Of a DNA stretch of 64,000 nt, positions 1-64,000 are shown one piece after another. The position numbers and the translations under genes were made by a program. The notes below the pieces were generated by a model, which saw only the letters and a list, made by a program, of their open reading frames with translations, had not been told where the DNA came from and searched no databases. Within the stretch, counting starts at the first letter, position 1, and every line of letters begins with the position of its first letter. The DNA comes from Natronococcus sp. AD-5 (GTDB taxonomy: Archaea; Halobacteriota; Halobacteria; Halobacteriales; Natrialbaceae). The stretch lies in NCBI RefSeq assembly GCF_030734285.1, contig NZ_CP132295.1, positions 248,001 to 312,000 of the forward strand. Reading direction: 5' to 3'.

Positions 1-997
1 TGAATATGGTATAGTGTGATGTTGTGTTATATATCCAAGGATAACTCGCGGTTCAACCCATTCACAAACGTATGATTTGGCAGCCCAACTCACATTGTGA
101 CCGTTAAAGGGCCGTTTTACAATCGATCGCATCCCTTCTCGTAGATCCAGCTATTCAGACCCAAGCGTCAATTCAGACCAGACGGTAATAGCTGCAAAAT
201 AGAATATCATTCACTATATCCATATATTTCGTCCGATTAATAGAGAATCATAGGTTTAAATAGATAATCCACCGCAGATACGCCCCGGTATTGAGGAGAT
301 TAAAAGCTAATAGTCTTGCAATTTTAGGGAAAGATTAGCCGCGATTTTATGTGATAAAATTAATAGTGAATTCGATTCGTAATTGCGTCGTAGTGGGGCA
401 CTCTGGTAGCCTCATGAACCTTGCTCTAGACTAGTTTGCATTCTAGCGAGTACCCGCTGATTGGGCCAACGAACACTCTGACCAACACGACGATACGATC
501 TGCTCGTTTCTCGACCTCTACTGACTAAACCCACTCCCAATCCAACTGCCAACACGATTGAGCGCTACCAATATTCGGAATAACTGCCTATTTATTACAT
601 TCGTGCAACTGTAAGACACTTAAATATCCTCAATAAAGAGGCTGCCTGGGGCGGGTCCGTGCGTTGCGGTACTTCCGATCCAGACGCGATTCTATCGGTT
701 CCGAGGAAACAGAATTAGACGTCGCTTGTAACACTGGAGAACGTACAGCTACAATCCTTCTCTCGGCCATACAATTCGAATGGGGACGAGATGATGACAG
801 TACATAGCTCTATTGGCCAACACCATGTGTTCCGCATCGTAAAACTCGGACTGACTTCCCGTCGGACTGTCAAACTCCGTATTCCACCTTTTAGCAGGGC
901 ATACACCGCAAATTACGGGAGAAATAAGGACCTCAGAGATACAACAGCATTGATTACGCTGGAATCCCACGACTTCAGCCGTGTGGAGGACGTCAAA

Positions 998-1038
998 AGA
1001 CACCGAAATAGCCAGGTCATTATCGCAATAATTATTAT
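998..1038 (+). repeat. Copy of the ATPase promoter repeat
   Basis: This segment matches 15818-15858 with a few substitutions. The other copy sits directly in front of the DUF234 ATPase gene at 15866. Here no ATPase gene follows, so this looks like a stranded promoter fragment. Confidence 0.65.
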
Positions 1039-1160
1039 AGCTCTGTTGAAACGCTTGCCAGATGACAAGATATGCATGTTGCATACAGAGGGAACATTCT
1101 ATAGACCATAAAGCCCAGAATTTTCATCGTCCACAATCTTGATCGAACACCCTAGCGATC

Positions 1161-1251
1161 AGTACAGGTCAAGCAGGTAACGGAGAAGCAATCGATCTTA
1201 CTGATAGCTGTCAAGAACTGCGTGCTGAATAGAAAGGGTGTATTCAGCATG
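1161..1251 (+). repeat. Dispersed ~90-bp repeat, copy A
   Basis: It aligns over its full length with 3401-3490 (copy B) and 32737-32826 (copy C). A shorter match to its right end lies at 34483-34527 (copy D), with partial matches near 13590 and, inverted, near 15583. Shared blocks include AGGTCAAG, AGGTAA, TAGCTGTCAA and GTATTCAGCATG. It is probably the end of a lost insertion sequence or a small non-autonomous element. The element family was not identified. Confidence 0.7.
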
Positions 1252-1372
1252 GAGATATCGTTTTATTCGCGTTTGGTCAGGCGGATAGTACACGCCTGCG
1301 CATCGATCGATACTCGTAGTGGCCGATCCTCTAGTGAAGCGCGGACAAGACAGACATGATGCTCTCTGGAGA

Positions 1373-1780
1373 TTAACTGACAACGAGTTCGGCGTTCAGC
1401 TGATGGTCGAGGAACGCCTCCAGATTAACGCCAACACCGAGATGATCGGCCAGCAACTGGTGCCATCGAGCTCGCATCGATTGGCCGATAACGACGTAGT
1501 CGGCGTCCTGTTCAGCGGCCTCTTTGAGGATCGCTTTTTCGAGCAGGTACGCATCTCGGACGTGGCAACTCGCGTCTGGAGGGGTGTCGACCTTCTCCTC
1601 GACAGTGCGACGGAGCTGCGTTCGATCGATGTCCTCACCTTTGTGCAACACGTTCACGTGCAGGATATACAGGTGGGTGTCATCGAGTTCGTCGGCGAGG
1701 TCGATGGCGTGGGCTATCGTCTGCACGCTCGCTTCTTGCGGTGGATACCGAATCGGCACCAACAGCGTGGTCCGGTTCAC
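1373..1780 (-). CDS. Universal stress protein (UspA) family protein
   Basis: The roughly 135-residue product has the haloarchaeal Usp pattern. It opens with a first beta strand reading TTLLVPIRYPP, has a central segment LYILHVNVLH, and continues with DADYVVIGQS before a C-terminal helix. Usp proteins are cytoplasmic and often bind nucleotides; the target of this one is unknown. The open frame extends to an ATG at 1861, but the family normally begins just before the first beta strand, so I favour the GTG at 1780. The gene stands alone with no operon partner. The frame is intact, which is unusual for this decayed stretch. Confidence 0.75.
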   Translation of the reverse strand: MNRTTLLVPIRYPPQEASVQTIAHAIDLADELDDTHLYILHVNVLHKGEDIDRTQLRRTVEEKVDTPPDASCHVRDAYLLEKAILKEAAEQDADYVVIGQSMRARWHQLLADHLGVGVNLEAFLDHQLNAELVVS

Positions 1781-2711
1781 AGTATTACTACGGTTAGCCA
1801 GTATATGAACCCAGTATCCGCTGAGCGGGTAACTCTGCTGGAGGTGGCTGTATAGTTCCATTTGACGATTGGTATTGGTTGATCACTAATTCATCAAATT
1901 GGACGTAAGTGACTGCCACATTCGCGCTGTGTATCCAGCACGGTTCTATCAACATCCCTATTATCTGACGGAAGTAATCGCGTTAAGTTCGCATCCCTAC
2001 GTAACAGCTCTCTCAGTCAAAACACATTCAGATGATATGCTTTCGATAAAGTTCTGGAGTTTTACTAATTAAGGTCTTTCGGGATCTTGGTAGTAAATCC
2101 GATGAATGAGTTACAAAACCGCATGTTGGGCAACACGTATGTGCGTCACATATCGAGGAAACGCGCAGTCACAGTGCACCTTGCGGTGCAAATGAAACCG
2201 CGATATGGAGCATAAAAACTATAGTTTAACTGTCTTGTATAAATAAGACAATAATAAATATATTTTTATATTCATCTGTTATTAGATGAAGAATAGAAAG
2301 ATAAGAATCGACTGCTTCTATATCGCTGTCATTGAGTGATATACTGAACAAGTAAATCAGTACTAGTACCATATATAAGAATGTCAATATATGGGTATAA
2401 AAAGTGAATATAAGGTACTAACTTACAGCGAGGATAGATCACCTACTGATAATAGTGGGGAGATAAACAAAAAACGCTTCTGAAACGGTGAAACACAGTG
2501 ACTCTGAAGCGGAGTGACCACTGTCTGGCATTCTGGCACCGGTCATGTTATCCTATTTGTGACAATTCAGTGATTTGTCTCGAAACTATTCTTCGGGTTC
2601 AAATGGGATCCCGTGATAGAGCATAGCCGGGTAACGTGCCAACATCAAGAGACGAAGCTGACCGCACTCAGCTACAGCGATTACGATACCGGTGCGTGCC
2701 CACAAGAAACT
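1781..2711. other. AT-rich intergenic stretch
   Basis: No gene is visible. A block at about 1936-2003 resembles 4190-4255 (shared pattern around ATCTGA..GAAG.A.TCGCGTTA), so part of it is a dispersed repeat. The remainder, especially 2200-2460, is very AT-rich and full of stops in every frame. Confidence 0.55.
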
Positions 2712-3131
2712 ATGAAGCGTGTACTTACGATAACACTGACTGTCGCACTGCTCGGCAGCCTCATGCTCATGGGGTTCGCAGGATCAGCCGCGGCACAAAA
2801 TGTCGACATTAACATCGGCACTGGTGATACTGGCGACGTGGACCAGGATGCGGAACAGAACGCCGAGATAAACCAGCAAAATAACAACGCTCAGGTCGGT
2901 ATTGCCGACGCGACCGCGGTTGGTGCTGACGGTGCTCACGACAAGAAGCACAAGTCCGGCGGCAGTAACGGAGGTGCGGCCGCTGCCGCTTCGGTGGACC
3001 AGGTTCAGGTAGTTGGACAGGAGAACGATGCCGAGATCGAGCAGGAAATCGAGCAGGAAGGCGAATCCGGTGACAGTGAGATCAACGTCGAGATCCTATT
3101 AGATTTCCTCGGTAACAACTTGCCTGCATGA
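2712..3131 (+). CDS. Small secreted Q/N-rich acidic protein
   Basis: The 139-residue product starts with a clear Sec-type signal peptide: MKR, then a hydrophobic stretch ending in GFAGSAAAQ with likely cleavage after AAA. The mature part is acidic and rich in Q, N, D and E. A motif recurs as EQNAEINQQN near the start and ENDAEIEQEIEQ near the end, with an Ala/Gly/His linker between. This low-complexity Q/N layout resembles curlin-like or other aggregating surface proteins, but that is inference from composition only. An upstream in-frame start at 2613 would hide the signal peptide, so the ATG at 2712 is preferred. It is a monocistronic gene in a gene-poor area. I do not recognise a named family. 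Confidence 0.7.
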   Translation: MKRVLTITLTVALLGSLMLMGFAGSAAAQNVDINIGTGDTGDVDQDAEQNAEINQQNNNAQVGIADATAVGADGAHDKKHKSGGSNGGAAAAASVDQVQVVGQENDAEIEQEIEQEGESGDSEINVEILLDFLGNNLPA

Positions 3132-3224
3132 AGAATAGCTGTATGGGTATAACTTCCACTAATAATCATTGTTGATATACCCCTCCCCACAGGGAGTCAG
3201 AAATCACTATTTTTGGCAGTTGAG

Positions 3225-3326
3225 CCGACTAATCACCACGATTTCGAAACTAACTCTCAGGGCTTCCGTCATTCGCACTGTGACCGGTTGCCCCAACTAA
3301 CCGCCACGGTTTTCGAAACGAACTCT
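3225..3326 (+). repeat. Imperfect tandem-type direct repeat
   Basis: A unit of about 33 bp at 3225-3257 recurs at 3293-3326 with substitutions and one insertion. Both contain AACTAA or ACTAA, then CCACG, then TTTCGAAAC and AACTCT. The two units are separated by about 35 bp. It lies downstream of the small secreted protein gene, and its role is unknown. Confidence 0.6.
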
Positions 3327-3400
3327 TGAGTAGTACTCCATCCGGTAGCAGTGGATAGTAGCACGATTTCTTTATCCAGAGACTCTCGTGAAACGACCAT

Positions 3401-3490
3401 TACGAGCAGGTCAAGTAGGTAATGAAGTGGCGATCGATCTCACCGATAGCTGTCAAGAATGGCGTACTGCATATAGAGGATGAATTCAGT
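3401..3490 (+). repeat. Dispersed ~90-bp repeat, copy B
   Basis: This is the most diverged full-length copy of the repeat at 1161-1251. It keeps AGCAGGTCAAGTAGGTAA, GATCGATCT and GATAGCTGTCAAGAA, and ends in ATTCAGT. It is followed by unrelated sequence up to the gene at 3568. Confidence 0.65.
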
Positions 3491-3567
3491 AAACCCGCTT
3501 CGCTCGGTTTAAGAGGGTTACGCTGAATGCGCCGTTCAATAGACGCGCGTACTGATTGTATAGCCCT

Positions 3568-4032
3568 TCAATCGTTTAGAGTGATTGGGCGCCCTTCTTC
3601 GTCAAATCGCAACGCTCCCCAATGGGACGTTAGCTTCCACTTACCGTCAACGAGGGAGTAGATTTTGGCGGTCCGTCCTTTCCAGCGAAAGTCCTCACCC
3701 GTCTCCTGGTGACGCCACAGGGTATTTATATCGACGACGGCGAGACCACCGTCGCCTTCGTCGCTCAGGTCGGTTCGGAGCGTCGTTCGCCGGTTACGAA
3801 CCAATTCGTGGGTATCGAAAAGCGTCTGCCACTCCGCTCGCCAGCGATCGCGGTCGAACCGGCCGAACTCGAGTTCCCACGTTTTCGGATCGTGGTCATA
3901 ACCGGTCGGCGGCCACGCCCACACCATATCAGGGTGAAACAAGTCGAGTAACGCTTCGACGTCCTGAATGTTCCACGCTTCCGTCTCTCGGTCTACCATC
4001 TCCTGAATAGGATCGTACGACTGCCTGTCCAT
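3568..4032 (-). CDS. SnoaL-like / NTF2-fold domain protein
   Basis: The roughly 154-residue product fits the SnoaL/DUF4440 cone-shaped NTF2 fold. A helical N-terminus (EMVDRETEAWNIQDVEALLDLF) leads into HPDMVWAWPP. After it comes a beta-rich half with AVVDINTLWRHQ, then DFRWKGRTAKIYSLVDGKWK and WKLTSHWGALRF. Such proteins are small cytoplasmic hydrolases or isomerases, or orphan ligand-binding proteins, and the substrate here cannot be told. The ATG at 4032 is preferred because the extra 19 upstream residues are not family-like. There is no operon partner. It is intact despite decayed surroundings. Confidence 0.75.
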   Translation of the reverse strand: MDRQSYDPIQEMVDRETEAWNIQDVEALLDLFHPDMVWAWPPTGYDHDPKTWELEFGRFDRDRWRAEWQTLFDTHELVRNRRTTLRTDLSDEGDGGLAVVDINTLWRHQETGEDFRWKGRTAKIYSLVDGKWKLTSHWGALRFDEEGRPITLND

Positions 4033-4630
4033 ACCCCCTCGATGACTCGGAGAAATAAAGGGATGTGGAGATGAGATGACAACTAGCACAGTTTCGCTTC
4101 AGACGGACCGGTATCCGTCTCTCGTACGCTGAGCGATCCGACCTACTTGTTATTGAGAGATCGTCCACGCTACGGTCACGCCCTCTATTCAGTACGGCGT
4201 TACCAACATTATCAGTATCTGATAGAAGGAGTCGCGTTACGTTTGCACACCTATGTACCGGCTGGTTCACTGGAATGTGGATGAGATCAACCTTTGGAAA
4301 TAATTCTATGATACTCTCGTAGTTCAGCTACGTATCAGTCCTAAGTTCTGCATTGTGGGGAGATTCCAGCCGTACGTGACTGCTGCTAACCGCGTCCCAA
4401 CGGTCACTACTGCACACACTACGGCAGCGGTGCTCCCAGTAGCTCCCGTCCGGTCGGCTTCATCTACATCATTTTAGGCGGCGATCAGCTGTAAACCGAA
4501 AACACGCTGCCGCCGGTCGCGCTCGTTCTGTCCCGGGTCGCCAGTCCCCAGATATTCCTTGTTCAACTATACTTCAACCACTACGATGTCCATCGTAACA
4601 TCCTTTGATGTGTGATGCCGACCACCATGT
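4033..4630. other. Intergenic stretch upstream of the copper locus
   Basis: No gene is visible. The block 4190-4255 resembles 1936-2003. The right end contains the copper-chaperone promoter and the palindrome at 4582-4597. Confidence 0.5.
4582..4597. promoter_or_regulatory. Candidate operator palindrome before the copper chaperone gene
   Basis: A perfect 7-bp inverted repeat, TACGATG-TC-CATCGTA, lies 33 bp upstream of the ATG at 4631. It sits just downstream of a TATA-like stretch (CAACTATACTTC, about 4563-4574). That position overlaps the expected transcription start, which suits a repressor. The ArsR-type regulator at 7242 is the obvious candidate, but the same palindrome was not seen in the 7108-7241 promoter region. 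Confidence 0.5.
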
Positions 4631-4837
4631 ATGGAACGCAGGACAATCTCCGTCACCGGCATGTCGTGCAACGGCTGCGAGCAAAACGTCGAGAGCGCCC
4701 TCCAGAACATCGAGGGCGTCACTCGGGTCGAGGCCGACCGCGGGGGCGACACCGTCGAAATCGTCACCGAGGATGACGTCGCGGACGACGACATCGAAGC
4801 CGCCATCGAAAACGCGGGCTACGACGTGGCGACCTAA
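4631..4837 (+). CDS. copZ: Heavy-metal-associated domain protein (CopZ-like copper chaperone)
   Basis: This 68-residue protein is a single HMA domain with the metal-binding loop GMSCNGCEQNV (CxxC) near residues 10-20. The expected beta-alpha-beta-beta-alpha-beta pattern follows, ending in ENAGYDV. Proteins of this type carry Cu(I) in the cytoplasm and deliver it to a P1B-type ATPase. The gene converges on the P-type ATPase gene, and their stop codons overlap by a few bases, so the pair sit tail to tail rather than in one operon. A palindrome in its promoter suggests separate metal-dependent control. Length and motif match the family well. Confidence 0.9.
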   Translation: MERRTISVTGMSCNGCEQNVESALQNIEGVTRVEADRGGDTVEIVTEDDVADDDIEAAIENAGYDVAT

Positions 4838-7107
4838 TCGGCGGTCGCTCCTTCTTCAATCACTCCACTCACGTCGCCGTCTTCGACGGTGAAGTCGGTG
4901 TTGACGCCTTCACCGGAGAGGAGCCGGCCCGCGAAGCTGTTGGCCAGCACCGCCGACACCGACAGTACCATCGCGATCATCGCCCAGATCGGGTGGACGA
5001 GGCCGGTCGTTGCGGCGGCGACGCCGACGCCGTTGAACGAGAACGCGGCAATGAGGTTCTGTCGGGTCTTGCGGTAGCTCTCCCGTCCGATTTCGTAAGC
5101 GTCCATCACGCCGCCGATTCGCTCACCCATCAGCACGATGTCGGCCGACTCGATGGCGATATCCGTCCCCGCGCCGATGGCGATGCCGATGTCGGCCTGC
5201 GTCAGCGCGGGCGCGTCGTTGATGCCGTCGCCGACCATCGCTACACGGTGGCCCGCGTCCTGCGATCGGCCGATCTCCTCGCGCTTCTCGTCCGGGAGCA
5301 CGTTCGCCATCACCCGGTTGATGCCCACCTCGTCGGCGACCGAGTGGGCCGTCCGCTCGTTGTCACCCGTGATCATCACGGGCGTGATGTCGACGGTTTT
5401 CATCCGCTGAATGGTTTCGACGGCATCGTCTTTGATCCCGTCGCCGATGCCGATCAGGCCAATCAACTCGCCGTCACGAGCAACGGCGGACACAGTGAGG
5501 CCACGGTTCTGGAGTTGTTCGACCTCGGCGTCCGCGTTCGAGAGGTCGACGCTCTCGTTGGCGAGCCAACCGGGCTTCCCAACGAGTACGTCGTCGCCGT
5601 CTATGGCCGCGCGGACGCCCTTGCCGGTCACCGAGTCGAATGCCTCGGGATCGGCGTAATCGATGCCGCGGCCGTCGGCATGGTCGAGGATGGCGTCGGC
5701 CAGCGGGTGCTCGGAGAAGGCTTCCGCGCTCGCCGCCGTTGCCAGCATCTCAGACTCGGTGCCGTTGAGGGCGACGACGTCGCTAACCGCCGGTTCGCCG
5801 ACGGTGATCGTCCCGGTCTTGTCGAGGACGATGCGATCGACGTCGGGGAAGAGCTGGAAGGCGTCACCGCTACGCATCAGGATGCCGCGGTTGGCGGCCT
5901 TTCCGCCGCCCCGGATCAGCGCGAGCGGCGTTGCCATCCCGAGCGCACAGGGGTATCCGAGGACGAGGACGGCCAGTGCCGCGAACGCGCCACGCTGGAT
6001 GTCGGGGTCTGCGCCCCACGCGAGCGGCGCGACCAGCCAGAAGCCGAACGACAGCGCGGCGATGGTGAGGACGCCGGGGACGAAGTACCGGAGCACGCGG
6101 TCAGCAAGCTGGATGATTCCGGGCTTCATCGCGCGGGCTTCCTCGATCTCGCGTGCGACCTGATTCAGGAACGCGTCCTCGCCGGTCGCGGTCACCTCGA
6201 CGAGGAGCGTGCCGGTCTCGTTGACGCTGCCGCCGATCACTTCGTCGCCTTCCGCCTTCTCTTTCGGGATCGACTCCCCGGTGGCGATGGATTCGTCGAC
6301 CGTGGACTCGCCATCGACGATCTCGCCATCGATGGGGATGTTTTCTCCGGGTTTGACCCGCACGCAGTCGCCGACCTCGAGATCGACGACTGGCACTTCC
6401 TCCACGCCATCGTCGGTGACCCGGCGTGCGGTGTCAGGCTGGAGGTCGAGCAGATTCTGCACGGCCTGGGAGGCCCGCGTGCGCACGAGGAGGCTGGTGT
6501 ACTCCGAGAGGATGTGGTACGTGGTGATGAACACGGAGACGGCGAAGAAGTGGACGGTCGGGAAGTTCGGGAAGACAAGCAGGCCGAGGAACCCGCCCAG
6601 CAAGCCGGCGAACGCTCCCGCCTCTAGCAATACGTGCTGGTTGAAGATGCCGCGGCGGAGGCTCTGGTAGGCCTTCTTCTTGATGTAGCGTCCGGGACCG
6701 AACATCGTACCCAGCGCGAACGCGAGCGTCGCGAGATCCATCGCCAGCGATTCAGACTCGAAGCGGCCCATCGCGAAGATCATCCAGCCCATCAACGCGG
6801 CGACGACGATGGACGCGCTCCCGGCGAGGAGAAGCCGGCGTTTTCCCTCCGCGAGTTCAGCCTGTTGCTCCTCGTATCGCTTCTCCTTGTCCGGGTCGCG
6901 GATCGTGTAGCCCAGGTCGCGAAGGGTGTCCTTCACCTCGACCTCGCCGGTCCGATCGTCGTCGTACTGGATGAGCATCTCCTCGTGGGCAAGGTTCACG
7001 TCCACGTCCTCGACGCCTGCGGTGCGCTTGTATGCCTTTTCGATGCTCTCCGCGCAGAACGAGCAGGCCATCCCGCCGACGTTGAACTGTTTCTGTGTCG
7101 TCCCCAT
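4834..7107 (-). CDS. copA: Heavy-metal-translocating P1B-type ATPase (copper exporter type)
   Basis: The 757-residue protein has an N-terminal HMA domain (GGMACSFCAESI, residues 10-21), then about eight membrane helices. The actuator loop contains ATGES near 275, the phosphorylation site DKTGT is near 428, a SEHPLA motif follows, and the hinge GDGINDAPAL is near 625. It would pump soft metal ions, most likely Cu(I), out of the cell at the cost of ATP. The intramembrane metal site reads GYPCALG near 383, so the first Cys of the usual CPC motif is Tyr. The last membrane segments (FSFNGVGV and MVLSVSAVLANS) resemble copper ATPases with small changes. The gene is divergent from the ArsR-type regulator at 7242 and convergent with the chaperone gene. 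Copper specificity is inferred; the altered site leaves some doubt. Confidence 0.88.
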   Translation of the reverse strand: MGTTQKQFNVGGMACSFCAESIEKAYKRTAGVEDVDVNLAHEEMLIQYDDDRTGEVEVKDTLRDLGYTIRDPDKEKRYEEQQAELAEGKRRLLLAGSASIVVAALMGWMIFAMGRFESESLAMDLATLAFALGTMFGPGRYIKKKAYQSLRRGIFNQHVLLEAGAFAGLLGGFLGLLVFPNFPTVHFFAVSVFITTYHILSEYTSLLVRTRASQAVQNLLDLQPDTARRVTDDGVEEVPVVDLEVGDCVRVKPGENIPIDGEIVDGESTVDESIATGESIPKEKAEGDEVIGGSVNETGTLLVEVTATGEDAFLNQVAREIEEARAMKPGIIQLADRVLRYFVPGVLTIAALSFGFWLVAPLAWGADPDIQRGAFAALAVLVLGYPCALGMATPLALIRGGGKAANRGILMRSGDAFQLFPDVDRIVLDKTGTITVGEPAVSDVVALNGTESEMLATAASAEAFSEHPLADAILDHADGRGIDYADPEAFDSVTGKGVRAAIDGDDVLVGKPGWLANESVDLSNADAEVEQLQNRGLTVSAVARDGELIGLIGIGDGIKDDAVETIQRMKTVDITPVMITGDNERTAHSVADEVGINRVMANVLPDEKREEIGRSQDAGHRVAMVGDGINDAPALTQADIGIAIGAGTDIAIESADIVLMGERIGGVMDAYEIGRESYRKTRQNLIAAFSFNGVGVAAATTGLVHPIWAMIAMVLSVSAVLANSFAGRLLSGEGVNTDFTVEDGDVSGVIEEGATAD

Positions 7108-7241
7108 CCCGGTGTATCCTTATCGCTAAACGCCCATAACCCCTATGACAGATATTGTAGCGGTATCTATGATTTCATACCAGAGTTGGCTGCGTGGCGT
7201 TACTCTTACCGTCGTTGTGCTCCTAACCGAGAGGTAAGGAA

Positions 7242-7784
7242 ATGGCCCTGCTCGAATCCGACGTGCCGATCCGCGAGGTCGTCACCACCGACCCAGAAAA
7301 GGCGAAGGCCCTCGAAAACGACGTCCGTACGAAGATTCTCGACATGCTCGCCGAGGAGGAGATGACGATCGAGGAAATTCACGAGGAACTCCGGCGGCGC
7401 GGCGAAGAGAAGGCCGAGACGACGGTGCGCCATCATGTGAACCTCCTGCAGGACGCCGAAATGGTGGAAATAGCCCGTCTCGAGGAGGCTGGCGGTGGGA
7501 CGCGGAAGTATTACAAGTCGAACACGCGCGTGTTCTCGTACGACCTGCCGGAGGACAGCGACGCGGCCCTTGCTGAGGTGCAAGCGACTACGACCGGCGA
7601 ACTGTCCGGCCTTGTCGAGACGATGTACGCAGGACATGGCGACGGAATCGAGGCGGTCGCTCGAGAGATGAAACCCTGTGAATACTGCGGGACCCAGCAC
7701 TACGAGGAGTTCATCCTCCGAGAGCTTCTCAACCGCGCCCTCATCGAATTGGGTGAATCCGGAGAGTTGGAGGATCTTCGCTGA
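7242..7784 (+). CDS. ArsR-type winged-helix metal-sensing regulator
   Basis: The 180-residue protein has a winged helix at about residues 25-95 (NDVRTKILDMLAEEEMTIEE, then TTVRHHVNLLQDAEMV and a wing with GGGTRKYYKS). Its C-terminal domain holds KPCEYCGTQHYEEF near residues 143-156, a CxxC plus His/Glu set suited to metal binding. Regulators of this build in archaea control copper ATPases and chaperones. Its position, divergent from the P-type ATPase and 134 bp away, supports that role. GAGAGGTAAGG just before the ATG may act as a ribosome binding site. The frame is intact and full length. The metal and the operator are inferred. Confidence 0.82.
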   Translation: MALLESDVPIREVVTTDPEKAKALENDVRTKILDMLAEEEMTIEEIHEELRRRGEEKAETTVRHHVNLLQDAEMVEIARLEEAGGGTRKYYKSNTRVFSYDLPEDSDAALAEVQATTTGELSGLVETMYAGHGDGIEAVAREMKPCEYCGTQHYEEFILRELLNRALIELGESGELEDLR

Positions 7785-7880
7785 CCGGGAGATGCACGGC
7801 TGATTCCGCTCAGCTAATGTGGCAGCTTGAACGAGGGCATCTCTCCATCGTCGGCACAGTCTGGACAGAGTGGTGAGGAG
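7785..7880. other. Intergenic remnant downstream of the regulator
   Basis: On the minus strand a short open stretch reads SPLCPDCADDGEMPSFKLPH before a stop at 7814-7816. The CPDC motif suggests the tail of a zinc-binding protein cut off by the TnpB remnant next to it. I do not recognise the parent gene. Confidence 0.3.
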
Positions 7881-8034
7881 GATTCGACCTCTCGAAGTCG
7901 TCGTAGCGCCACGCTCACTCGCTGGTGCGGTTGGCGCAGTGCAGGGATTGGTCTTTCGTTTGATGGAGATTGCCACGACGCTCTTCGGGTACGTCGAGTT
8001 TAATTGGCGCGGTGCGTCGTGGCGCGTCGTCCAT
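7881..8034 (-). pseudogene. N-terminal fragment of TnpB (IS200/IS605 family)
   Basis: The minus-strand frame reads TAPIKLDVPEERRGNLHQTK and then LHCANRTSE, a stop, and AWRYDDFE. This matches the start of haloarchaeal TnpB-type proteins, whose N-terminus has the pattern TVPIKLDV..., ANRTSEWAWRYDD. The in-frame TGA at 7915-7917 falls where a Trp codon (TGG) is expected. Only about 45 codons remain, and the body of the gene is gone. The hairpin at 8139-8161 lies just upstream, as expected for the element's left end. TnpB proteins are RNA-guided endonucleases tied to IS605 elements; this copy cannot be functional. Confidence 0.65.
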
Positions 8035-8138
8035 CTCTGGTTCACATTTCCTCCTATTTTCTGATAGATTTGATGTGTGTCGTTGGGGAGTCGGCCTTGC
8101 TATCAAACAGAGTTTGTCGAATCGAGTGTCGGCTTCCT

Positions 8139-8161
8139 CCACGGGGCTTCAAGCCCCGTGG
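8139..8161. repeat. IS200/IS605-type terminal hairpin
   Basis: A perfect 11-bp stem (CCACGGGGCTT / AAGCCCCGTGG) around one central base lies between the TnpB fragment and the truncated gene at 8364. Subterminal palindromes mark the ends of IS200/IS605 elements and of the haloarchaeal PATE elements derived from them. It marks the insertion point that cut the neighbouring gene. Confidence 0.6.
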
Positions 8162-8163
8162 CA

Positions 8164-8364
8164 TCCGCCTCGTAATTCTGTGAACTGCGCGACCGCGGGC
8201 AGTGACTCGTCGGTTCCATCGAACCAGATAGCCAAGCCACCTTCCGTTTCCTCATATCCGACATAGTGTGAGATGAGACGCGAACGGACGTCCTTACTCC
8301 GTTTTCGTTCCTGTTCTTCGGTCAGTGTACACGCCGCCTCTCGTGACGAGTCGTTCTGACTCAT
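8164..8364 (-). pseudogene. Small acidic protein truncated by an IS-type element
   Basis: About 65 codons remain: an N-terminal start MSQNDSSREAACTLTEEQE, a middle RSRLISHYVGYEETEGGLAI and WFDGTDESLPAVAQFTEL. The frame then runs straight into the IS-type hairpin and stops. I recall longer haloarchaeal proteins that continue past the AQF segment, so this is probably the N-terminal half of such a gene. Its function is unknown. Its promoter is shared head to head with the remnant at 8444, the same arrangement as the MerB-like gene and HxlR gene next door. Confidence 0.55.
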
Positions 8365-8394
8365 AGTACACTATTACTTTGAATTCTGGAATGT

Positions 8395-8475
8395 TTATAC
8401 TGTTAAGACCAAAGTATCGAACCAAGCGCCGTGGGTGAAAGCTATGGCAGAAACATCCGATACACCGATGAACAT
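8395..8475 (+). pseudogene. Stub of a duplicated HxlR-type regulator and its promoter
   Basis: The segment 8395-8453 aligns with 9541-9602, the promoter and start of the intact HxlR gene. Both end in GTGAAAGCTATGGCAGAAAC. The stub starts at the ATG at 8444 and encodes MAETSDTPMN against MAETPDTLPE in the intact gene. After about ten codons the similarity ends and the DoxX-like fragment begins on the other strand. A regulator plus divergent partner was therefore duplicated and the copy mostly deleted. Confidence 0.65.
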
Positions 8476-8495
8476 CCGATACCGATGCTCGGATA

Positions 8496-8850
8496 TTAGA
8501 TGGGAAAGACGCAGCGATGGGTGAGTAGGCCCATGGTGAGGGCGAAGATGACACCCGGAACGGCGGTTTTCGACAGTGGGTTACTGATGCGAACGTGAGT
8601 CACCACTGCTCCAGCCATGTCCCCACCGAGGAGAAGCCCGCCCGCTAACGATAGTTCCGGTCGCCACAGCAGTCCAACCAGAAGACCGATCCCGGCTCCG
8701 ATCTCAAGTAGGCCGGTCAGAACTCGGAACCACTGTGGGTACCCATACCGCTGGAATTCTTCGATCTGTTCGTCCTGATGGGAGACTTTCGCGTCCCCGC
8801 TCTCAATTCGATAAGGCCGAGGACGGTTTGCGAACCGAGAACCGGATGTT
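8496..8850 (-). pseudogene. DoxX-like membrane protein, N-terminally truncated
   Basis: The minus-strand frame reads EFQRYGYPQWFRVLTGLLEI, then GAGIGLLVGLLWRPELSLAG, GGDMAGAVVTHVRI, and a last hydrophobic segment ending TMGLLTHRCVFPI. This is the C-terminal two thirds of a DoxX-family four-helix membrane protein. No start codon is visible. The frame runs back into the stop codon of the MerB-like gene at 8859 without the expected first helix. DoxX proteins are small membrane proteins linked to thiol stress and are common beside HxlR regulators in haloarchaea. Loss of the first helix makes function unlikely. Confidence 0.7.
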
Positions 8851-8858
8851 CGCGAGGC

Positions 8859-9515
8859 TCATTCTGCAGCCTCCGGCGCTGACACCGTCAGGGCAGCAGC
8901 GATGGACACGCCGGCGTCGAGCGGGATTCCGACCGTGGTGGCAGCCACGTCAGTTTCCCAACGTTCGTAGTCCTCACGGGTGTGAAACGCTTTCACGTAT
9001 GGGCAGACGGCCCCGTAGACGCCCTGCGCAGTTGGCCCATGGCCAGCGGGGACCTCACAATCGGCGGCCACGCCGAAGGACATGACTGCATTCGACGGCG
9101 TGACGTCGATCTCGCCCTCGGGCGACGCCTGTATCTCGATCGGGTCGTTCGTGGGCGTCTCGGTCCGTATCTCGACCGGTTCGTCGACGAGATGCGCCAA
9201 GGCGATCCCATCGTAGAAGCACCGGAAGTAGTAGGTCTCATCCTCTGTATTCGCGTAGTGCGGTGTTTCCTTCTCGACGTGGCAGAGTTCGTCGACGGCG
9301 ATCCCATCGCCTTCGACCACGTTCCGGATCGCTGAGATCATATCGTCGAACGTCTCGATTGACTCGCCGAAGAACCGACCCATGTTGTCTGCCATGGCTT
9401 CCGGGAGTCGCGCAGTTTTCACTGGCCGCTCCGCAACCCAACTGTCTGCGTTCGTCGTCTGTTTGGGTGTCTGATCGACCGCCAGATCGGCACAGTTGCA
9501 GCTTTCGTCCGACAT
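8859..9515 (-). CDS. Alkylmercury lyase (MerB)-like protein
   Basis: The 218-residue protein has a Cys-rich start (ESCNCADL) and a helical region RLPEAMADNMGRFFGESIET. Its core resembles organomercurial lyase. CFYDGIALAHLV near residue 100 places Cys and Asp three apart, like the C96/D99 pair of enterobacterial MerB, and GAVCPYVKAFHTREDYERW near 170 supplies the second key Cys region. MerB enzymes cleave carbon-mercury bonds in the cytoplasm. No MerA is present in the window, so a different substrate or a regulatory role remains possible. It is divergent from the HxlR regulator at 9592 with a 76-bp shared promoter. The frame is intact. Confidence 0.75.
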   Translation of the reverse strand: MSDESCNCADLAVDQTPKQTTNADSWVAERPVKTARLPEAMADNMGRFFGESIETFDDMISAIRNVVEGDGIAVDELCHVEKETPHYANTEDETYYFRCFYDGIALAHLVDEPVEIRTETPTNDPIEIQASPEGEIDVTPSNAVMSFGVAADCEVPAGHGPTAQGVYGAVCPYVKAFHTREDYERWETDVAATTVGIPLDAGVSIAAALTVSAPEAAE

Positions 9516-9591
9516 GCACCGTTTCCTTTAATCGCGAAGCATTAATACTGTCAAGTCCGAAGTAACGGATCAACTACGGTGTGTGAAAGCT
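9516..9591. promoter_or_regulatory. Divergent promoter between MerB-like and HxlR genes
   Basis: This 76-bp gap must hold both promoters. Its regulator-proximal part is duplicated at 8395-8443, the only sequence kept outside the start codon in the decayed copy, and so is likely functional. A TATA-like ATTAATACTG lies at 9541-9550. AAGTAACGGATCAACT is a plausible regulator site but has no strong symmetry. Confidence 0.5.
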
Positions 9592-9957
9592 ATGGCAGAA
9601 ACACCCGACACGCTCCCTGAGTCTCCAGACGTCCAGAACTCCGAGATCTCCTGCTACTGTCCATTGGGGGGTGTGATGAACCTGCTCAGTCGACAATACG
9701 CAATGCAGGTGATCTGTGTGGTTGGCGCGATCGGGCCAGCCAGATACGGAGAGATCGAAGAGACGTTCGGCGAGGTGAGCAGTTCGACGCTGTCAACCCG
9801 CCTCGACGACCTCGTCGACGCTGGGTTCCTCTCCCGAGAACAGTACGCAGAAATCCCGCCCCGTGTCGAGTATGAACTCACCGAGACGGGCAACGAACTC
9901 CGCGAAAGACTCGATCCGCTCCTTGAATGGGTAGAGGCACAGAACGATTGCATATAA
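9592..9957 (+). CDS. HxlR-family winged-helix regulator
   Basis: The 121-residue protein fits the HxlR pattern. It has an N-terminal ISCYCPLGGVMNLLSRQYAM segment and then QVICVVGAIGPARYGEIEET. The winged helix SSSTLSTRLDDLVDAGFLSR is followed by PRVEYELTETGNELRERLDP. The CYC pair near residue 20 and a Cys two residues from the C-terminus could sense thiol stress or metals. It is divergent from the MerB-like gene and probably controls it and itself. An in-frame ATG lies nine bases upstream at 9583; the ATG at 9592 is chosen because the duplicated stub at 8444 keeps the same start. The frame is intact. Confidence 0.85.
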   Translation: MAETPDTLPESPDVQNSEISCYCPLGGVMNLLSRQYAMQVICVVGAIGPARYGEIEETFGEVSSSTLSTRLDDLVDAGFLSREQYAEIPPRVEYELTETGNELRERLDPLLEWVEAQNDCI

Positions 9958-9960
9958 CTC

Positions 9961-10450
9961 CTACCGAGAGCCGTTGAACCACTTCGCGAGTCCGGCATTC
10001 GTCGTCATCTCCACAATGCCGAAGACGACGGCAGGAAGTGTGGTTGCCGTCGGGAACCCCGCCTCGACGAGCAAAGCAGCGGCAACGGCGAAACCGTGCA
10101 TTCCAATTGACAGTAACGCGGCGATCCGTTCACCCCGCGTGAAGTTCCAGCTGACGAGCCAGCTGGCAGCATAGCCAATACCGTTGAGAACGACCGCACC
10201 GGCTGCGACAAGGGCGAGGGCTCTCCCCATCGCGAACGAGCGAGGCGTTCGCCGCAGCGAGATGCCGATGACGAGAATCACCATGAGCCCCGACACCGAC
10301 GGATAAATCTCGTCGTACTGGCCGATGCGGTCCGGTCACCGATACCGGCCTGCGACACTGAGCGTCATCGGGATGGTCACCGTGATCAGTAGCCGGTCGA
10401 TGAGTTCAACACCTTTGACCGAGGTTCTGATGGCTACGAAGACGTCTCAC
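9961..10450 (-). pseudogene. BASS/ACR3-type carrier, C-terminal fragment with internal stop
   Basis: The frame reads SVKGVELIDRLLITVTIPMT, then LSVAGRYR, a TGA at 10336-10338, and PDRIGQYDEIYPSVSGLMVI. It continues LVIGISLRR, hydrophobic helices and AAALLVEAGFPTATTLPAVV before ending FGIVEMTTNAGLAKWF. This is the C-terminal half of a bile acid:sodium symporter / ACR3-like carrier. With the adjacent arsC remnant it was most likely an arsenite exporter. The N-terminal half is missing, and the TGA probably replaced a Trp codon. The fragment after the stop stays open for 111 codons but is too short to work as a carrier. Confidence 0.7.
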
Positions 10451-10658
10451 CTCGGTCAATTTCGTCGAACAACTATTCGACCCGACGGCCGAGCTCGTCC
10501 CGTTGCTCGCGTGCACCTGGTGATTCAATATCCCAAACAACGTTCTTACCGCTCCAATCGTCCGGGCGGAATTGCTCAACCGAACATCCCATCGTCACGA
10601 CGTACTGCACATCGTCGATGTCTTCAGGCGTTATCTATCGGGGCGTTCGGTCGCTGAT
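10434..10658 (-). pseudogene. Arsenate reductase / low-molecular-weight phosphatase C-terminal remnant
   Basis: The minus-strand frame reads ISDRTPR, stop, ITPEDIDDVQYVVTMGCSVE, then QFRPDDWSGKNVVWDIESPG, ARE QRDELGRRVE, stop, LFDEIDRGETSS. The DIESPG...R segment and MGCSVE are typical of ArsC-type low-molecular-weight phosphatases, which reduce arsenate to arsenite. Two TAG codons (10635-10637 and 10473-10475) interrupt it, and the N-terminal half with the catalytic CxxxxxR loop is missing. Its start is fused in frame to a glutaredoxin fragment. It is non-functional but shows that an ars operon once stood here. Confidence 0.75.
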
Positions 10659-10844
10659 ATCAACCAAGAATGGAATCTACTCCCGTCCACCCATCGTGTA
10701 GAGTTGGTCGTGGGTCTGTTCGTTCCGCACCTCGCCCGTCGCAGTGCGCGGATTGTGGATGACGTACGAGACGCCAAGCTCAGTCAACGCTTCACGGATT
10801 TTCTTCGAGTACCCACAGACTTCTGCCTGATATGGGTCGAGCAT
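10659..10844 (-). pseudogene. Glutaredoxin N-terminal fragment fused to the arsC remnant
   Basis: From an ATG at 10844 the frame reads MLDPYQAEVCGYSKKIREAL, TELGVSYVIHNPRTATGEVR and NEQTHDQLYTMGGRE. A TAG at 10677-10679 follows, then IPFLVD. The redox site is CGYSK where glutaredoxins have CPYC or CPYS, and GGRE.IPFLVD is the conserved glutaredoxin strand. Directly after LVD the ArsC reading frame starts (ISDRTP). The join keeps frame, so a deletion brought two neighbouring genes together at VD. The TAG probably replaced CAG. Confidence 0.7.
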
Positions 10845-10858
10845 GGACGCTGAAAGGA

Positions 10859-11096
10859 CTAGGCTTCCGCTGGGAGCCGGTCGTCGATTGCGTCCACGAT
10901 GAGCTCCAGGTCAATGTCAGCACCGTAGACCTCTTTATCCCAGATGGTCTCGCCATCGGCGGTCACAATGAAGACGCCGCCGTGGTCGGGGATGAGGGCG
11001 ACGCCGTCCAAATTCGTTCAAGAGCCGAGTCTGCGTTTCAATGGCGGGGTCGAGCAATCCACAAGGCACGCAGTATTCGATTTCGACTAAGGTCAT
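10859..11096 (-). pseudogene. SelT/SelW/SelH (Rdx)-like protein, frameshifted
   Basis: The start reads MTLVEIEYCVPCGLLDPAIE, with the CxxC redox motif of Rdx-type thioredoxin-fold proteins, and goes on to TQTRLLNEFG. A shift of reading frame near 11000 is needed to continue as GVALIPDHGGVFIVTADGET, IWDKEVYGADIDLELIV and DAIDDRLPAEA. With the frameshift repaired, the product would be a full-length protein of roughly 80 residues. These proteins are presumed thiol oxidoreductases. The location beside arsC and glutaredoxin remnants suggests a lost thiol/metal stress operon. Confidence 0.65.
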
Positions 11097-11181
11097 GCCT
11101 ACTTCTCTCTCGAGCAGATATCGCCGTAAAGCTAAGACAAGGGTATCCTGACCAAGTGAGCGTGGCCTAATCCTCAATTCA

Positions 11182-11649
11182 TCAGTCGGCTGTTGTCGGT
11201 GACTCTCCGCTCGTCGACGGCATGTCGCGATCCATCGACCAGCCGAGAACGCCACCATAGACGAGGTGCAGGACGAGCGTAGCAACCGCGATCTGCGGCG
11301 TGATTGCGGTACCGAACAGTCCCCAATCGAGGAACGGCAGGAACGTGACCTGCATTATAACCCAGAGGCCGACGCCGAGGCTAATCCCCTTTCGGAGCGT
11401 CACGGGGCGAGCAATTCGTGCCAAGATAGCGCCGAACAGCCCACCGTAGCCGAGATGGAGGCCAACCGCGAGTGCCATCAGTATCGGCTTCGGAGCGCCA
11501 CTGCCGACGAGGTGAGCGACGACCACCTTTGGAATCGGCTGCGGCATCGGTGACATCCCCGACACCAGTGCCAAGAGCATGAGGATGGACATCGCAATCG
11601 TCGCGACGACACCATACCCAAATCCCGCTTTCAATCGTTGCTGTGTCAC
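11182..11649 (-). CDS. Small integral membrane protein (DUF6789-like)
   Basis: The roughly 155-residue product has four hydrophobic segments: GYGVVATIAMSILMLLALV, PILMALAVGLHLGYGGLFGA, ISLGVGLWVIMQVTFLPF and QIAVATLVLHLVYGGVLGW. The two HLxYGGxxG motifs look like an internal duplication. It resembles haloarchaeal DUF6789-type membrane proteins of unknown role. The open frame extends to a TTG at 11670, but the GTG at 11649 followed by TQQRLKAG is a more typical start. The DoxX gene lies 85 bp upstream on the same strand, so the two may be co-transcribed. Confidence 0.65.
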   Translation of the reverse strand: MTQQRLKAGFGYGVVATIAMSILMLLALVSGMSPMPQPIPKVVVAHLVGSGAPKPILMALAVGLHLGYGGLFGAILARIARPVTLRKGISLGVGLWVIMQVTFLPFLDWGLFGTAITPQIAVATLVLHLVYGGVLGWSMDRDMPSTSGESPTTAD

Positions 11650-11733
11650 ACCCCAAGAGACTGTGAGCAACCAAATAAGGCTAAGACAAGGTCGAACTGA
11701 CGGAGTTACCGATCCAGACCGAGTGAGTGCTAC

Positions 11734-12141
11734 CTAACCGGGTCGGCGAGCAACGAGGTGCCAGACGGCGTCGAAATTAGTCTCCAAGACAAGTAACCCC
11801 ACCGCTCCGAGGAGGACGCTGAGATTCTTCCAATCCGGCCCAACGTAGAGTATCGCGACGAGCATCACCGGAATGAGCGACACAGCCGCAAGTCGCTCAC
11901 CAACACCGACGAGGAGCAGTACGACAGCTCCCACTTCGATGAGCCCAGCGATGATGACCATCACCGCGGGCGCGGGCATGCCGATCGCATTGAAGAACGA
12001 GACCGAACTCCCATAGGTGACGACCTTACTGAGGGCCGGTTTGGCGACGAGAGCGACGAGTATGAGCCGGAGCCCGGTGTGTACCCACTCCGGAACAGAC
12101 TGACGTACTGACTCGATACGATCGACACATGCATTTCCCAT
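11734..12141 (-). CDS. DoxX-family membrane protein
   Basis: The 135-residue product has the DoxX pattern of four membrane helices. The first region reads LRLILVALVAKPALSKVVTY, the second GMPAPAVMVIIAGLIEVGAV, then VVLLLVGVGERLAAVSLIPV, and the last segment holds LGAVGLLVLETNFDAVWHL. DoxX proteins sit in the cytoplasmic membrane and in some organisms support thiol and oxidative stress defence. The gene is divergent from the HxlR regulator at 12295, a pairing also seen in the decayed copy at 8496. It probably responds to that regulator. The frame is intact. Confidence 0.78.
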   Translation of the reverse strand: MGNACVDRIESVRQSVPEWVHTGLRLILVALVAKPALSKVVTYGSSVSFFNAIGMPAPAVMVIIAGLIEVGAVVLLLVGVGERLAAVSLIPVMLVAILYVGPDWKNLSVLLGAVGLLVLETNFDAVWHLVARRPG

Positions 12142-12294
12142 GGTGAGCAGTGTCCGAGGGCGCGAATAAGCGTCAGCGAAGCTCGCACTGAGGAGGTACT
12201 GTATCCTGACTGGCTTAGGAATGCCTATCCTCTTTAGGAAGATGATTTAGTAGCGTTATAGTAATAGGTCCGCCTCCAGTACCCTTAGAGACGA

Positions 12295-12663
12295 ATGAGC
12301 AGAGCGATCGAGGAAGAAGAGTGCGTTGCGTCGTGGTGTGCCGCCGACGACTGGTGTACGGTGACGTGTACAGCTTACCTCATCGGGAAGAAATGGCATC
12401 CGGTCATCGTTCACCGATTACTCGAACACGGCCCACTTGGATTCAATGCGCTCAAAGACGAGATCGAGTCGATCTCCAGCACCGTCCTCTCGAACAGTCT
12501 CGAAGATCTGGAAGACAACGATCTCGTGAATCGAGCGATCGTGAGCGAGAAACCGTTCCGGGTCGAGTACTCTCTGACCGAACAGGGTACGTCGCTCGAA
12601 CCCGTGATCAGAGCGATGGACGCCTGGGGCGAGGAGTATCTCCAAGAGACGTCTTGTAGCTGA
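12295..12663 (+). CDS. HxlR-family regulator with Cys-rich N-terminus
   Basis: The 122-residue protein has the HxlR winged helix: GKKWHPVIVHRLLEHGPLGF, NALKDEIESISSTVLSNSLE, DLEDNDLVNR and RVEYSLTEQGTSLEPVIRAM. Before it lie four Cys within residues 10-24 (CVASWCAADDWCTVTC), and the protein ends ETSCS. Such clustered Cys suggest redox or metal sensing. The gene is divergent from the DoxX gene. Two direct copies of TTAGGAA(t)G lie in the promoter at about 12210-12243, possible operator half sites. The frame is intact and full length. Confidence 0.82.
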   Translation: MSRAIEEEECVASWCAADDWCTVTCTAYLIGKKWHPVIVHRLLEHGPLGFNALKDEIESISSTVLSNSLEDLEDNDLVNRAIVSEKPFRVEYSLTEQGTSLEPVIRAMDAWGEEYLQETSCS

Positions 12664-12754
12664 GATCGATCTCCTCGTGCCGGGTTCGGTGTAGGTCTGT
12701 GCTCGACGATTCGGGCGACCGCATAGTGGGATTTGTTGCCCCCCGGGAGGTACG

Positions 12755-12776
12755 GGAATGCTCGAACGAGCATTCC
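12755..12776. terminator. Stem-loop downstream of the HxlR gene
   Basis: A perfect 10-bp inverted repeat, GGAATGCTCG-AA-CGAGCATTCC, lies about 90 bp after the HxlR stop codon. No T-run follows. It could be a transcript end structure or an element end; the class is uncertain. Confidence 0.35.
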
Positions 12777-12864
12777 TCAAACAGAACGATGAGTGGAATC
12801 GCCGACTCGCACTCGCTTGAACGGCCACGCGCCTCGGATGACGCTGTTCAGAGGTGGGAGGAGG

Positions 12865-13330
12865 TCAAACCGGCTTGATGTTCTGATCCATCCGAAACAC
12901 GCTTTCCGGATCGTATCCGGTCTTCAGTTCGACCAGCCGCTCGTGAATCTCGGTACCGTGACCGGCCCGCGCCAACTCCTCACCCTCTTCGCCGAAACCG
13001 GAGAAATTTAAGTACAATCCGCCGTCCGAGAATCGATGCAACTCCTCCCAGACTTCACGGGTCCACGCGATGTTCTCCTCGGTCTTGTCGGGGTCCGCTC
13101 AGGTCGAATCTATGCTTACCAGGTAGGTCGTTTCCAGCGGGCCGTACGCCGTTTCGGTCGCCCCGACTCGATTCATCGCACCATCGAGATACCAGATCGG
13201 CGTCAGCGTTTTCGGGGAGAGTCGATCCTCGGCGATAGCAACGAGTGCATCGATGACATCGGCATCCGGTCGGTCGAGATCGAGTGATTTCCAGTAGTAG
13301 CACAACCCCCCTCGGGGAAGAACGGATCTC
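12865..13330 (-). pseudogene. FAD-linked oxidase (berberine-bridge type), C-terminal fragment
   Basis: The frame reads GLCYYWKSLDLDRPDADVID, ALVAIAEDRLSPKTLTPIWY, LDGAMNRVGATETAYGP and TYLVSIDST, then TGA at 13099-13101. It continues ADPDKTEENIAWTREVWEEL and ends YDPESVFRMDQNIKPV. The tail YDPxxxFRxxQNIxP is the mark of the BBE domain that closes FAD-linked oxidases. The N-terminal FAD-binding half is missing, replaced by a TnpB fragment near 13330. The TGA could come from CGA or TGG. It is non-functional. Confidence 0.72.
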
Positions 13331-13334
13331 ACCG

Positions 13335-13575
13335 ATCGCGGGGAGCACGTCTGGCGGCTTGATTCCGGTCACAGCCTGCCGGCGCTCGTCGGAGACACCG
13401 TCGTTACCGCGTCGGAGCGTCCCGCTCCTACCTGTTAATCCCGCGGAAAGAATGTTCCACGCCGCGTTCCAGTCCCGGTCCCCCGTGAGGCCGCACGACG
13501 AGCACGAGTGTTCGCGAACCCACAGCGGCTTGGCTGTCGAGACACCACACGCTGCAAGCAACTTCTGACCAAGAT
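13335..13575 (-). pseudogene. C-terminal fragment of TnpB
   Basis: The frame reads RYLGQKLLAACGVSTAKPLW, VREHSCSSCGLTGDRDWNAA and WNILSAGLTGR. The CSSCG then RDxNAAWNIL pattern is the zinc-ribbon and last catalytic-Asp region of TnpB (IS200/IS605 family). Only the C-terminal end is present and it lacks the second Cys pair order of a full copy. It is joined to the FAD oxidase fragment on one side and to a piece of the dispersed repeat (about 13585-13612) on the other. A second TnpB fragment, from the N-terminal end, lies at 7881-8034. Confidence 0.65.
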
Positions 13576-13584
13576 ATCGATTCA

Positions 13585-13612
13585 CTGTCGAAAAGAGCGT
13601 GCTGAATAGAGA
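13585..13612 (+). repeat. Partial copy of the dispersed repeat
   Basis: GAGCGTGCTGAATAGAGAGC matches the right part of copy A (GCGTGCTGAATAGAAAGG). It abuts the TnpB fragment. Only about 25 bp are shared, so the assignment is tentative. Confidence 0.4.
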
Positions 13613-13813
13613 GCATACGTTTAGCACGACGGCTTCATTGTCTCAGGCTGAAATCGATGAACCATCGGCCCACTACACGTACGAACCTAGCACGCGTTCA
13701 TCTATCAGCTATCAGTGATATTGATAGATCCGTACCGAATACAAGGCGCGTATCGATCAAGCCATCGAACAGAACCGATGAATCCCTTATTATCAAGGAC
13801 TCTCGCCCAGTGA

Positions 13814-14703
13814 CTACCCCGCTCTGTTCACGAGGAACACACCCGAAACGAGAAGTACACCCCCACCGACGATGCTGATACCGGTGCTCTCTCCGAGGAG
13901 GACGGACCCGAGCACAATTCCCACAACAGGTTGAGCAAAGAAGTACACGGCGACCGTACTTGCATCTGCGTACTCCATCCCCTTGTACCAGCAATACCAC
14001 GCTGCCGCAGTACTCAGAGGTCCGAGATAGAAAACCGCACCGATAACCGGGAGCGTTACCGAAACCGCATCAATGGCGGACGGACGTCTGTACAGTTCGA
14101 CCGGAACCAGCGCTCCGAACAACGGAACCGACAGTACGGTCGCGTATGTGGCTGTTTCGAGTGCGGAGTACCGTTCAATGAGCGGCTTCCCGAACGCGGA
14201 GAAGGCGGCGAAACTGAACGCTGAAAACAACAGGAGTCCGACTCCGAGGGGGTTTCCGTTCGTGAGCGTACTCACGTCGTACTGGCCCAAGAGTACGACG
14301 AGCGTCCGACAAACGCGAGACCTGTCCCAACCACCTTACCCCGTGTGAGGTGTTCCCCGAGCGTGGTCACTTCGAGTACAACCATGAATACAGGAGTCAA
14401 GACGGTGAGCAACGATCCCTGACTCGCGTTTGTCAGATCAGTCCCGACGAACTGCGTCGTGAGCGCTACCGTGAGCCAGATCGCCAGCGTAACAAATCGC
14501 CGCCACTCCCGACGAGAGAACGAACGGGTCGGTGTCGTCACACGAACGCCCACATAGAGTACACTCGCACCGATTACGATTCGAAGGAACGCTAACGTGA
14601 GCGGTGGAATCTCACTAAACCCCCACTTGCTGACGACGTACATTCCACCCCACAGCGCCGCAGCGAGAAGGGGGGCAGTCGCCAAAATTCGGTCGCGGTC
14701 CAT
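13814..14703 (-). pseudogene. EamA/DMT-family transporter with one frameshift
   Basis: Two adjacent frames together give a complete ten-helix EamA-type drug/metabolite transporter of about 297 residues. The first frame runs from MDRDRILATAPLLAAALWGG to GKVVGTGLAFVG. The second continues VVLLGQYDVSTLTNGNPLGV and ends VVGIVLGSVLLGESTGISIV plus GGGVLLVSGVFLVNRAG. The break lies near 14295-14305, where one base appears to be missing. All helices and the two EamA repeats are otherwise present. The gene is either recently inactivated or misread at one base. Substrates of this family include amino acids and nucleotide precursors. Confidence 0.78.
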
Positions 14704-14750
14704 CGAGTGAATATGGGTTCTCGGGAACCGAGAGTACGCAGGTTCGTATC

Positions 14751-15478
14751 CTAACGTGGATCGCTACCGCCGAGCCCGTCACCCGATTCCTGAAGGGTGG
14801 TGACCGTGGCTCCGAGGAGTTTGCGTTCGGCTCGGCGAAGCGTCTTCGAGATCGCGGCATCCGAGACACCACACCGCTCACTGAGAGATGCCAGCGTTTC
14901 CTCTCGTGGTGTTTCGTAGTATCCGTACTCGAACGCGGTGGAGAGCGCTTGACGTTCAATCTCCGTCAGTCGCTCGCACGCGGTAAGGAATGCGGAGGCT
15001 GCATCGAAGTGCTGGTACACGTTTGGCTCGGCAGGAGTATCGCGAGAGGCGCGTTCGACGACCGTGAACTCTTCACGATGGTCGAGCTTGGATAATGCGT
15101 CGTCGATGGCGAGGGGTCGGTAAATCCGAGATGCCAGCGCTCTCGGCCTCGACAGTTAGTGAAAGGGCCAACTACGGCTCCACCGTGAGCGGTGATCGTA
15201 TCGATTGCATCCGTCTCATCGAACTGTACTTGGAGCGTCGCGTGTGAATCGTGTTTTCGTTTCAGCCCGAAATGCTCCATCGCCTCGGTATCCCTGAGCG
15301 CCCGAATACCAGCCTCTAACTCGGACTGATCATCCGATGAGAACTCAACCCAAAGTTCCCACTGTTGGAATTCTGGCGAGTAGTTCCAGTATGGTGTGGT
15401 AAATGTCACTTCGTGGTCGGCAGATGCTCGTGCTAGCGGGCAGTCGTCCTGCCAGAGATCGAGCGTAACACGATACAT
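14751..15478 (-). pseudogene. Bat-type HTH regulator with one frameshift
   Basis: The N-terminal part reads MYRVTLDLWQDDCPLARASA, then VTFTTPYWNYSPEFQQWELW and HGGAVVGPFTNCRGRERWHL. After a shift near 15110 the other frame gives DDALSKLDHREEFTVVERAS, and then the HTH: YQHFDAASAFLTACERLTEI, ERQALSTAFEYGYYETPREE, LASLSERCGVSDAAISKTLR. That C-terminal block is the HTH_10 domain of haloarchaeal Bat-like regulators. It ends 48 bp upstream of the EamA gene on the same strand and probably regulated it. Both members of the pair carry a single frameshift. Confidence 0.75.
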
Positions 15479-15817
15479 ACCGGAACTTGACACGGGCACA
15501 TATTAAATAATTTTAAAGAGGCTTTCGAGAAGACTCCATTTCACACCATCCGCATCCTCAAGTCCGGGCACCATAGCAGGTCACCATGCTGAATACAACC
15601 TGTGTATCCAGTACACTGTTTTGACAATTTTCGGAGAGAGATTGCTGCTCCGTTATCTACCCGACCTGTCTATAACGATCGTTCCTCTTGAATATAATCA
15701 TTCCTGAGAGGAACAGTTGTTACACAGACGCTTATTGTTCGCTTTCGATTTCGACAAACGATTTGCTTCTCCAGTTACCCAACATTGTCAAGTTCCCCAG
15801 TAGCAAGATTTCCTATA
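15479..15817. other. Intergenic stretch
   Basis: No gene is visible. CCATGCTGAATACAACCT at about 15582-15599 matches the inverted right end of the dispersed repeat (copy A). The rest shows no structure I can support. Confidence 0.45.
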
Positions 15818-15858
15818 AGACACCGAAATAACCAAGTTATTATCGCAGTAATTATTAT
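15818..15858 (+). promoter_or_regulatory. ATPase promoter repeat with inverted repeat
   Basis: It lies directly before the ATG at 15866 and recurs at 998-1038. It contains the perfect inverted repeat ATAAC-CAA-GTTAT, then TTATTATCG and AGTAATTATTATG, which form a short direct repeat and a TATA-like region. Its conservation at two sites suggests a promoter with an operator, possibly for self-regulation by the downstream product. Confidence 0.55.
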
Positions 15859-15865
15859 GTAACTT

Positions 15866-17257
15866 ATGACCTTCTATGATCGGGATGACGAGCTCACCGC
15901 GCTAAACACCGCCTTCACGTCGCCTGGCCATGCGTTCTATGTTGTTTACGGACGACGTCGCGTCGGGAAAACCGAGCTACTCAAAGAGTTCTGCTCCGAG
16001 CACGACCACATATACTTCCTCGCAGCGCAGGAAGCTGAACACCGCCAGCGAGAGAAACTCGTCGAACAAGTCGCTGAAGCCTTCGACGATCGTGTTCCAC
16101 GAATTGATGGGCGGGATAATGCCTTCGAATATCTTGGCGAGAAGCTTGCGACAGAGAACGTCGTAGTGGTCATCGACGAATTCCCCTACCTAATCGAAGA
16201 GAACGATTCGCTACCGTCCTATCTACAGTCGTTTGTCGACGAATAATTCCAGCACACAGACTCGATGCCCGTTCTCTGCGGCTCGGGCGTGAGTACCATG
16301 GAGTCTGAGGTACTCGGTCATGAAAGCCCATTATACGGCCGACGAACGGGGCAGCTCGACCTTCGACCGTTCTCGTTCCAACAGGCCAGGGAAGTCATTA
16401 AGTACGACATCATCGACTCGATTCGGTCGTACTCAGTCACCGGTAAAACACCGCTGTATCTCGCGCTCTTTGACTACGAGCAATCGCTAGCTGAGAACGT
16501 TCAGTCGCAAGTCCTTTCACCGACAGCCGTCCTCTACAACGAACCGGAGTTTCTCTTGCGGATTAAACTACGAAACCCCGCCCGATATATGAGTATCCTC
16601 GAAGCAGTCGCGCTTGGTCACACGACGCCGAATGAGATTTCGGGTGCGACGGGGATCGATTCGGGGCCGCTCTCGAAGTACCTTCAGACACTCCGACGAC
16701 TCCGACTTATCGATCGAGAGATCCCGGTGAGGGCGTCGGCCAAGAAGTCCAAACGATCACGATACCGCGTCGCTGACGAGTTTCTCCGATTCTGGTTCCA
16801 ATACGTCGAGCCAAATCGGTCGAGTATCGAAGAAGCACCGACAACCGTCTTTGACGGTACGATCGAACCTGATCTTCCGACGCATGTCGCGACGACGTTC
16901 GAGGATGTCTGTCCCGAGGTAGTCTGGGAGAGTATCCGGCGCGGCGATTTTAAGCCATACTCGGAAGTTGGACGATGGTGTTACGGTGAAGACGAGATCG
17001 ACATCGTCGGTCTCGCACCTGACGATGATCGTATCCTCCTCGCCGAGTGTAAATGGACGACCGATCCGGTCGGGTACGCACTCGTCGACGATCTTCAGGC
17101 CAAAGCGGAGAACGTTCGATGGGGCTCTGGGAATCGAAACGAACAGTTTGCTCTCTTCTCAAAGAGCGGATTCGTCGACGGACTCGAAGATGATCTTGAC
17201 GGTAATTGGGCACTCTTCGATATAGATGATCTCCGCGCACTCTTTCTGAGTAACTGA
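15866..17257 (+). pseudogene. Archaeal AAA-type ATPase (DUF234) with one in-frame stop
   Basis: One frame stays open for 463 codons apart from a TAA at 16244-16246. The first part has a Walker A motif YGRRRVGKTELLKEF near residue 30 and a Walker B strand VVVVIDEFPYLIE near 100. After the stop come CGSGVSTMESEVLGHESPLY (sensor and arm regions), a winged helix TTPNEISGATGIDSGPLSKY and then RYRVADEFLRFWFQYVEPN. The C-terminal domain contains EIDIVGL...ILLAECKWT, a PD-(D/E)xK nuclease-like signature of DUF234. The stop falls where relatives have Gln (DEQLQ), so CAA to TAA would explain it. Nothing else is damaged. These ATPases are multi-copy and of unclear role in archaea. Confidence 0.8.
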
Positions 17258-17627
17258 TAGACGGTCCCGTTGAATTGGAAAGAGCGAGCGTACAGTCTGT
17301 TGCTGTAGAGAAACAACCGTTCAGTAGACATGCGAGCGTAACACTGTGAATTTTACCGAATAGAGATAATATTTGTGGATCGTGCTAGATAAAAGTGTTT
17401 AGTACCGCTTAAATAATCATCGTCCCCCTATATGTATGAATATAATAGTTATCTGTTTATTTAGAATAATTGCTGTAAAATATGATGAGTGAGTAGTGCG
17501 AGTTGACATCCTCCCGCTCCTGAAGGTTTGGAATTCCTCGGAGGGGAGTTCAAGGTTGTTGCTGCTGAATATCGGAACGGTCTTCGTACCCAGAAACCTA
17601 CAACCTCGTCCCCGCCAATAGGGCGAT
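17258..17627. other. Intergenic stretch with IS-type end remnant
   Basis: No gene is visible. At 17501-17540 the sequence GTTGACATCCTCCCGCTCCT followed by GAAGGTTTGGAATTCCTCGG resembles the end of haloarchaeal IS200/IS605-type elements, but its hairpin is no longer perfect. The right end carries the PhoD promoter. Confidence 0.45.
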
Positions 17628-19457
17628 ATGGCGGACGACATCAACCTTGGCGGTCGCGACGAACCGGTACGAGGTGACGATGACCATGCTGAACTCCTTT
17701 CCGAACTCGATTCGCATGACCTTGCGATCGCGACTACTCCAGACACTGACACGGGTACAAAACGATTCGAGTACGATCCAGATGCGGATCCAGATACAGT
17801 ATTCCCCCAGTCGGTAGCCAGTGGTGGGCCAACTCCGACAGGAGTGATTCTCTGGACACGGATTGCACCTGCTGCGTTCGACGCGACTGCTCTACTGGCC
17901 GTTCGAGTAGCCCGTGACTCTGATTTCGAGGAGGTCGTTTATGAAGGTGTAGTTGCCGACGCTGAACAAATCAAGTCCCACGATTATACTGTCAAAGTCG
18001 ATCTCGACGGATCTCTCGAGTCGGATCGTGAATACTACTATCGCTTCTATTATCGTAACACGGCTTCACGAATCGGACGGTGCCAGACACTCCCCGCACC
18101 TGACGCGTCTCCAGAAGTAATGCGGTTCGCAGTGCTCGCCTGCTAAAACTATCTGAATGGGTACTTCCCCGCGTTTCACTACGTCGCCAATGAAGATATC
18201 GACTTCATCATCCACGTCGGCGATTTTATCTACGAGTCCGATGAAGGTCACTTCAAGGGCCTCGGGTCGTACGACTACCCTGGGCGCAAGAAGGCGCTAC
18301 CGAGCGGGAACGGTCGCGTATGGGACCTCGAAGATTACCGGTATCTCTACCGGACGTACCGAAGCGACCGATTTCTCCAGGAAGCGCTCGAGGCACATAC
18401 AGTGATCGCCGGGTGGGACGATCACGAAATGATCAACGACCTATACTGGAACAAACGAACAGATGCGCCCGCGGGTGATCACCCCCGCAGTGACGACTCA
18501 CTGTTCATGACCAACCTCATCGCCGACACGATGCATGCTTGGTGGGAGTATATGCCTGCTCGCGTCACGTATGACCCTCAAGGTGACAACCTCCAAGACC
18601 GGTTCCAGCTGTGGCGCGAATTCGAGTTCGGCGATCTCGTGACGCTCGCGATGACCGACGAACGTCTGTTTCGCGATCCGCCTCGAGAAGCGATCCCGAC
18701 GCCCGATAATGTCGGTCCGCACCGAGAACCGCCAGGGCGGACGATGCTCGGCAAAGATCAGCGCGAGTGGCTCATCGACACGATCACTGGATCAGACACG
18801 ACATGGACAGTATGGGCCGACGAGGTTCTGACTGTTCCACTTCGCGTCGGTTCTGGCCCGCTCTCGCTCTATCCGGTTCAAGGCGGATGGGACGGCTACA
18901 CTCGAGAACGAATGCAAATCACCGAGAGAATCGCGGAGGACGATATCGACAATTTCGTAACGTTAACTGGTGATATGCACTGCTACATCGCTGCATACTC
19001 GCAGTCATCGTATCCTGGTCGAGTCACAGGCGGGGAAGGCGTCGCACAAGGTGAGCGTATCGGCATTGAATTCATGACTCCGGCTATAACTTCACTCAAC
19101 GTTGCAGAAGCCTTGCACTTGACACGTGGCTGGCGACGGACGCTCACCGAACCCCTATTGTCGTGGCTGGTGTCGGCGATGAATCCACACGTGGAGTTCT
19201 TTGATAGCCATCACTGGGGATACTCGGTAGTCGAATTCACGCGAGATGAGTGTACGTACATCGGATACGCTGTCGACAAGACAGTGAATACGCCAGATGC
19301 TGATCGATCCGTCGTGGCTGCCTATCGCGTTCCTGAGGGCGAGGTTGAGTTAACAGATGTAACTAACCAGTACCAGTCACGAGAGGATAAGACAAGTAGC
19401 GCGATACTTTCTGCGATTGAAAAACGAGTTGAGTCACTCTGGTCGACGGAACAGTGA
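17628..19457 (+). pseudogene. phoD: PhoD-family alkaline phosphatase with one in-frame stop
   Basis: The frame is open for about 609 codons except for a TAA at 18144-18146. Upstream lies the PhoD N-terminal Ig-like domain: FPQSVASGGPTPTGVILWTR and YYYRFYYRNTASRIGRCQTL. The catalytic metallophosphatase domain follows with DFIIHVGDFIYES, VIAGWDDHEMINDLYW and NFVTLTGDMHCYIAAY, the usual metal-ligand motifs. The stop sits in FAVLAC-stop-NYLNGYF, where the family has CQNY, so CAA changed to TAA. No Met that could restart the enzyme precedes the metal motifs. PhoD enzymes release phosphate from phosphodiesters outside the cell. No Tat signal is visible at the N-terminus, so the true start or signal may also be lost. 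Confidence 0.82.
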
Positions 19458-19463
19458 CTTCCT

Positions 19464-19511
19464 CCCACCCTACTCGCTCACGGCTGACGCTGATCGCTCC
19501 GTGAGGGTGGG
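19464..19511. repeat. IS200/IS605-type imperfect hairpin
   Basis: CCCACCCT...CTCACGG pairs with CCGTGAG...GGGTGGG across a short loop. The hairpin directly cuts the 3' end of the SDR gene. It resembles the palindromic ends of PATE-like elements and is one of three such hairpins in the decayed half. Confidence 0.5.
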
Positions 19512-19954
19512 GCAGTTCACAATGTGCCCGCCGCCGATTTCCTGAATGAACGCGCGCGAGGTCAGGTAGGTTCCCCGAACGTTGACCTCGGTCATCAAAT
19601 CGAAGCGATTTGCGGGCATCTCCTCGACGGTTGCCAGCTGGATGGCGCTTGCGTTGTTGATGACGATATTCACTTCACCGAAAACGTCGATAGCTTCTTC
19701 AGTGGCGGCTTCGATCTGTGCCGCGTCGCGCAGGTTCAACTGAATAGCGTGGGCGTCAACACCGTGCTGTTCGCACGCTTCAGCGGTCTTGTGAATCGTC
19801 CCGTCGAGGTCACTGTCGGTGTCATCGGCGGTTTTTCCGTGGAGACGACGTTGCAACCGTGTTCGGCAAGCGAGAGCGCGATTTCCTTTCCTATGCCTCG
19901 TGTGGTGCCGGTAATAAACGCGGTTCGCCCACTCAGGTCTGTCCCGGATCCCAT
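19470..19954 (-). pseudogene. Short-chain dehydrogenase, frameshifted and 3'-truncated
   Basis: The start reads MGSGTDLSGRTAFITGTTRG and IGKEIALSLAEHGCNVVST, the Rossmann TGxxxGIG motif of SDR enzymes. A frameshift near 19840 is needed to continue as GKTADDTDSDLDGTIHKTAE, then AIQLNLRDAAQIEAATEEAI and VFGEVNIVINNASAIQLATV (NNAS motif). The frame ends after GGGHIVNC in the IS-type hairpin, before the catalytic YxxxK region. About the last 120 residues are missing. The gene is dead. The NAD(P)-dependent substrate is unknown. Confidence 0.75.
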
Positions 19955-20118
19955 GCCCACTGCTCAGTATCTTTCCAGTTAACTATTTTGACGACCATGA
20001 AAACCAGTTTAGGCAGATTCGTCTCGGAATCGCTCGACAAGGTTCCCTAGTTCGCGAAGTCGGTATCAGCACCGACAAGAAGTGTTCCGTCAACTGAGCG
20101 GAGAAGAAACATCTCTCG

Positions 20119-20355
20119 TCAGGATCGCGGTGGAATCCGCAACTCGTCATCGACTTTGTAGAGATACCCCTTCAGGAACAGTTGTTCGATGTGTACTTGC
20201 GCGCCGGTCCGTTCAATTCCTTGCTCCACGAGATAAAAGATTGCGTCTTCTCGAGTAACGCTTTCCTCATCCGCCATCGCGTCAACGTGCCGCTCGAGGT
20301 GATCGAGCACGACTTTCTCGTTCGGGGAAATCGACGTCCGTGAATTCTCCACCAC
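20119..20355 (-). CDS. Small acidic helical protein, unknown function
   Basis: The 78-residue product reads like a small winged-helix or helical protein. SPNEKVVLDHLERHVDAMAD is followed by VTREDAIFYLVEQGIERTGA, VHIEQLFLKGYLYKVDDELR and IPPRS. The last segment, an ordered helix and a short hairpin, would suit a wing. I do not recognise a named family. The frame is intact with typical haloarchaeal composition. The perfect hairpin at 20393-20415 lies just upstream. Confidence 0.5.
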   Translation of the reverse strand: MVENSRTSISPNEKVVLDHLERHVDAMADEESVTREDAIFYLVEQGIERTGAQVHIEQLFLKGYLYKVDDELRIPPRS

Positions 20356-20392
20356 GTGTTGATTGAGCCTCTACAGGTTGAGCAGGGCGAGT

Positions 20393-20415
20393 GCCTCGGG
20401 GTCGAGCCCCGAGGC
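20393..20415. repeat. Perfect hairpin, IS200/IS605 or PATE-type end
   Basis: A 9-bp perfect stem, GCCTCGGGG / CCCCGAGGC, encloses the loop TCGAG. It is similar in build to the hairpin at 8139-8161. No transposase fragment is attached. It could be a solo element end, or less likely a transcript terminator. Confidence 0.5.
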
Positions 20416-20474
20416 GGTTCATAAAGGAGATGATTGGGGCAGGTACCGTAGTCTCGTTATATTCCACTGACTGC

Positions 20475-20987
20475 TCACTTCGATTGGTCTTCTATTTCAA
20501 CGGAGGCCCCGGTTTTGGATCGTGATCTCTTATCTCTAGAGGTATCGTCCATCAACCGCGTCATCTCGCGTTCGAATTCTTCTTCGCTAATCTCGCCTTC
20601 CACGTACTGTTCTTTGAGCTGTTGTTGCCGATCTTCGGTCGTCGGTTCGACCTTTTGCGCGACATCAAAGTGGCGCAGAAGTGGATACTTCCGCTCGAGC
20701 CATCCAACGAGGGAGATCAATCGGTCATCGCGAGGAAGTGACGCGTTCCGAAGGACAGAAACGACAGCTGCAGTGAAAAATATCACTGCGAAAAGCCCGA
20801 GGACAAGCCCGACGACGACCCACTCGGCGGCCTCTCCAAGCATTGCTAACAGAACGAACTCTTCGCTGTAAGAGACACTCCCAGATAGCACTGACAAGCC
20901 ATCCAGGAGTCCCATCAGACTAACGCCGACTATCAAAATTCCGGTGATCACGAACCCGCCGAAATACAGCCAGTGGCGAGAGACCAT
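20475..20987 (-). CDS. SHOCT-domain membrane protein
   Basis: The roughly 170-residue product has two strong membrane helices (LYFGGFVITGILIVGVSLMG and VVVGLVLGLFAVIFFTAAVV). A cytoplasmic tail ends in the SHOCT motif QLKEQYVEGEISEEEFEREM. SHOCT domains are short helical oligomerisation modules found at protein ends, and the overall function is unknown. The open frame extends far upstream to 21305, but that part has no family-like features and overlaps the glycosyltransferase gene. The ATG at 20987 directly before the first helix is preferred. The frame is intact. Confidence 0.72.
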   Translation of the reverse strand: MVSRHWLYFGGFVITGILIVGVSLMGLLDGLSVLSGSVSYSEEFVLLAMLGEAAEWVVVGLVLGLFAVIFFTAAVVSVLRNASLPRDDRLISLVGWLERKYPLLRHFDVAQKVEPTTEDRQQQLKEQYVEGEISEEEFEREMTRLMDDTSRDKRSRSKTGASVEIEDQSK

Positions 20988-21274
20988 ATTCTGAACGTCG
21001 GGACGAAGAGACGTTAAACCGTACGGAACCGGAAAAGCCGTTGACCATTTCTGCCTCCACCAGGATATCGGCTGGATCACTGAACGGCGATGCTGAATAA
21101 CATTATGCAGGTTGCTGCCATGCCTCATGACATAGGCACAGATGGTCCGAGCTCGATCGGACTTCTCGAGCGAGATACAGAGAACTCGGCCGTTAGAACG
21201 TCCCACCTTCCGTGTCGTCGACTGCGTATGATAGCTAGTAGTGGCCAGTAAGTTCGCAGAGTCTGGAAAGCGAC

Positions 21275-22564
21275 TTACGCACCGGCTTTTTCGACTTCGT
21301 ACCATTCGCCGTCCCAGCTAAGAAGGTATTCGAAAGCACAACGAATCGTCAGCAATCCGAACGCAGGGTAGACCAACGGCACTAGCGCCATTGTCGGCGT
21401 GAGTTCAACGACATGTCCGTTCTCGTAATCGCGATAGAGAATTGGCGCTACCGTAAGAGCGATCGCCACGAACGGGAGCAGGAAAAACCCCTCGAGATCG
21501 AGCACGAGTAACACAGCGACTTTCGCAGCAAGTGTAACGAGAAAGACGCTAGCCCCGAGACTGGAAATGATCCGCGCCGTCGATAGCTTCCCACGGAGTC
21601 CGCCGCGCTCGTAGCCGCCGGTCAGTGCCTTGAAGAAGAGTTCGATGTGGCCGAGCCGCCAGCGCTTGCGCTGGCCCCACAGGTCCCGAAGCGTATGCGG
21701 AGCCTCCATCTCATTAGTGATATTGCGGGACTGGCGGACCGCAAGCCCCTCCCGGAAGCACTTGTGAGCGAAATCGATGTCCTCGGTGAGGACGTGATCG
21801 AGACCGTCAACAGCCTCAAACGCTTCGCGGGTAAACGCCGACGAGGAACTCCGACAGTACGTGAATCCCAGCGGTTCGACCAATTTGTAGCCAGCATGAA
21901 AGAGCAGGCGTTCGGAGTAAGCGAGCGCCTCTACTGGTCCGGTCACCCGAGGGACCCGTCGAGCCTGAAAGACGTCCTGGTCGGCCTCAATGAGATGGTA
22001 CATTGCAGTCGGGACGAAATCGAGGTCGATCCGCTCATCAACATCGAAAGCCGCGAGGTAGTCGGCCTCAAGTCGCTCAACAGCATCATTGATCGCGCCA
22101 GCCTTCGACCCGGGATAGCGGTTAACCAGCACCTGTACGTCAGGATGCTCGGCGTACTCGCGGGCAGCCGATAGCGTGGGCTCGTCATCTGGTTCACAGA
22201 CGATAGCGATCTCGAGGTTCTGGTAGTGTGACTCCAGAAGCGTCTCAACGCTCTCTCCGATCACCTCGGCGTCGCGGTAGGCGGGGACGATAGCGGCGAC
22301 GCGAGGTCCGTCCAGAACGCACTCGTCCGGGTCGCGCTCGCTGTAGACCTCGCGAGCGAGCATTACCCCGCTCAGGGTTACGAGCGTTGAAAAAGCGATT
22401 GTGGCCGGAACAGCGTCAACAGTAATAATCCGAACTGCCAGCCAGTGAAGGCTGAAGGTGAACGTTTCTGTTTGAATTCCCTAGTAGGCGCCAATCGCCA
22501 GTACCAAAACCACCGCAGAGACGTACCCCAGTCGTTCAACTGTGCTCCGAAAGGTCCCGCGCAT
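21275..22564 (-). pseudogene. Membrane family 2 glycosyltransferase with one in-frame stop
   Basis: The full frame begins at an ATG at 22564 with TVERLGYVSAVVLVLAIGAY, is broken by TAG at 22481-22483, and continues through a second membrane helix. From an ATG at 22363 onward 362 codons are intact. They hold VAAIVPAYRDAEVIGESVET, LVNRYPGSKAGAINDAV, the Asp motif FDVDERID, TEDIDFAHK and QRKRWRLGH (the QxxRW site), then three C-terminal helices. This is a processive-type GT2 that would make or export a polysaccharide at the membrane. The TAG could come from TGG or CAG. Restart at 22363 would lose only the first two helices, so some activity cannot be excluded. Confidence 0.78.
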
Positions 22565-22846
22565 ATTGGAATCGACACGGTGTCCTGTTGTTAACCTGAC
22601 GGTCAAACTTTGGTTCAATCGATAGTAAACGAAATGTGGGGAGTTGTCAGTAGGAACGATCCTCAAGATCCAGTGCAGATAAATGCGAAACTATCCCACT
22701 GGGAGAAAACAGTATTGTCATGTGGCAGAGACTCGTCGCAGGTTTTGTATTCCCTCTTCCGCCGCCGGAGCGGAGTGTGGAATTCGTGACCACCAGTTTA
22801 TAGCAGGGGCAAATAACACGGCTAACGCAGTAGGTGGCTCAACGCA
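22565..22846. other. Divergent promoter region, GT2 and GH3 genes
   Basis: No gene is visible. The region separates the glycosyltransferase gene from the glycoside hydrolase gene and must hold both promoters. No clear operator symmetry was seen. Confidence 0.4.
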
Positions 22847-25072
22847 ATGGTGGACTCTTCGCAAGCAGGTGGAGAGGGAGAGACGGATCGGATCGCGAAG
22901 ATCGTCGAGAGGCTTACTCTCAGGGAGAAACTCCAACTCGTTCACGGAACGTATCCTGATTGGGGAAAAACGGAATCGGGGGCTTCTGGGTATCTCCCAC
23001 CGATTGAGCGGCTTGGTATTCCGACACTCCGGTTCGAGAATGGGCCGCTAGGAGTGAAATCTGCTGGTGGAACTGCCTTCCCAGCGGCGATTGCACTCGG
23101 GGCAGCATTCGACGTTGAGCTCGCTGAGAAATTCGGCGAAGCACTGGGTGCTGAAGCGCGAGAGCACGGTGTTGACGTCATCCTCGCACCCGGCTGTAAC
23201 CTCGTTCGCGTCCCGTCCTGTGGACGCAACTTCGAATACTATGGCGAAGATCCCTGTCATTCTGCGCGGATCGCCGCTGCGGTAGTCCGAGCTATCCAAT
23301 CACAGGGCGTGGTCGCAACTCCGAAACATTACGTTGCGAATAATCAGGAATACAAACGCGTCAATGTGAGTGCCGAAGTAGATGAGCGAACACTCCGCGA
23401 ACTGTACTTACCTGCATTCGAGGCGGCAGTCACAGAAGGTGACGCAGGTGCCGTGATGGCAGCGTATAATCGCGTAAACGGAACCCACGCGACAGCACAT
23501 CGAAAGCTGCTCACCGACGTTTTGAAAAACGAGTTCGAGTTCGACGGACCAGTCATCTCCGATTGGTGGGCAGTTCAAAACGGACCAGCTGCTGCGATAG
23601 CCGGACTCGATCTCGAAATGCCGGGGGTCGGAGCGATCGATTGGGCGGTGATGCTGGATAACCGGTTACGTCCCTTCCGTTTCATTGAGAACGTCTGGCC
23701 CGAGACGGTACCGGGACCGGAAGAAGCGGCCGCGTGGCTTTTTGAGAACAAGGGAGAACCTGGTGGCGACGCCAGTCCACAACGATCGTTATTTGCGCGA
23801 ACACTACCCGGAGAACTCAATCGCGGCGGGCTCGCAGTGGATCGGCTCAATGAGATGGTTAGCCGGGTACTCACGCTTCACGAGCGAGTCGGAGCGCTGG
23901 ATCAACGGCGGCAATCAGTGGATGTGAATCGAACGGCACATCGAGAACTCACAAAACGGATTGCGACTAGCGGCTCAGTCCTCTTAAAAAATGCAGCCGA
24001 TACGCTTCCACTCGAACAGAATGCGGCAGTTGCCGTAATCGGTCCGCACATTGACGAGGCCAAGACCGGTGGTGGCGGTAGTTCTGAGGTCTGGACTACA
24101 AAGGCTATAAGTCCGCTCGAAGGAATCCGTTCCCGGAGCACTGGACGGATAGCCGCTGAGCACGGACACCCGCCGATCGAGACGTCGCTGCCCGCCGATT
24201 GGGTTCTTCCTTCACTCAGGCGATTCAATCCCGACTGGAACTCCTCGATTGAAGACGCTCGGTCAGCCGCCGTTGAGATGGACGCCGCTGTTCTCGTTGT
24301 CCAAGACAATGCCGCGGAAGGGCGTGACCGAGCATCACTTTCACTGCCGAGTCGCCAGGACGAGCTTATTTCGGCCGTCGCCGACGTCGCCGAGCGCACA
24401 ATCGTCGTGCTCCAAACGGCGGGCGCAGTCGAGATGCCCTGGATCGATAATGTCGATGCAGTGATGGAAGCATGGTATCCCGGCCAAGAAGCGGGAAACG
24501 CGATCGCTGCCCTTCTCTACGGCGATGTCGATCCAGGTGGCTGCCTTCCGGTGACGTTTGCAACAGCGGATGAGTATCCAGCGAGCTCAACGGTAACGTA
24601 TCCCGGTGTCGAAGGCCCCGGGGGACATCCTGAGACGAGTTACAGCGAAGGTATGTTTATCGGTTATCGCCACTTCGACGAGCACGATATTGAGCCGCTG
24701 TTCCCGTTCGGACACGGACTCAGCTATGCGGAGTTCCAATACAGTGATCTCAAGGTGTCTTCTGACGAGGACACTTCATTCGTTTCGGTCACCGTCGAAA
24801 ATACCAGTAAGCGTCGAGGTCGAGATATCGTGCAACTATATGTGCATGCTCGGGGAACGAGTGTTCCCCGTCCCTTCCGTGAGTTCGCTGGGTTCGAGGC
24901 GATTACGCTCGATGCTGGCGAAGTCCAGACGATCGACGTAGGATTCAGTGAAAGAGCATACGCCTTCTTTGATGAGAAGGAGGATGATTGGGTAACTGAA
25001 ACCGGGGAGTTCGTGCTCGAGATTGGTCGATCATCGCGAGATATTCGTGGGGCCGTGACGGTCAAAAAATGA
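22847..25072 (+). CDS. Glycoside hydrolase family 3 beta-glycosidase
   Basis: The 741-residue protein is a complete GH3 enzyme. The N-terminal TIM barrel has RFENGPLGV, GCNLVRVPSCGRNFEYYGED and ATPKHYVANNQE (the KHY substrate site). The nucleophile motif GPVISDWWAV puts the catalytic Asp near residue 239. The alpha/beta sandwich domain follows with SGSVLLKNAADTLPLEQ and GGGGSSEVW. The C-terminal fibronectin-III-like domain contains VTVENTSKRRGRDIVQLYVH. Such enzymes release glucose or xylose from beta-linked oligosaccharides. No signal peptide is seen, so it is probably cytoplasmic. It is one of the few long intact genes in the decayed half. It is monocistronic. Confidence 0.9.
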   Translation: MVDSSQAGGEGETDRIAKIVERLTLREKLQLVHGTYPDWGKTESGASGYLPPIERLGIPTLRFENGPLGVKSAGGTAFPAAIALGAAFDVELAEKFGEALGAEAREHGVDVILAPGCNLVRVPSCGRNFEYYGEDPCHSARIAAAVVRAIQSQGVVATPKHYVANNQEYKRVNVSAEVDERTLRELYLPAFEAAVTEGDAGAVMAAYNRVNGTHATAHRKLLTDVLKNEFEFDGPVISDWWAVQNGPAAAIAGLDLEMPGVGAIDWAVMLDNRLRPFRFIENVWPETVPGPEEAAAWLFENKGEPGGDASPQRSLFARTLPGELNRGGLAVDRLNEMVSRVLTLHERVGALDQRRQSVDVNRTAHRELTKRIATSGSVLLKNAADTLPLEQNAAVAVIGPHIDEAKTGGGGSSEVWTTKAISPLEGIRSRSTGRIAAEHGHPPIETSLPADWVLPSLRRFNPDWNSSIEDARSAAVEMDAAVLVVQDNAAEGRDRASLSLPSRQDELISAVADVAERTIVVLQTAGAVEMPWIDNVDAVMEAWYPGQEAGNAIAALLYGDVDPGGCLPVTFATADEYPASSTVTYPGVEGPGGHPETSYSEGMFIGYRHFDEHDIEPLFPFGHGLSYAEFQYSDLKVSSDEDTSFVSVTVENTSKRRGRDIVQLYVHARGTSVPRPFREFAGFEAITLDAGEVQTIDVGFSERAYAFFDEKEDDWVTETGEFVLEIGRSSRDIRGAVTVKK

Positions 25073-25281
25073 ACACCGGACTCGCTCATCTAGATTGATC
25101 CTGATCCCTCTTGTTGTGGTCCGAGATCGCTTATTCGTCGTTCGTCGGTCGGCTTCGACCCGAATCCAGGATCGCTCGTCGTTGCTGCAAATAATATCCA
25201 CACAACGAACATTTGAAGAGGAGCGAAGCTCTAGAGCTTGAGATCCTCGTAGTGGGACGATTCCTCGGCCGTCGTCTTGTT
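25073..25281. other. Intergenic, nothing recognised
   Basis: No gene, repeat or hairpin that I can support is visible between the GH3 gene and the frameshifted gene downstream. Confidence 0.4.
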
Positions 25282-25871
25282 CTACGACTTCTCTGGAACC
25301 TCTTGGACGTCCTGCTCGGGCACGTGTGGCTCTCGAGTAGGCCCAAGATACCACCATCCTGGAGAGTTCGCGGCGTCCTCGAGCGAGCGAACGCCCTTCT
25401 CGTTGATCACGCGGAGCACCTCGAGGGGATCGTCGTCAGCGGAGTCCGTGGGGACGATCACGACGCGGAAGTCCTCCGTCGTCGGGAGCGCGCCGCGGAA
25501 TTCGCGATCAGGAACCACGGGCTCATTCACGGTGGGGTGTGGACCGTCGCGACCGAGATCGTCCTCGTCGTACCCGGAGGCCATCCCGTCGTACTTCGTT
25601 CGATCGGCGAAGACCGCCGAGAGATCGTCGAACCGGGCCCGGACCGTTCCCGCCTCGTCCTCGGGGCGGATCTCTCCGGTCTCGCGATTGCGCGACCATA
25701 CTTACGCGCATTCTCGATCACGGGTTTCTCGCTGGCGATGTAGATCTTATTCAGGTTGTAGAAGAGTTCGCGATCACCGACGACGTCCCGGACGTACTCC
25801 GGCTCGGTGAGTGCCTCCCACACGTCGTGAACAGTCTCCTCGCGAGCGACGAAAAAGGAGGTGAGGTACAT
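25282..25871 (-). pseudogene. Unknown haloarchaeal protein, frameshifted
   Basis: The first frame starts MYLTSFFVAREETVHDVWEA and reads LTEPEYVRDVVGDRELFYNL, NKIYIASEKPVIENARKYGR. After a one-base shift near 25690 the second frame gives GEIRPEDEAGTVRARFDDLS, AVFADRTKYDGMASGYDEDD and EFRGALPTTEDFRVVIVPTD, ending EPHVPEQDVQEVPEKS. Together they make a roughly 195-residue acidic protein. I do not recognise the family; similar proteins seem to belong to haloarchaeal plasmids and islands. An AT-rich promoter lies upstream at about 25872-25895. Confidence 0.55.
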
Positions 25872-25889
25872 ATATCAAATATTAGAGGG

Positions 25890-26276
25890 GTGGTCAGGAT
25901 CCGAACGAACGTTATCGGCTATCACATGGCCGTGTTACTGGGTGAGCGAGACGGTCCTTACGAGGATAAGCCAGTAGTCAAACGGGATGGCCAGGAGCAG
26001 CTTAAGGACTCACCGATCCCGGCGAATGCTTACAATCTAACTGAGGCTGGAAAACAGAAAGTGGTCGAGATTCGCAAGGAGGGAGGGCAGGCGCTCCCCT
26101 CGTACAAGTCACTCGAGCGCGAGCTGGCCGAGCTCCGATGGAACCACAAATAACACCGCCAGGATCACGAGGAACTTCGAGCCGAGTGTCGAGAAGTGGT
26201 CGAGGAGCAGGAATGGTTCCGGGAGCAGTATAACGAGCTGCTCAAGCGGATGACCGAAAAGGGTTTGCTCGACTGA
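25890..26276 (+). pseudogene. Coiled-coil protein fragment, frameshifted
   Basis: A plus-strand frame with haloarchaeal composition reads NVIGYHMAVLLGERDGPYED, KPVVKRDGQEQLKDSPIPAN, AYNLTEAGKQKVVEIRKEGG and SYKSLERELAELRWNHK to a stop at 26153. In a shifted frame it goes on as RQDHEELRAECREVVEEQEW, FREQYNELLKRMTEKGLLD. The second part is a typical acidic coiled coil. LTEAGKQKV suggests the wing of a winged helix before it. No start is visible and one frameshift is needed, so it is a fragment. It probably belonged to a plasmid-type operon. Confidence 0.45.
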
Positions 26277-26294
26277 TATGGGGATATACCGATA

Positions 26295-26420
26295 GGGGCC
26301 TGTTGAAATCCATCTGGGTTGATACTCAGGAGAGAGGCGCTACGAACTAGTATCGACCGAATAGATCGAATCCGCTTGTCATCCAAGACCGTAGGATACC
26401 AAGAGGGTTTCAACAAGGTC
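26295..26420. mobile_element. MITE-like element with terminal inverted repeats
   Basis: GGCC-TGTTGAAATCC at the left end and GGGTTTCAACAAGGTC at the right end form imperfect terminal inverted repeats of about 15 bp around 95 bp. No transposase is encoded. This size and layout suit a miniature inverted-repeat element moved by a related IS. The parent IS and target duplication were not identified. Confidence 0.55.
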
Positions 26421-26496
26421 AAAAATCAGGGAATTTCGGTCTTTGCCTTACAAATGTTCAAATTCAATATATGTATACAGCGATAAGGAAGAAGTG

Positions 26497-27129
26497 ATGA
26501 CGGAAGATACGACCGAAGACTTCCCCGCAAACAAAGCAGCGCGGGCGCTCTCAGAGATAGAGGGATACGACGAAACGCTGACCGCACGCACATTCGGCCT
26601 GAACCTCATGGTGTTCGCGCTGGCGATCGCAGCGATCCCAATCACTTACACAGCAGCCGACCCGTGGCTAACGAAGTACTATAACGGCTCAGTCGCACTC
26701 GCGGTCCTCTGGTTACCATGGATAGCCGGCGCAGTTGTCATCACGTCAACACTCTGATCCACACACTCGATCACACTTGGTCGGGACCAAAATTCACTCA
26801 GCCAAGGTGCCCTGGGAGTAGGATTCACCATCCTGTTCTTCGTAATCGCAGCTGGCGTCTCAATCATACTCGGATCTGATGTAACCACATACATCATCAT
26901 GGGCGTGGCCGGAGGCGTCCTCACAGCCATCATCGGCGTCGTCTTCTACCTCATATACAACGCGAGATGGATTCTGACGCCCATGATAATGTCCGGTGCC
27001 GCGATCCTACTCGCAAGCGTCGCAACTCACCAGGCGGACCTCTCACTCGCCGGGGAAGGATTTGTCCTCGGACTCGTTCAGGGAGTTGCGTATTTCGCCA
27101 CAGGCTGGATAATAACGTATCGAGGGTAA
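26497..27129 (+). pseudogene. Multi-helix membrane protein with one in-frame stop
   Basis: One frame starts MTEDTTEDFPANKAARALSE and has two helices (FGLNLMVFALAIAAIPITYT, ALAVLWLPWIAGAVVITSTL). It meets TGA at 26755-26757, then continues with more helices: LGVGFTILFFVIAAGVSIIL, YIIMGVAGGVLTAIIGVVFY and VLGLVQGVAYFATGWIITYR. The frame is otherwise open over 210 codons. The stop could come from TGG or CGA. The winged-helix gene starts one base after its stop, so they form an operon. The function is unknown. Small membrane protein plus wHTH pairs of this kind are common in haloarchaea. Confidence 0.68.
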
Positions 27130-27130
27130 A

Positions 27131-27454
27131 ATGAATCTCCCATCGGATCTCGAGCTCATCCATCAACCGACTAGACTCCGAATCATGGGAGTTCTATACA
27201 AACACAGAGATGTCTCGTACACTCGTATCCGAGATCATCTGGATCTAACAGATGGGAATCTCGCCTCACATGCAGAAAAACTAGAGCAGGCAGGATATGT
27301 TGAGGATCGGCGCGCGTGGGCTCAAACTGGCTTCGAAACGCGCTACCGTATCACAAAAGCCGGAGTTATTGCATTCCAAGCGTACCTCCAAGAACTAAGC
27401 GGATTCATAGACGAACACGAAACGGAGCATCGATCAAACCGTGAAAGGTTGTAG
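27131..27454 (+). CDS. Winged-helix transcriptional regulator
   Basis: The 107-residue protein is a compact winged helix: LIHQPTRLRIMGVLYKHRDV, SYTRIRDHLDLTDGNLASHA and EKLEQAGYVEDRRAW. The wing reads FETRYRITKAGVIAFQAYLQ. The build matches the small archaeal regulators of the MarR/ArsR-like HTH_27 type. It directly follows the membrane protein gene, with only one base between stop and ATG, so they were co-transcribed. It probably regulated its own operon. The frame is intact. Confidence 0.75.
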   Translation: MNLPSDLELIHQPTRLRIMGVLYKHRDVSYTRIRDHLDLTDGNLASHAEKLEQAGYVEDRRAWAQTGFETRYRITKAGVIAFQAYLQELSGFIDEHETEHRSNRERL

Positions 27455-27922
27455 TTGGGGCAACGGTTTCGGGGTGTGTTCCAATCGTCACCGATGCTAT
27501 ACTGCATAGTGGCGTCTTATTTGACGGTGTGCCACGATCTCACGCCGAGATCGCCCCGTATACCGGTGTGTCAAATATCGGTACTGATTCGGTAACTGTT
27601 CCTGAAGAAGGCCAGTACGAGATAACTGGGAAGTCCGTTACAACCAGTGAGATTCGGAACTGCTTGTTTTGATTGGATTGATTCTTGGAGTGTCGGGTGA
27701 CCTTTGCGCTTTCCTCTGGTCTATCTAGGTGATTGTAGAGGCAGTATTCAAAGAATAGTTACCGGGCCTTAGACGATTTCACCACCTCTCTCGATCTGTC
27801 ACTTTCGGAGAGCACGCTACTTGGAATTGCAGCAAATCTTTTTCTTTGCCGGTCGTGCTCCGAAGGTCGGCGAAGCGCTTCTCGGTGGCGCGACTGTGAT
27901 CAATCGGAACGAGTAACGAAAA
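27455..27922. other. Gap with a short orphan reading frame
   Basis: No complete gene is visible. A plus-strand stretch to about 27672 reads VPIVTDAILHSGVLFDGVPR, SHAEIAPYTGVSNIGTDSVT, VPEEGQYEITGKSVTTSEIR with haloarchaeal composition but no start codon. It may be the remnant of a secreted protein. The rest shows nothing I can support. Confidence 0.35.
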
Positions 27923-28531
27923 TTGGGTCTCGGTGGCGGAAAGGACGACCTTTTGTCGACCATCGCGAACGAGCTCGCCCAGCGGATCGACCGGGCCGGG
28001 AAGCCTGCGGTAATCCTCTACCTCGCTGACTTCGATCCGAAAGGTTACGATATGCCGGCGAACACGGCGGGGAAACTCGCCTGGCTGCGCCAACGCGGCG
28101 ATCTCGAGGAACACGTCTTTGTCGAGCGCCTCGCGGTGACGAAAGACCAGATCGACGCGCTTGACCTTCCGCGGAAGCCGATCGAAGAGAGCACCGCGCA
28201 GGGGACCGGCGGCGTCGCGTACAATCGCCGGATCACCGAGTGGGAAGAAGCTCACGGCGCCGGCGCGACCGAGTTGAACGCGTTCGAGCAGCACCCAGAG
28301 GGGTTCCGCCGGATCGTTCGCGACGCGTTCGAGCGCCTACGCGGCATGATGGACGGGGAGTCGGCACTCGGCGAGTGACAGCAGATCGTCCAGGACGAGA
28401 TCGGCGAGACCGAGTTCCCGATCGCGACGGTTCCCGACGGCGAGGTAGCGCTGCCGGAGGATCCGATCTACGACTCGAGTCGGCCCTACGGCCGGAACAA
28501 GGCTCGGATCGACCGTTATCGAAAACAGTGA
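27923..28531 (+). pseudogene. Toprim-domain (topoisomerase VI A / Spo11-like) protein fragment with stop
   Basis: The frame reads ELAQRIDRAGKPAVILYLAD, FDPKGYDMPANTAGKLAWLR and EEHVFVERLAVTKDQIDALD. It carries on through RKPIEESTAQGTG and HPEGFRRIVRDAFERLRGMM to a TGA at 28376-28378, and then QQIVQDEIGETEFPIATVPD. The hydrophobic strand with LADFDPKGYDM is a Toprim-like metal motif (DxD/E), and the placement of GLGGGKDD before it is compatible with a Spo11/Topo VI A-type fold. The start is missing, and the TGA probably replaced TGG. It was likely a plasmid or provirus protein. Confidence 0.5.
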
Positions 28532-28601
28532 TCGGCAATGTCTATCCAGTTAGTAGTTATGACGGGTAAAATGAACCCTACCGAAGATTCACGTGACGTT
28601 T

Positions 28602-29114
28602 CTAGTCATCACCGCTATTATCACTATTTTCACCCGTGTCATCCTCGTTTTCTTCCTCGTCACGTTCACTATTATCGGGATCAGCGGTTTCCTCCCCACC
28701 GTTCTGATCGCCGTCTACTTCTTCCACATTAACGTCCTTGCCCGCGATGCCGCTCTCCGAAATTACGGGTTTCAAATTGTAGTCGTTCTCCTTTCCGCGT
28801 TTGACTACATTGATGTCGAACACGAAGTCGACAGGGTCGTCAGCCCGGATCTCGAAGGGGCGTGTGATCTGTAGTTTTTCGCTGGGTATTTTCACAGTTG
28901 CCTGTTCGCCGTTAACGATCCCCTCCACGTCCGCAGCGTGGAGCTCTATCTTCTCGTAGGTACCCGGCGACAGTTCGCCTTCGAAGGCAGACACCGCTTT
29001 GTCGCCAATCACCTCTGTGAGATCTACCGTCGTGCCCTCAAGGTCAAGACTGTAGAATCCACGCCTTCGCTCGATCCCGTCGTCCGTGGATTTTCCCAGA
29101 GTTATCGACTTCAC
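28602..29114 (-). pseudogene. DUF4382 domain protein, 5'-truncated
   Basis: The product matches DUF4382 with TVDLTEVIGDKAVSAFEGEL, SPGTYEKIELHAADVEGIVN, GEQATVKIPSEKLQITRPFE and DFVFDINVVKRGKENDYNLK followed by PVISESG. A long acidic tail rich in D, E, N and G follows, as in secreted haloarchaeal members. Family members start with a lipobox or signal peptide, and here the frame upstream of the GTG at 29114 soon reaches a stop (about 29142), with no signal peptide. I therefore treat it as a truncated gene, though a new short start is possible. DUF4382 proteins are cell-envelope proteins of unknown role. Confidence 0.6.
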
Positions 29115-29362
29115 TCCCGCCTTCAGGATGAGATTCTCGCCTCACAAAAAGATAGTATTTTCGAGCAGTTGGCTATCGAAATAGTATCTGCCGCCGATCG
29201 CATACGGACGCAATGTTAGTGGCGTCATCTTTCACCCTGATGGGTTGGCTCGTTGCGGAAGGGATAGTTGACTATAGATAAACGGAAAGTATCACACCAA
29301 TATTTTGTGGTACATTGATGTATTATAAATTGGTATTATATTGCTATTCATCTACGAGATGA

Positions 29363-31033
29363 ATGTCAGATACTAACATCGATTCAAACAACGAATCAGT
29401 ACTGAACAGTACAAACACGCTGTCTGCAACTCGACGACAGATACTCACTTTTTTGGGAGGTCTTAGCGGTGCTGGAACGACGACAGCACAGACCGCCCGA
29501 GACGTGGGTTCCCCGGAAGAGGCCGCGACCGGCGCCAACGCAACGCAGTCAGTGGGGACCGTTACGCTCGTCCACGACACGCACTTCCACGGGCGGTTCG
29601 AAGATGCCTTTGACCAGGCGCAGAACGTCGCTACTTATTTCGGGATCCACGAGGCGATCGCGGACCGACGGGAGAACGTCCTCCGGCTCGGCAACGGTGA
29701 CGACCTCGCCTCCTCGGTGCTGTCGGCGGTCTTCGACGGGAGACACATGGTCGACGCGCTGAACGCCGGCGGGCTCGACTACGACACCTTCGGCAACCAC
29801 GACTTCGACATGGAACCGGAGATTCTCCGCAAGCGTGTCGCCGACAGCGAGTTCACGTGGGTGAGCGCGAACGTCCGCGAGAAGGCATCCAGCGATGTGT
29901 TCGCAGCCGAGGCGGGCGCAGCCCGCTACGCGATCGAGGAGGTCGGCGGGGTCGCCGTGGGGATCACCGGGGTGATCACCGTGGAGGCGTCCGAGATCAC
30001 CTCGATCGGCGAGGACACGCGGGTCCTCAACCCCGCGAAGACGCTCGCGGAAGTGGTCCCTGAGATGCGCGAGGAGGGCGCTGACGCGATCGTCGTCCTC
30101 TCGCACGTCGCGGGGTCGGAGGCACGATCCGTGGCCGAGGCGGTCAACGGGATTGACGTGATCGTCGGCGACCACGCGGCGGAGGTCCTCGACGAACCCG
30201 AGGTTGTGAACGACACGCTGCTCTCCTTCGTCGGTGACGAGTTCGAGTACGTCAGCGAGCTGGCACTCTGCGTTGGCGAGGACGGAATCACGGATCACGA
30301 GTTCACCCGCCACGAGACCGCCGCGCTGGCGGAGGTGGAGGCGATCGAACCTCATCCCGACGTTCAGGCGGTGCGCGAGGAGTATGAGACGAAGTTGGAG
30401 GCGGAGATCGATGAAGTAATCGGCGAGACCGAGATAGCCCTGGACACCCGCCGCGAGACTATCCGGACCCGCGAGTCGAACCTCGGCAACTTCGTCGCCG
30501 ACGCGATGCGCGACGAGACCGGCGCGGACTTGGCACTGATGAACGGAGGCGGCATCCGCTCGGACACCTTGTACGGGCCCGGCGAGATTACCAATCGGAC
30601 AGTGGTTGACATCCTGCCGTTTCCGAACCACGTTGTGATACTGGAGGTGACCGGTGAGATCCTCCGAGTCGCCCTGGAGAACGGCGTGAGCCAGATCGAG
30701 GATCTGTCTGGGCGGTTCCCGCAGGTGAGCGGCTTCAGCTATACGTTCGATCCCGACGCCCCTGTCGGCGAGCGCGTGAGAGAGGTCTGCATTCGCGGCG
30801 ACCCGGTCGATCCGTCGGCGACGTACACACTGGCGACAAACGACTTTGTCGCCGGCGGCGGCGACGGCTACGAGATGCTCGCAGACGCGACGGTATTGCT
30901 CTACTCCGACGCCGGGCCGCTGCTCTCGACGCTGGTGATCACAACTATCGAGGCCGAGTCACCGATCGCTCCCGAGATCGAAGGCCGGATCATGCGCCTC
31001 GACGCGGCCGCAGTGATGTCCGCGGCCGACTGA
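29363..31033 (+). CDS. 5'-nucleotidase / cyclic phosphodiesterase family protein
   Basis: The 556-residue protein has a Tat-like signal (ATRRQILTFLGGLSGAGTTT) and then the metallophosphatase domain: TLVHDTHFHGRFEDA, LRLGNGDDLAS and DTFGNHDFDM, with VVLSHVAGSEA and IVGDHAAE after it. The C-terminal nucleotidase domain reads ESNLGNFVADAMRDETGADL, MNGGGIRSDTLYGPGEIT and TNDFVAGGGDGYEM. Members hydrolyse 5'-nucleotides, 2',3'-cyclic nucleotides or UDP-sugars outside the cell. Length and domains are complete. The gene is GC-richer than its neighbours and intact. It is monocistronic. Confidence 0.88.
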   Translation: MSDTNIDSNNESVLNSTNTLSATRRQILTFLGGLSGAGTTTAQTARDVGSPEEAATGANATQSVGTVTLVHDTHFHGRFEDAFDQAQNVATYFGIHEAIADRRENVLRLGNGDDLASSVLSAVFDGRHMVDALNAGGLDYDTFGNHDFDMEPEILRKRVADSEFTWVSANVREKASSDVFAAEAGAARYAIEEVGGVAVGITGVITVEASEITSIGEDTRVLNPAKTLAEVVPEMREEGADAIVVLSHVAGSEARSVAEAVNGIDVIVGDHAAEVLDEPEVVNDTLLSFVGDEFEYVSELALCVGEDGITDHEFTRHETAALAEVEAIEPHPDVQAVREEYETKLEAEIDEVIGETEIALDTRRETIRTRESNLGNFVADAMRDETGADLALMNGGGIRSDTLYGPGEITNRTVVDILPFPNHVVILEVTGEILRVALENGVSQIEDLSGRFPQVSGFSYTFDPDAPVGERVREVCIRGDPVDPSATYTLATNDFVAGGGDGYEMLADATVLLYSDAGPLLSTLVITTIEAESPIAPEIEGRIMRLDAAAVMSAAD

Positions 31034-31123
31034 CCGGGCTCCGGTATATACAGCTCGGATCTTCACACCCCCGGTTCCGATCCACTCAACACGGCGGATC
31101 ACGATTCCGCCCGTTACTCACCG

Positions 31124-31400
31124 ATGACGCCAGACGACCTCCCCAAGACGAGCTGCTCGCCTGGATCGAACAGGGACTCGACCTGCTGTTCATAATGGAA
31201 ATCGTCCAGGAGAACGTGGACGTCGAAAGTGTTTCTAGCGGGACCTCCTTCGTCGAAACCGTACGGTACGCTGTGCGAGGGCTGAAGATTGGAAATCTCT
31301 GATTTGGTGCCATCGACGAAGGCCGGGCGAGCGTCAGAGAATGGTTTGAACAGTTTGTACTTACTATAATACACAGCGACCGCACCAGTCACTCAATGAA
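31124..31400 (+). pseudogene. Degraded ORF, unknown
   Basis: From an ATG at 31124 the sequence reads MTPDDLPK, then after a one-base shift DELLAWIEQGLDLLFIMEIV, QENVDVESVSSGTSFVETVR and YAVRGLKIGNL. A TGA at 31300-31302 follows, then FGAIDEGRASVREWFEQFVL. The composition looks coding, but two defects are present. The family is not recognised. Confidence 0.4.
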
Positions 31401-31461
31401 CAGACGTCAGCAGCGGTGCTAAACTGGACAGTGCTATCAAGACGATATCGAACTATTATTG

Positions 31462-31868
31462 TCACTTCAACTCAAGAGACCATTTGCTATCGGCTATCAC
31501 AATAATATAGCCGATCCCACTGTATTGGAATGTTGTTTGGCCAGTATAATGTCCAATTTCGTTGAAGATGAATTCGTTGAACTGACCTTCAGGTGGGAGC
31601 AGAGATACCTGAAAGTTGTGATCTCCATTATGTGAGCATATTGCGGTATGTGACCCGCTGAACTCGAACGGCCCGAACACTCGCAGCTTCGTATCCTGGA
31701 GGGACTGTGGCAGTTTGTCTCCATCAGTGATACGCGGCTGTCGGACCTCAAGCCACCAGTTGCCGTCGGCTTTAACCTTGAGTTGATGAGTTCCAACTTC
31801 AAGAAGACTGGCGCTTTCGCCTTTATACTCGCCGATTTCGTTCACGAATAACTCACTACTTCACCGAC
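31462..31868 (-). pseudogene. Tandem beta-domain protein, 5'-truncated
   Basis: The fragment contains one and a half units of a repeated beta-rich domain. ELFVNEIGEYKGESA and EFIFNEIGHYTGQTTF are equivalent, as are KVKADGNWWLEVRQPR and VIADSKWSLELK. The unit GPFEFSGSHTAICSHNGDHN lies between them. Proteins built of this repeat occur in haloarchaea and bacteria and are probably extracellular, but their role is unknown. The N-terminal part is missing: the frame joins the integrase fragment at about 31863-31870. Confidence 0.6.
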
Positions 31869-32519
31869 GCCACGCCTCGCCCCGTGGGGTTTCAGATGGT
31901 CGCCGTCGACGTCGATTTCGGCATCATCACACAGCCGTTTCAGGACCGATCGGCCGTCGTTCGTCGAAAGCGGCGGCGGGACCGCACCGTATTGCCGCTG
32001 TAATTCGAGGGGTTGACCCTCGGATGGATCCACGTCGTCTGGGAGATTACTGTATAGCGACGGCGCGTGACTCGCCACGAACATCGGCCACTCTGGGGAC
32101 GTCGGCTCGAGGGCTCGTTCGAGCCGTTCGATCGGTCGGTGTGCTTGTGGCGGGAGTTGTGCTTCCTCGCGCTGCTGGTTCTTTCCGAGTACAATTAGCT
32201 GGTTATTCTCGAGGTCGACGTCCTTCCATCGCAGTCCGTTCCGACGGACGTCGCGTGGATCGCTCAGCACTTCGCCGCCGCGAACCCCGGAGTACGCCAG
32301 GACATATACGAGCGCGCGGTCGCGAAGTTCCTCGAGTGCGTCGAATCCTTTCTCGTCGACAGCCTCTTGAGCTCGACGGTCGGCGTACTGAACCAGGGCC
32401 CTCCGATCCTCGACAGACCAGAACTGTTGGTCACCGCTCTTTTGCTTCGGTCGCGGCGACAGCTCGTCGAGCGCGATTTCTTTCTGTGCCGGGTTCTCCT
32501 CGAGGTAAGAGCCCCGGAA
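31842..32519 (-). pseudogene. Tyrosine recombinase (XerC/D-type integrase) fragment
   Basis: The frame reads FRGSYLEENPAQKEIALDEL, DQQFWSVEDRRALVQYADRR and ALEELRDRALVYVLAYSGVR. GGEVLSDPRDVRRNGLRWKD, VDLENNQLIVLGKNQQ and LKPHGARRGVGE follow. The first catalytic Arg (YSGVRGGE) and the HxxR box (HGARRG) are present. The frame then ends before the last His and the nucleophile Tyr, at the junction with the beta-domain gene. Upstream a TGA at 32520-32522 probably replaced a Trp. The fragment is inactive. It shows that an integrative element or plasmid contributed to this region. Confidence 0.75.
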
Positions 32520-32536
32520 TCAGTGGTGACCATCTG

Positions 32537-32894
32537 GTCGGATGACCGTACAGTGACGATTCCCTATAAATTCACTGTGCATTATTTTGGAACAAACGCA
32601 GTTAATTTGATAGATTTCTCCTCTGTATCTTGCACGGCGCTCCTGACCATATTCTGGTAGAACATTCGGACAATCTGAACAGAAGGCGCGAACGTGGCCC
32701 AGGTTGAGAGTTAATCTGCGAGGGTAGTAATCGGTAAGTACAGGTCAAGTAGGTAACGGAACGGCACTTGATCTCCGCGGTAGCTGTCAAAAACCGCGTG
32801 CTGAATACAGAGGATGTAGTCAGCATGTGATTTCTAGTAGCTTCTGAGTATGTCGACAGAGCCGGAATTTCGAATTTTAAGCGGCGTAGTTCTA
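32537..32894. other. Intergenic, with repeat copy C
   Basis: No gene is visible. The stretch includes the dispersed repeat at 32737-32826. CATTATTTTGGAACAAACGC at about 32579-32598 resembles promoter sequence near 8365-8400, but only weakly. Confidence 0.4.
32737..32826 (+). repeat. Dispersed ~90-bp repeat, copy C
   Basis: It aligns end to end with copy A (1161-1251): AGTACAGGTCAAG, AGGTAACGGA, GTAGCTGTCAA, CGCGTGCTGAATA and GTCAGCATG are shared. It lies between the integrase fragment and the RNase HI gene. Confidence 0.7.
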
Positions 32895-33644
32895 CTATCC
32901 AGGTCCGAAGGCCGCGATATCGGCTCCCACTGTCGCCAGTGCGTCGGCGGGGTTCGGGTCGCTGTCGGCCAGATGCGTGTACTGGTGTTCCGGGATGCTC
33001 GACAGTGCCGCCGTGACGGCCTCGCTGTATGTCTCGACGCCCGGTTCCGTTGGATCATTGCCGCCCCAAACGTCTCGGATGACCGTCATCGAATCGATGC
33101 GCACTTCCAGCCTGCGTGGCTCGTAGCGAGCCAACAGTTCGGAGAGTCCGAGCTGGAGGGCGACGTATTCGGCGGTGTTGTTCCCCGTCCGGGAACCGAC
33201 GGGTCGGCCGAGACGGGCGAGTTGGTCCCCTGCAGCGTCCGTGATGACAGCGCCCGCACCTGCGGGACCGGGGTTACCGCGTGAACTGCCGTCGACGTAG
33301 AGGACGAACGTGTCGCTCGTCGGCTCGGGGACGGATGGTTGGGCGGACCCCGAGGTCCTTTCGAGCGCGCGACGCAACTCGGCCGGGGTGGTCGCAGGGC
33401 CGAATAGACCGCCGTAGCCGGGGACAGCGTCGTCGATAGCGTCGGTGGCGGCCGCCACCTCGTAGCCGACGCCCGCGAGTACCTCGTCGACGAGCGTGGC
33501 GAGCGGCGAGAGGTGTTCGGTCGGGAGGGGGTCGTCGGTCACGCCAGTTGCCCCCTCGGGCTTCGATTCCAGGCCCTCACACCCTCGCTCCCGGATGATC
33601 TCGTTGGCTGATCGCACCACTGCATACAGGTCCTCGGTGGTCAA
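32895..33644 (-). CDS. rnhA: Ribonuclease HI family protein
   Basis: The 249-residue protein has an RNase H domain in its C-terminal half. LYVDGSSRGNPGPAGAGAVI carries the first catalytic Asp, NNTAEYVALQLGLSELLARY the Glu, RLEVRIDSMTVIRDVWGG the second Asp, and HLADSDPNPADALA the last acidic position. The roughly 115-residue N-terminal part (YAVVRSANEIIRERGCEGLE, LATLVDEVLAGVGYEVAA) is a haloarchaeal extension of unknown role. RNase HI cuts RNA in RNA-DNA hybrids. The frame is complete and the catalytic residues are present. It is a single-gene unit. Confidence 0.85.
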   Translation of the reverse strand: MTTEDLYAVVRSANEIIRERGCEGLESKPEGATGVTDDPLPTEHLSPLATLVDEVLAGVGYEVAAATDAIDDAVPGYGGLFGPATTPAELRRALERTSGSAQPSVPEPTSDTFVLYVDGSSRGNPGPAGAGAVITDAAGDQLARLGRPVGSRTGNNTAEYVALQLGLSELLARYEPRRLEVRIDSMTVIRDVWGGNDPTEPGVETYSEAVTAALSSIPEHQYTHLADSDPNPADALATVGADIAAFGPG

Positions 33645-33854
33645 GCGGGATAATCTCTTCAGGTGGCACCGGTGGCAGGCCGTTTTGAATCAACTGGCCC
33701 CTTAAGATCCCCGGTGGCTAACACAAACGGCCTGCTAAACATAGAGCGTGTCTCCGTCACCAGTGTCCTGATAGCTACTCGAAAGACAGATTATAACTGC
33801 ATACACATCACGTTCTCCCTACCAGCTGTCGGAGATTGGATTTTCGAGGTCTGA

Positions 33855-34184
33855 TTATTCGAGGACCTCTGGGCGGAATTCGGGTGTAACGATTAGATTC
33901 GTGTATTCGCAGGTATCGTGTCGGATCGGTACAACATCTTGGTAAGTTTCATCGTTATACCACTCGTTCGCAGCTTCAACGGTCGGGAACTCTACGACGA
34001 AAGTTCCAGTGGGGTCCCACTCGCCTTCTCTCACGTCCGGCTCGAACGAACCAACCAGAACTTCGCCATCGTGGGCCCCTATCGTTTCCGCGGTAGTAGG
34101 AAGGTACTCATCCGCGAACCGATCCATGTCGGTTATCTTATCGACAGCAATTACGTATCCCCGCCTGTTCGAGTCAGTAGTCAT
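33855..34184 (-). CDS. DUF1330 family protein
   Basis: The 109-residue product has the dimeric alpha/beta (ferredoxin-like) pattern of DUF1330. RRGYVIAVDKITDMDRFADE, YLPTTAETIGAHDGEVLVGS and WDPTGTFVVEFPTVEAANEW carry the core, then YNDETYQDVVPIRHDT. Members are small cytoplasmic proteins of unknown enzymatic role. The start ATG is followed by TTDSNRR, a common haloarchaeal N-terminus. The frame is intact. No operon partner is seen. Confidence 0.8.
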   Translation of the reverse strand: MTTDSNRRGYVIAVDKITDMDRFADEYLPTTAETIGAHDGEVLVGSFEPDVREGEWDPTGTFVVEFPTVEAANEWYNDETYQDVVPIRHDTCEYTNLIVTPEFRPEVLE

Positions 34185-34240
34185 TTGTTTTCCTCCGCCG
34201 ATCTCAACCGGGCTATCGCTGATGTGAGACGGCTACTAGT

Positions 34241-34381
34241 ATGCCACCGAGCAACGCGATAAGCGTAGCGGGTAAGCAGGTCTCCGTTAGAGACGACTCA
34301 TCGGGTGATCAGTCGCAGTGGCAGGAGTTCCGAGCCCTCGGACTCTCACCGCAACAGTTGGTGGAGAAAAATCCGCTGTAA
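34241..34381 (+). CDS. Possible small protein or gene fragment
   Basis: A 46-residue frame reads MPPSNAISVAGKQVSVRDDS, SGDQSQWQEFRALGLSPQQL and VEKNPL. The composition is haloarchaeal, but there is no family match I know. It may be the tail of a lost gene. The call rests on codon composition alone. Confidence 0.25.
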   Translation: MPPSNAISVAGKQVSVRDDSSGDQSQWQEFRALGLSPQQLVEKNPL

Positions 34382-34482
34382 TATGAGTGCGTTGCACTGA
34401 GCGATTCGGCTCGCTCATCGAAGACGGGCTGTGCTGCACACGCGCTATCTATCCAGCAACGCTCGAGCGTTCTATCTGAATC

Positions 34483-34527
34483 CCGTCACAAATGGCGTAC
34501 GTGATAGAGAGGGTGTATTCAGTATGG
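34483..34527 (+). repeat. Dispersed repeat, right-end fragment (copy D)
   Basis: GAGAGGGTGTATTCAGTATGG matches the right end of copy A (AAAGGGTGTATTCAGCATGG). The left two thirds of the repeat are missing. Confidence 0.5.
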
Positions 34528-34667
34528 AAGCAATTTTTAGTTTTATAATTAATACCTGAAACCGATTCTCACTGTATGTGAGTACTGTCTGATTATACCA
34601 GCCACTGTCGTATCCTCTCAATTGATACCTGCAAACAGCTAATTCGATGGCTGGCGTCCGTTCAGCT

Positions 34668-34949
34668 ATGACAGCGGATACAGCGTCAGTGCAGGTCTGG
34701 CTGGTCGAACGAGCGGTTGCTGAAGATAAGCCGAATCTCATCGTACTCGTGTATGCCACGCCCGACGGTGAACGGTACGTCATGAAGGAGCGCGCAATCA
34801 CGGGCTATTCGGAGAGCCATCTCACAACGGCTGCGGTTGCGGTTAACCCAGACGAGCTCGACGCGGTCGATGATGAAATTTTGCGGAACCAGTACGCTGC
34901 CGAAGCGACGCGGATGGCGACCGTCCACGACCCAGACGATCCGATTTAA
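34668..34949 (+). CDS. Small conserved haloarchaeal protein, unknown function
   Basis: The 93-residue product reads MTADTASVQVWLVERAVAED, KPNLIVLVYATPDGERYVMK, ERAITGYSESHLTTAAVAVN and ends RMATVHDPDDPI. The pattern VQVWLVER...LVYATPDGERY recurs in small haloarchaeal proteins I recall without a known function. It looks like a single alpha/beta domain. An in-frame ATG seven codons upstream (34647) is possible, but MTADTASVQ is the typical start. The frame is intact. Confidence 0.6.
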   Translation: MTADTASVQVWLVERAVAEDKPNLIVLVYATPDGERYVMKERAITGYSESHLTTAAVAVNPDELDAVDDEILRNQYAAEATRMATVHDPDDPI

Positions 34950-35131
34950 CCACCACCTCGCCGGCAATAGCGCCGGTACGTATAGCTGCGAACGAAGCGC
35001 TGGGGCAGTGTCAATAGCAGGAAATCTCGCAGCGCAGACGGACGCTAGCCTCGGTGGCTTTCGCTGATCTTCTTTCGGACACGGGCGAGGAGCGCCGTGA
35101 GCCTTTTCGTGCCTGGAACCGTACAAAAAGT

Positions 35132-35818
35132 ATGTGTGGCCGCACCTCGCTGTTCATTCCCCTACAGGAACTCGAAGACCGGTTCGACGCACGGGTCGTG
35201 ACAGACGGCGGGTACCAGCCGCGGTTCAACGTCGCGCCCGGAGATCCGCTCGAAGTCATCACGAACGAGGATACCGACGCGATCGACCAGTACACGTGGG
35301 GACTGGTCCCGCAGTGGATGGACGCGCCGGACGAAGGCTTCATCAACGCCCGGTCGGAAACTGCCCGCGAGAAGCCGGCGTTCCGACATGCGTGGGCGAA
35401 GCGGCCGTGTCTCGTGTTGACCTCCGGCTTCTACGAGTGGCAAAAACAGAATGGCGGTCCGAAGCAACCGTATCGCATCTTCCGGGAAGATGATCCCGCG
35501 TTCGCGCTGGCCGGGCTCTGGGAAGAGTGGCGCGATGATGATGGCCACCGGTTGCGAACCGTGACTATACTCACAACCGACTCAAACGGTGTCGTGGATC
35601 CGATTCACGATCGGATGCCAGTCGTTCTCCCCCGGGAAGACGAATCTAGATGGCTCACAACCGGCATAGACGAACGCCGGGAGCTGTGCCGTCCCTATTC
35701 AGGCGATGATCTCGCAGCCTACCCGATCTCAACGGCCGTCAACAATCCATCAAACGAGGACGCCCGCGTCATTGAACCGCTCGAGACGAAACAGACGGAT
35801 TTCGAAGAGTTTGCGTGA
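35132..35818 (+). CDS. SRAP-domain protein (YedK/HMCES type)
   Basis: The roughly 228-residue protein is a complete SOS-response-associated peptidase (SRAP) domain. It starts MCGRTSLF, where Cys2 becomes the N-terminal catalytic residue after Met removal. FNVAPGDPLEV, FINARSETAREKPAF (Asn), LTSGFYEWQ (Glu) and DPIHDRMPVVL (His) follow. SRAP proteins crosslink to abasic sites in single-stranded DNA and protect them. The open frame extends upstream to 35054, but the Cys must be residue 2, which fixes the start at 35132. The frame is intact. No partner gene is seen. Confidence 0.9.
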   Translation: MCGRTSLFIPLQELEDRFDARVVTDGGYQPRFNVAPGDPLEVITNEDTDAIDQYTWGLVPQWMDAPDEGFINARSETAREKPAFRHAWAKRPCLVLTSGFYEWQKQNGGPKQPYRIFREDDPAFALAGLWEEWRDDDGHRLRTVTILTTDSNGVVDPIHDRMPVVLPREDESRWLTTGIDERRELCRPYSGDDLAAYPISTAVNNPSNEDARVIEPLETKQTDFEEFA

Positions 35819-36141
35819 GACTCGATGTGTGACTGAGACGGAGTTATCTACTACAGATCCACCGTTCTATTCTCCCTTTTCACCCTCCGTGCTAGGTTGC
35901 CGCTTTCGAGTACCGTTTGAGAGTTAGAGGACTCCCGGTAATCTCCCTCTCTGTCTCCTGTGAGCGGTCATCCCACGTTGAGTCCGCTCGTGGGTTCACT
36001 CTGATAGCTACCAGACTTTTTATCAGATGATGTATTTAAAAATTAACCAGTTATTCAATATATGAGTACATCCTCTTCGTCTTAAGTTATTGTGCGTGAA
36101 TATCACGTCGTCGTGTGGGAGCGCTCCACACGACGACCACC
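35819..36141. other. Intergenic boundary between the low-GC and high-GC halves
   Basis: No gene is visible. Around 36010-36090 the DNA is AT-rich and holds the promoter of the carboxypeptidase gene. To its right the base composition rises sharply and pseudogenes become rare. Confidence 0.5.
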
Positions 36142-38964
36142 ATGAGCAGCCACGAACGACGTCATTCCGACCGGGCGGAACCGCACGACGACCATGACCG
36201 GTACACCCACGGGGAGGCTACCGAACTCGACGAGAGTGCCTTCGACGGCGGTTCGATCGACCGGCGAACGTTCCTATCCGTCGCCGCCGCATCCGGTGCA
36301 GCCCTCGCGTTACCGAGCACTGTCACAGCCGAAGTCACCGACGGCGCGCTGACCGACATCGCCGAGTACGTCGTCAACGCGACGCCGGACGACCACGAGG
36401 CGACGCTGGTCCTCGAGTTCGCGGACGCTGATTCCCTCGACGCATTCGCCGCCGAGTACGCGGAGCCCGACTGGGACATCGACGAGGACGATCTGCCGCC
36501 GAAGGCCGATGTCCGCGAGGAGCCGACGCCGGCCGCCCACGCCTACCTCACTGCCGACGAACTCTCGCACGCGCTAGAAATCGCCGACGTAGAATTCGTC
36601 GACTTCTCGCCGGGCGCGAATCCGTTCTGGAAGATCGGCGGCGCCTATGACGACCGCGTCTTCGCTGAAGTCGAGGATGCGCGCGACTACGTATCCCACG
36701 GCGAACTCGCTCAGGGGCTCAAGTACCTGGTGGACGAGTATTCGGACCGGCTCCGTATGCACGCCATCGGCCAGAGCCCGGGCTGGGAGAATATGTTTAC
36801 CGGCGAGGACGCCGATCCGAAAGACGTCTACGTCGCAGAAGTGACGAAGGATATTCAGGATGAGGAATCGTTCGCTGAGAAGGACAAGGTCGTCTTCTCC
36901 CTAAGTATTCACGGTGACGAGCCCGCCGGCCGCGTCGCCGGAACACGCATCATCGAGGAGGCTACGAAGGGGGAGGCCGACGACTTCGAGGACGTTCTCG
37001 ACGACATCGTCATCGTGTTCGTCTTCACCAACCCGGACGGCTGGGTCGTCCGGAAGCCGCAGTACGAACATCCCTACGAGTGGTACTACGGGGACCAAGC
37101 GCGGTTCCGCTACCACCGCGGAAATGCGGCCGTCGGGGACACGAACCGGCAGTATCCGACGATGGGGTGGGTCAACCCCGCGTACTGGCCCGCCGAGCCA
37201 GAGGGGACCCCCGAGGTGCGCCCCGACGATCCAGAAGGGCGAGGCTACGAGGACATGGTCCCGGACGCGCTGGCGGTCGTCGAGCACCTTCGCGAGTACG
37301 ATAACGTGGAGTACCTCTGTGACTACCACATGATGGGCTTGTCGGAGTCGATGGTGCTGAACCTCGAATCCAACGCGCCCTACGAACAGGCCGGCACCCA
37401 CAACCTCGACGAGGTCAACATCCGCATCGGCGACGGAATGGAGGAGCACTGGGGCAGCCCGGAGACGATCGCCGACGACACGATCAGGGCCAGCAAAGCG
37501 ATCTACGGCGACGAGTACGAGTACGTCCCGGAGCGCCTGTTCGACTACGGGACGATCTACGACTCGCTAGGCTACCAGATCACCGGCGGCCTGCTCGGCT
37601 GGGCGGGCCAACCCGAGGAGTTCGGCGGTCTCGGCGCCGTCACGGTCGCCCCCGAGCTGGTGCTCCGCGACGGTTACGACTTCAAGCCGTTCATGGAGCG
37701 CCACCTCGAGACGGCCTACCGCATCTCGATGCGCGAGTACGCCGAGATGACGGCCGCGGAGACCGACGCGACCGTGGCCACCGGCGGACAGGACACCGCC
37801 TACGTCGCCTCCGACGCACTCACGCGCTCGTCGGCCGACCTCCCGTTCACCGACGAAAGCCCCGGAAACGGCGACGGCAACGGTCAGGATCGCGCTACCC
37901 GCGTTCAGCGCCGCCACAACACCGTCCAGCCCGGTCCCGGCGGGAGCGCGAGCGCATCGTCGGGCGGCGCGACTCACTCGCTGGCCGTCCGGTTCGACGC
38001 CCGCGGCATCGACGAGGGCGTCGTCAGGCTCGTCAACCCCGGCGGCCGGACCGTCCGCGAGATTGACCTCGCCGACCCGGCTTCCGGCGATCAGGGTCAC
38101 TTCTACGTCCCCGATCCGGACGAGGGCGACTGGTCGATCGAGTTCGACGGCGACGCCGCCATCGACGTCGAGGTCGTCTCCCTCGAGACCGAGGACGAGG
38201 TCCCCGATCCCGAGGAGGTTCTGGGCTACGCACAGCGCGAGTACGTCGTCAACCCGATGCAGTTCTTCGAGGACCTCGAGTCCTACTTCGAAGCGGGAGC
38301 GATCGACGGTCTTCGCGTCCACGACGTCCGTAACGGCCGTCTGATGCGCGGTAATTCCGGAGAGCGCCGCTACGACAACCTCGTCATCTCCCACGCCGAC
38401 GGCGTTACCGACGAGCGGTACGTCGACGCCGTCGAGGAGTTCGTCCGGGCCGGCGGTAACCTCGTGGTCACCGACTCCGGACTAACCCTCCTGGGAGTTC
38501 TCGACGTCGGCGACGCCGCGGCCATCGGACCCGACGACGTCGAGTCCGGGACGATGGCCATCCCGAACCTCGAGAATCGAGACCTCGATCACACGCTGCT
38601 GACGGACGTCAGACCGATCCAGCAGGAGATCTGGAAGGTGTCGCAGCTCGGCTATACGACGGGTAACGATTCGCCGGTCTGGACCGTCGACCTCGACGCC
38701 TTCGAAGCCGCTGGCGGCACCATCGCCGGGAGCCTCGGCGGGGATGGCGACGTCGGCGCCGGCACGCTGACGGTCGGCGACGCGGAGATCAACGTCATCG
38801 GTACCCTCCTGCCGCCGGCGAACCAGCGGGAACTCCACCCCTTCGGCATGGCCGATTACACCCTGTCGTTCATGGGTCACACGCTCATCTGTAACGCCCT
38901 CGGCTTCGAGCAGCGGCGCTACGTCGACGGCGAACTGGTCGGAACCTGGGGAGAGGTCCGGTAG
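36142..38964 (+). CDS. Tat-exported M14-family zinc carboxypeptidase
   Basis: The roughly 940-residue protein has a Tat signal (SIDRRTFLSVAAASGAALAL) ending near residue 65. The M14 domain contains the zinc motif SIHGDEPAGRVAGTRI (HxxE), FVFTNPDGWVVRKPQYEHP, then DTNRQYPTMGW and DYHMMGLSESMVLNL with the downstream His. After a Q/G/S-rich linker near 590 comes a beta domain (SLAVRFDARGIDEGVVRLVN). A second alpha/beta segment holds NLVISHADGVTDERYVDAVE and GGNLVVTDSGLTLLGVLDVG. It would digest peptides outside the cell. It is the first large GC-rich gene of the right half. The GTG at 36115 is an unlikely start. Confidence 0.85.
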   Translation: MSSHERRHSDRAEPHDDHDRYTHGEATELDESAFDGGSIDRRTFLSVAAASGAALALPSTVTAEVTDGALTDIAEYVVNATPDDHEATLVLEFADADSLDAFAAEYAEPDWDIDEDDLPPKADVREEPTPAAHAYLTADELSHALEIADVEFVDFSPGANPFWKIGGAYDDRVFAEVEDARDYVSHGELAQGLKYLVDEYSDRLRMHAIGQSPGWENMFTGEDADPKDVYVAEVTKDIQDEESFAEKDKVVFSLSIHGDEPAGRVAGTRIIEEATKGEADDFEDVLDDIVIVFVFTNPDGWVVRKPQYEHPYEWYYGDQARFRYHRGNAAVGDTNRQYPTMGWVNPAYWPAEPEGTPEVRPDDPEGRGYEDMVPDALAVVEHLREYDNVEYLCDYHMMGLSESMVLNLESNAPYEQAGTHNLDEVNIRIGDGMEEHWGSPETIADDTIRASKAIYGDEYEYVPERLFDYGTIYDSLGYQITGGLLGWAGQPEEFGGLGAVTVAPELVLRDGYDFKPFMERHLETAYRISMREYAEMTAAETDATVATGGQDTAYVASDALTRSSADLPFTDESPGNGDGNGQDRATRVQRRHNTVQPGPGGSASASSGGATHSLAVRFDARGIDEGVVRLVNPGGRTVREIDLADPASGDQGHFYVPDPDEGDWSIEFDGDAAIDVEVVSLETEDEVPDPEEVLGYAQREYVVNPMQFFEDLESYFEAGAIDGLRVHDVRNGRLMRGNSGERRYDNLVISHADGVTDERYVDAVEEFVRAGGNLVVTDSGLTLLGVLDVGDAAAIGPDDVESGTMAIPNLENRDLDHTLLTDVRPIQQEIWKVSQLGYTTGNDSPVWTVDLDAFEAAGGTIAGSLGGDGDVGAGTLTVGDAEINVIGTLLPPANQRELHPFGMADYTLSFMGHTLICNALGFEQRRYVDGELVGTWGEVR

Positions 38965-38980
38965 CGCTCCGCATCGGCCG

Positions 38981-38986
38981 TTTTTT
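38981..38986 (+). terminator. Oligo-T terminator candidate
   Basis: A run of six T follows a GC-rich stretch 17 bp after the carboxypeptidase stop codon. Archaeal transcription often ends at such T-runs. Confidence 0.4.
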
Positions 38987-39218
38987 CGCCGAATGCCGGC
39001 GCGTACGCGGTTCCGTTACTGCGACGCCAGAATCGCGCAGCCGATACGGTCTGGCACGGGACTACCCGCTATTACGGTTCGCAGGGCGGACTGACGCAGC
39101 GGTCCGGCGAACGGAAGCGAGTTCGTATTTTCGGCCGGCCGACGAGCGTACCCGATCAGCGAGTTCCCCTTGCGCTGAACAGCAGTGTACACTTTTCCGA
39201 CAACTGCGGATAGCCCGT
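38987..39218. other. Intergenic, nothing recognised
   Basis: The roughly 230-bp stretch is GC-rich without an ORF, repeat or hairpin I can support. Confidence 0.4.
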
Positions 39219-39535
39219 ATGCCGGCGCAAGCAGATACCTGGTTCGGATTCCACGAGCGTGCGAAACCGCTCGTTCAGGCGGGAATCGTGCTCGGAATCG
39301 GTCCGGGCGGCTTTTTCGGCGGGATCGTGCTTCACCAGCTCCTGCAGTGGCACCACATGCTGTCGGCCCGGACGGATCCGACCGTCGTCAGCGACTTGCA
39401 GCGGAACGTACTGGCCGACGAACTCTTCCACCAACCTCTTTACGGTCGCCGGCTACGCCGTCGTTCGAGCCGCCGAGAGGGTTGCGCCCGGGCCTCGAGA
39501 CGAGCGCACGACGGTCGGACAGACCTCCTGAACAG
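39219..39535 (+). pseudogene. DUF2243 membrane protein, frameshifted and truncated
   Basis: The start reads FHERAKPLVQAGIVLGIGPG, GFFGGIVLHQLLQWHHMLSA and VSDLQRNVLADELFH. GxxGFFxGxxLHQxLQWHHMLS is the defining motif of DUF2243. A shift near 39430 is needed to continue as LFTVAGYAVVRAAERVAPGP. After about 100 codons the frame ends, so the remaining helices are lost. DUF2243 proteins are membrane proteins of unknown function. Confidence 0.7.
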
Positions 39536-39685
39536 GGATGTTCGCGGTCGTGGTACTCCTCGTCTTGGGTTCGGCATCTCTTCGCGGATGAGACCTCTCG
39601 CCCGGTAGCTACCGACGCGGCCGACTGGACTTCGAATCCGCCGATCTCGGCGGAGAGCGGTCATCGTCGCTGGCGGCAAAAACCG

Positions 39686-39880
39686 CTACTCCTCGTCACA
39701 GGGGCTCGATCGGTCCTCGTGGCCGTCCATCTGCGATTTGTCAACGTCGATATCACAGAGGACGCCGAACCCGGCGTTCTTGAGTTCGTCGATCGTCTCT
39801 TCGACGACGTCGTCGAACTCGCCGTCGACTCGTTTACTTAGGGTATAGGACAAACTGTGCAATATAGCCGAGGAGTCCAT
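39686..39880 (-). pseudogene. DUF302-like protein, C-terminally truncated
   Basis: The 64-residue frame reads MDSSAILHSLSYTLSKRVDG, EFDDVVEETIDELKNAGFGV and LCDIDVDKSQMDGHEDR. The segment VEETIDELKNAGFGVLCDIDV matches the first helix and strand of DUF302. A full DUF302 domain is about 60 residues longer, so only the start survives. It could also be a short independent protein. Its neighbour on the left, the DUF2243 gene, is also broken. Confidence 0.5.
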
Positions 39881-39996
39881 TATTGTTTGGGCGGCACCGG
39901 CAACGTCGGACGAGTTCTGAGCGTGCGGTGGACCGTCAGCGCGCGAACCCCGATTCGAGGCAAAGACTTAGCCGTTACGAGGAAAAGTCGGGCCCG

Positions 39997-40635
39997 ATGA
40001 TCGCTCGGCGCACGGTACGACGGCTCGGTGCCCTGGGAGGGCTCGTCCTCGTCGCCGGACTCGCGTACGCGCTACGCTGGCGGAAGAACCCGTCCCCGTG
40101 TCCCTACTCGCAACGGGTCTGGCTCGACCTCCCGCGACCGGTCATCACGCGGTCCCGCTTGCGCGAACTGCTCGCCCCGCGGCCGGGCGAGGACGTCCTC
40201 GAGGTCGGATCGGGAACGGGCTACTACACGGATTCCGTCGCACAGGCACTCGAGCCGGGTGGCACGGTACACGCGCTCGACGTCCAGCGACGGATGCTCG
40301 AGCGGACGCGCGCCCGGACGAGCGCTCGAGGGAGCCGGAACGTCGCTCCGGTCCAGGCGGACGTACGGACGTTGCCGTACCCGGACGACGGGTTCGACGC
40401 CGCGCACCTGGTCGCCGTCCTCGGCGAAGTCCCCGACCGAGAGCGGGTGCTCTCCGAGCTCCACCGCGTGCTGAAACCCGGCGGCCGACTCGTCGTCGGC
40501 GAGTTGCTCCCCGATCCCCACTTCGTCGCGCTCGAGACGATTCACCGGCGGGCCGAGCGGCAGGGATTTCGGTTCGACGACTACGTCGGGACGCGATTTG
40601 GGTACATCGGTCGATTTCTTGTTCCCGTTCGGTAA
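39997..40635 (+). CDS. Class I SAM-dependent methyltransferase
   Basis: The roughly 212-residue protein has one N-terminal membrane segment (LGALGGLVLVAGLAYALRW). The methyltransferase core follows: LELLAPRPGEDVLEVGSGTG-like motif I (EDVLEVGSGTGYYTDSVA), GGTVHALDVQRRMLERTRAR, VQADVRTLPYPDDGFDAAHL and RVLKPGGRLVVGELLPDPHF. The acceptor is unknown; a membrane lipid or quinone is possible given the anchor. The open frame extends to 39883, but the ATG at 39997 directly before the helix is preferred. The frame is intact. Confidence 0.8.
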   Translation: MIARRTVRRLGALGGLVLVAGLAYALRWRKNPSPCPYSQRVWLDLPRPVITRSRLRELLAPRPGEDVLEVGSGTGYYTDSVAQALEPGGTVHALDVQRRMLERTRARTSARGSRNVAPVQADVRTLPYPDDGFDAAHLVAVLGEVPDRERVLSELHRVLKPGGRLVVGELLPDPHFVALETIHRRAERQGFRFDDYVGTRFGYIGRFLVPVR

Positions 40636-40889
40636 CGGGCTGTCAGTCCAGTCAGGAATTCGCTAGCGTTTAGTTTGTACACGATAAGAAATATAATAGT
40701 GGATGAATAACCAAAGAGAGTCTAATGGATCGTTCGCAATCTTCGCCCTATGTGGTGTGAGAGGAGCATATTTTCCTATAAATATATCTCGCGTAGTACA
40801 CAAATTCCATCAGCCGCTGACCACGTTCCACATTGTATTGTGCAATGAGTACAAAATCCTTAAAACTCCGCAGCCCCTACGAGGGAGTG
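40636..40889. promoter_or_regulatory. Promoter region of the thioredoxin operon
   Basis: The region is AT-rich with CCTATAAATATATC at about 40775-40788 as a TATA candidate. CATTG-TATTGTG-CAATG at about 40830-40846 is an inverted repeat that could bind a redox regulator. A 65-codon ORF at 40703 shows no family features and is not called. Confidence 0.4.
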
Positions 40890-41249
40890 ATGGCAACTGA
40901 GGCACCCGACGGACCGACCGCACAGTCGACCGACGAACCCGTCCACGTCGAGAGTCCGAGCCACCTCGAGAGCATCGCCGACGAGCACGACGTCGTGCTC
41001 GTGGACTTCTACGCGGACTGGTGTGGCCCGTGCCAGATGCTCGAACCCGTTCTCGAGGGACTGGCGAGCGAGACGAACGCCGTGATCGCGGAAGTCGACG
41101 TCGACCAGCATCAGCCGCTGGCCGGCGAGTACGGCGTCCGCGGCGTTCCGACGCTCGTGCTCTTCGCGGACGGCGAGCAAGTCGAACAGCACACCGGCGT
41201 CCTGCCGGCGGACCGACTTCGCGACCTGATCGAGAAATACGACGACTGA
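40890..41249 (+). CDS. trxA: Thioredoxin
   Basis: The roughly 119-residue protein is a classical thioredoxin. It has VVLVDFYADWCGPCQMLEPV with the WCGPC active site near residue 50, AVIAEVDVDQHQPLAGEYGV and VRGVPTLVLFADGEQVEQHT with the cis-Pro. It reduces protein disulfides in the cytoplasm. Its stop codon directly abuts the ATG of the thioredoxin reductase gene, so the two form an operon and a working redox pair. Upstream in-frame ATGs at 40833 and 40845 are possible, but MATEAPDG fits other haloarchaeal thioredoxins. Confidence 0.9.
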   Translation: MATEAPDGPTAQSTDEPVHVESPSHLESIADEHDVVLVDFYADWCGPCQMLEPVLEGLASETNAVIAEVDVDQHQPLAGEYGVRGVPTLVLFADGEQVEQHTGVLPADRLRDLIEKYDD

Positions 41250-42281
41250 ATGAACGAGAACGCTATCTACGACGTAGTGATCGTCGGCTCCGGCGTCGCC
41301 GGCCTCTCCGCAGCGGTCTACGCCGCGCGGGCCGACCTCGAGCCGCTCGTGCTCGAGGGGCCGGAGCCGGGTGGACAGCTGACGCTGACGACCGAGGTCG
41401 AGAACTACCTCGGCTTCCCCGAGGGGGTCGGCGGCACGGAGCTGATCCAGCGCGGGAAAGAGCAGGCCGAACGATTCGGCGCCGAGTTCGCTCACGGCAC
41501 CGTCGAGGACGCGACGCTCGAGACCCGGCCGTTCGAGCTCGAACTCTCGAGCGGCGACGCGCTGCGAGCCCGCGCGCTAATCGTCGCGACCGGCGCGAGC
41601 GCTCGCTGGGTCGGCGCCGAGAACGAAGACGAACTGATGGGCTACGGCCTCTCGACGTGTGCGACCTGCGACGGCGCCTTCCACCGCGGCGACGACGTGC
41701 TCGTGATCGGCGGGGGCGACAGCGCAATGGAGGAGGCGCTGTTCCTCGCGAAGTTCGCCGACAGCGTCACGATCGTCCACCGTCGCGACGACCTGCGCGC
41801 TTCCGACATCATGGCCAGACGAGCCCGCGAGCACGAGACGATCGAGTTCCGCTGGAACACCGAACTGCTCGAGATCCACGGCTCACGAGACGAGGGCGTT
41901 ACGGGTGCGACGCTGGTGAGTCACGCCGACGGCTACCCGACGGAAAAACTCGCGTCGGGAGCGGACGTCGAGTACGAGGAGGTCGACGTCGGCGGGATCT
42001 TCTACGGCGTCGGTCATGACCCGAATACGGCGTTCCTCGAGGACACCGCCGTCGAACTCGCCGACACCCGCCACCTGCTGACGCTCGAGGGGATGACGAC
42101 CGAGACCGCGGTCGCGGGCGTCTTCGGCGCGGGCGACGTGATGGACCCCGACTACCGCCAGGCGGTGACGTCCGCGGGAACCGGGAGCATGGCCGCCCTC
42201 GACGCGGAGGCGTGGCTCAAGGAGCAGGCGGTATCGGACGCCCGCTCCCACGCGGTCGGCGAAATCGAGGCAGACGGTTAG
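41250..42281 (+). CDS. trxB: Thioredoxin-disulfide reductase
   Basis: The 343-residue flavoprotein has the FAD site YDVVIVGSGVAGLSAAVYAA, PGGQLTLTTEVENYLGFPEG and the redox Cys pair STCATCDGAFH. The NADPH-binding site DDVLVIGGGDSAMEEALFLA comes next, followed by VAGVFGAGDVMDPDYRQAVT near the C-terminus. It passes electrons from NAD(P)H to thioredoxin. It starts at the base after the thioredoxin stop, so translation is coupled. HRRDDLRAS after the NADPH site has the HRR motif of NADPH-preferring enzymes. The frame is complete. Confidence 0.92.
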   Translation: MNENAIYDVVIVGSGVAGLSAAVYAARADLEPLVLEGPEPGGQLTLTTEVENYLGFPEGVGGTELIQRGKEQAERFGAEFAHGTVEDATLETRPFELELSSGDALRARALIVATGASARWVGAENEDELMGYGLSTCATCDGAFHRGDDVLVIGGGDSAMEEALFLAKFADSVTIVHRRDDLRASDIMARRAREHETIEFRWNTELLEIHGSRDEGVTGATLVSHADGYPTEKLASGADVEYEEVDVGGIFYGVGHDPNTAFLEDTAVELADTRHLLTLEGMTTETAVAGVFGAGDVMDPDYRQAVTSAGTGSMAALDAEAWLKEQAVSDARSHAVGEIEADG

Positions 42282-42920
42282 GCGGGCGACGGCGCGGTAC
42301 GTCGGTAGCTGAAATAGGATTTCAGTGGTAGAGGCAGGTATACGAGACGATCGCTTGCTGCTAGGTATCCGATCTAGTGGTAGTCATACCACATTCGAGT
42401 AAGTCGGTTTCTTCGGCGCCAGTTAGCTGTTTGGCGCGAAGCAACGAGCGATTCGTCGTACACTGAAACCATAGCCGTACGATCGCAGTCGACAAACTCG
42501 ACAGGAGCTCTCCCGCTAAATACGCATCTGCGGGCATCCCTCTCCTCGCGGACCGCTGTTCGTTTAGCGATATTAAACAGACCAAGCGAGCGGACCTGTC
42601 GCGCAATTGGCTGGAAATAGCCAGCTTATAACGCGGCGGTGCGAATTATTTACACATGTACTTCTGTAATAGCCCGGCGGAGGCGCCGGTAGTGAACTTC
42701 CCTTCTACGAGGAACACCGTTCGACGCTACCGATGCGCAGTCTATTTTCACCGCGGCGGTGCGGGGAGCGTCCGCGAGCGCGGCGCACTGGGCGATCTCG
42801 TTTAATACTATAAAACGGTAGCCAGATGGGTCAAACGGTCGTTTTCGCTCTCCTAGGCGCAAATTCGGCGGGATAGTCCGTTTTCCCGGCCACGAGAGCG
42901 ACGATCCGCGCTCGAGACTG
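42282..42920. other. Intergenic stretch
   Basis: No gene is called. Two minus-strand ORFs of 70-81 codons (42361-42606, 42650-42862) lack family features. The stretch separates the redox operon from the polysaccharide-use locus. Confidence 0.45.
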
Positions 42921-43877
42921 TCAAATCGAGACCGGTTCGCCGGTTTCGATCGCTTCGTTTGCGGCCAGCGTTAGCTCGAGGGTTCTCGCGGCGTCCGCGT
43001 AGTCGCTCCTGACGTGCGTTTCGTCTCGCTCGTTCACGGCGGTAACGAACGCGTCCACCTCTCGACGGAGGGCTTCCGTCGAGTCGGTCGACTCGTACTC
43101 GATAGCCTCGTCGTCCACCGTTCCGGCGAGCGTCCCGTGAGTGAAATCGAGTTCGAGGTAGAAACCGTCGCCGGCCAGCTCGAGCTTGCGACCGATCGAC
43201 GTCACGCAGTTCGTCGAGATGTGACTGACCGCGCCGTTTTCGTGTTTCATCGTGGTAGAATTGACGTCCTCGAAGTCGATCGACTCGAGGTTCACGCGCG
43301 ACCCGCCGAACGCGGCGACGCGCTCGACGTCGCCGCCGAAGTAGCGAACGAGGTCGAAGACGTGCGTCGACAGCTGTACGTTGCTCCCGCCGGACTTCGC
43401 TTTCCGTCGGCCCCACTCGCGTCCGGGAACGCCGCCCCAGTATCGTCCCTCGATGAGGCTTATCGTTCGGTCACCGATCAGTTCCTCGGCCCGGTCGACC
43501 AGACTCGAGTACCGGGACAGGTATCCGGACTGGGTGATGACGCCGTGTTCCTCGATAGCGGTCCGGATTTCCGTCGCCTTCTCGTTCGTCCGCGCGACCG
43601 GTTTCTCGACCAGCAGGTCGAGGCCCCGTTCCGCGGCACCGATCGCCTGATCGGTATGCGCGAACGAGGGGATCGCCAGAACGACGGCGTCGAGCGATTC
43701 GTTCCGATAGAGTCGGTTGTGATCAGTATACACCGCCGCCTCGCGCGGCTCCGCTGCGGCGCGAGCGGTCTCCTCGTCTAAATCGCAGATCGCGGTGACG
43801 CGAACGTCGTCGCGACGGTCGAACTGTTCGAGCAGGCGCTGGCCCATGATGCCGGCTCCGACGCAGGCGAGATCCAT
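42921..43877 (-). CDS. Gfo/Idh/MocA-family oxidoreductase
   Basis: The 318-residue protein has the N-terminal Rossmann motif DLACVGAGIMGQRLLEQF, AICDLDEETARAAAEPREAA and GLDLLVEKPVARTNEKATEI, in which EKP carries the family Lys. Next is QSGYLSRYSSLVDRAEELIG, and the C-terminal substrate domain includes SGGSNVQLSTHVFDLVRYFG with the usual His. The enzyme would oxidise or reduce a sugar or sugar acid with NAD(P). GGTGAT directly precedes the ATG, but a frame extending upstream to 44639 is only a shadow of the next gene. It is transcribed with the binding-protein genes upstream, or from its own AT-rich promoter at about 43885-43905. Confidence 0.85.
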   Translation of the reverse strand: MDLACVGAGIMGQRLLEQFDRRDDVRVTAICDLDEETARAAAEPREAAVYTDHNRLYRNESLDAVVLAIPSFAHTDQAIGAAERGLDLLVEKPVARTNEKATEIRTAIEEHGVITQSGYLSRYSSLVDRAEELIGDRTISLIEGRYWGGVPGREWGRRKAKSGGSNVQLSTHVFDLVRYFGGDVERVAAFGGSRVNLESIDFEDVNSTTMKHENGAVSHISTNCVTSIGRKLELAGDGFYLELDFTHGTLAGTVDDEAIEYESTDSTEALRREVDAFVTAVNERDETHVRSDYADAARTLELTLAANEAIETGEPVSI

Positions 43878-44008
43878 ATCACCAGTAACTCGTTCGAACA
43901 ATAATAAGCGTGCCGTCCGACGGAATCCGTCGCGTCGTCTTCCGTAGGCGGTAGCGACGGAGTACGGCGGTGATATCCGTTCGGGTACCCAGTAGAACGG
44001 ATTCGCCT

Positions 44009-45856
44009 CTACCCCGACGGAGAGACGTGACCGCGCTTCACGCCGCGGAACGCACCGCGGTACGCTTCCCAGTCCTTGGTGTCCGTGTGGAAGTCGAAGT
44101 CGCGCGTGTTGCCGAAGGTCCCCGTCTGTACCTCGACGAGATCGAGACCGGGCAGGTGGAAGTTCCAGTACCACGAGAACGTCTCGGCGATCTCCTTGTT
44201 GCGCTGTTCGTCCTCGACGGTTCGCCACTCCTGGTCGAGTTCGAAGATGTTGACCTCCTCGGTCGAACCGGAGAGATCCTCCTGTCCGACCTCGGTCGGA
44301 AGTTCGACGACGATCTCGCGACCGTTGTACGGCGACCGCGTCTCTCCCTCGTCGAGGGCCTGCTGGACGTCGATCGCATCGCCCAGTTCGTTGCTGTGGG
44401 TGTGGTTGTGCCGGAAGTAGTAGAACGGGTGTGCGGTCTGTGCACCGTGACTGCCGATGGTCATGTCGAAGTCGATGATGTCCGACGTGCGATCGTTGAA
44501 CGTCGCCGACTCGAGGGCGTTGAGGTCGATCTCGAACCCGAAGTTGATGAGTTGGTCCGAGATCGTCCGTGCGAGGTTCGTCTGGTAGTCCGGGATCACC
44601 AGTTCCAGCGAAACGGGATCGCCGTCTCCATCGATCCACTGGTCGTCCTCGCGTTCGTACCCGGCCTGTTCCATCAGCGCCGTCGCGCTCGCCTCGTCGT
44701 CTTCGACCGCGTAGTCGATGTAGTCCGCGACGTAGTCGTCGCCGAGCCAGTTCGACGTGACGTCCGACGGAAGTCCGGTCTGGGCCTCCCGCGGCGTACT
44801 CTCGTTGTTGTAGTTCGTCGAGATGTGCTCGAGGTTCAGAACGTGTGCGATCGCCCGTCGAACCTCGTACTGGCGGATGTGTTCCGATCCCGGGCCCTGC
44901 TCGTAGAACTCGAGCTTCCGCATGAACGAGTCCTCGTATACGGAAACGTCCGTCATGTGATCGGGAGCCGCCCCCTCACCGACCCACTGCTGCAGCAGGC
45001 CGAAGCCGAAGTCGACGTCGCCGCCCCGAATTCGCTGTGCGAGTGCGTCGTTCTTCGCGAGGACGAACTCGAACTCGTCGATTTCGATCTGGTCGGCGTA
45101 CGGGTGGTCCTCGAACAGTTCGAAGTAAATCCCTTCCGTATCGTAATCGACGATCTCGAACGGGCCGTTTCCGAGTCCTTCCTCCACGACCGTCGAGATG
45201 TGAAGCGGCATCTCCTCCGCCATCTTCTCCTGGATCTCCAGGCGCTCGTCGTGGTCTGCCGCGTCCTGGAGGTCCTCCGCCCACGGCTTGCACTTGTCGC
45301 GGTGGATCCGTTGCATCGCGCCGAGGTAGCCGCCCAGTTGGTACTGGAGCAACTCGGGGTTCTGCGGCTCCTTGTACACCCGGGTGAGCGTCATCTCGTC
45401 CTCGAGAACGAGATCCTCGAGGTCGCTGCCGTCCCCCTGGAAGAGACGGGCACACTCCTCGAACCAGTACTTGTCCTCGGCGGTGATCCGGTCGCCGTTC
45501 CACCAGTACCAGCCGTCGGCGAACTCGACCGTCACGGCCTGTTCGTCCGAATCGTACTCCCAGTCCTCGATCTGCTCGAGCTCGATCGATCCGTCGGCGA
45601 AAAACCGCTGAACCGGCTCGAGAATCAACCACGACTGGGACCACGGGTACCCCCCCGCCCAGTGGTTGAAGTTCATCTCGTCCGGGATCGTCGGCTGCCA
45701 CGAGGAGATCCGACTCGTCGAACTGTCGTCCGTCTCACCACCCATACAGCCAGCGAGCCCCCCCGCGACCATCGCCGAACTCGCGGCGAGCATCTGCCGC
45801 CGCGTCAGGAACGCCTCGGCAGAGTCCACGGTTCCGTATCTGTCACTGTTTGGCAT
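44009..45856 (-). CDS. ABC transporter substrate-binding lipoprotein (SBP_bac_5), paralog 1
   Basis: The 615-residue protein has a Tat signal with lipobox: TRRQMLAASSAMVAGGLAGC, so it is anchored outside the membrane. The body fits the oligopeptide/nickel-type binding-protein family: DEMNFNHWAGGYPWSQSWLI, FADGWYWWNGDRITAEDKYW and NGPFEIVDYDTEGIYFELFE, then VRRAIAHVLNLEHISTNYN. Some members of this family bind beta-linked oligosaccharides rather than peptides. It is about 70 percent similar by eye to the paralog at 45929-47770. Both lie divergent from the transporter genes. A promoter box sits 25 bp upstream, suggesting a leaderless transcript. Confidence 0.88.
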   Translation of the reverse strand: MPNSDRYGTVDSAEAFLTRRQMLAASSAMVAGGLAGCMGGETDDSSTSRISSWQPTIPDEMNFNHWAGGYPWSQSWLILEPVQRFFADGSIELEQIEDWEYDSDEQAVTVEFADGWYWWNGDRITAEDKYWFEECARLFQGDGSDLEDLVLEDEMTLTRVYKEPQNPELLQYQLGGYLGAMQRIHRDKCKPWAEDLQDAADHDERLEIQEKMAEEMPLHISTVVEEGLGNGPFEIVDYDTEGIYFELFEDHPYADQIEIDEFEFVLAKNDALAQRIRGGDVDFGFGLLQQWVGEGAAPDHMTDVSVYEDSFMRKLEFYEQGPGSEHIRQYEVRRAIAHVLNLEHISTNYNNESTPREAQTGLPSDVTSNWLGDDYVADYIDYAVEDDEASATALMEQAGYEREDDQWIDGDGDPVSLELVIPDYQTNLARTISDQLINFGFEIDLNALESATFNDRTSDIIDFDMTIGSHGAQTAHPFYYFRHNHTHSNELGDAIDVQQALDEGETRSPYNGREIVVELPTEVGQEDLSGSTEEVNIFELDQEWRTVEDEQRNKEIAETFSWYWNFHLPGLDLVEVQTGTFGNTRDFDFHTDTKDWEAYRGAFRGVKRGHVSPSG

Positions 45857-45880
45857 ACGAAACTACCATTACAAGTCATG

Positions 45881-45889
45881 GGTTAAATA
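45881..45889 (-). promoter_or_regulatory. TATA-like box of SBP paralog 1
   Basis: On the minus strand TATTTAACC lies 25 bp upstream of the ATG. The same nine bases lie before SBP paralog 2 (47792-47800). The distance places the transcript start at the start codon, so translation is probably leaderless. Confidence 0.55.
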
Positions 45890-45928
45890 TTTTTCTCGGG
45901 TTTGCACGTTCGGACTGACAAATAGCTC

Positions 45929-47770
45929 TCACTTCGGCGAGACGTGGCCGCGCTTTACGCCGCGGTACGCACCGCGGTAGCAGCTCCAGTCTTTCGTGTC
46001 CGTACGGAACTCGAAGTCTCGAGTGTTGCCGAAGGTCCCGCTCTGTACTTCGACGAGATCGATCCCGGGCAGGTGGAAGTTCCAGTACCACGAGAACGTC
46101 TCGGCGATCTCTCTGCTGCGTTCCTCGTCGGCGGTGACCCGCCACTCCTGGTCGAGTTCGAAGAGGTTGATCTCCTCGGTCGGGCCGGAGAGGTCGTCGC
46201 TCCCGACTTCCGACGGAATCTCGACGACGATCTCGCGACCGTTGTACGGCGCGCGCGTCTCCCCTTCCTCCAGCACGTCTTCGATCACGCCGGTATCGCC
46301 CATATCGAGGGAGTGAGTGTGATTGTGTCGGAAGTAGTAGAACGGGTGCGCGATCAGACCCCCGTGCTCGCCGATGGTCATGTCGAAATTGATCGTGTCT
46401 TCGGTGTTCGCTCGGTAGGTCGCCCCCTCGAGCACGTTGAAGTCGACCTCGAAGCCGAAGGTGGCGAGCTGGTCCGAGACCGTCCGTCCGATGTTGGTCT
46501 GGTGGTCGGGAACGACGATCTCGAACGACACGCGAGCGCCGTCTTCGTCGATCCACCGGTCGTCCTCGCGTTCGTACCCGGCCCCTTCCAGCAGTTCGAC
46601 CGCCACCTCCTCGTCGGTTTCGGCGGAATAGTCGATGTACTCGGCGACGTAGTCGTCGTCGAGCCAGTTCGACGTGACGTCGGCCGTGAATCCCGTCTGC
46701 GCCTCGCGGGCGGTGCTCGGCGTGCTATAGTTGTCGGAGACGTGGTGATTGTTGACCAGGTGTGCGATGGCCCGCCGGACCTCGCGGTTGCGGAGGTGCT
46801 CCGACCCTGGCCCCCGCCCGAATATCTCGATCCGGCGCATAAACGTGTCGTCGTACCTGTGGATGTCCTCTACGTGATCGGTGACCGCTTCGTCGCCGAC
46901 CCACGTCTCGAGGAGGCTGTAGCCGAAGTCGGCGTCGCCGCCCTGGAGCCGCTGTGCAACCGCGTCGTCCTGCGCGAGGATGAACTCGAGTTCGTCGACC
47001 TCGATCTCGCCGGCGTAGGGGTGGTCCTCGAACAGTTCGCAGTAGATCCCCTCCGTGTCGTAATCGACGATTTCGAACGGCCCGTTCCCGAGTCCTTCCT
47101 CCGCGACCGTCGAGATGTGCAGCGGCATCTCGTCGGCCATCCGGTCTTCGATTTCGAGGCGCTCGTCACGGTCCGCCGCGTCCTGGAGGTCTTCCGCCCA
47201 CGGCTTGAACTTGTCCCGGTGGACGCGTTGCATCTCGCCGAGATAGCCGCCGAGTTTGTACTCGACCAGTTCGGGATTCTGCGGCTCCTTGTACACCCGG
47301 GTGAGCGTCATCTCGTCCTCGAGGATGAGGTCTTCGAGGTCGCCGCCGTCACCCTGGATGAGCCGAGCGCACTCCTCGTACCAGTACTTGTCCTCGGCGG
47401 TGATCCGGTCGCCGTTCCACCAGTACCAGCCGTCGGCGAACTCGACCGTCACGGCCTGTTCGGCCGGATCGTACTCCCAGTCCTCGATCATCTGATTTTC
47501 GATGGAGCCGTCGGTGAAGAACCGCTGGACGGGCTCGAGAAGCAGCCACGTCTGTGACCACGGGTACCCCGACGCCCAGGTGTTGAAGTTCATCTCGTCG
47601 GGAATCATCGGCTGGAACGTCCCGATCGTGTTTCCGGCGTCGGTTCGCTCTCCGCCGAGACACCCCGCGAGTCCGCCGGCGACCATCGCCGAACTCGCGG
47701 CGAGCATCTGCCGCCGCGTCAGGAACTCCTCGGCCGAGTCGACACAGTGGTGCGTGTCATCATCCGGCAT
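45929..47770 (-). CDS. ABC transporter substrate-binding lipoprotein (SBP_bac_5), paralog 2
   Basis: The roughly 613-residue protein repeats the architecture of paralog 1. It has TRRQMLAASSAMVAGGLAGC at the N-terminus, DEMNFNTWASGYPWSQTWLL and FADGWYWWNGDRITAEDKYW. NGPFEIVDYDTEGIYCELFE and VRRAIAHLVNNHHVSDNYS come later. Several blocks are nearly identical to paralog 1 at the DNA level while others differ, so the two may bind related but different ligands. ATGs at 47770, 47776 and 47824 are possible. I favour 47770 because the TATA box at 47792-47800 then gives a leaderless transcript, as in paralog 1. The gene overlaps nothing and is intact. Confidence 0.87.
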   Translation of the reverse strand: MPDDDTHHCVDSAEEFLTRRQMLAASSAMVAGGLAGCLGGERTDAGNTIGTFQPMIPDEMNFNTWASGYPWSQTWLLLEPVQRFFTDGSIENQMIEDWEYDPAEQAVTVEFADGWYWWNGDRITAEDKYWYEECARLIQGDGGDLEDLILEDEMTLTRVYKEPQNPELVEYKLGGYLGEMQRVHRDKFKPWAEDLQDAADRDERLEIEDRMADEMPLHISTVAEEGLGNGPFEIVDYDTEGIYCELFEDHPYAGEIEVDELEFILAQDDAVAQRLQGGDADFGYSLLETWVGDEAVTDHVEDIHRYDDTFMRRIEIFGRGPGSEHLRNREVRRAIAHLVNNHHVSDNYSTPSTAREAQTGFTADVTSNWLDDDYVAEYIDYSAETDEEVAVELLEGAGYEREDDRWIDEDGARVSFEIVVPDHQTNIGRTVSDQLATFGFEVDFNVLEGATYRANTEDTINFDMTIGEHGGLIAHPFYYFRHNHTHSLDMGDTGVIEDVLEEGETRAPYNGREIVVEIPSEVGSDDLSGPTEEINLFELDQEWRVTADEERSREIAETFSWYWNFHLPGIDLVEVQSGTFGNTRDFEFRTDTKDWSCYRGAYRGVKRGHVSPK

Positions 47771-47791
47771 AGACATACTGCATACGTTATA

Positions 47792-47800
47792 GGTTAAATA
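47792..47800 (-). promoter_or_regulatory. TATA-like box of SBP paralog 2
   Basis: TATTTAACC on the minus strand, identical to the box before paralog 1 and 22 bp upstream of the ATG at 47770. The shared box suggests parallel expression of both binding proteins. Confidence 0.55.
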
Positions 47801-47872
47801 GTTGACTACAGACGCACTTTTCACCGGTCGGCCGATCGTTCTTCCGTTCCCCGCGGTCGAATGGGCGCCGAG

Positions 47873-48133
47873 TCAGTCTCGGCGAAGTCGCTTTAATAGC
47901 AGGTAAAACGACCCAGCCGAAACGATCGCGGAAATACCGAACACGCCGAGCATGCCCGCGATGATGCCGTCCTGGCTGGTGAGCTGGACGCCGCTCTCGA
48001 AGACGGCGGCGACGAGCAGGAGGACGACGCCGATCGCGACGATCGACAACAGAAGCGATCCCCGGAGTACCTTGAGGAGCCTGTAGAGTAGTTCTTCCGT
48101 TCGGCGTGGTTCGCTCTTCGAAGCAGTTGCCAT
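47873..48133 (-). CDS. Small two-helix membrane protein next to the transporter
   Basis: The 86-residue product has a basic start (MATASKSEPRRTEELLYR) and two membrane helices (LLLSIVAIGVVLLLVAAVF and MLGVFGISAIVSAGSFYLLL) ending KRLRRD. No family is recognised. It is transcribed divergently from the ABC ATPase gene from a shared promoter region. A second small two-helix protein (50570-50794) lies inside the transporter operon, so these may be accessory subunits. The open frame extends far upstream (to 48847) only as a shadow. The frame is intact. Confidence 0.65.
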   Translation of the reverse strand: MATASKSEPRRTEELLYRLLKVLRGSLLLSIVAIGVVLLLVAAVFESGVQLTSQDGIIAGMLGVFGISAIVSAGSFYLLLKRLRRD

Positions 48134-48159
48134 TGTGTCTGACCTACGTTCTGTAAGAT

Positions 48160-48235
48160 TCGGTATAAATCTTTGCCCACCGGCTCCGGGTGCGGCCGGC
48201 GAGACGGCGCCGATCGTCGCAAAGATTAATATGTG
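48160..48235. promoter_or_regulatory. Divergent promoters with matching BRE/TATA motif
   Basis: GCAAAGATTTATA on the minus strand (about 48165-48177) and GCAAAGATTAATA on the plus strand (48219-48231) face away from each other, forming a 9-bp inverted repeat (AATCTTTGC / GCAAAGATT). Each looks like a BRE plus TATA box. The left one would drive the small membrane protein gene at 48133 with almost no leader, the right one the ATPase operon at 48332 with a leader of about 75 nt. Confidence 0.55.
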
Positions 48236-48331
48236 TGTTGTGACAAACCATCGCTTACGGAAGACCGATGTCCCGCTTCGTCGAAGCATCGATACGAGGG
48301 ACAGAGCGGATCGGCATCCATCAGCTGAACT

Positions 48332-50524
48332 ATGACCCGAACTGAAACTGAACTCGATATCACACACGAAAATAGCAGCTCGCAAGACGTTATTCTCGAG
48401 GCGCGTAACGTGGACGTAACGTTTGACATGGATCGTGGCACCTCTCGCGTCCTCGACAACGTGAGTTTCGACGTCCACCGGGACGAGATGCTCGGAATCG
48501 TCGGCGAAAGTGGGAGCGGAAAGTCGATGTTCGCGTCGGCCCTGCTCAACGCCGTCGTCGACCCCGGCCGGACGTCCGGCGAGATCGTTTACCACCCTCC
48601 CGACGGAGAGCCCGTCGACGTGCTTTCGCTGAGCGAAGACCAGCTCGAGCGGTTCCGCTGGGAAGAGATCTCGATGGTGTTCCAGGGGGCGATGAGTTCG
48701 TTCAACCCGACGATGAAAATCGGGGAGCACTTCGAGGAAACGATCAGGGCCCACGGAAAAGACCTCGCGGATCGGATGGAACACGGACGCCAGCTGCTCG
48801 CGGACCTGTACCTCGATCCGGATCGGGTCCTCGATTCGTACCCCCACGAACTGTCCGGCGGGATGAAACAGCGGACGCTCATCGCGCTGAGTTTGCTCCT
48901 CGAGCCGAAGGTGCTCGTGATGGACGAGCCGACGGCGGCGCTCGACTTGCTCATGCAGCGATCGATCATGAGTCTCCTGGGAGACTTACAGGAGGAGTAC
49001 GACCTGACGATCGTCTTTATCACCCACGACCTGCCGCTCGTCGCTGGACTGGCCGATCGACTCGCCGTCATGTACGCCTTCGAGTTCGTCGAGTACGGCC
49101 CGAGCGAACAGATCATTCGGGACGCCGCACACCCTTACACGCGAGCATTGTTGAAGTCGGTGCCGAGCGTCGACGCGTCCCTGGAGGACATGCATCCGAT
49201 CGAGGGGGAAAGCCCCGATCCTGTCGAGGCCCCGAGCGGCTGTTCGTACCACCCTCGCTGTCCGCTCGCGACCGAGGAGTGCGTACAGGCGGATCCGGAG
49301 TACCACGACGTCAACGACGAACGAGGAGCCGCCTGCTTCCGCTGGGAACGGTCGAGCGACGAAATCGAGTACGCGCTCGGCGTCGATCCGGACGAGCCCG
49401 CGAAGTCGTCTTCGGTATCCGAATCCGCCGAGGAGACCGTCGTCTCGCTAGACGACGTCGACGTTCACTTCGAACAATCGGGACTCATCGACGAACTGTT
49501 CGGCAGGGAGCGCGTCGTTCGTGCGGTCAACGACGTGTCGATCGACCTCCGGGAAAACGAAGTCGTCGCACTCGTCGGCGAGTCCGGGTGCGGGAAGACG
49601 ACCCTCGGCAAGACCGCGATCGGTCTCCAGGAACCGACGGGTGGCTCCGTCGCGTACCGAGGCCAGGATATCGAAGCGGCGAAACGCGGACGCGGCGGCG
49701 CCGAATTCGAGGAGATTCGACGCGCCCTACAGATCGTCCACCAGGATCCCGGGAGTTCGCTGAACTCCTCCCGGACGGTCCGTGCGAGCCTCTCGGCGCC
49801 GCTGAAACGGTGGCGGCCGGATCTCGGCCCGAGCGACCGGGAAACGGTGATCTACAACCTGCTCGAGCGCGTCGGCATGAAGCCGCCCGAGGACTACGCG
49901 GCACGGTTCCCACACCAGCTCAGCGGCGGTGAACAACAGCGCGTCGTCCTCGTTCGCGCGCTACTGATGAGTCCCGATCTCATTCTCGCCGACGAGGCCG
50001 TCTCCGCGCTGGACGTCTCGTTGCGGGTGGAGATGATGGACCTGATGCTCGATCTGCAGGAGATGTTCGACACGTCGTACCTGTTCATCTCCCACGACTT
50101 CTCGAACGCGCGGTATCTCACCGAGAAGTCCGACGGGCGGATCGGCATCATGTATCTCGGCAACCTCGTCGAGATCGGCCCGGCACGGGAGATCATTCGC
50201 GACCCGAAACACCCCTACACCAAGGTGCTCCGGTGGGCGACGCCGCCGCTCGATCCGGACGAGGCCGAGGAGGCGAACGCCACCGATCCGCCGATTCGGG
50301 AGATCGACATCCCCGACCCGACGGACCCGCCGAGCGGCTGTCCCTTCCAGACGCGATGCCCCGACGCTCGCGAGGTGTGTACGCGGGAAGCGCCCGAACT
50401 GAACGAAACCGAGGGCGCCTCTCGCGTCGCCTGCTTCCGCGAGGACGACCGCCACGAGTACTGGGACAGCGAACCGGTCGAGGGCGAGACGGTCTCGCTC
50501 GATACGAAAAGCGAAGCCGACTGA
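48332..50524 (+). CDS. Fused double ABC ATPase of the oligopeptide type (DppD-DppF fusion)
   Basis: The 730-residue protein holds two complete ATPase domains. Domain 1 has Walker A GIVGESGSGKSMF, signature ELSGGMKQR and Walker B VLVMDEPTAALD. Domain 2 has Walker A ALVGESGCGKTTL, signature QLSGGEQQR and LILADEAVSALD. Each ends in an oligopeptide-type C-terminal domain with spaced Cys (CSYHPRCPLATEEC and CPFQTRCPDAREVC). In most bacteria these are two proteins, DppD/OppD and DppF/OppF. In domain 2 Walker B continues DEAVSALD, where DEPTSALD is usual. It powers import through the permeases encoded downstream. Confidence 0.9.
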   Translation: MTRTETELDITHENSSSQDVILEARNVDVTFDMDRGTSRVLDNVSFDVHRDEMLGIVGESGSGKSMFASALLNAVVDPGRTSGEIVYHPPDGEPVDVLSLSEDQLERFRWEEISMVFQGAMSSFNPTMKIGEHFEETIRAHGKDLADRMEHGRQLLADLYLDPDRVLDSYPHELSGGMKQRTLIALSLLLEPKVLVMDEPTAALDLLMQRSIMSLLGDLQEEYDLTIVFITHDLPLVAGLADRLAVMYAFEFVEYGPSEQIIRDAAHPYTRALLKSVPSVDASLEDMHPIEGESPDPVEAPSGCSYHPRCPLATEECVQADPEYHDVNDERGAACFRWERSSDEIEYALGVDPDEPAKSSSVSESAEETVVSLDDVDVHFEQSGLIDELFGRERVVRAVNDVSIDLRENEVVALVGESGCGKTTLGKTAIGLQEPTGGSVAYRGQDIEAAKRGRGGAEFEEIRRALQIVHQDPGSSLNSSRTVRASLSAPLKRWRPDLGPSDRETVIYNLLERVGMKPPEDYAARFPHQLSGGEQQRVVLVRALLMSPDLILADEAVSALDVSLRVEMMDLMLDLQEMFDTSYLFISHDFSNARYLTEKSDGRIGIMYLGNLVEIGPAREIIRDPKHPYTKVLRWATPPLDPDEAEEANATDPPIREIDIPDPTDPPSGCPFQTRCPDAREVCTREAPELNETEGASRVACFREDDRHEYWDSEPVEGETVSLDTKSEAD

Positions 50525-50569
50525 AATCGACCAAAAGCTTTTGCTATCGTACCGAAACGTCAGAGACAG

Positions 50570-50794
50570 ATGAGCGGCAAATACGATAAAACGTTTCTCG
50601 ACCACCTCTGTGACTACGAGAGCGCGTGGCGGATGTTGTTCACGTTCTCGGCGGGCCTGCTCGGACTCATGATCATCTGGATCGTCGCCGCCGAACCCGG
50701 CTCCGAGACGTTCGTCATCGCACTCATGAACGTCGTGGGGCTTTCCGGACTCGCGGTACTGAGCGGTGGGGTACTGTGGCGGTGCCTCTGGTGA
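50570..50794 (+). CDS. Small two-helix membrane protein within the transporter operon
   Basis: The 74-residue product reads MSGKYDKTFLDHLCDYESAW, then two helices (MLFTFSAGLLGLMIIWIVAA and VIALMNVVGLSGLAVLSGG) and ends WRCLW. No family is recognised. It lies 45 bp after the ATPase gene and 70 bp before the first permease gene, all on the same strand, so it is probably expressed with them. It could be a subunit or a stabiliser of the transporter. The frame is intact. Confidence 0.65.
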   Translation: MSGKYDKTFLDHLCDYESAWRMLFTFSAGLLGLMIIWIVAAEPGSETFVIALMNVVGLSGLAVLSGGVLWRCLW

Positions 50795-50864
50795 CTCGAA
50801 GGCGCGGCACTTCACCGCAGGATAAGATATATTACCAATGCAACGAGACACCATATCATCGTAG

Positions 50865-51887
50865 ATGAGATACTTTGCCAAGCGAGCGATTCACGCAGTC
50901 GTGACGCTCGTCTCCGTAACGACGATCACGTTTGCGCTATTTCGGCTCATGCCGGGTAACCCCGCCCAGGCGATGCGTGCGCAGTTCGAGGCGGACATGG
51001 AAGCAGGTGGAGGGACGGCCGATCCCGAGGTGCTCGATGCGATGGTCGAACAGCACACCGGATTCGATCCCGATCAGCCGTGGTACGTCCAGTACGTCGA
51101 GTACCTGCAGGACATCATTCTCTACCAGGACTTCGGTCACTCGTACTTCTACAACGACCCTGTGTTCGATATCCTGTTTACGGCGATGCCGTGGTCGGTC
51201 TTCATCAGCGTCTACGGCCTGGCGTTCGGATACACGACGAACATCCTTCTCGGGGCAGCAATGGCCTACAAGGAGGGATCGCGGTTCGACAGTTACATGA
51301 CCGTGCTCGCGACGTTCCTGAACTCGGTTCCGTACTACGTGGGCGCGATCCTCTTTCTCGCGTTTTTCGGCTACGAGCTCGGACTCTTCCCGACCGGCGG
51401 ACGATACAACACGAGTCTAGAAACCGGTCTGAATGTCCGATTCATGGCCAGCATCTCCTACCACGCCGTACTGCCGATCATGTCGAGTTTCATCGTCGGC
51501 TTCGGCGGGGGAGCCCTCTCGATGCGAGGGAACTCCATTCGCATCCTCGGGGAGGACTACCTCCGCGTCGCACGGCTTCGCGGAATCAGTTCGACGCGTA
51601 TCGCGACCCGCTACGTCGCGCGCAACGCGATCTTGCCGCTGTACACCCAGATGATGATCGGTATCGCCGCGGTGTTCTCGAGCAGCGTCCTCCTCGAGTT
51701 CATCTTCACGTATCCCGGCGTCGGCTGGTACACGTTCGACGCGGTCATGCGTCGGGATTACCCGCTGTTGATGGGGTCGTTCCTCTTCTTCACGATCGTC
51801 ACGCTCATCGGAATCCTCATCGCCGAATTCACGTACGGCCTCGTCGACCCACGGATCGGATCAGGTGATCACAGTGAGTCATACTAA
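50865..51887 (+). CDS. ABC transporter permease, DppB/OppB type
   Basis: The 340-residue protein has the DppB-type N-terminus MRYFAKRAIHAVVTLVSVTT with ALFRLMPGNPAQAM, five to six helices and the cytoplasmic EAA loop reading LGEDYLRVARLRGISSTRIA. The C-terminal part holds EFIFTYPGVGWYTFDAVMRR. It forms half of the membrane channel. It overlaps the start of the DppC-type gene by 23 bases, so translation is coupled. The frame is complete. Specificity is set by the binding proteins, not by this gene. Confidence 0.9.
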   Translation: MRYFAKRAIHAVVTLVSVTTITFALFRLMPGNPAQAMRAQFEADMEAGGGTADPEVLDAMVEQHTGFDPDQPWYVQYVEYLQDIILYQDFGHSYFYNDPVFDILFTAMPWSVFISVYGLAFGYTTNILLGAAMAYKEGSRFDSYMTVLATFLNSVPYYVGAILFLAFFGYELGLFPTGGRYNTSLETGLNVRFMASISYHAVLPIMSSFIVGFGGGALSMRGNSIRILGEDYLRVARLRGISSTRIATRYVARNAILPLYTQMMIGIAAVFSSSVLLEFIFTYPGVGWYTFDAVMRRDYPLLMGSFLFFTIVTLIGILIAEFTYGLVDPRIGSGDHSESY

Positions 51888-52989
51888 CGAATCAGGACTG
51901 GAAACGGACGGGCAGCTAACCGACGAACAACTGTTCGGCCACCTCGCCGAGGCCGACACCGTCGATCTCTCGAGACGGGAACGTCTCGAGCGGATCCTGG
52001 ACGCGTACGTCCTCGCGCCGGGGCGGATTGCCTGGAACGACTGGCGAACGCGGGTCGGGATACTGGTCGTCACCCTGTTCGTCTTTTCCGGAACTATCGG
52101 GCCGCGCCTGGTGACGGCACCGGGGACGAATCAAGCTCCGAACGATCTACGGCCGTTCCACGGCGGTATCGCCGCCCTTTGGGAAGAGGGGGGGTGGATC
52201 GACTTCGGCTTCTCCCACCGGCTTTCGCTGGGCGCGATCTCCGTCCCAGGGGTCGATATTCGGTTCCCGCTCGGCGCCGATAACTACGGGACGCCGATCG
52301 GTCGGAACCTCGTCCACGCGACGCCGGACATGCTCGAGATGGTGGTCGCCGGAGCGATCATCTCCGTGGGGCTCGCCGCGATGTTCGGAATTACGGCCGG
52401 GTACAAGGGCGGCAAGGTGGACGAATTCCTCATGTACGTCACGGACGTCGTCATGACGATGCCCGGGTTGCCGCTGCTCATCGTGCTTACGGCGATCTGG
52501 TCGCCCCGACAGGCGTGGGTCGTCGGCGCCGTTCTGGCGATCGACGCCTGGCCGGGACTCGCACGGGCGCTCCGGTCCCAGGTCCTGACCCTCCGCCAGG
52601 AGTCGTACGTCGAGGCCTCTCGAACGATGGGACTTTCCTCGAGTACGATTCTCGCTCGGGATATCTCACCGCAGCTGATGCCGTACATCCTCATCAACTT
52701 CGCGAACGCCGGACGCCAGGTCGTGTTCGGCTCCGTCGCGCTGTACTTCCTCGGCGTCCTCCCGTTCACGAGCGCGAACTGGGGTATCATGATGCAGACT
52801 GCGTATTCGGAAGCGCACGCGCTGGTCAATCTGAGCAACTTCTACCAGATCTTCTGGCCGATGGCCGCGGTCGTCGTCCTCTCGTTCGGACTGATCCTCT
52901 TCGCGCAGGGAATGGACCGCGTGTTCAACCCGCGCATCAGAGCGCGACACGCGAAGAAGGTCGGCAGCGACGAAGAGCAACTCAACTAG
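51865..52989 (+). CDS. ABC transporter permease, DppC/OppC type
   Basis: The 374-residue protein has a long acidic cytoplasmic N-terminus (TDEQLFGHLAEADTVDLSRR), a first helix VGILVVTLFVFSGTIGP, a periplasmic-side loop typical of DppC, and the EAA loop QESYVEASRTMGLSSSTILA. The last helix FWPMAAVVVLSFGLILFAQG is followed by RVFNPR. It pairs with the DppB-type subunit. The GTG at 51865 lies inside the end of that gene; a second GTG nine bases later is also possible. The frame is intact. Confidence 0.9.
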   Translation: MITVSHTNESGLETDGQLTDEQLFGHLAEADTVDLSRRERLERILDAYVLAPGRIAWNDWRTRVGILVVTLFVFSGTIGPRLVTAPGTNQAPNDLRPFHGGIAALWEEGGWIDFGFSHRLSLGAISVPGVDIRFPLGADNYGTPIGRNLVHATPDMLEMVVAGAIISVGLAAMFGITAGYKGGKVDEFLMYVTDVVMTMPGLPLLIVLTAIWSPRQAWVVGAVLAIDAWPGLARALRSQVLTLRQESYVEASRTMGLSSSTILARDISPQLMPYILINFANAGRQVVFGSVALYFLGVLPFTSANWGIMMQTAYSEAHALVNLSNFYQIFWPMAAVVVLSFGLILFAQGMDRVFNPRIRARHAKKVGSDEEQLN

Positions 52990-53070
52990 TCCGTTCGCGT
53001 TCTCGACGTCGGCGGCACGCGTTCGACGAAGTACTCGAGCCGAGGACGACGCTACGAACGTCCGTTCGTC

Positions 53071-54282
53071 CTATGAGAGCGTCGCCCGGATGCGATCGAC
53101 GACGTAGTCGACCTCCTCGTCCGTGAGACACGCCGGGTTGACCGTGAACTCGTCGTCGTCCAGTCGGTCGGCGCCGACGAACACGCGCGGCGTTTCCCGC
53201 CTGAGCGACCCGACGAGACCCGTCGCGTCGGTCGCCGCGCGATCGGGATCGACGGAGGCGGTGACCTGGGAAACGGCGTCGGTCTTGTCGCCGCCCTCGA
53301 TCCGGGTCTCGAGGCCGGGAACGTCGGCGAGCGCCGACTCGAGGCGCTCCGCGCGCTCGTGCCACTCCCGGAGCCGAGCGTCGTGGTCCTCCTCGACGAA
53401 CAGCTCGAGCGCGCGAATCAGGCCGACGATCTCCTCCTTGCCGACCTTCATCGAGCGGCCGACCCCCTGGCGCGGAACGCCCGGCAGCTCGTCGGCGCCG
53501 ACCAGGTCCGCCGGCGGGTCGTACACCGCGTCGGCCGCGTGCATGTCCAGGTGCTGGCGGGCGACCGACCGGATCAGTTCCTCGTCGCCGGCGAGGAACC
53601 CGGTCGACTGGGGGCCGCGGATCGCCTTCCCGCCGCTGAACGCGACGAGGTCGGCACCCTGCTCGATAAACCGCGAGAGGTTCTCCGCCGGCGGTAGCTC
53701 CGCCGCCGCGTCGACGATGACGGGGACGTCGTTGTCGTGGGCGATCTCGCAGACCGTCTCGAGCGGCGGCTGCGTGTAGGGTTTTTCCATGTAGGCGACG
53801 GCGGCGGTTTCGTCCGCGATGGCCGCCCCGATCTCCCACGGCTCGACGTTCTCCGAGCCGGTCCCGAGGTGGTAGTCGTTCGTTCCGACGTCGACGATCG
53901 TCGCCCCGGGCAGTCGAAGGGCGTGATCGTAGCCGTTTCGGTGGGTCCGCGGCATGACGATTTCGTCCGGGATTCCCTCGGTGTCGGGGAGCCGCGCCAT
54001 CACCTCGAGGTCGTCGCCGGCGAGACACGCCGCGGCGGCCATCGACAGCGCGGAACTCGCGCCGCTCGTGACGTAGCCCGCGTCGGCGCCGGTCGCCTCG
54101 GCGATGAGTTCCGAGGCGCGCTGTTGTAAGTCCGAGATGCGGACGAACGCCCGCGAGGCGTCGCGCATCGCGTCCGCCGCCTCCTCGCGCATCAGCGTTC
54201 CGCTGATCCGGGTTTTCGTCCCGGTCGCGTTGACGACGGTCGGCACGCCGAGCTCGTCGTAGATCGTCGCCTCGTCAGCCAC
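53071..54282 (-). CDS. SelA/DgaE-like PLP-dependent enzyme
   Basis: The 403-residue protein has the SelA-like PLP fold. VPTVVNATGTKTRISGTLMR is followed by TGADAGYVTSGASSALSMAA (PLP phosphate site) and DVPVIVDAAAELPPAENLSR (cofactor Asp). Then comes GADLVAFSGGKAIRGPQSTG with the Lys that binds PLP. The group includes selenocysteine synthase and D-glucosaminate-6-phosphate ammonia-lyase (DgaE), which gives 2-keto-3-deoxygluconate 6-phosphate. In a sugar locus a DgaE-like or other amino-sugar acid lyase role is more likely, but this is inference. It is convergent with the permease operon and divergent from the first lyase gene. Confidence 0.75.
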   Translation of the reverse strand: MADEATIYDELGVPTVVNATGTKTRISGTLMREEAADAMRDASRAFVRISDLQQRASELIAEATGADAGYVTSGASSALSMAAAACLAGDDLEVMARLPDTEGIPDEIVMPRTHRNGYDHALRLPGATIVDVGTNDYHLGTGSENVEPWEIGAAIADETAAVAYMEKPYTQPPLETVCEIAHDNDVPVIVDAAAELPPAENLSRFIEQGADLVAFSGGKAIRGPQSTGFLAGDEELIRSVARQHLDMHAADAVYDPPADLVGADELPGVPRQGVGRSMKVGKEEIVGLIRALELFVEEDHDARLREWHERAERLESALADVPGLETRIEGGDKTDAVSQVTASVDPDRAATDATGLVGSLRRETPRVFVGADRLDDDEFTVNPACLTDEEVDYVVDRIRATLS

Positions 54283-54515
54283 GTCGGATCACCGAAGGGG
54301 ATCGAACTGTCATGAGTCGTCGTCCCGTTCGAAAACGGGTCAGAAAAAACTTCCGTCGTCCGAACCGCTCTCCGTCTTCGGCGACGATCCGTCGAGGCCG
54401 TCTCGGGCTACGGGGACTCTCGTAGCGCCGAAACGAGTCGAGGTTCGAAACGCTATTTTATAGTTCGAACGGGCGTGGATAAACTATATTATCGCCGAAC
54501 CGAATGTGTTAGTTG
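54283..54515. promoter_or_regulatory. Promoter region of the first heparinase-like gene
   Basis: CGCTATTTTATAGTTC at about 54450-54465 is a TATA candidate. The 33 bp before the ATG resemble those before the second copy: (C)TAT-TATCG, GAA, then ATGTGTTaGtTG or ATGTGTTtGgTG directly before the start codon. The shared leader suggests common control. Confidence 0.45.
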
Positions 54516-57500
54516 ATGACAGGCAACAGGAGGGGTGCGAATAGCGGTAGCTGGTACGACGAGAAACTGTGCGAGGTAGCCGGTCGTGTCGTCGAGAGCG
54601 ACGTCTCGCGCCGGTCCGTGCTCACGACGACGGGCGCGGGGATCCTTGGGAGTCTCGTCGCCGGGACCGCCGCGGCGGACGACGGGTCCGGGACGCGCAA
54701 CGCGAAGACGCGAACGACGATCTGGACCGAGGAGATGCGCGAGAACGCCCGCCGCAACGTCGAGCGCTTCGACTGGGCGGCCGCCGAACGCGACGCCGCC
54801 GTCGCGAGCGCCGACGAGTACCTCGAAGAGCACACGCTGGACGACCTCTGGCACATGGTCACGTCGCAGAAGATTCCCCGCGGAGGCGGCGTCGCCGGAT
54901 TCCGCGAGGATACGATGGGCGGTTACGACGACCCGGGAACGGACCGGCCGTGGAAGATGCGGACGGCGACGGAGGAGTACGTCGTGCCGACGAACGACTT
55001 CGCCGCCTACCGCGAGAGCGGCCTCGACGACCGCGGAATGTTCGATCCGGCTCTCGCGGACGACCAGTACCTCGTCAACGAGGAACACCCCGAGATGGGC
55101 GAGGGCTGGGGCGTCGACGACGGTACGGGGTGGATCGACGAAGACGGCGACATCGGCTCGCCGGGCGAGCGGATGAATTTCGTCGCCTTCTACAACCACT
55201 GGCACGTCTGGCGCCCCGGCGGGATTCTCCGGATCGTGCGGGCGCTCACCGACGCGTACCTGCTCACCGGCGCCCGGAAATGCTCCCGGGCGGGGACCGT
55301 CCTGCTCGATCGCATCGCCGACGTCTACCCGGAGATGGACGTCTCGGCGTACGTGCAACCCGACTACTGGAACAACCACGGCGGACGGCAGACGGGTCGC
55401 GTGATCGGCGGTAGCTGGGAGCCGAACCTCGTCCGTGACCTTCTCCGGGCGTACGACGCGTTCTTCCCGGGGATGGACGGCGACGACGAACTGATCGCGT
55501 TCCTCGACGCGAAGACCGAGAAATTTCCCGGCCTCGAGGAGAAAGATTCCGTCGAGAAGATCCGCGAGAACATCGAGGACAACTTCGTTCGCGAGATGCT
55601 GCCGGCGGCGAAGAACTCCGATCTGGTTCCCGGTCGCGGTCAACTCTCGACGGTGGCGATCTCCGCGCGCGTCCTGGACGAACCCGACGGCTACACGAAA
55701 GACGCCATCGAGTTCGTCTTTCAGCCGGGCGGGGAACGGTTCGTCGGCGACGTCTGGAACCGCGAACCCGAGAACTGGATCACGACCGGCGGCGACCTCC
55801 TCGTGCCGGTCGTCGACGTCTGGGACCGCGACGGCTACTCCAACGAGGCCGCGCCGCTGTACAACCGCATCGAGATGTCGTCGATTCGCCAGGTGGCGGA
55901 GGCGCTGAAGGGGTACGACGCCTTCGACGGCGCCGACCTCTACCAGCACCCGAAGTTCCGGCACGCGCTCCGACAGAACTCCCACCTGCTCCTGATCGAT
56001 CAACACACACCCGAAATCGGCGACACCCATCCGAATCAGGACGACAACTACCTCAGCCAGTCCGCCATCGAAGACGGTTACGAAGTCACGGGCGACGAGA
56101 TTTTCGCCCAGCTGTGGCACTTCGCGAACGGGTACTCGACGGCGGGAATCGACGGCGACGTCTTCGACGCCAACCCGGGAGGGATCAGCGACGAGATCGA
56201 AGCGATCGTCGACGCCGAGGGGCCGCTCGATCTCCCCAGCCAGAACTTGGCCGGCTACGGCTTCGCCGCCCTTCGCGACGGGGAGAACTACCTGGACGAA
56301 TCGTTCGGGATCACGTACGACTTCTCGAACCTGTTCGCGGACGCGTCGACGGAGGTCGACGACAGCTTCGACGAAGCCATCCAGCTCAACGCGGACGACG
56401 ACGGCGAGTGGTGGGAGTTCGAGTTCGACGTCGACGCGGCCGGCGAGTACGACCTCGAGATCGAGACGCTGTTCGTCTCGACCTACGGCACTTACGACCT
56501 GTACGTCAACGGCGAGCGGATCGACGTCGTCGACTTCTACAGCCCGACGTTCGACCGCGAGACGATCGCGTACGCGACGGAGCTGGCGGAAGGAAGCAAT
56601 ACGATCCGCTTCGAGAACGTCGGGCGGAACGAAGCGTCGGGCGGCTATCGAATGGCCGTCTACTACCTCGAGCTCTTCGACGCCGACGATCGCGAGCGCA
56701 GAGAGCGGGCGGCGGCGCTCGGCAACGCGAAACGGGCCTTCTGGCTCTACTACGGTCGTAACAGCATCAACGGCGGCGGAAGCGCTCACAACCACGGCGA
56801 TACGCTGAATCTGGGCGTCGCGGCGCACGGTCTCCAGCTCTCGCCCGACCTCGGATACCCCGAGGCGACCGGAAGCTGGCCCAAGCGACGCAACTGGACG
56901 GCGAACACGATCAGTCACAACACCGTAACGGTCGACGGGGAACGGCAGGATCCCCAGTGGGTCGGCGATCCGCGCCACTTCGAGGGAAGCGACGACCGAG
57001 TGAACCTGATCGACGTCGACGCGCGACACGCGTACGAGCAGTGTGACGAGTATCGCCGCACGACGGCGATGGTCACGGTCGACGAGGAACACTCCTACGC
57101 CGTCGACTTCTTCCGCGTCGCCGGCGGCGACGACCACCACTTTAGCTTTCACGGCGCGAAAGGCGAGGCGAGCGCCGACGGCATCGACCTCGTCCCCCAG
57201 GACGGCGGCACGTACGCCGGCGAGGACGTCCCCAAACCCGGCTACGGCGAGGATACCGAGTACAATCGGACCGTCGGCAGCGGCTTCAACTACCTCGACA
57301 ACGTCGAACGCGACGCCGACCCCGGCCGAACGGTCGCGATCGACTGGGACGTCGAGGATCACTGGAACGATCGCGACGACGACGCCGACGGCGTCCACCT
57401 TCGGCTGACCACCTTCGGCGAGTTCGACGAAGTCGCGCTCGCCGACGGCCATCCGCCCGACCTCGGCGGTAATCCCGAGTCGCTCCGATACGCGTTGTTG

Positions 57501-58220
57501 CACCGCAGCGGCGCCGACCTCGAGAGCACGTTCCTCTCGACGATCGAGCACTACGACGGCGACCGCGTCGTCGAATCGGTCGAGGAGGTCGCCGTGTCCG
57601 GCGGCGACGGTCGCGCCGTCAAAGTCGACCTCGCGACCGGGCGAACCGACTACGTCGTCTGCACTGACGGAGAAGAGAGCACAGTCACCGTCGACGGGAC
57701 GTTCGAGTTCCGCGGCTTCTTCGGCCTCTACTCGGTCGAAGACGGCGAGTCGGAGTACGCGTACGTCCACGACGGAACGTTGCTCAAGCCCGTCGACGGT
57801 CAGCCAGTGATTCAGGAATCGCAGGGATTCGTCCGCGGGTTCGTCGAGGACTTCACGCGAGGGATGCGCCTCGAGAACGAACTCGAACTCCGGGTTCCGG
57901 ACGAGCGACCGGCGCTCGAGGAACGCATCTCGGATTTCGTCTACGTCGACAACGACGCGTCCGATAGCTGGCGCGGCGACCGCTACGAGGAGCACCAGCC
58001 GATCGAAGAGCGAGACCAGCGAGGGGTGGGCAACGGTGCATACCCCGTCGAAGGCGTAACCGTCGGGGACGGAAACGAAGTGACCGTCGACGTCGGCGAG
58101 CGAACGTTCGTCCGGCAGTTCGCCGATCCGGATCGACTCGAAGAGGGCGGGTACGAGTACATCGTCGACGTCGGCGAAGACGTCAAAATCCCGCTGACTG
58201 CGGCCTGGTCGCAGACGTAG
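54516..58220 (+). CDS. Tat-exported heparinase II/III-like polysaccharide lyase, copy 1
   Basis: The roughly 1,234-residue protein has a Tat signal (SRRSVLTTTGAGILGSLVAG) and then an alpha/alpha toroid region to about 610 (NHWHVWRPGGILRIVRALTD, YSTAGIDGDVFDANPGG). A compact beta domain at about 616-720 (EWWEFEFDVDAAGEYDLEIE, YDLYVNGERIDVVDFYSP) looks like a carbohydrate-binding module. The toroid then resumes with GNAKRAFWLYYGRN and the catalytic-type HNHGDTLNLGVAAHG near 757. SHNTVTVDGERQ near 800 opens the heparinase II/III beta-sheet domain. Such enzymes cleave uronic-acid polymers by beta-elimination outside the cell. The substrate is unknown. The protein is about 75 percent identical to copy 2 by eye, with near-identical tracts. 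Confidence 0.82.
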   Translation: MTGNRRGANSGSWYDEKLCEVAGRVVESDVSRRSVLTTTGAGILGSLVAGTAAADDGSGTRNAKTRTTIWTEEMRENARRNVERFDWAAAERDAAVASADEYLEEHTLDDLWHMVTSQKIPRGGGVAGFREDTMGGYDDPGTDRPWKMRTATEEYVVPTNDFAAYRESGLDDRGMFDPALADDQYLVNEEHPEMGEGWGVDDGTGWIDEDGDIGSPGERMNFVAFYNHWHVWRPGGILRIVRALTDAYLLTGARKCSRAGTVLLDRIADVYPEMDVSAYVQPDYWNNHGGRQTGRVIGGSWEPNLVRDLLRAYDAFFPGMDGDDELIAFLDAKTEKFPGLEEKDSVEKIRENIEDNFVREMLPAAKNSDLVPGRGQLSTVAISARVLDEPDGYTKDAIEFVFQPGGERFVGDVWNREPENWITTGGDLLVPVVDVWDRDGYSNEAAPLYNRIEMSSIRQVAEALKGYDAFDGADLYQHPKFRHALRQNSHLLLIDQHTPEIGDTHPNQDDNYLSQSAIEDGYEVTGDEIFAQLWHFANGYSTAGIDGDVFDANPGGISDEIEAIVDAEGPLDLPSQNLAGYGFAALRDGENYLDESFGITYDFSNLFADASTEVDDSFDEAIQLNADDDGEWWEFEFDVDAAGEYDLEIETLFVSTYGTYDLYVNGERIDVVDFYSPTFDRETIAYATELAEGSNTIRFENVGRNEASGGYRMAVYYLELFDADDRERRERAAALGNAKRAFWLYYGRNSINGGGSAHNHGDTLNLGVAAHGLQLSPDLGYPEATGSWPKRRNWTANTISHNTVTVDGERQDPQWVGDPRHFEGSDDRVNLIDVDARHAYEQCDEYRRTTAMVTVDEEHSYAVDFFRVAGGDDHHFSFHGAKGEASADGIDLVPQDGGTYAGEDVPKPGYGEDTEYNRTVGSGFNYLDNVERDADPGRTVAIDWDVEDHWNDRDDDADGVHLRLTTFGEFDEVALADGHPPDLGGNPESLRYALLHRSGADLESTFLSTIEHYDGDRVVESVEEVAVSGGDGRAVKVDLATGRTDYVVCTDGEESTVTVDGTFEFRGFFGLYSVEDGESEYAYVHDGTLLKPVDGQPVIQESQGFVRGFVEDFTRGMRLENELELRVPDERPALEERISDFVYVDNDASDSWRGDRYEEHQPIEERDQRGVGNGAYPVEGVTVGDGNEVTVDVGERTFVRQFADPDRLEEGGYEYIVDVGEDVKIPLTAAWSQT

Positions 58221-58418
58221 TCGAAGTTCGCGGTCGTCGAACCGGTTTCGGCAGTGGAGCCAGTCCGTCCGGATCGTCGGGCCGAGAAGGAAACCGCTCG
58301 TCGACTCCAAACGCATTCTTTCGTCGTTATCTCGGAAATATCATACTGAATACATGGTTCTCTGAAATAGTGAATATGAGGAAAAGTTCTATTATCGATG
58401 AATCTCATGTGTTTGGTG
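58221..58418. promoter_or_regulatory. Spacer between the two lyase genes, with shared leader
   Basis: The spacer carries TCTATTATCGATGAATCTCA and ATGTGTTTGGTG before the ATG at 58419, matching the leader of copy 1 (TATATTATCGCCGAA, ATGTGTTAGTTG). A TTTCG rich stretch after the first gene could end its transcript. Copy 2 therefore probably has its own promoter. Confidence 0.45.
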
Positions 58419-61400
58419 ATGTCTCGCAATGAATGGAGCGGGAAGCGCAGTGACCGGTACGACGAGCAAAGTGCCGTAACCGACCGGGCGATCGATGTCG
58501 AGGTCTCGAGACGATCCCTGCTGGCGGCGACCGGCGGAGGGATCCTCGCGGGCCTCACCGCCGGGGCGGGAACGGCCTCCGCCGATTCGGACGCATTCAA
58601 CGCGAAGAGCCGTCTGACGCTCTGGACCGAGGAAATGCGCGAGAACGCCCGCCGCAACGTCGAGCGCTACGACTGGGCAGCAACCGAACGCGACAGTGCG
58701 GTCGGAAGCGCCGACGAGTACCTCGAAGAGCACACGCTGGACGACCTCTGGCACATGGTCACGTCGCAGAAGATTCCGCGCGGCGGCGGGACAACTCACT
58801 TTCGCCAATTGATGGGGTGGAGTTGGACCGGCGTCGGGATCGATCGCGCTCTCGACCGGCCGTGGAAGATGCGGACGGCGACGGAGGAGTACGTCGTGCC
58901 AACGAACGACTTCGCCGCCTACCGCGAGAGCGGCCTCGACGACCGCGGAATGTTCGATCCGGCTCTCGCGGACGACCAGTACCTCGTCAACGAGGAACAC
59001 CCCGAGATGGGCGAGGGCTGGGGCGTCGACGACGGCACGGGGTGGATCGACGAAGACGGCGATATCGGTGACGAAGGCCAGCGGATGAACTTCGCCGCGT
59101 ACTACAACCATTGGTACGTCTGGCGCCCCGGCGGAATCCTTCGGATCGTCGAGGCGCTCGCCGACGCCTACCTGCTCACCGGCGACCGGAAGTACTCCCG
59201 GGCGGGAACCGTCCTGCTCGATCGCATCGCCGACGTCTACCCGGAGATGACCATCTACGACTATCCGGATCCCGAGTACTGGAACAGCACCGGCGGACGC
59301 GGAACCGGCAAGGTGATCGGCGCGACGTGGGAGTCGAACCTGATGCGCCCGATCATCCAGGCCTACGACGCGTTCTTCCCGGGAATGGACGGCGACGACG
59401 AACTGATCGCGTTTCTCGACGCGAAGACCGACGAGTACCCCGGTCTCGAGGGAAAGGATTCCGTCGAGAAGATCCGCAAGAACATCGAGGACGGGATCCT
59501 CCGGGAGGTACTCCCGGCGGCGGAAAACTCGGACATCATCCTCGAGAGCGGCGGGTACAGCGCGCTCGCACAGTCCGCGCGCGTGCTGGACGAACCCGAC
59601 GGCTACACGCGGGAGGCGATCGAGTGGATCTTCCAGCCCGGCAAGGAGAAGTTCGTCGGCGACCAGTGGGACGAAGAGCCCGAGAACTGGATCACCACCG
59701 GCGGAAACATCCTCGCGCCGCTGGTCGACGTCGTCGACCGGGACGGCTACAACAACAGGGGCTCCCCGATGTACAACCGGATCCGGCAGACCTCGTTCCG
59801 GGAAGCCGCGGACCACCTCCAGGGGTACGACGGGTTCGACGGTGCCGACCTCTATCAGCACCCGAAGTTCCGACAGACGCTCCGACAGAACACGCACCTG
59901 CTGCTCCTCGATCGGTACGTTCCCGAGATCGGAAACGCCCATCCGAATCGGAACGCGGACTACCTCTCTACGAGCTCGATCGAGGCGGGCTATCAGGCGA
60001 CCGGACGGGATATCTTCGCGCAACTCTGGCACTTCGTAAACGGCTACTCAACGGTGGGGATCCGCGGGTCGATCTTCGACGCGGATCCCGAGGGAGTCGC
60101 CGACGAGATTCGGGCGGTGATCGACGCCGAGGGGCCGCTCGACCTGCCGAGTCAGAACCTCGCCGGCTACGGGTTCGCCGCGCTTCGCGACGGGACGAAT
60201 TACCTGAACCGATCGTTCGGAACGATCTACGACACCTCCGAGCTGTTCGCCGAGGCGTCCACCGACGTCAACGACAGCTTCGACGAAGCCATCCAGCTCC
60301 AGGCCTACGAGGAAGGCGAGTGGTGGGAGTTCGAGTTCGAGGCCGACGCGAGCGACGAGTACGACCTCGAGATCGAGACGCTGTTCGTCTCGACGTACGG
60401 GATCTACGACCTGTATATCAACGGCGAGCGGATCGACACCGTCGACTTCTACAGCCCGTCGTTCGATCGCGACACGATTACGTACACGGTGGAACTGCCG
60501 GAGGGAACCAACACGATGCGGTGGGAGAACGTCGGGAAGAACGAGGAATCGGACAACTACCTGATGGCGCTGTACTACCTCACGCTGATCGACGAGAGCG
60601 AGCGCGAGAACAGGGAGGCCGCGTCCGAACTCGGCAACGCGAAACGGGCCTTCTGGCTCTACTACGGTCGCAACGATATCACGTATCACAACCACAGCGA
60701 CACGCTGAACGTCGGCGTCGCCGCGCACGAACTCGAGCTCTCGCCCGATCTGGGATACGTCGAAGCCACCGGCGACTGGCCGAAGGGACACAACTGGACG
60801 ATGAATACGGTGAGTCACAACACCGTCGTGGTCGACGAGGAGGAACAGCACACCCAGTGGGTTTCGACTCCTCGACACTTCGACGGCGCGGACGATCGGG
60901 TCAACCTCGTCGACGTCGAAGCGCCGCACGTCTATCCGCAAGCCGACGAGTACCGGCGGACGCTCGCGACGGTCGCGGTCGACGAGGAACACTCCTACGC
61001 CGTCGACTTCTTCCGCGTCGCCGGCGGCGACGACCACCACTTCAGCTTCCACGGCGCGAAGGGAGAGGCGAGCGCCGACGGCGTCGACCTCGTCCCCCAG
61101 GACGGCGGCACGTACGCCGGCGAGGACGTCCCGAAGCCCGGCTACGGCGAAGACACGGAATACAACCGGGAGGTCGGTAACGGCTTCAACTACCTCGACA
61201 ACGTCGAACGCGACGCCGACCCCGGCCGAACGGTCGCGATCGACTGGGACGTCGAGGACCACTGGAACCGCCGCGACGACGACGCCGACGGCGTCCACGT
61301 GCGACTGACCACCTTCGGCGAGTTCGACGAGGTCGCACTCGCGGACGGACACCCGCCACAGCACAGCGGCAACCCGGAAACGTTGCGGTACGCGCTGGCC

Positions 61401-62111
61401 CACCGCAGCGGCGCCGACCTGAAGAGCACGTTCGTCTCGACGATCGAGCACTACGACGGCGACCGCGTCGTCGAATCGGTCGAGGAGGTCGACGCGATCG
61501 GCGGCGACGCCCGCGCCGTCAAGGTCGAACTCACGACCGGGCGGACCGACTACGTCGTCTGCACCTTCGGGGAGGTGAGTACGGTCACGGTCGACGAGAC
61601 GTTCTCGTTCCGCGGCTTCTTCGGCCTCTACTCGGTCGAAGACGGCGAGCCGGAGTACGCGTACGTCCACGACGGCACGCTGCTCAAACCCCTCGATCGA
61701 TCCCCCCTCGTCCGGGAATCGGCCGGCTACGTCCGGGGATTCGTCGAGGACTTCACGCGGGGGATGCGTCTCGAGAACGAACTCGAACTCCGGATTCCCG
61801 ACGATAAAGACGAGATCGATCGCAACGCCGGATTCGTCTACGTCGACAACGACGATTCCGATCCATGGCGAGGACGGCCCGACCTGCAGATCCCGGCGAT
61901 CTCGGAACCGCGCGGCCGCGGCAACGGCGCGTATCCGATCGAGAACTTCGAGGTCGGCGGCGGGAACACGGTGACCGTCGACGTCGGCGAACGGACGTTC
62001 GTCCGGCAGTTCGACGATCCCGACGAACTCGAAGACGGGGGCTACGAGTACATCATCGAACGCAACAACGATGTCAGGATCCCGCTGACCGCGACCTGGT
62101 CGCGGGAGTAG
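58419..62111 (+). CDS. Tat-exported heparinase II/III-like polysaccharide lyase, copy 2
   Basis: The roughly 1,230-residue protein repeats copy 1. It has a Tat signal (SRRSLLAATGGGILAGLTAG), toroid (NHWYVWRPGGILRIVEALAD), inserted beta domain at about 619-722 (EWWEFEFEADASDEYDLEIE), then GNAKRAFWLYYGRN and YHNHSDTLNVGVAAHELEL near 756. SHNTVVVDEEEQHTQ opens the beta-sheet domain. It differs from copy 1 mainly around residues 125-145 (RQLMGWSWTGVGIDRALDRP) and in the loop before HNH, where copy 1 has a Gly-rich insertion. Those sites may change the substrate. The upstream start at 58398 is possible, but MSRNEWSG aligns better with copy 1. Confidence 0.82.
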   Translation: MSRNEWSGKRSDRYDEQSAVTDRAIDVEVSRRSLLAATGGGILAGLTAGAGTASADSDAFNAKSRLTLWTEEMRENARRNVERYDWAATERDSAVGSADEYLEEHTLDDLWHMVTSQKIPRGGGTTHFRQLMGWSWTGVGIDRALDRPWKMRTATEEYVVPTNDFAAYRESGLDDRGMFDPALADDQYLVNEEHPEMGEGWGVDDGTGWIDEDGDIGDEGQRMNFAAYYNHWYVWRPGGILRIVEALADAYLLTGDRKYSRAGTVLLDRIADVYPEMTIYDYPDPEYWNSTGGRGTGKVIGATWESNLMRPIIQAYDAFFPGMDGDDELIAFLDAKTDEYPGLEGKDSVEKIRKNIEDGILREVLPAAENSDIILESGGYSALAQSARVLDEPDGYTREAIEWIFQPGKEKFVGDQWDEEPENWITTGGNILAPLVDVVDRDGYNNRGSPMYNRIRQTSFREAADHLQGYDGFDGADLYQHPKFRQTLRQNTHLLLLDRYVPEIGNAHPNRNADYLSTSSIEAGYQATGRDIFAQLWHFVNGYSTVGIRGSIFDADPEGVADEIRAVIDAEGPLDLPSQNLAGYGFAALRDGTNYLNRSFGTIYDTSELFAEASTDVNDSFDEAIQLQAYEEGEWWEFEFEADASDEYDLEIETLFVSTYGIYDLYINGERIDTVDFYSPSFDRDTITYTVELPEGTNTMRWENVGKNEESDNYLMALYYLTLIDESERENREAASELGNAKRAFWLYYGRNDITYHNHSDTLNVGVAAHELELSPDLGYVEATGDWPKGHNWTMNTVSHNTVVVDEEEQHTQWVSTPRHFDGADDRVNLVDVEAPHVYPQADEYRRTLATVAVDEEHSYAVDFFRVAGGDDHHFSFHGAKGEASADGVDLVPQDGGTYAGEDVPKPGYGEDTEYNREVGNGFNYLDNVERDADPGRTVAIDWDVEDHWNRRDDDADGVHVRLTTFGEFDEVALADGHPPQHSGNPETLRYALAHRSGADLKSTFVSTIEHYDGDRVVESVEEVDAIGGDARAVKVELTTGRTDYVVCTFGEVSTVTVDETFSFRGFFGLYSVEDGEPEYAYVHDGTLLKPLDRSPLVRESAGYVRGFVEDFTRGMRLENELELRIPDDKDEIDRNAGFVYVDNDDSDPWRGRPDLQIPAISEPRGRGNGAYPIENFEVGGGNTVTVDVGERTFVRQFDDPDELEDGGYEYIIERNNDVRIPLTATWSRE

Positions 62112-62190
62112 ACGCGGACCCCGAGCACCGAGCACGGCGCCTTTTTCACGCTACCGCGCTCCGACTCGCTCGAAGATCCCGAGCGATCCA

Positions 62191-62955
62191 CTACGACGAC
62201 GCGCCTCGAAGGTACTCGAGGTCGGCCTCGATCGCCGTCCGGTACGGGCGGTCGCCGTCGACGAATTCGACGTTCACGAAGCCGGAGAAGCCGGCGTTCT
62301 TGAAGATCCCGAGCAGCCGCTCGAGGTCGAAAAACGCGGCCTCGAGCGGGCAGCGATCGCGGGAACCTCGTTCCGGAACCGCCTGTACGTGGACGTTGTT
62401 CGAGATCGGCGCGAGATCCTTCGCCTCCTCGACCAGCACGTCCGGGGCCATCGAGAACGCGGGCTGCCAGTTGAGCCGGCAGTTCTCCCGGTCGACCGCC
62501 TCGACGAGCCGTCTCGCGCCCTCGCCGTCGTTCGTGAGCGTGTTCGCGTGCTTCTCGACGGTGACGCCGAGGTCGCGATCGGCCGCATGCCGACTCGCCC
62601 TCGAGAGGTCCTCCACCGCCCGGTCCCAGTGCTCGTCGTCGTGATCGCCGTACTCCTGGCTGCCGGCCCAGACGCGGATCAGGTCCGCCTCTAACCGCCG
62701 TGCGATCTCGAATTCCCGCTCGAGCAGGTCATCGAAGTCCGGCGCACCGACGCGCAGGTACGAGCCGTAGACGGGGATCTCGACCGACGCCGCTCGAGCG
62801 GCGTCTCGGATCGACCGACACGTCTCCGGGTTGCCGTCCCCGACGTGGTCTTTCCCCCACACTTCGACGCCGTCGTAGCCCGCGTCGCCGGCGTCGCGGA
62901 TCACGGATTCGACGCTCGCCGCCCGATTCGAAATCGTACAGAGTCCGATCTGCAT
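62191..62955 (-). CDS. Sugar phosphate isomerase/epimerase-like TIM barrel
   Basis: The 254-residue protein belongs to the AP-endonuclease-2-like TIM barrels. MQIGLCTISNRAASVESVIR and GYDGVEVWGKDHVGD are followed by ADLIRVWAGSQEYGDHDDEH and GVTVEKHANTLTNDGEGARR (Glu metal ligand). NCRLNWQPAFSMAPDVLVEE and SGFVNVEFVDGDRPY (Glu) close the barrel. Family members act on keto sugars, inosose or hydroxypyruvate with a divalent metal. In this locus it would isomerise an imported or freed sugar. It is convergent with lyase copy 2 and lies downstream of the esterase on the same strand, 48 bp away, so those two form an operon. Confidence 0.82.
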   Translation of the reverse strand: MQIGLCTISNRAASVESVIRDAGDAGYDGVEVWGKDHVGDGNPETCRSIRDAARAASVEIPVYGSYLRVGAPDFDDLLEREFEIARRLEADLIRVWAGSQEYGDHDDEHWDRAVEDLSRASRHAADRDLGVTVEKHANTLTNDGEGARRLVEAVDRENCRLNWQPAFSMAPDVLVEEAKDLAPISNNVHVQAVPERGSRDRCPLEAAFFDLERLLGIFKNAGFSGFVNVEFVDGDRPYRTAIEADLEYLRGASS

Positions 62956-63003
62956 GAACGAGGCGTGAGAGCGAGCGGGCTAAACTGTTTCGACGGGTGA
63001 CGG

Positions 63004-64000
63004 TTACTGATACCGCGAGAGGTCACCGTCCCAGTCGATTTCGCGGTCGCCGAGCGCCGCAAGGAGCTGCGGGACGTCGAACTCGCCGACGATTCCGTGA
63101 ACGTTCAGCCGGTGGTCGACCGGGATCTCCTCGGTCGTGGCCTGCTCGTAGAACGAGGGGAACGGCTCGACGGCCGAGACCGTCCGAATCGACGGCTCGA
63201 CGACCGCGGCGAGCAGCGCGTGGATTCCCCACGGTCCGTGCCCTTCGATCGCGATTTCCTCCTCGTCGAGTCGGGATCGAAGGTACTCGACGGCGCGGAG
63301 GACGTCGAACGTCTGCAGCGCGAGCAGCGACGTGCCTAGCATCAGCGCGTCCGAAGCGAGCTTGTTTACCGTTCCGTGGTAATCGTCGTACCCGCCGCCG
63401 TTTTGCTGTCGCGTGTTCACGGTTCGCGAGCGAACGCCGCCGACGCCGCGGGGATCGGCGACGACGACGGTCCCGTGGTCTCGAGCGAGCGACGCGACGA
63501 CGTCGCGTCGCTCCTCGATCTCGTCGGTGCCCTCCTCGAGCAACAGGACGAGCGGCTCTTCGGTGTCCTCCTCGTCCGCGGTCACGACGATAGCCGTGAC
63601 GACGACCTCCCGTTCGCTCAGGAAGAACACCTTCTCCCACGTCACGTCCCCTTCGCTCCCGGTCTGGATCGTCCGCGGGTGGAGTTCGGGCCGGTCGCGC
63701 TCGAGGTCGAACCGGTCGACGAGCCGCGACCGAAGCCGGCGGGCGTACGCCGCCTCGTTATCGACTGCCGGAGCCGTCGCTGCCCCCGGCGCGGTCGCGT
63801 TCGCGTACTCGCGGTTCAGGTCGACGACGGTTCTCTCGTCGGGGAACGCGTCTTTGACCTCGCCGGCGTCGGTACACTCGAGCCGTTCCTGGTCCTCGGT
63901 CGCCGGATCGGCCGTCTCGAACGTCGGCGGCTCGTCCAGCAGGTGGCGTCTGAACCAGTTGACCGTCGCCTCGCGGAGCTCCGGGCCGAAGCCGTGGGTC
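63004..64000 (-). CDS. Two-domain alpha/beta hydrolase, possible carbohydrate esterase (5' end outside window)
   Basis: The frame is open from the window edge to a stop at 63004, at least 331 codons. The visible part starts with the end of one hydrolase domain (THGFGPELREATVNWFRRHL, LDEPPTFETAD). A second domain follows: VTWEKVFFLSEREVVV-like strands, EEPLVLLLEEGTDEIEERRD, GTVVVADPRGVGGVRSRTVN and LRSRLDEEEIAIEGHGPWGI, then HALLAAVVEPSIRTVSAVEP. GHGPWG stands where the nucleophile elbow GxSxG is usual, so the second domain may be inactive. Similar two-domain proteins sit in polysaccharide loci and are annotated as acetylxylan esterase-like. It precedes the TIM-barrel gene and is co-directional with it. 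Confidence 0.7.
   Translation of the reverse strand, partial: THGFGPELREATVNWFRRHLLDEPPTFETADPATEDQERLECTDAGEVKDAFPDERTVVDLNREYANATAPGAATAPAVDNEAAYARRLRSRLVDRFDLERDRPELHPRTIQTGSEGDVTWEKVFFLSEREVVVTAIVVTADEEDTEEPLVLLLEEGTDEIEERRDVVASLARDHGTVVVADPRGVGGVRSRTVNTRQQNGGGYDDYHGTVNKLASDALMLGTSLLALQTFDVLRAVEYLRSRLDEEEIAIEGHGPWGIHALLAAVVEPSIRTVSAVEPFPSFYEQATTEEIPVDHRLNVHGIVGEFDVPQLLAALGDREIDWDGDLSRYQ

Follow-up and report, generated by a model that had tools for sequence, protein, structure and literature searches.

How does a haloarchaeon come to keep two exported lyase-like proteins beside an importer of the oligopeptide type, and on what polymer would such a set act? The question arises in Natronococcus sp. 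AD-5, from a window of 64,000 nucleotides (bases 248001-312000 of the 1.02-Mb second contig; genome 5.17 Mb), in which the first-pass annotation had seen a candidate polysaccharide-use locus that probably runs on beyond the right end. All the genes that it named are present where it placed them, and every gene is confirmed by open reading frames, by family matches and by codon usage typical of haloarchaea (high GC3, with acidic proteins). The conserved set comprises 27 genes over roughly 40 kb. Its left half is inside the window; synteny with Natronococcus sp. CG52 carries it, as expected, past the window end to about 82743 on the window scale. The genes are listed below with strand and evidence; those starting at 65069 or later lie right of the window and, apart from the GH20 gene, are assigned by gene call and Pfam.

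42921-43895, minus: Gfo1, Gfo/Idh/MocA dehydrogenase (Pfam PF01408, E 6e-22)
44009-45856, minus: SBP_b, Tat-lipoprotein solute-binding protein, SBP_bac_5 (PF00496, E 7e-24; RR and AGC lipobox)
45929-47824, minus: SBP_a, Tat-lipoprotein solute-binding protein, SBP_bac_5 (PF00496, E 7.5e-23; RR...AGC Tat-lipobox N-terminus)
47873-48133, minus: sm1, 86 aa, two predicted membrane helices (two hydrophobic segments)
48332-50524, plus: fused DppD-DppF ATPase (two ABC_tran and two oligo_HPY domains; NCBIfam PRK11308, 529 bits)
50570-50794, plus: sm2, 74 aa, two predicted membrane helices, Cys near each end (alignment)
50865-51887, plus: DppB-type permease (PF00528, PF19300)
51865-52989, plus: DppC-type permease (PF00528)
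53071-54282, minus: DgaE/SelA-like PLP enzyme (NCBIfam DgaE families; PDB 7lc0)
54513-58220, plus: Hep1, Tat-exported lyase-fold protein, RGQ-type (Hepar_II_III, PF07940, E 3e-10; alignments, motif, trees)
58398-62111, plus: Hep2, Tat-exported lyase-fold protein, SGG-type (Hepar_II_III, PF07940, E 1.5e-7; AlphaFold model)
62191-62955, minus: TIM1, xylose-isomerase-like TIM barrel, AP_endonuc_2 (PF01261, E 1.7e-24)
63004-65022, minus: AXE2, two-domain hydrolase (AXE1, E 3e-9; Peptidase_S9), cut by the window end at 64000 with the C-terminal part inside
65069-66778, minus: GH20 hexosaminidase (PF00728, E 4e-62)
66878-68740, minus: BNR_4 protein
68761-69963, minus: HEAT-repeat protein
70057-71148, plus: Gfo2, Gfo/Idh/MocA dehydrogenase
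71208-72122, minus: Gfo3, Gfo/Idh/MocA dehydrogenase
72255-73433, minus: GNAT protein
73559-75037, plus: sulfatase with SGSH_C end
75047-75910, minus: TIM2, second TIM barrel
75965-77308, minus: Ceramidase_alk-like protein, weak match
77274-78500, minus: DegT aminotransferase
78568-79608, minus: ADH
79724-80098, plus: RidA
80184-81461, minus: Nramp
81763-82743, plus: LLM, luciferase-like monooxygenase

Position 42921, the end of Gfo1, is a fair left edge because the genes to its left, for TrxB and an M14 peptidase, are retained in none of the relatives' loci compared. Beyond 82743 follow an FAA hydrolase (83975-84709), a further Gfo, a PALP enzyme and an MR_MLE-like protein. An IclR-type regulator, which lies left of the locus in Natronococcus sp. 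CG52, is found here at 92223-92984, and a PIG-L deacetylase just to its right at 92994-93719. The membership of all these genes in the locus is uncertain. Inspection of N-termini finds twin-arginine signals on Hep1, Hep2 and both binding proteins, and no signal peptide on GH20, the sulfatase, AXE2 or BNR_4.

Of the 392 genomes of the order, 17 encode Hep homologs that are full-length or long, and two further matches cover the signal region only. Gene neighbourhoods were read over 40-80 kb, with family counts per locus that score both lyase queries even where a single lyase gene answers both. A plasmid of Natronococcus sp. CG52 carries 27/27 genes in unchanged order, and 22 of them are found in each of Natrialba aegyptia and N. 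taiwanensis. The order is rearranged in another Natrialbaceae genus (G237, G297 and G321; 18-20 genes) and in Natrononativus (G106; 17 genes), whose importer lies about 10 kb further along. Haladaptatus sp. QDMS2 (G116) has 15 locus genes, G186 13, G381 12, Haladaptatus litoreus 11 and G156 10. Gfo1 has orthologs in the same place in Natronococcus and Natrialba (80-83%) and in H. litoreus (56%).

This clustering far exceeds chance. The gene set, which the first-pass annotation had proposed to look for in other haloarchaea, thus reappears complete in CG52. In other Natrialbaceae and in Haladaptatus-type genomes 10-22 of its families surround the lyases, frequently in a different order, which marks the cluster as a selected unit. 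That content is kept while order changes argues most strongly for a joint function of the genes. Full-length AXE2 is present in 13 of the 17 Hep genomes, against 16 of the 375 others (Fisher test, kinship uncorrected). The amino-sugar part may be dispensable, because the Natrialba carriers miss BNR_4, DegT and RidA, and the Haladaptatus-type loci miss GH20 and DgaE within the stretch read.

The AlphaFold model of mature Hep2, built from 42 sequences (pLDDT 88.7), has the two-domain fold of the lyase superfamily with an (alpha/alpha)n toroid and an antiparallel beta-sheet. It superposes on a PL40 ulvan lyase (Z 37.6, 713 residues, rmsd 3.4) and a PL17 alginate lyase (Z 34.7, 634 residues, rmsd 4.1), and further matches PL39 (Z 30), PL12 heparinase III (Z 28), PL15 and PL21. 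An internal domain, at about residues 607-733, matches the xanthan-binding module MiXBM (7ehg; Z 17.7, 124 residues). Apart from this CBM-like insert, the matches of a PDB profile search with Hep, PL17 AlgL17 (E 3e-14) and PL40 Uly1040 (E 2e-12) among them, fall mainly in the C-terminal domain. Hep shares with Uly1040 and the PL17 oligoalginate lyases the toroid and sheet, the catalytic Tyr and His and the metal-site residues, at less than 20% identity in structural alignment. Contrary to them, it has an RGQ or SGG loop in place of the neutralising Asn, and the carbohydrate-binding insert. The PL40 and PL17 matches indicate fold, not substrate.

The neutraliser of the substrate carboxylate is Asn in most families, Arg in a PL15 alginate lyase and Glu in PL21. 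We located its position in Hep by a profile alignment (hhalign) of the full family alignment with three PL17 proteins (prob 99, E 3.7e-18). Tyr459 aligns, as catalytic acid, with the tyrosine of the PL17 motif PYYQ; HNHSD aligns with GHGHFD, placing the base at His764; and the histidine of SHNT aligns with that of AHNT. Tyr459, His764 and the metal-site residues are kept in nearly all of 42 homologs. The asparagine of GNxGxHQ, a motif of the bacterial relatives, aligns with that of PL17 HNHG, and the PL17 spacing from Asn to Tyr, 57 residues, agrees with the Asn201/Tyr258 pair, whose role is published along with those of the other catalytic residues (PMC12088678). Uly1040 becomes inactive when its neutralising Asn or Trp is changed to Ala (PMC12915356). 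YYNHW was considered as the catalytic Asn-His motif and rejected, as the PL17 profile alignment puts the catalytic Asn at GNxGxHQ.

By motif alignment, the neutralising Asn is absent from 27/27 haloarchaeal locus-type proteins, which form one clade in a quick tree (support 99). It is kept in ten haloarchaeal homologs of the neighbouring clade and in nearly all bacterial homologs. The loop of the locus clade reads RGQ in the Hep1 type, with an invariant Arg, SGG in the Hep2 type, and GSGAR in one divergent copy of Natrinema zhouii. Carriers of clade members have the RGQ protein, to which the SGG protein is added in Natronococcus, Natrononativus, Halovivax, Saliphagus and the G237 group. A single origin of the SGG type is unsupported, the trees requiring about three changes; over 1.1 kb the tandem genes are 83% identical in DNA, and gene conversion between the copies is possible. 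The lyase pair of the first-pass annotation therefore stands as a fold, not as a pair of ordinary lyases: both proteins lack the Asn and they differ at that very place. The Arg of Hep1 may serve as neutraliser, by analogy with the PL15 alginate lyase. Hep2, in which no substitute is evident, would be either a specialist for masked carboxylates or a binding protein.

The Dpp/Opp-type importer is complete, with SBP_bac_5 proteins, DppB, DppC and the DppD/F ATPases. SBP_a and SBP_b are 73% identical by alignment, and SBP_b is conserved in 13 other loci; a structure model of the binding protein reached a pLDDT of 52.8, too low for a fold search or a ligand class. Orthologs of sm1, which has no Pfam match over cut-off, adjoin Dpp genes. 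Homologs of sm2 occur in 77 of the 392 genomes, and in 16/16 loci examined outside the main contexts sm2 is no more than about 4 kb from SBP5 and/or Dpp genes, often with homologs of sm1 or of the HEAT protein nearby as well. Neither small protein seems tied to a particular substrate; both resemble general accessories of Dpp-type importers in haloarchaea.

An amino-sugar arm is indicated by GH20, which keeps its HxGGDE motif, and by the DgaE-like enzyme. The latter matches two NCBIfam DgaE families (E 1e-57 and 1e-56, both under the curated cut-offs) and the D-glucosaminate-6-P ammonia-lyase of PDB 7lc0 (E 5e-40), and its PLP-lysine motif SGGK is invariant in 13 proteins. Going by this likeness in sequence, we propose that it is a hexosaminate ammonia-lyase. 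The oxidative GlcNAc1A pathway (ong) of Pseudoalteromonas likewise has a GH20 (OngA), a PLP-dependent deamination to a 2-keto-3-deoxy acid and a RidA (OngD) (PMC9537276). Its OngB resembles the D-aminoacylase-type deacetylase (Amidohydro_3) that, together with an FAA hydrolase, adjoins DgaE in four relatives (G106, G237, G297 and G321). Unlike the ong pathway, the locus has a deaminating enzyme of DgaE/SelA type and is without LPMO, SSS transporter and TonB receptors. The AD-5 locus has no OngB-type Amidohydro_3 deacetylase, and a PIG-L deacetylase lies to its right; the gene most similar to OngB (39% identity) is found well over 100 kb from the locus. Natrarchaeobius chitin clusters share with the locus the DgaE-like enzyme, RutC/RidA, IclR, CE14 (PIG-L) and GH20 (PMC12343721). 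Their core is formed by GH18 chitinases with a chitobiose-type importer, whereas the locus has lyases, a sulfatase and a Dpp importer, and none of its genes matches GH18. By analogy with these systems, an oxidative amino-sugar pathway may operate in Natronococcus sp. AD-5.

A sugar regulator and a GH88/GH105 hydrolase had been expected to the right of the window; the IclR-type regulator is indeed found there, but GH88/GH105 (PF07470) has no match over cut-off in this genome, and only three of the 13 carriers have one. GH154 (PF10022) likewise has no match over cut-off here, and is present in one of the 13. Lyase products would therefore have to be handled otherwise, through exolytic cleavage to monosaccharides, GH20 or oxidation. 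Among solved structures, those closest to Gfo2 are of DgpA (E 3e-13), a glycoside 3-oxidising enzyme, and TIM2 resembles sugar epimerases; that these might provide an oxidative route is only an idea. For the BNR_4 protein, sequence search gave no solved relative. The sulfatase presents a second puzzle: its C/S-x-P-x-R motif of type I (formylglycine) sulfatases, CLPSR, is invariant in all close orthologs, FGE (PF03781) is absent from this genome and from all Natrialbaceae carriers, and anSME (TIGR03942) has no match over cut-off.

Altogether, the locus probably serves the utilization of a sulfated polysaccharide with hexosamine and uronic acid, cut by Hep, imported by Dpp and broken down inside the cell. 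Fold comparison and synteny thus uphold the conserved polysaccharide-use locus of exported lyase-fold proteins, oligopeptide-type importer and intracellular sugar enzymes that had been proposed. To judge by their fold and residues, Hep1 and Hep2 would act outside the cell and cleave, by beta-elimination, an acidic polymer that contains uronate, and the two lipoproteins with DppB, DppC and DppDF, assisted by sm1 and sm2, would take up the oligosaccharides. The families and the two published pathways suggest the cytoplasmic steps: the sulfatase would strip sulfate, GH20 would free N-acetylhexosamine, the esterase-like AXE2 would remove acyl groups, and Gfo dehydrogenases and TIM barrels would oxidise or rearrange the sugars. 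The DgaE-like enzyme would then turn hexosaminate into a 2-keto-3-deoxy acid for central metabolism.

The substrate class is moderately supported, the polymer being most likely glycosaminoglycan-like or a haloarchaeal exopolysaccharide. An acidic polysaccharide, as first thought, is retained; GH20, the sulfatase and the amino-sugar module, all or partly beyond the window, make a sulfated, hexosamine-containing polymer likelier than a plain uronate polymer. Use of plain alginate, ulvan or pectin is disfavoured by GH20, the sulfatase and DgaE and by the missing GH88/GH105. A possible if unlikely candidate is a haloarchaeal exopolysaccharide or envelope polymer of 2-acetamido-2-deoxyglucuronic acid. 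Such a polymer is known from Haloferax mediterranei, whose exopolysaccharide repeat carries 4-linked beta-GlcNAcA with 3-O-sulfate (PMC3191746). This one residue type would account for the lyase, GH20, the sulfatase and the amino-acid-type PLP lyase, which do occur together, and it suits both the absence of GH88 and a Hep active site unlike that of ordinary uronate lyases; but it would need a GH20 that accepts a C6 carboxylate, no mannose-specific gene is recognised, and the link between locus and polymer is hypothetical. Rather improbable, in our estimate, is the bolder proposition of a mechanistically new lyase branch, in which the Hep pair performs beta-elimination without Asn on a carboxylate that is masked (ester or amide) or borne by a 2-amino-uronic acid. 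The natural substrate would be an archaeal exopolysaccharide or envelope glycan, the products would be cleaved oxidatively by Gfo and TIM-barrel enzymes in place of GH88, and the sulfatase would be matured by an unknown route.

We also think it unlikely that the substrate is an animal-type glycosaminoglycan, for example from brine shrimp, degraded by enzymes other than those of the published haloarchaeal hyaluronan and chondroitin loci. Growth of haloarchaea on glycosaminoglycans is published (PMC13260240), heparinase, PL33 and PL35 folds are among the structural matches of Hep2, and the locus has GH20 and an SGSH_C-type sulfatase; yet the published loci rely on PL8 and GH88, with GH154, and here PL8 is missing from the locus genes and GH88 and GH154 from the genome. 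Very unlikely is a locus for peptide or glycopeptide import with heparinase-like pseudo-enzymes that bind at the cell surface. The Dpp/Opp type of the importer, the lost neutraliser, an SGG loop devoid of charged residues in Hep2 and the M14 peptidase directly outside would fit, but that peptidase is not conserved with the locus, no clear peptidase is inside it, GH20, sulfatase and sugar enzymes are, and Hep keeps its catalytic Tyr and His and metal-site residues.

According to one report (PMC13260240), no use of acidic polysaccharides by haloarchaea was known before 2026, and all loci described are PL8-based. Those of Natronoarchaeum and Haloarcula are likewise replicon-borne, with an exported lyase, a sulfatase and an ABC importer; they use a PL8 lyase, GH88 and GH154, in contrast to the PL40/PL17-like pair without neutralising Asn, the GH20, the Dpp-type importer and the DgaE-like enzyme found here. 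No Pfam match of the locus genes is to PL8, and we found no description of this locus type in the open-access literature. It would represent a second, independent haloarchaeal solution for acidic polysaccharides, present in several genera, and offers a lyase pair with an altered active site, an apparently GH88-free product route and a question of sulfatase maturation. It may further hint that the archaea recycle, in brines, sulfated exopolysaccharides of their own making.

Some Hep relatives stand apart from the locus. The divergent Heps, those of G227, G283, G379, G381 (first copy) and G390, are accompanied by no further gene of the locus over the 40 kb examined. A phage origin of Hep was rejected, as no phage record contains a relative. 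Outside haloarchaea the family is found mostly in Paenibacillus and Clostridia, with some members in Thermoactinomycetaceae, Actinopolymorpha and an Opitutia MAG.

The tandem lyase genes Hep1 and Hep2 (54513-62111) have in common a 1.1-kb stretch near their 3' ends, with 83% DNA identity. This shared stretch suggests that the two genes have undergone gene conversion or arose by a recent duplication.

Outside haloarchaea, the Hep relatives of the Opitutia MAG CSSed10 (records L153 and L155) lie on a branch adjoining the haloarchaeal proteins. They likewise lack the intact GNxGxHQ motif, with GDYGN found in its place. This organism is a possible exchange partner. In two species of Melghirimyces (records L092 and L105), a Hep homolog is found near a GH20C-type gene, two DegT genes, a Gfo gene and an enolase-superfamily gene; this neighbourhood may constitute a bacterial counterpart of the locus.

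Four further features of the locus are the following:

47873-48133, sm1, small protein with two predicted membrane helices
50570-50794, sm2, small protein with two predicted membrane helices
68761-69963 (right of the window), HEAT-repeat protein
73559-75037 (right of the window), sulfatase with an intact CxPxR motif

Both small proteins occur as neighbours of Dpp-type importers across haloarchaea, and a Pfam search with the two returned no family over the cut-off. Near each of its two termini, sm2 carries a cysteine that is mostly conserved. In most loci a HEAT-repeat protein is found together with the importer genes; it is also present in 6 of the 16 additional Dpp loci examined around sm2 homologs outside the main contexts.

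The intact-CxPxR sulfatase occurs in genomes in which no recognised maturase was found. At positions 1-4000, where the window begins, the GC content falls to 0.48; in the locus it is 0.6-0.67.

Follow-up and report, generated by a model that had tools for sequence, protein, structure and literature searches.

Does an Opp-type ABC importer of haloarchaea contain small membrane subunits that are missing from the usual list of its parts? Importers of the Opp type belong to the most widespread in prokaryotes, and their set of required parts is generally held to end with two permeases, two ATPases and one binding protein. The question is raised by a 64,000-nt stretch of Natronococcus sp. AD-5 (NZ_CP132295.1, positions 248,001-312,000), analysed as a whole and hereafter called the window, in which the genes of such an importer are accompanied by those of two small predicted membrane proteins, P86 and P74 (Table 1).

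All the core subunits encoded at the locus match Opp/Dpp-type ABC importer families in Pfam and NCBIfam. The fused ATPase contained two ABC_tran and two oligo_HPY stretches (oligo_HPY E 1.7e-38), the permeases gave two BPD_transp_1 matches, with the N-terminal domain in OppB (E 1.5e-31, 1.9e-09 and 1.8e-25), and the two substrate-binding proteins (SBPs) matched SBP_bac_5 with E 7.5e-23 and 6.7e-24. The SBPs are similar and stand in tandem for one transporter, and the same pair was found in Natronococcus sp. CG52, a plasmid of which is the closest named relative of the locus, with the same gene order and a P74 of 86.5% identity. P86 is the first gene of the minus-strand set and is followed by the two SBP genes, while P74 is indeed located between the ATPase and permease genes, where the first-pass annotation had put it. 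Both small proteins are annotated as hypothetical proteins in CG52, and only as hypothetical in the named records examined.

Table 1. Features of the window bearing on the small membrane proteins (window coordinates)
Feature	Position	Strand	Details	Basis
Gfo/Idh/MocA sugar dehydrogenase	42921-43730	-	Downstream of the SBP genes; portion of a longer ORF, start provisional	NCBIfam
Second SBP_bac_5 substrate-binding protein	44009-45856	-		Pfam
SBP_bac_5 substrate-binding protein	45929-47824	-	Carries a Cys and an RR signal motif; GTG 47824 is the mechanical start, the ATG at 47776 being the more convincing one by eye	Pfam
P86	47873-48133	-	86 residues, ATG start; predicted two-helix membrane protein, proposed second accessory protein	
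Divergent intergenic region P86/ATPase	48134-48331	.		
TATA-like box ATTTATA	48164-48170	-	31-37 bases ahead of the start codon of P86	
TATA-like box ATTAATAT	48225-48232	+	Within the stretch GTCGCAAAGATTAATA, identical in 5/5 strains	
Small inverted repeat TTGTGACAA, possible operator	48238-48246			By eye
Opp-type ATPase, OppD and OppF halves fused	48332-50524	+	730 aa	Pfam/NCBIfam
Spacer before P74	50525-50569	+	Conserved TTTTGCT; AAAAGCTTTT palindrome in the window copy	
P74	50570-50794	+	74 residues, ATG start; predicted two-helix membrane protein, proposed accessory subunit	
OppB permease, haloarchaeal clade	50865-51887	+		Pfam/NCBIfam, OppB profile, tree
OppC permease	51865-52989	+		Pfam/NCBIfam
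PLP enzyme	53071-54282	-	Closest NCBIfam models are DgaE-type ammonia lyases, below cut-off	
Large heparinase II/III-domain protein	54513-58220	+	Context, substrate hint	Pfam
Second large heparinase II/III-domain protein	58398-62111	+		

P86 and the ATPase operon had been said to share a divergent promoter. The divergent layout is as described, with 198 bp from the P86 start to the ATPase start and a conserved TATA-like box on each strand of this gap in the five strains compared, and these boxes are putative promoters. The spacer in front of P74 could possibly hold its own promoter or operator.

Both small reading frames are genes under purifying selection, with dN/dS against the CG52 homologues of 0.061/0.55 = 0.11 for P74 and 0.106/0.53 = 0.20 for P86. 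The structure model of P74 (mean pLDDT 81) is a hairpin with helices at residues 6-15, 17-40 and 46-73, and that of P86, with helices at 10-25, 27-48 and 56-85, is weak (pLDDT 66). These models suggest the membrane topology of both proteins and agree with their earlier description as two-helix proteins, though less securely for P86. Neither protein has a Pfam or NCBIfam match near a curated cut-off, so that their placement outside known families holds. In scans of 29 P74 and 18 P86 members, only single members touched a Pfam family (E 0.0006-0.0085), and the candidate identities (DUF1206, SLAC1, FtsK_4TM, Yip1 and others) were rejected as sub-threshold or single-member matches. A fold search of the P74 model against the PDB, for which a helix hairpin is an uninformative query, gave 293 matches, none with E <=0.001 and the best at 0.27. 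A common origin of P74 and P86 was also rejected, as profile comparison found none (probability 2.5).

P74 has a nearly invariant pair of cysteines, Cys14 and Cys72. Of 71 sequences chosen from 110 non-redundant ones, 64 retained the pair, 3 had Cys72 alone, none had Cys14 alone and 4 had neither, giving totals of 64 for Cys14 and 67 for Cys72, and 88 of the 110 contained two cysteines spaced 45-70 residues apart. The Haloferax copies (L253:7717-7935 and relatives) have lost both conserved cysteines. Of 50 selected P86 sequences, at least 45 retained each of the residues S26, G35, G56, A59 and G66. At L142:9860-10108 (also in L045), a P86-like segment opens a longer membrane protein of ~240 residues, a possible fusion.

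Single-sequence queries (E 0.01) detected 86 genomes with P74 and 31 with P86 among the 391 Halobacteria genomes; with profiles at E 0.001, the corresponding numbers were 138 and 74, comprising at least 150 P74 places and 103 P86 places. A scan of the phylum found P74 in 5 of 196 genomes, all of them the organism's own or of the same family or order, the number of the 196 that lie outside the order not being stated.

The distribution of P74 follows one clade of OppB. An OppB profile separated the OppB proteins of 12 whole genomes into two groups, 43 at E <1e-117 and 73 at E >1e-73. A P74 gene was located no more than 12 kb from 38 of these 43 clade OppB genes, and from none of the 73 others. 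The corresponding counts for P86 were 16 of 43 and 1 of 73, and four of the 43 had neither protein within this distance. Seen from the small protein, 38 of the 42 P74 places were within 12 kb of a clade OppB, vs ~2.2% of random points (binomial P 6e-59, Fisher P 2e-25), and the copy numbers, 42 P74 and 43 clade OppB, were nearly one to one. The OppB genes used to seed the clade profile (A3) were neighbours of small-protein matches, so that the border of the clade is not fully independent of them, a concern that is eased by the gap between E 8e-118 and 1e-72. P74 is confined to one transporter clade and retained along with it, P86 only in part. The first-pass annotation had tied the small proteins to the transporter and had named homologues scattered through genomes without such a link as the finding that would speak against this; across these genomes P74 was not scattered in that way, and its tie to the transporter is very strong. 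The further remark that no small subunits are standard in transporters of the Opp type is consistent with the OppB genes outside the clade, none of which had P74 and only one of which had a P86 match nearby. The window locus codes for an Opp/Dpp-type ABC importer whose clade was met in this analysis among haloarchaea alone. Two of the eight OppB places in the genome of the window belong to the clade, and the second of these has a weak P74 match 4.3 kb off (E 0.008, single sequence), which the profile search at E 0.001 did not contain.

A census in the reverse direction gave a similar picture. Among 80 named loci selected solely on their OppB sequence, as the top 80 of 412, 62 had P74, 42 had P86 and 16 had neither, and with larger profiles these counts became 64, 47 and 14. 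In a quick tree of these rows, 45 had both proteins, and all but one of these fell in one OppB group of 53 rows (support 99), whose remaining rows were seven with neither and two with P86 only; the other group of 24 rows had mostly P74 only. In all seven exceptional rows, P74 was found 10.4-15.4 kb off, beyond the stretch first read, which overturned the idea that this group had lost P74 and that a Yip1-domain protein had replaced it. A Yip1-domain membrane protein is encoded just upstream of OppB in the seven-row group, with a DUF7519 protein further up (L211:9120-9953, L244:9223-9951, L213:6765-8021). Eleven genomes picked because some OppB there seemed to be without both small proteins contained 69 P74 and 73 clade OppB genes (r 0.99), with equal numbers in 8 of the 11; one of them (G558) appears, by contig and coordinates, to be identical with G344 of the 12-genome set and thus common to both sets. 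Of these 73 clade OppB genes, 59 had P74 at a distance of up to 12 kb and 66 at up to 17 kb, leaving seven without it inside 17 kb. Since some clade OppB genes have no detectable P74, it is perhaps not strictly required.

P74 and P86 were found together far above chance: 64 of the 103 P86 places had a P74 place within 12 kb among the P74 matches listed. The matches listed formed 189 clusters, of which 64 held both proteins, 86 P74 alone and 39 P86 alone, and the 20-kb surroundings were examined for 64, 46 and 20 of these, respectively. OppB or OppC was present in 60 of the 64 regions with both, 42 of the 46 with P74 only and 11 of the 20 with P86 only. The four regions with both proteins and no OppB or OppC in the stretch (L084, L086, L087, L089) contained SBPs, and in at least three of the four OppB was located 10.5-15.4 kb from P74, beyond the 20-kb stretch (G161, G282 via G554, G344). 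Among the four regions entered as P74-only and without OppB or OppC, L148 and L170 had an Opp-like ATPase truncated by the end of the stretch or contig, L155 had an ATPase pair and an SBP, and L152 in fact held P86 and two SBP genes. The claimed link of P86 with the transporter is therefore real, given its frequent company with P74, but looser, as OppB, OppC or SBP genes occurred in 15 of the 20 examined P86-only regions and none of the three in the other 5. P86-like genes without Opp genes were seen in sugar-acid catabolic surroundings at L128, L135, L137, L139 and L141 (near position 10000 or 9100).

With relatives beside nearly every importer of this type across the genomes analysed, P74 is probably a working part that has been overlooked. 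On balance we favour the reading that P74 is a dedicated two-helix accessory subunit of the clade importer, in physical contact with it as we infer. Near-obligate as it is, its hairpin would probably be packed against the OppB/OppC membrane core, and it would be needed to assemble the core or to couple it productively to the binding protein. The cysteine pair, predicted at both helix ends on the same membrane face, could tie the two helices to each other or act as an anchor for a lipid or a metal. P86 may be a second two-helix companion, working mostly with one large subclade of the importer. A subunit role for P86 is a reasonable possibility of which we are less than convinced, because P86-like proteins also occur in catabolic clusters outside the Opp clade and its tie is weaker.

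The arrangement of the genes bears on the partner of P74. In a survey of 153 loci, which included copies of one genome under two handles, the Opp gene closest to P74 was most often that of the SBP (90 loci), followed by ATPase (44), OppB (10) and OppC (9), and P74 was on the same strand as its nearest Opp gene in 95 and on the opposite strand in 58. At L253, a relative of Haloferax gibbonsii, the genes are ordered P74-SBP-OppB-OppC-ATPase-ATPase-P86. Because its position varied over 12 arrangements and either strand, the linkage of P74 outlasts rearrangement, and a gene that keeps its company in this way is probably held there by function. As P74 is more often nearest to the SBP gene than to OppB, the SBP could be its partner, and the small proteins might then act on the SBP lipoprotein, in its export, lipidation, membrane anchoring or docking to the membrane. 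P86 stands first ahead of the SBP genes in the window, and both small proteins adjoin SBP genes in 20 kb without OppB or OppC in five regions (the four mentioned above and L152). However, OppB follows just beyond that stretch in at least three of those regions, P74 follows the OppB clade, and over 123 loci the pairwise-distance correlation of P74 with SBP (0.38) was no better than that with OppB (0.46), those with OppC and ATPase being 0.38 and 0.29. We regard an SBP-directed role as unlikely. The distance correlations, which cannot separate contact from linkage, weakly favour OppB as the partner of P74. The P74-OppB value is below that of OppB-OppC (0.74), a difference that a rapidly evolving protein with loose coupling would show as well, and P86-OppB reached 0.46 (79 loci).

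Less likely still, the small proteins could be regulators that respond to substrate flow, redox or membrane state by switching the transporter or the genes that encode it. The cysteine pair would suit a redox switch, the genes are often divergently placed, and AcrZ is a known example of a small membrane protein that tunes a transporter (accessible part of PMC7267776). On the other hand, a sensor domain is absent from these proteins, Haloferax P74 dispenses with the cysteines, and a copy number near one to one over many transporters fits a subunit better. That they are passengers of sugar-use clusters, travelling with the transporter genes and doing some other membrane job, is improbable at least for P74, which was absent near all 73 non-clade OppB genes and which stays while the gene order varies and the flanking catabolic genes change between loci, although P86-like proteins do occur in Opp-free clusters with aldehyde dehydrogenase, enolase-family, DHDPS-family, epimerase and Gfo/Idh genes. 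The clade-bound linkage leaves little room for a toxin, phage or mobile-element origin.

The neighbouring genes suggest oligosaccharide rather than peptide uptake. The clusters in CG52 and Natrinema zhouii contain heparinase II/III proteins and Gfo/Idh oxidoreductases, with a GH3 enzyme in Natrinema zhouii, and of 10 flanking proteins hand-picked from 15 other loci, five were sugar-related (oligogalacturonate lyase, rhamnogalacturonan lyase, arabinofuranosidase, GH3 and Gfo/Idh). The other five were two HEAT-repeat proteins, one acetyltransferase, one luciferase-like protein and one without a match. The word oligopeptide, used for this transporter in the first-pass annotation, is thus probably misleading, and automatic annotation likewise calls sugar-type Opp operons dipeptide transporters. 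The most likely cargo would be oligosaccharides freed by secreted lyases or glycosidases. ABC oligosaccharide transporters are named in the corresponding clusters of polysaccharide-using haloarchaea, and the accessible parts of these papers make no mention of a small subunit (PMC13260240, PMC10963439, PMC12343721). The heparinase II/III proteins of the window are tandem products of 1235 and 1237 residues, of which Pfam recognises only the C-terminal domain. HEAT-repeat proteins of ~300-390 residues recur in or beside clade Opp clusters (L146:8851-9753, L178:10337-11251, L272:8358-9518), and could be a further accessory.

If P74 is near-obligate, reconstructions of haloarchaeal nutrient importers would have missed a component throughout a whole clade, and P74 could serve as a marker for sugar-type Opp operons. 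A bolder proposal, which we put forward as rather doubtful, is that these transporters form a haloarchaeal class of oligosaccharide importers whose core is OppBC plus one or two small hairpin subunits, that the cytosolic cysteine pair of P74 gates or locks this core, and that, where both are present, the small pair is as integral as OppB and OppC.

Descriptions of P74, P86 or any small subunit of an Opp-type importer were not found among the literature titles and abstract openings searched, which covered few subscription journals. AcrZ and KdpF have a single helix and serve other transporter classes. They are nonetheless small membrane proteins that work with a transporter, AcrB and KdpABC, respectively (accessible parts of PMC7267776 and PMC3618439). 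Their single transmembrane helix contrasts with P74, whose model is a hairpin, and a relation was probed by Pfam and NCBIfam scans. The closest known kind appears to be the ABC importers with a small membrane subunit, namely the cobalt and nickel importers with the two-helix subunits CbiN and NikN, which have their topology in common and little likeness in sequence (PMC2667541, in its accessible part). As there, a small protein with two transmembrane helices is encoded beside an ABC importer, is tied to a subset of the importers and is sometimes absent or replaced (same source). P74 and, with its weak model, P86 are predicted to share the two helices and the length of ~70-110 residues, whereas the 29 P74 and 18 P86 members gave no match to the CbiN family at E up to 0.01. 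CbiN and NikN occur beside an ECF module of the CbiM/CbiQ/CbiO type, whereas the partner genes in the window are of the Opp type with a binding protein, and P74 has in addition its cysteine pair. From ordinary Opp/Dpp importers, with which it shares SBP_bac_5, BPD_transp_1 and oligo_HPY, the haloarchaeal importer differs in forming a separate clade and in its extra small membrane proteins.
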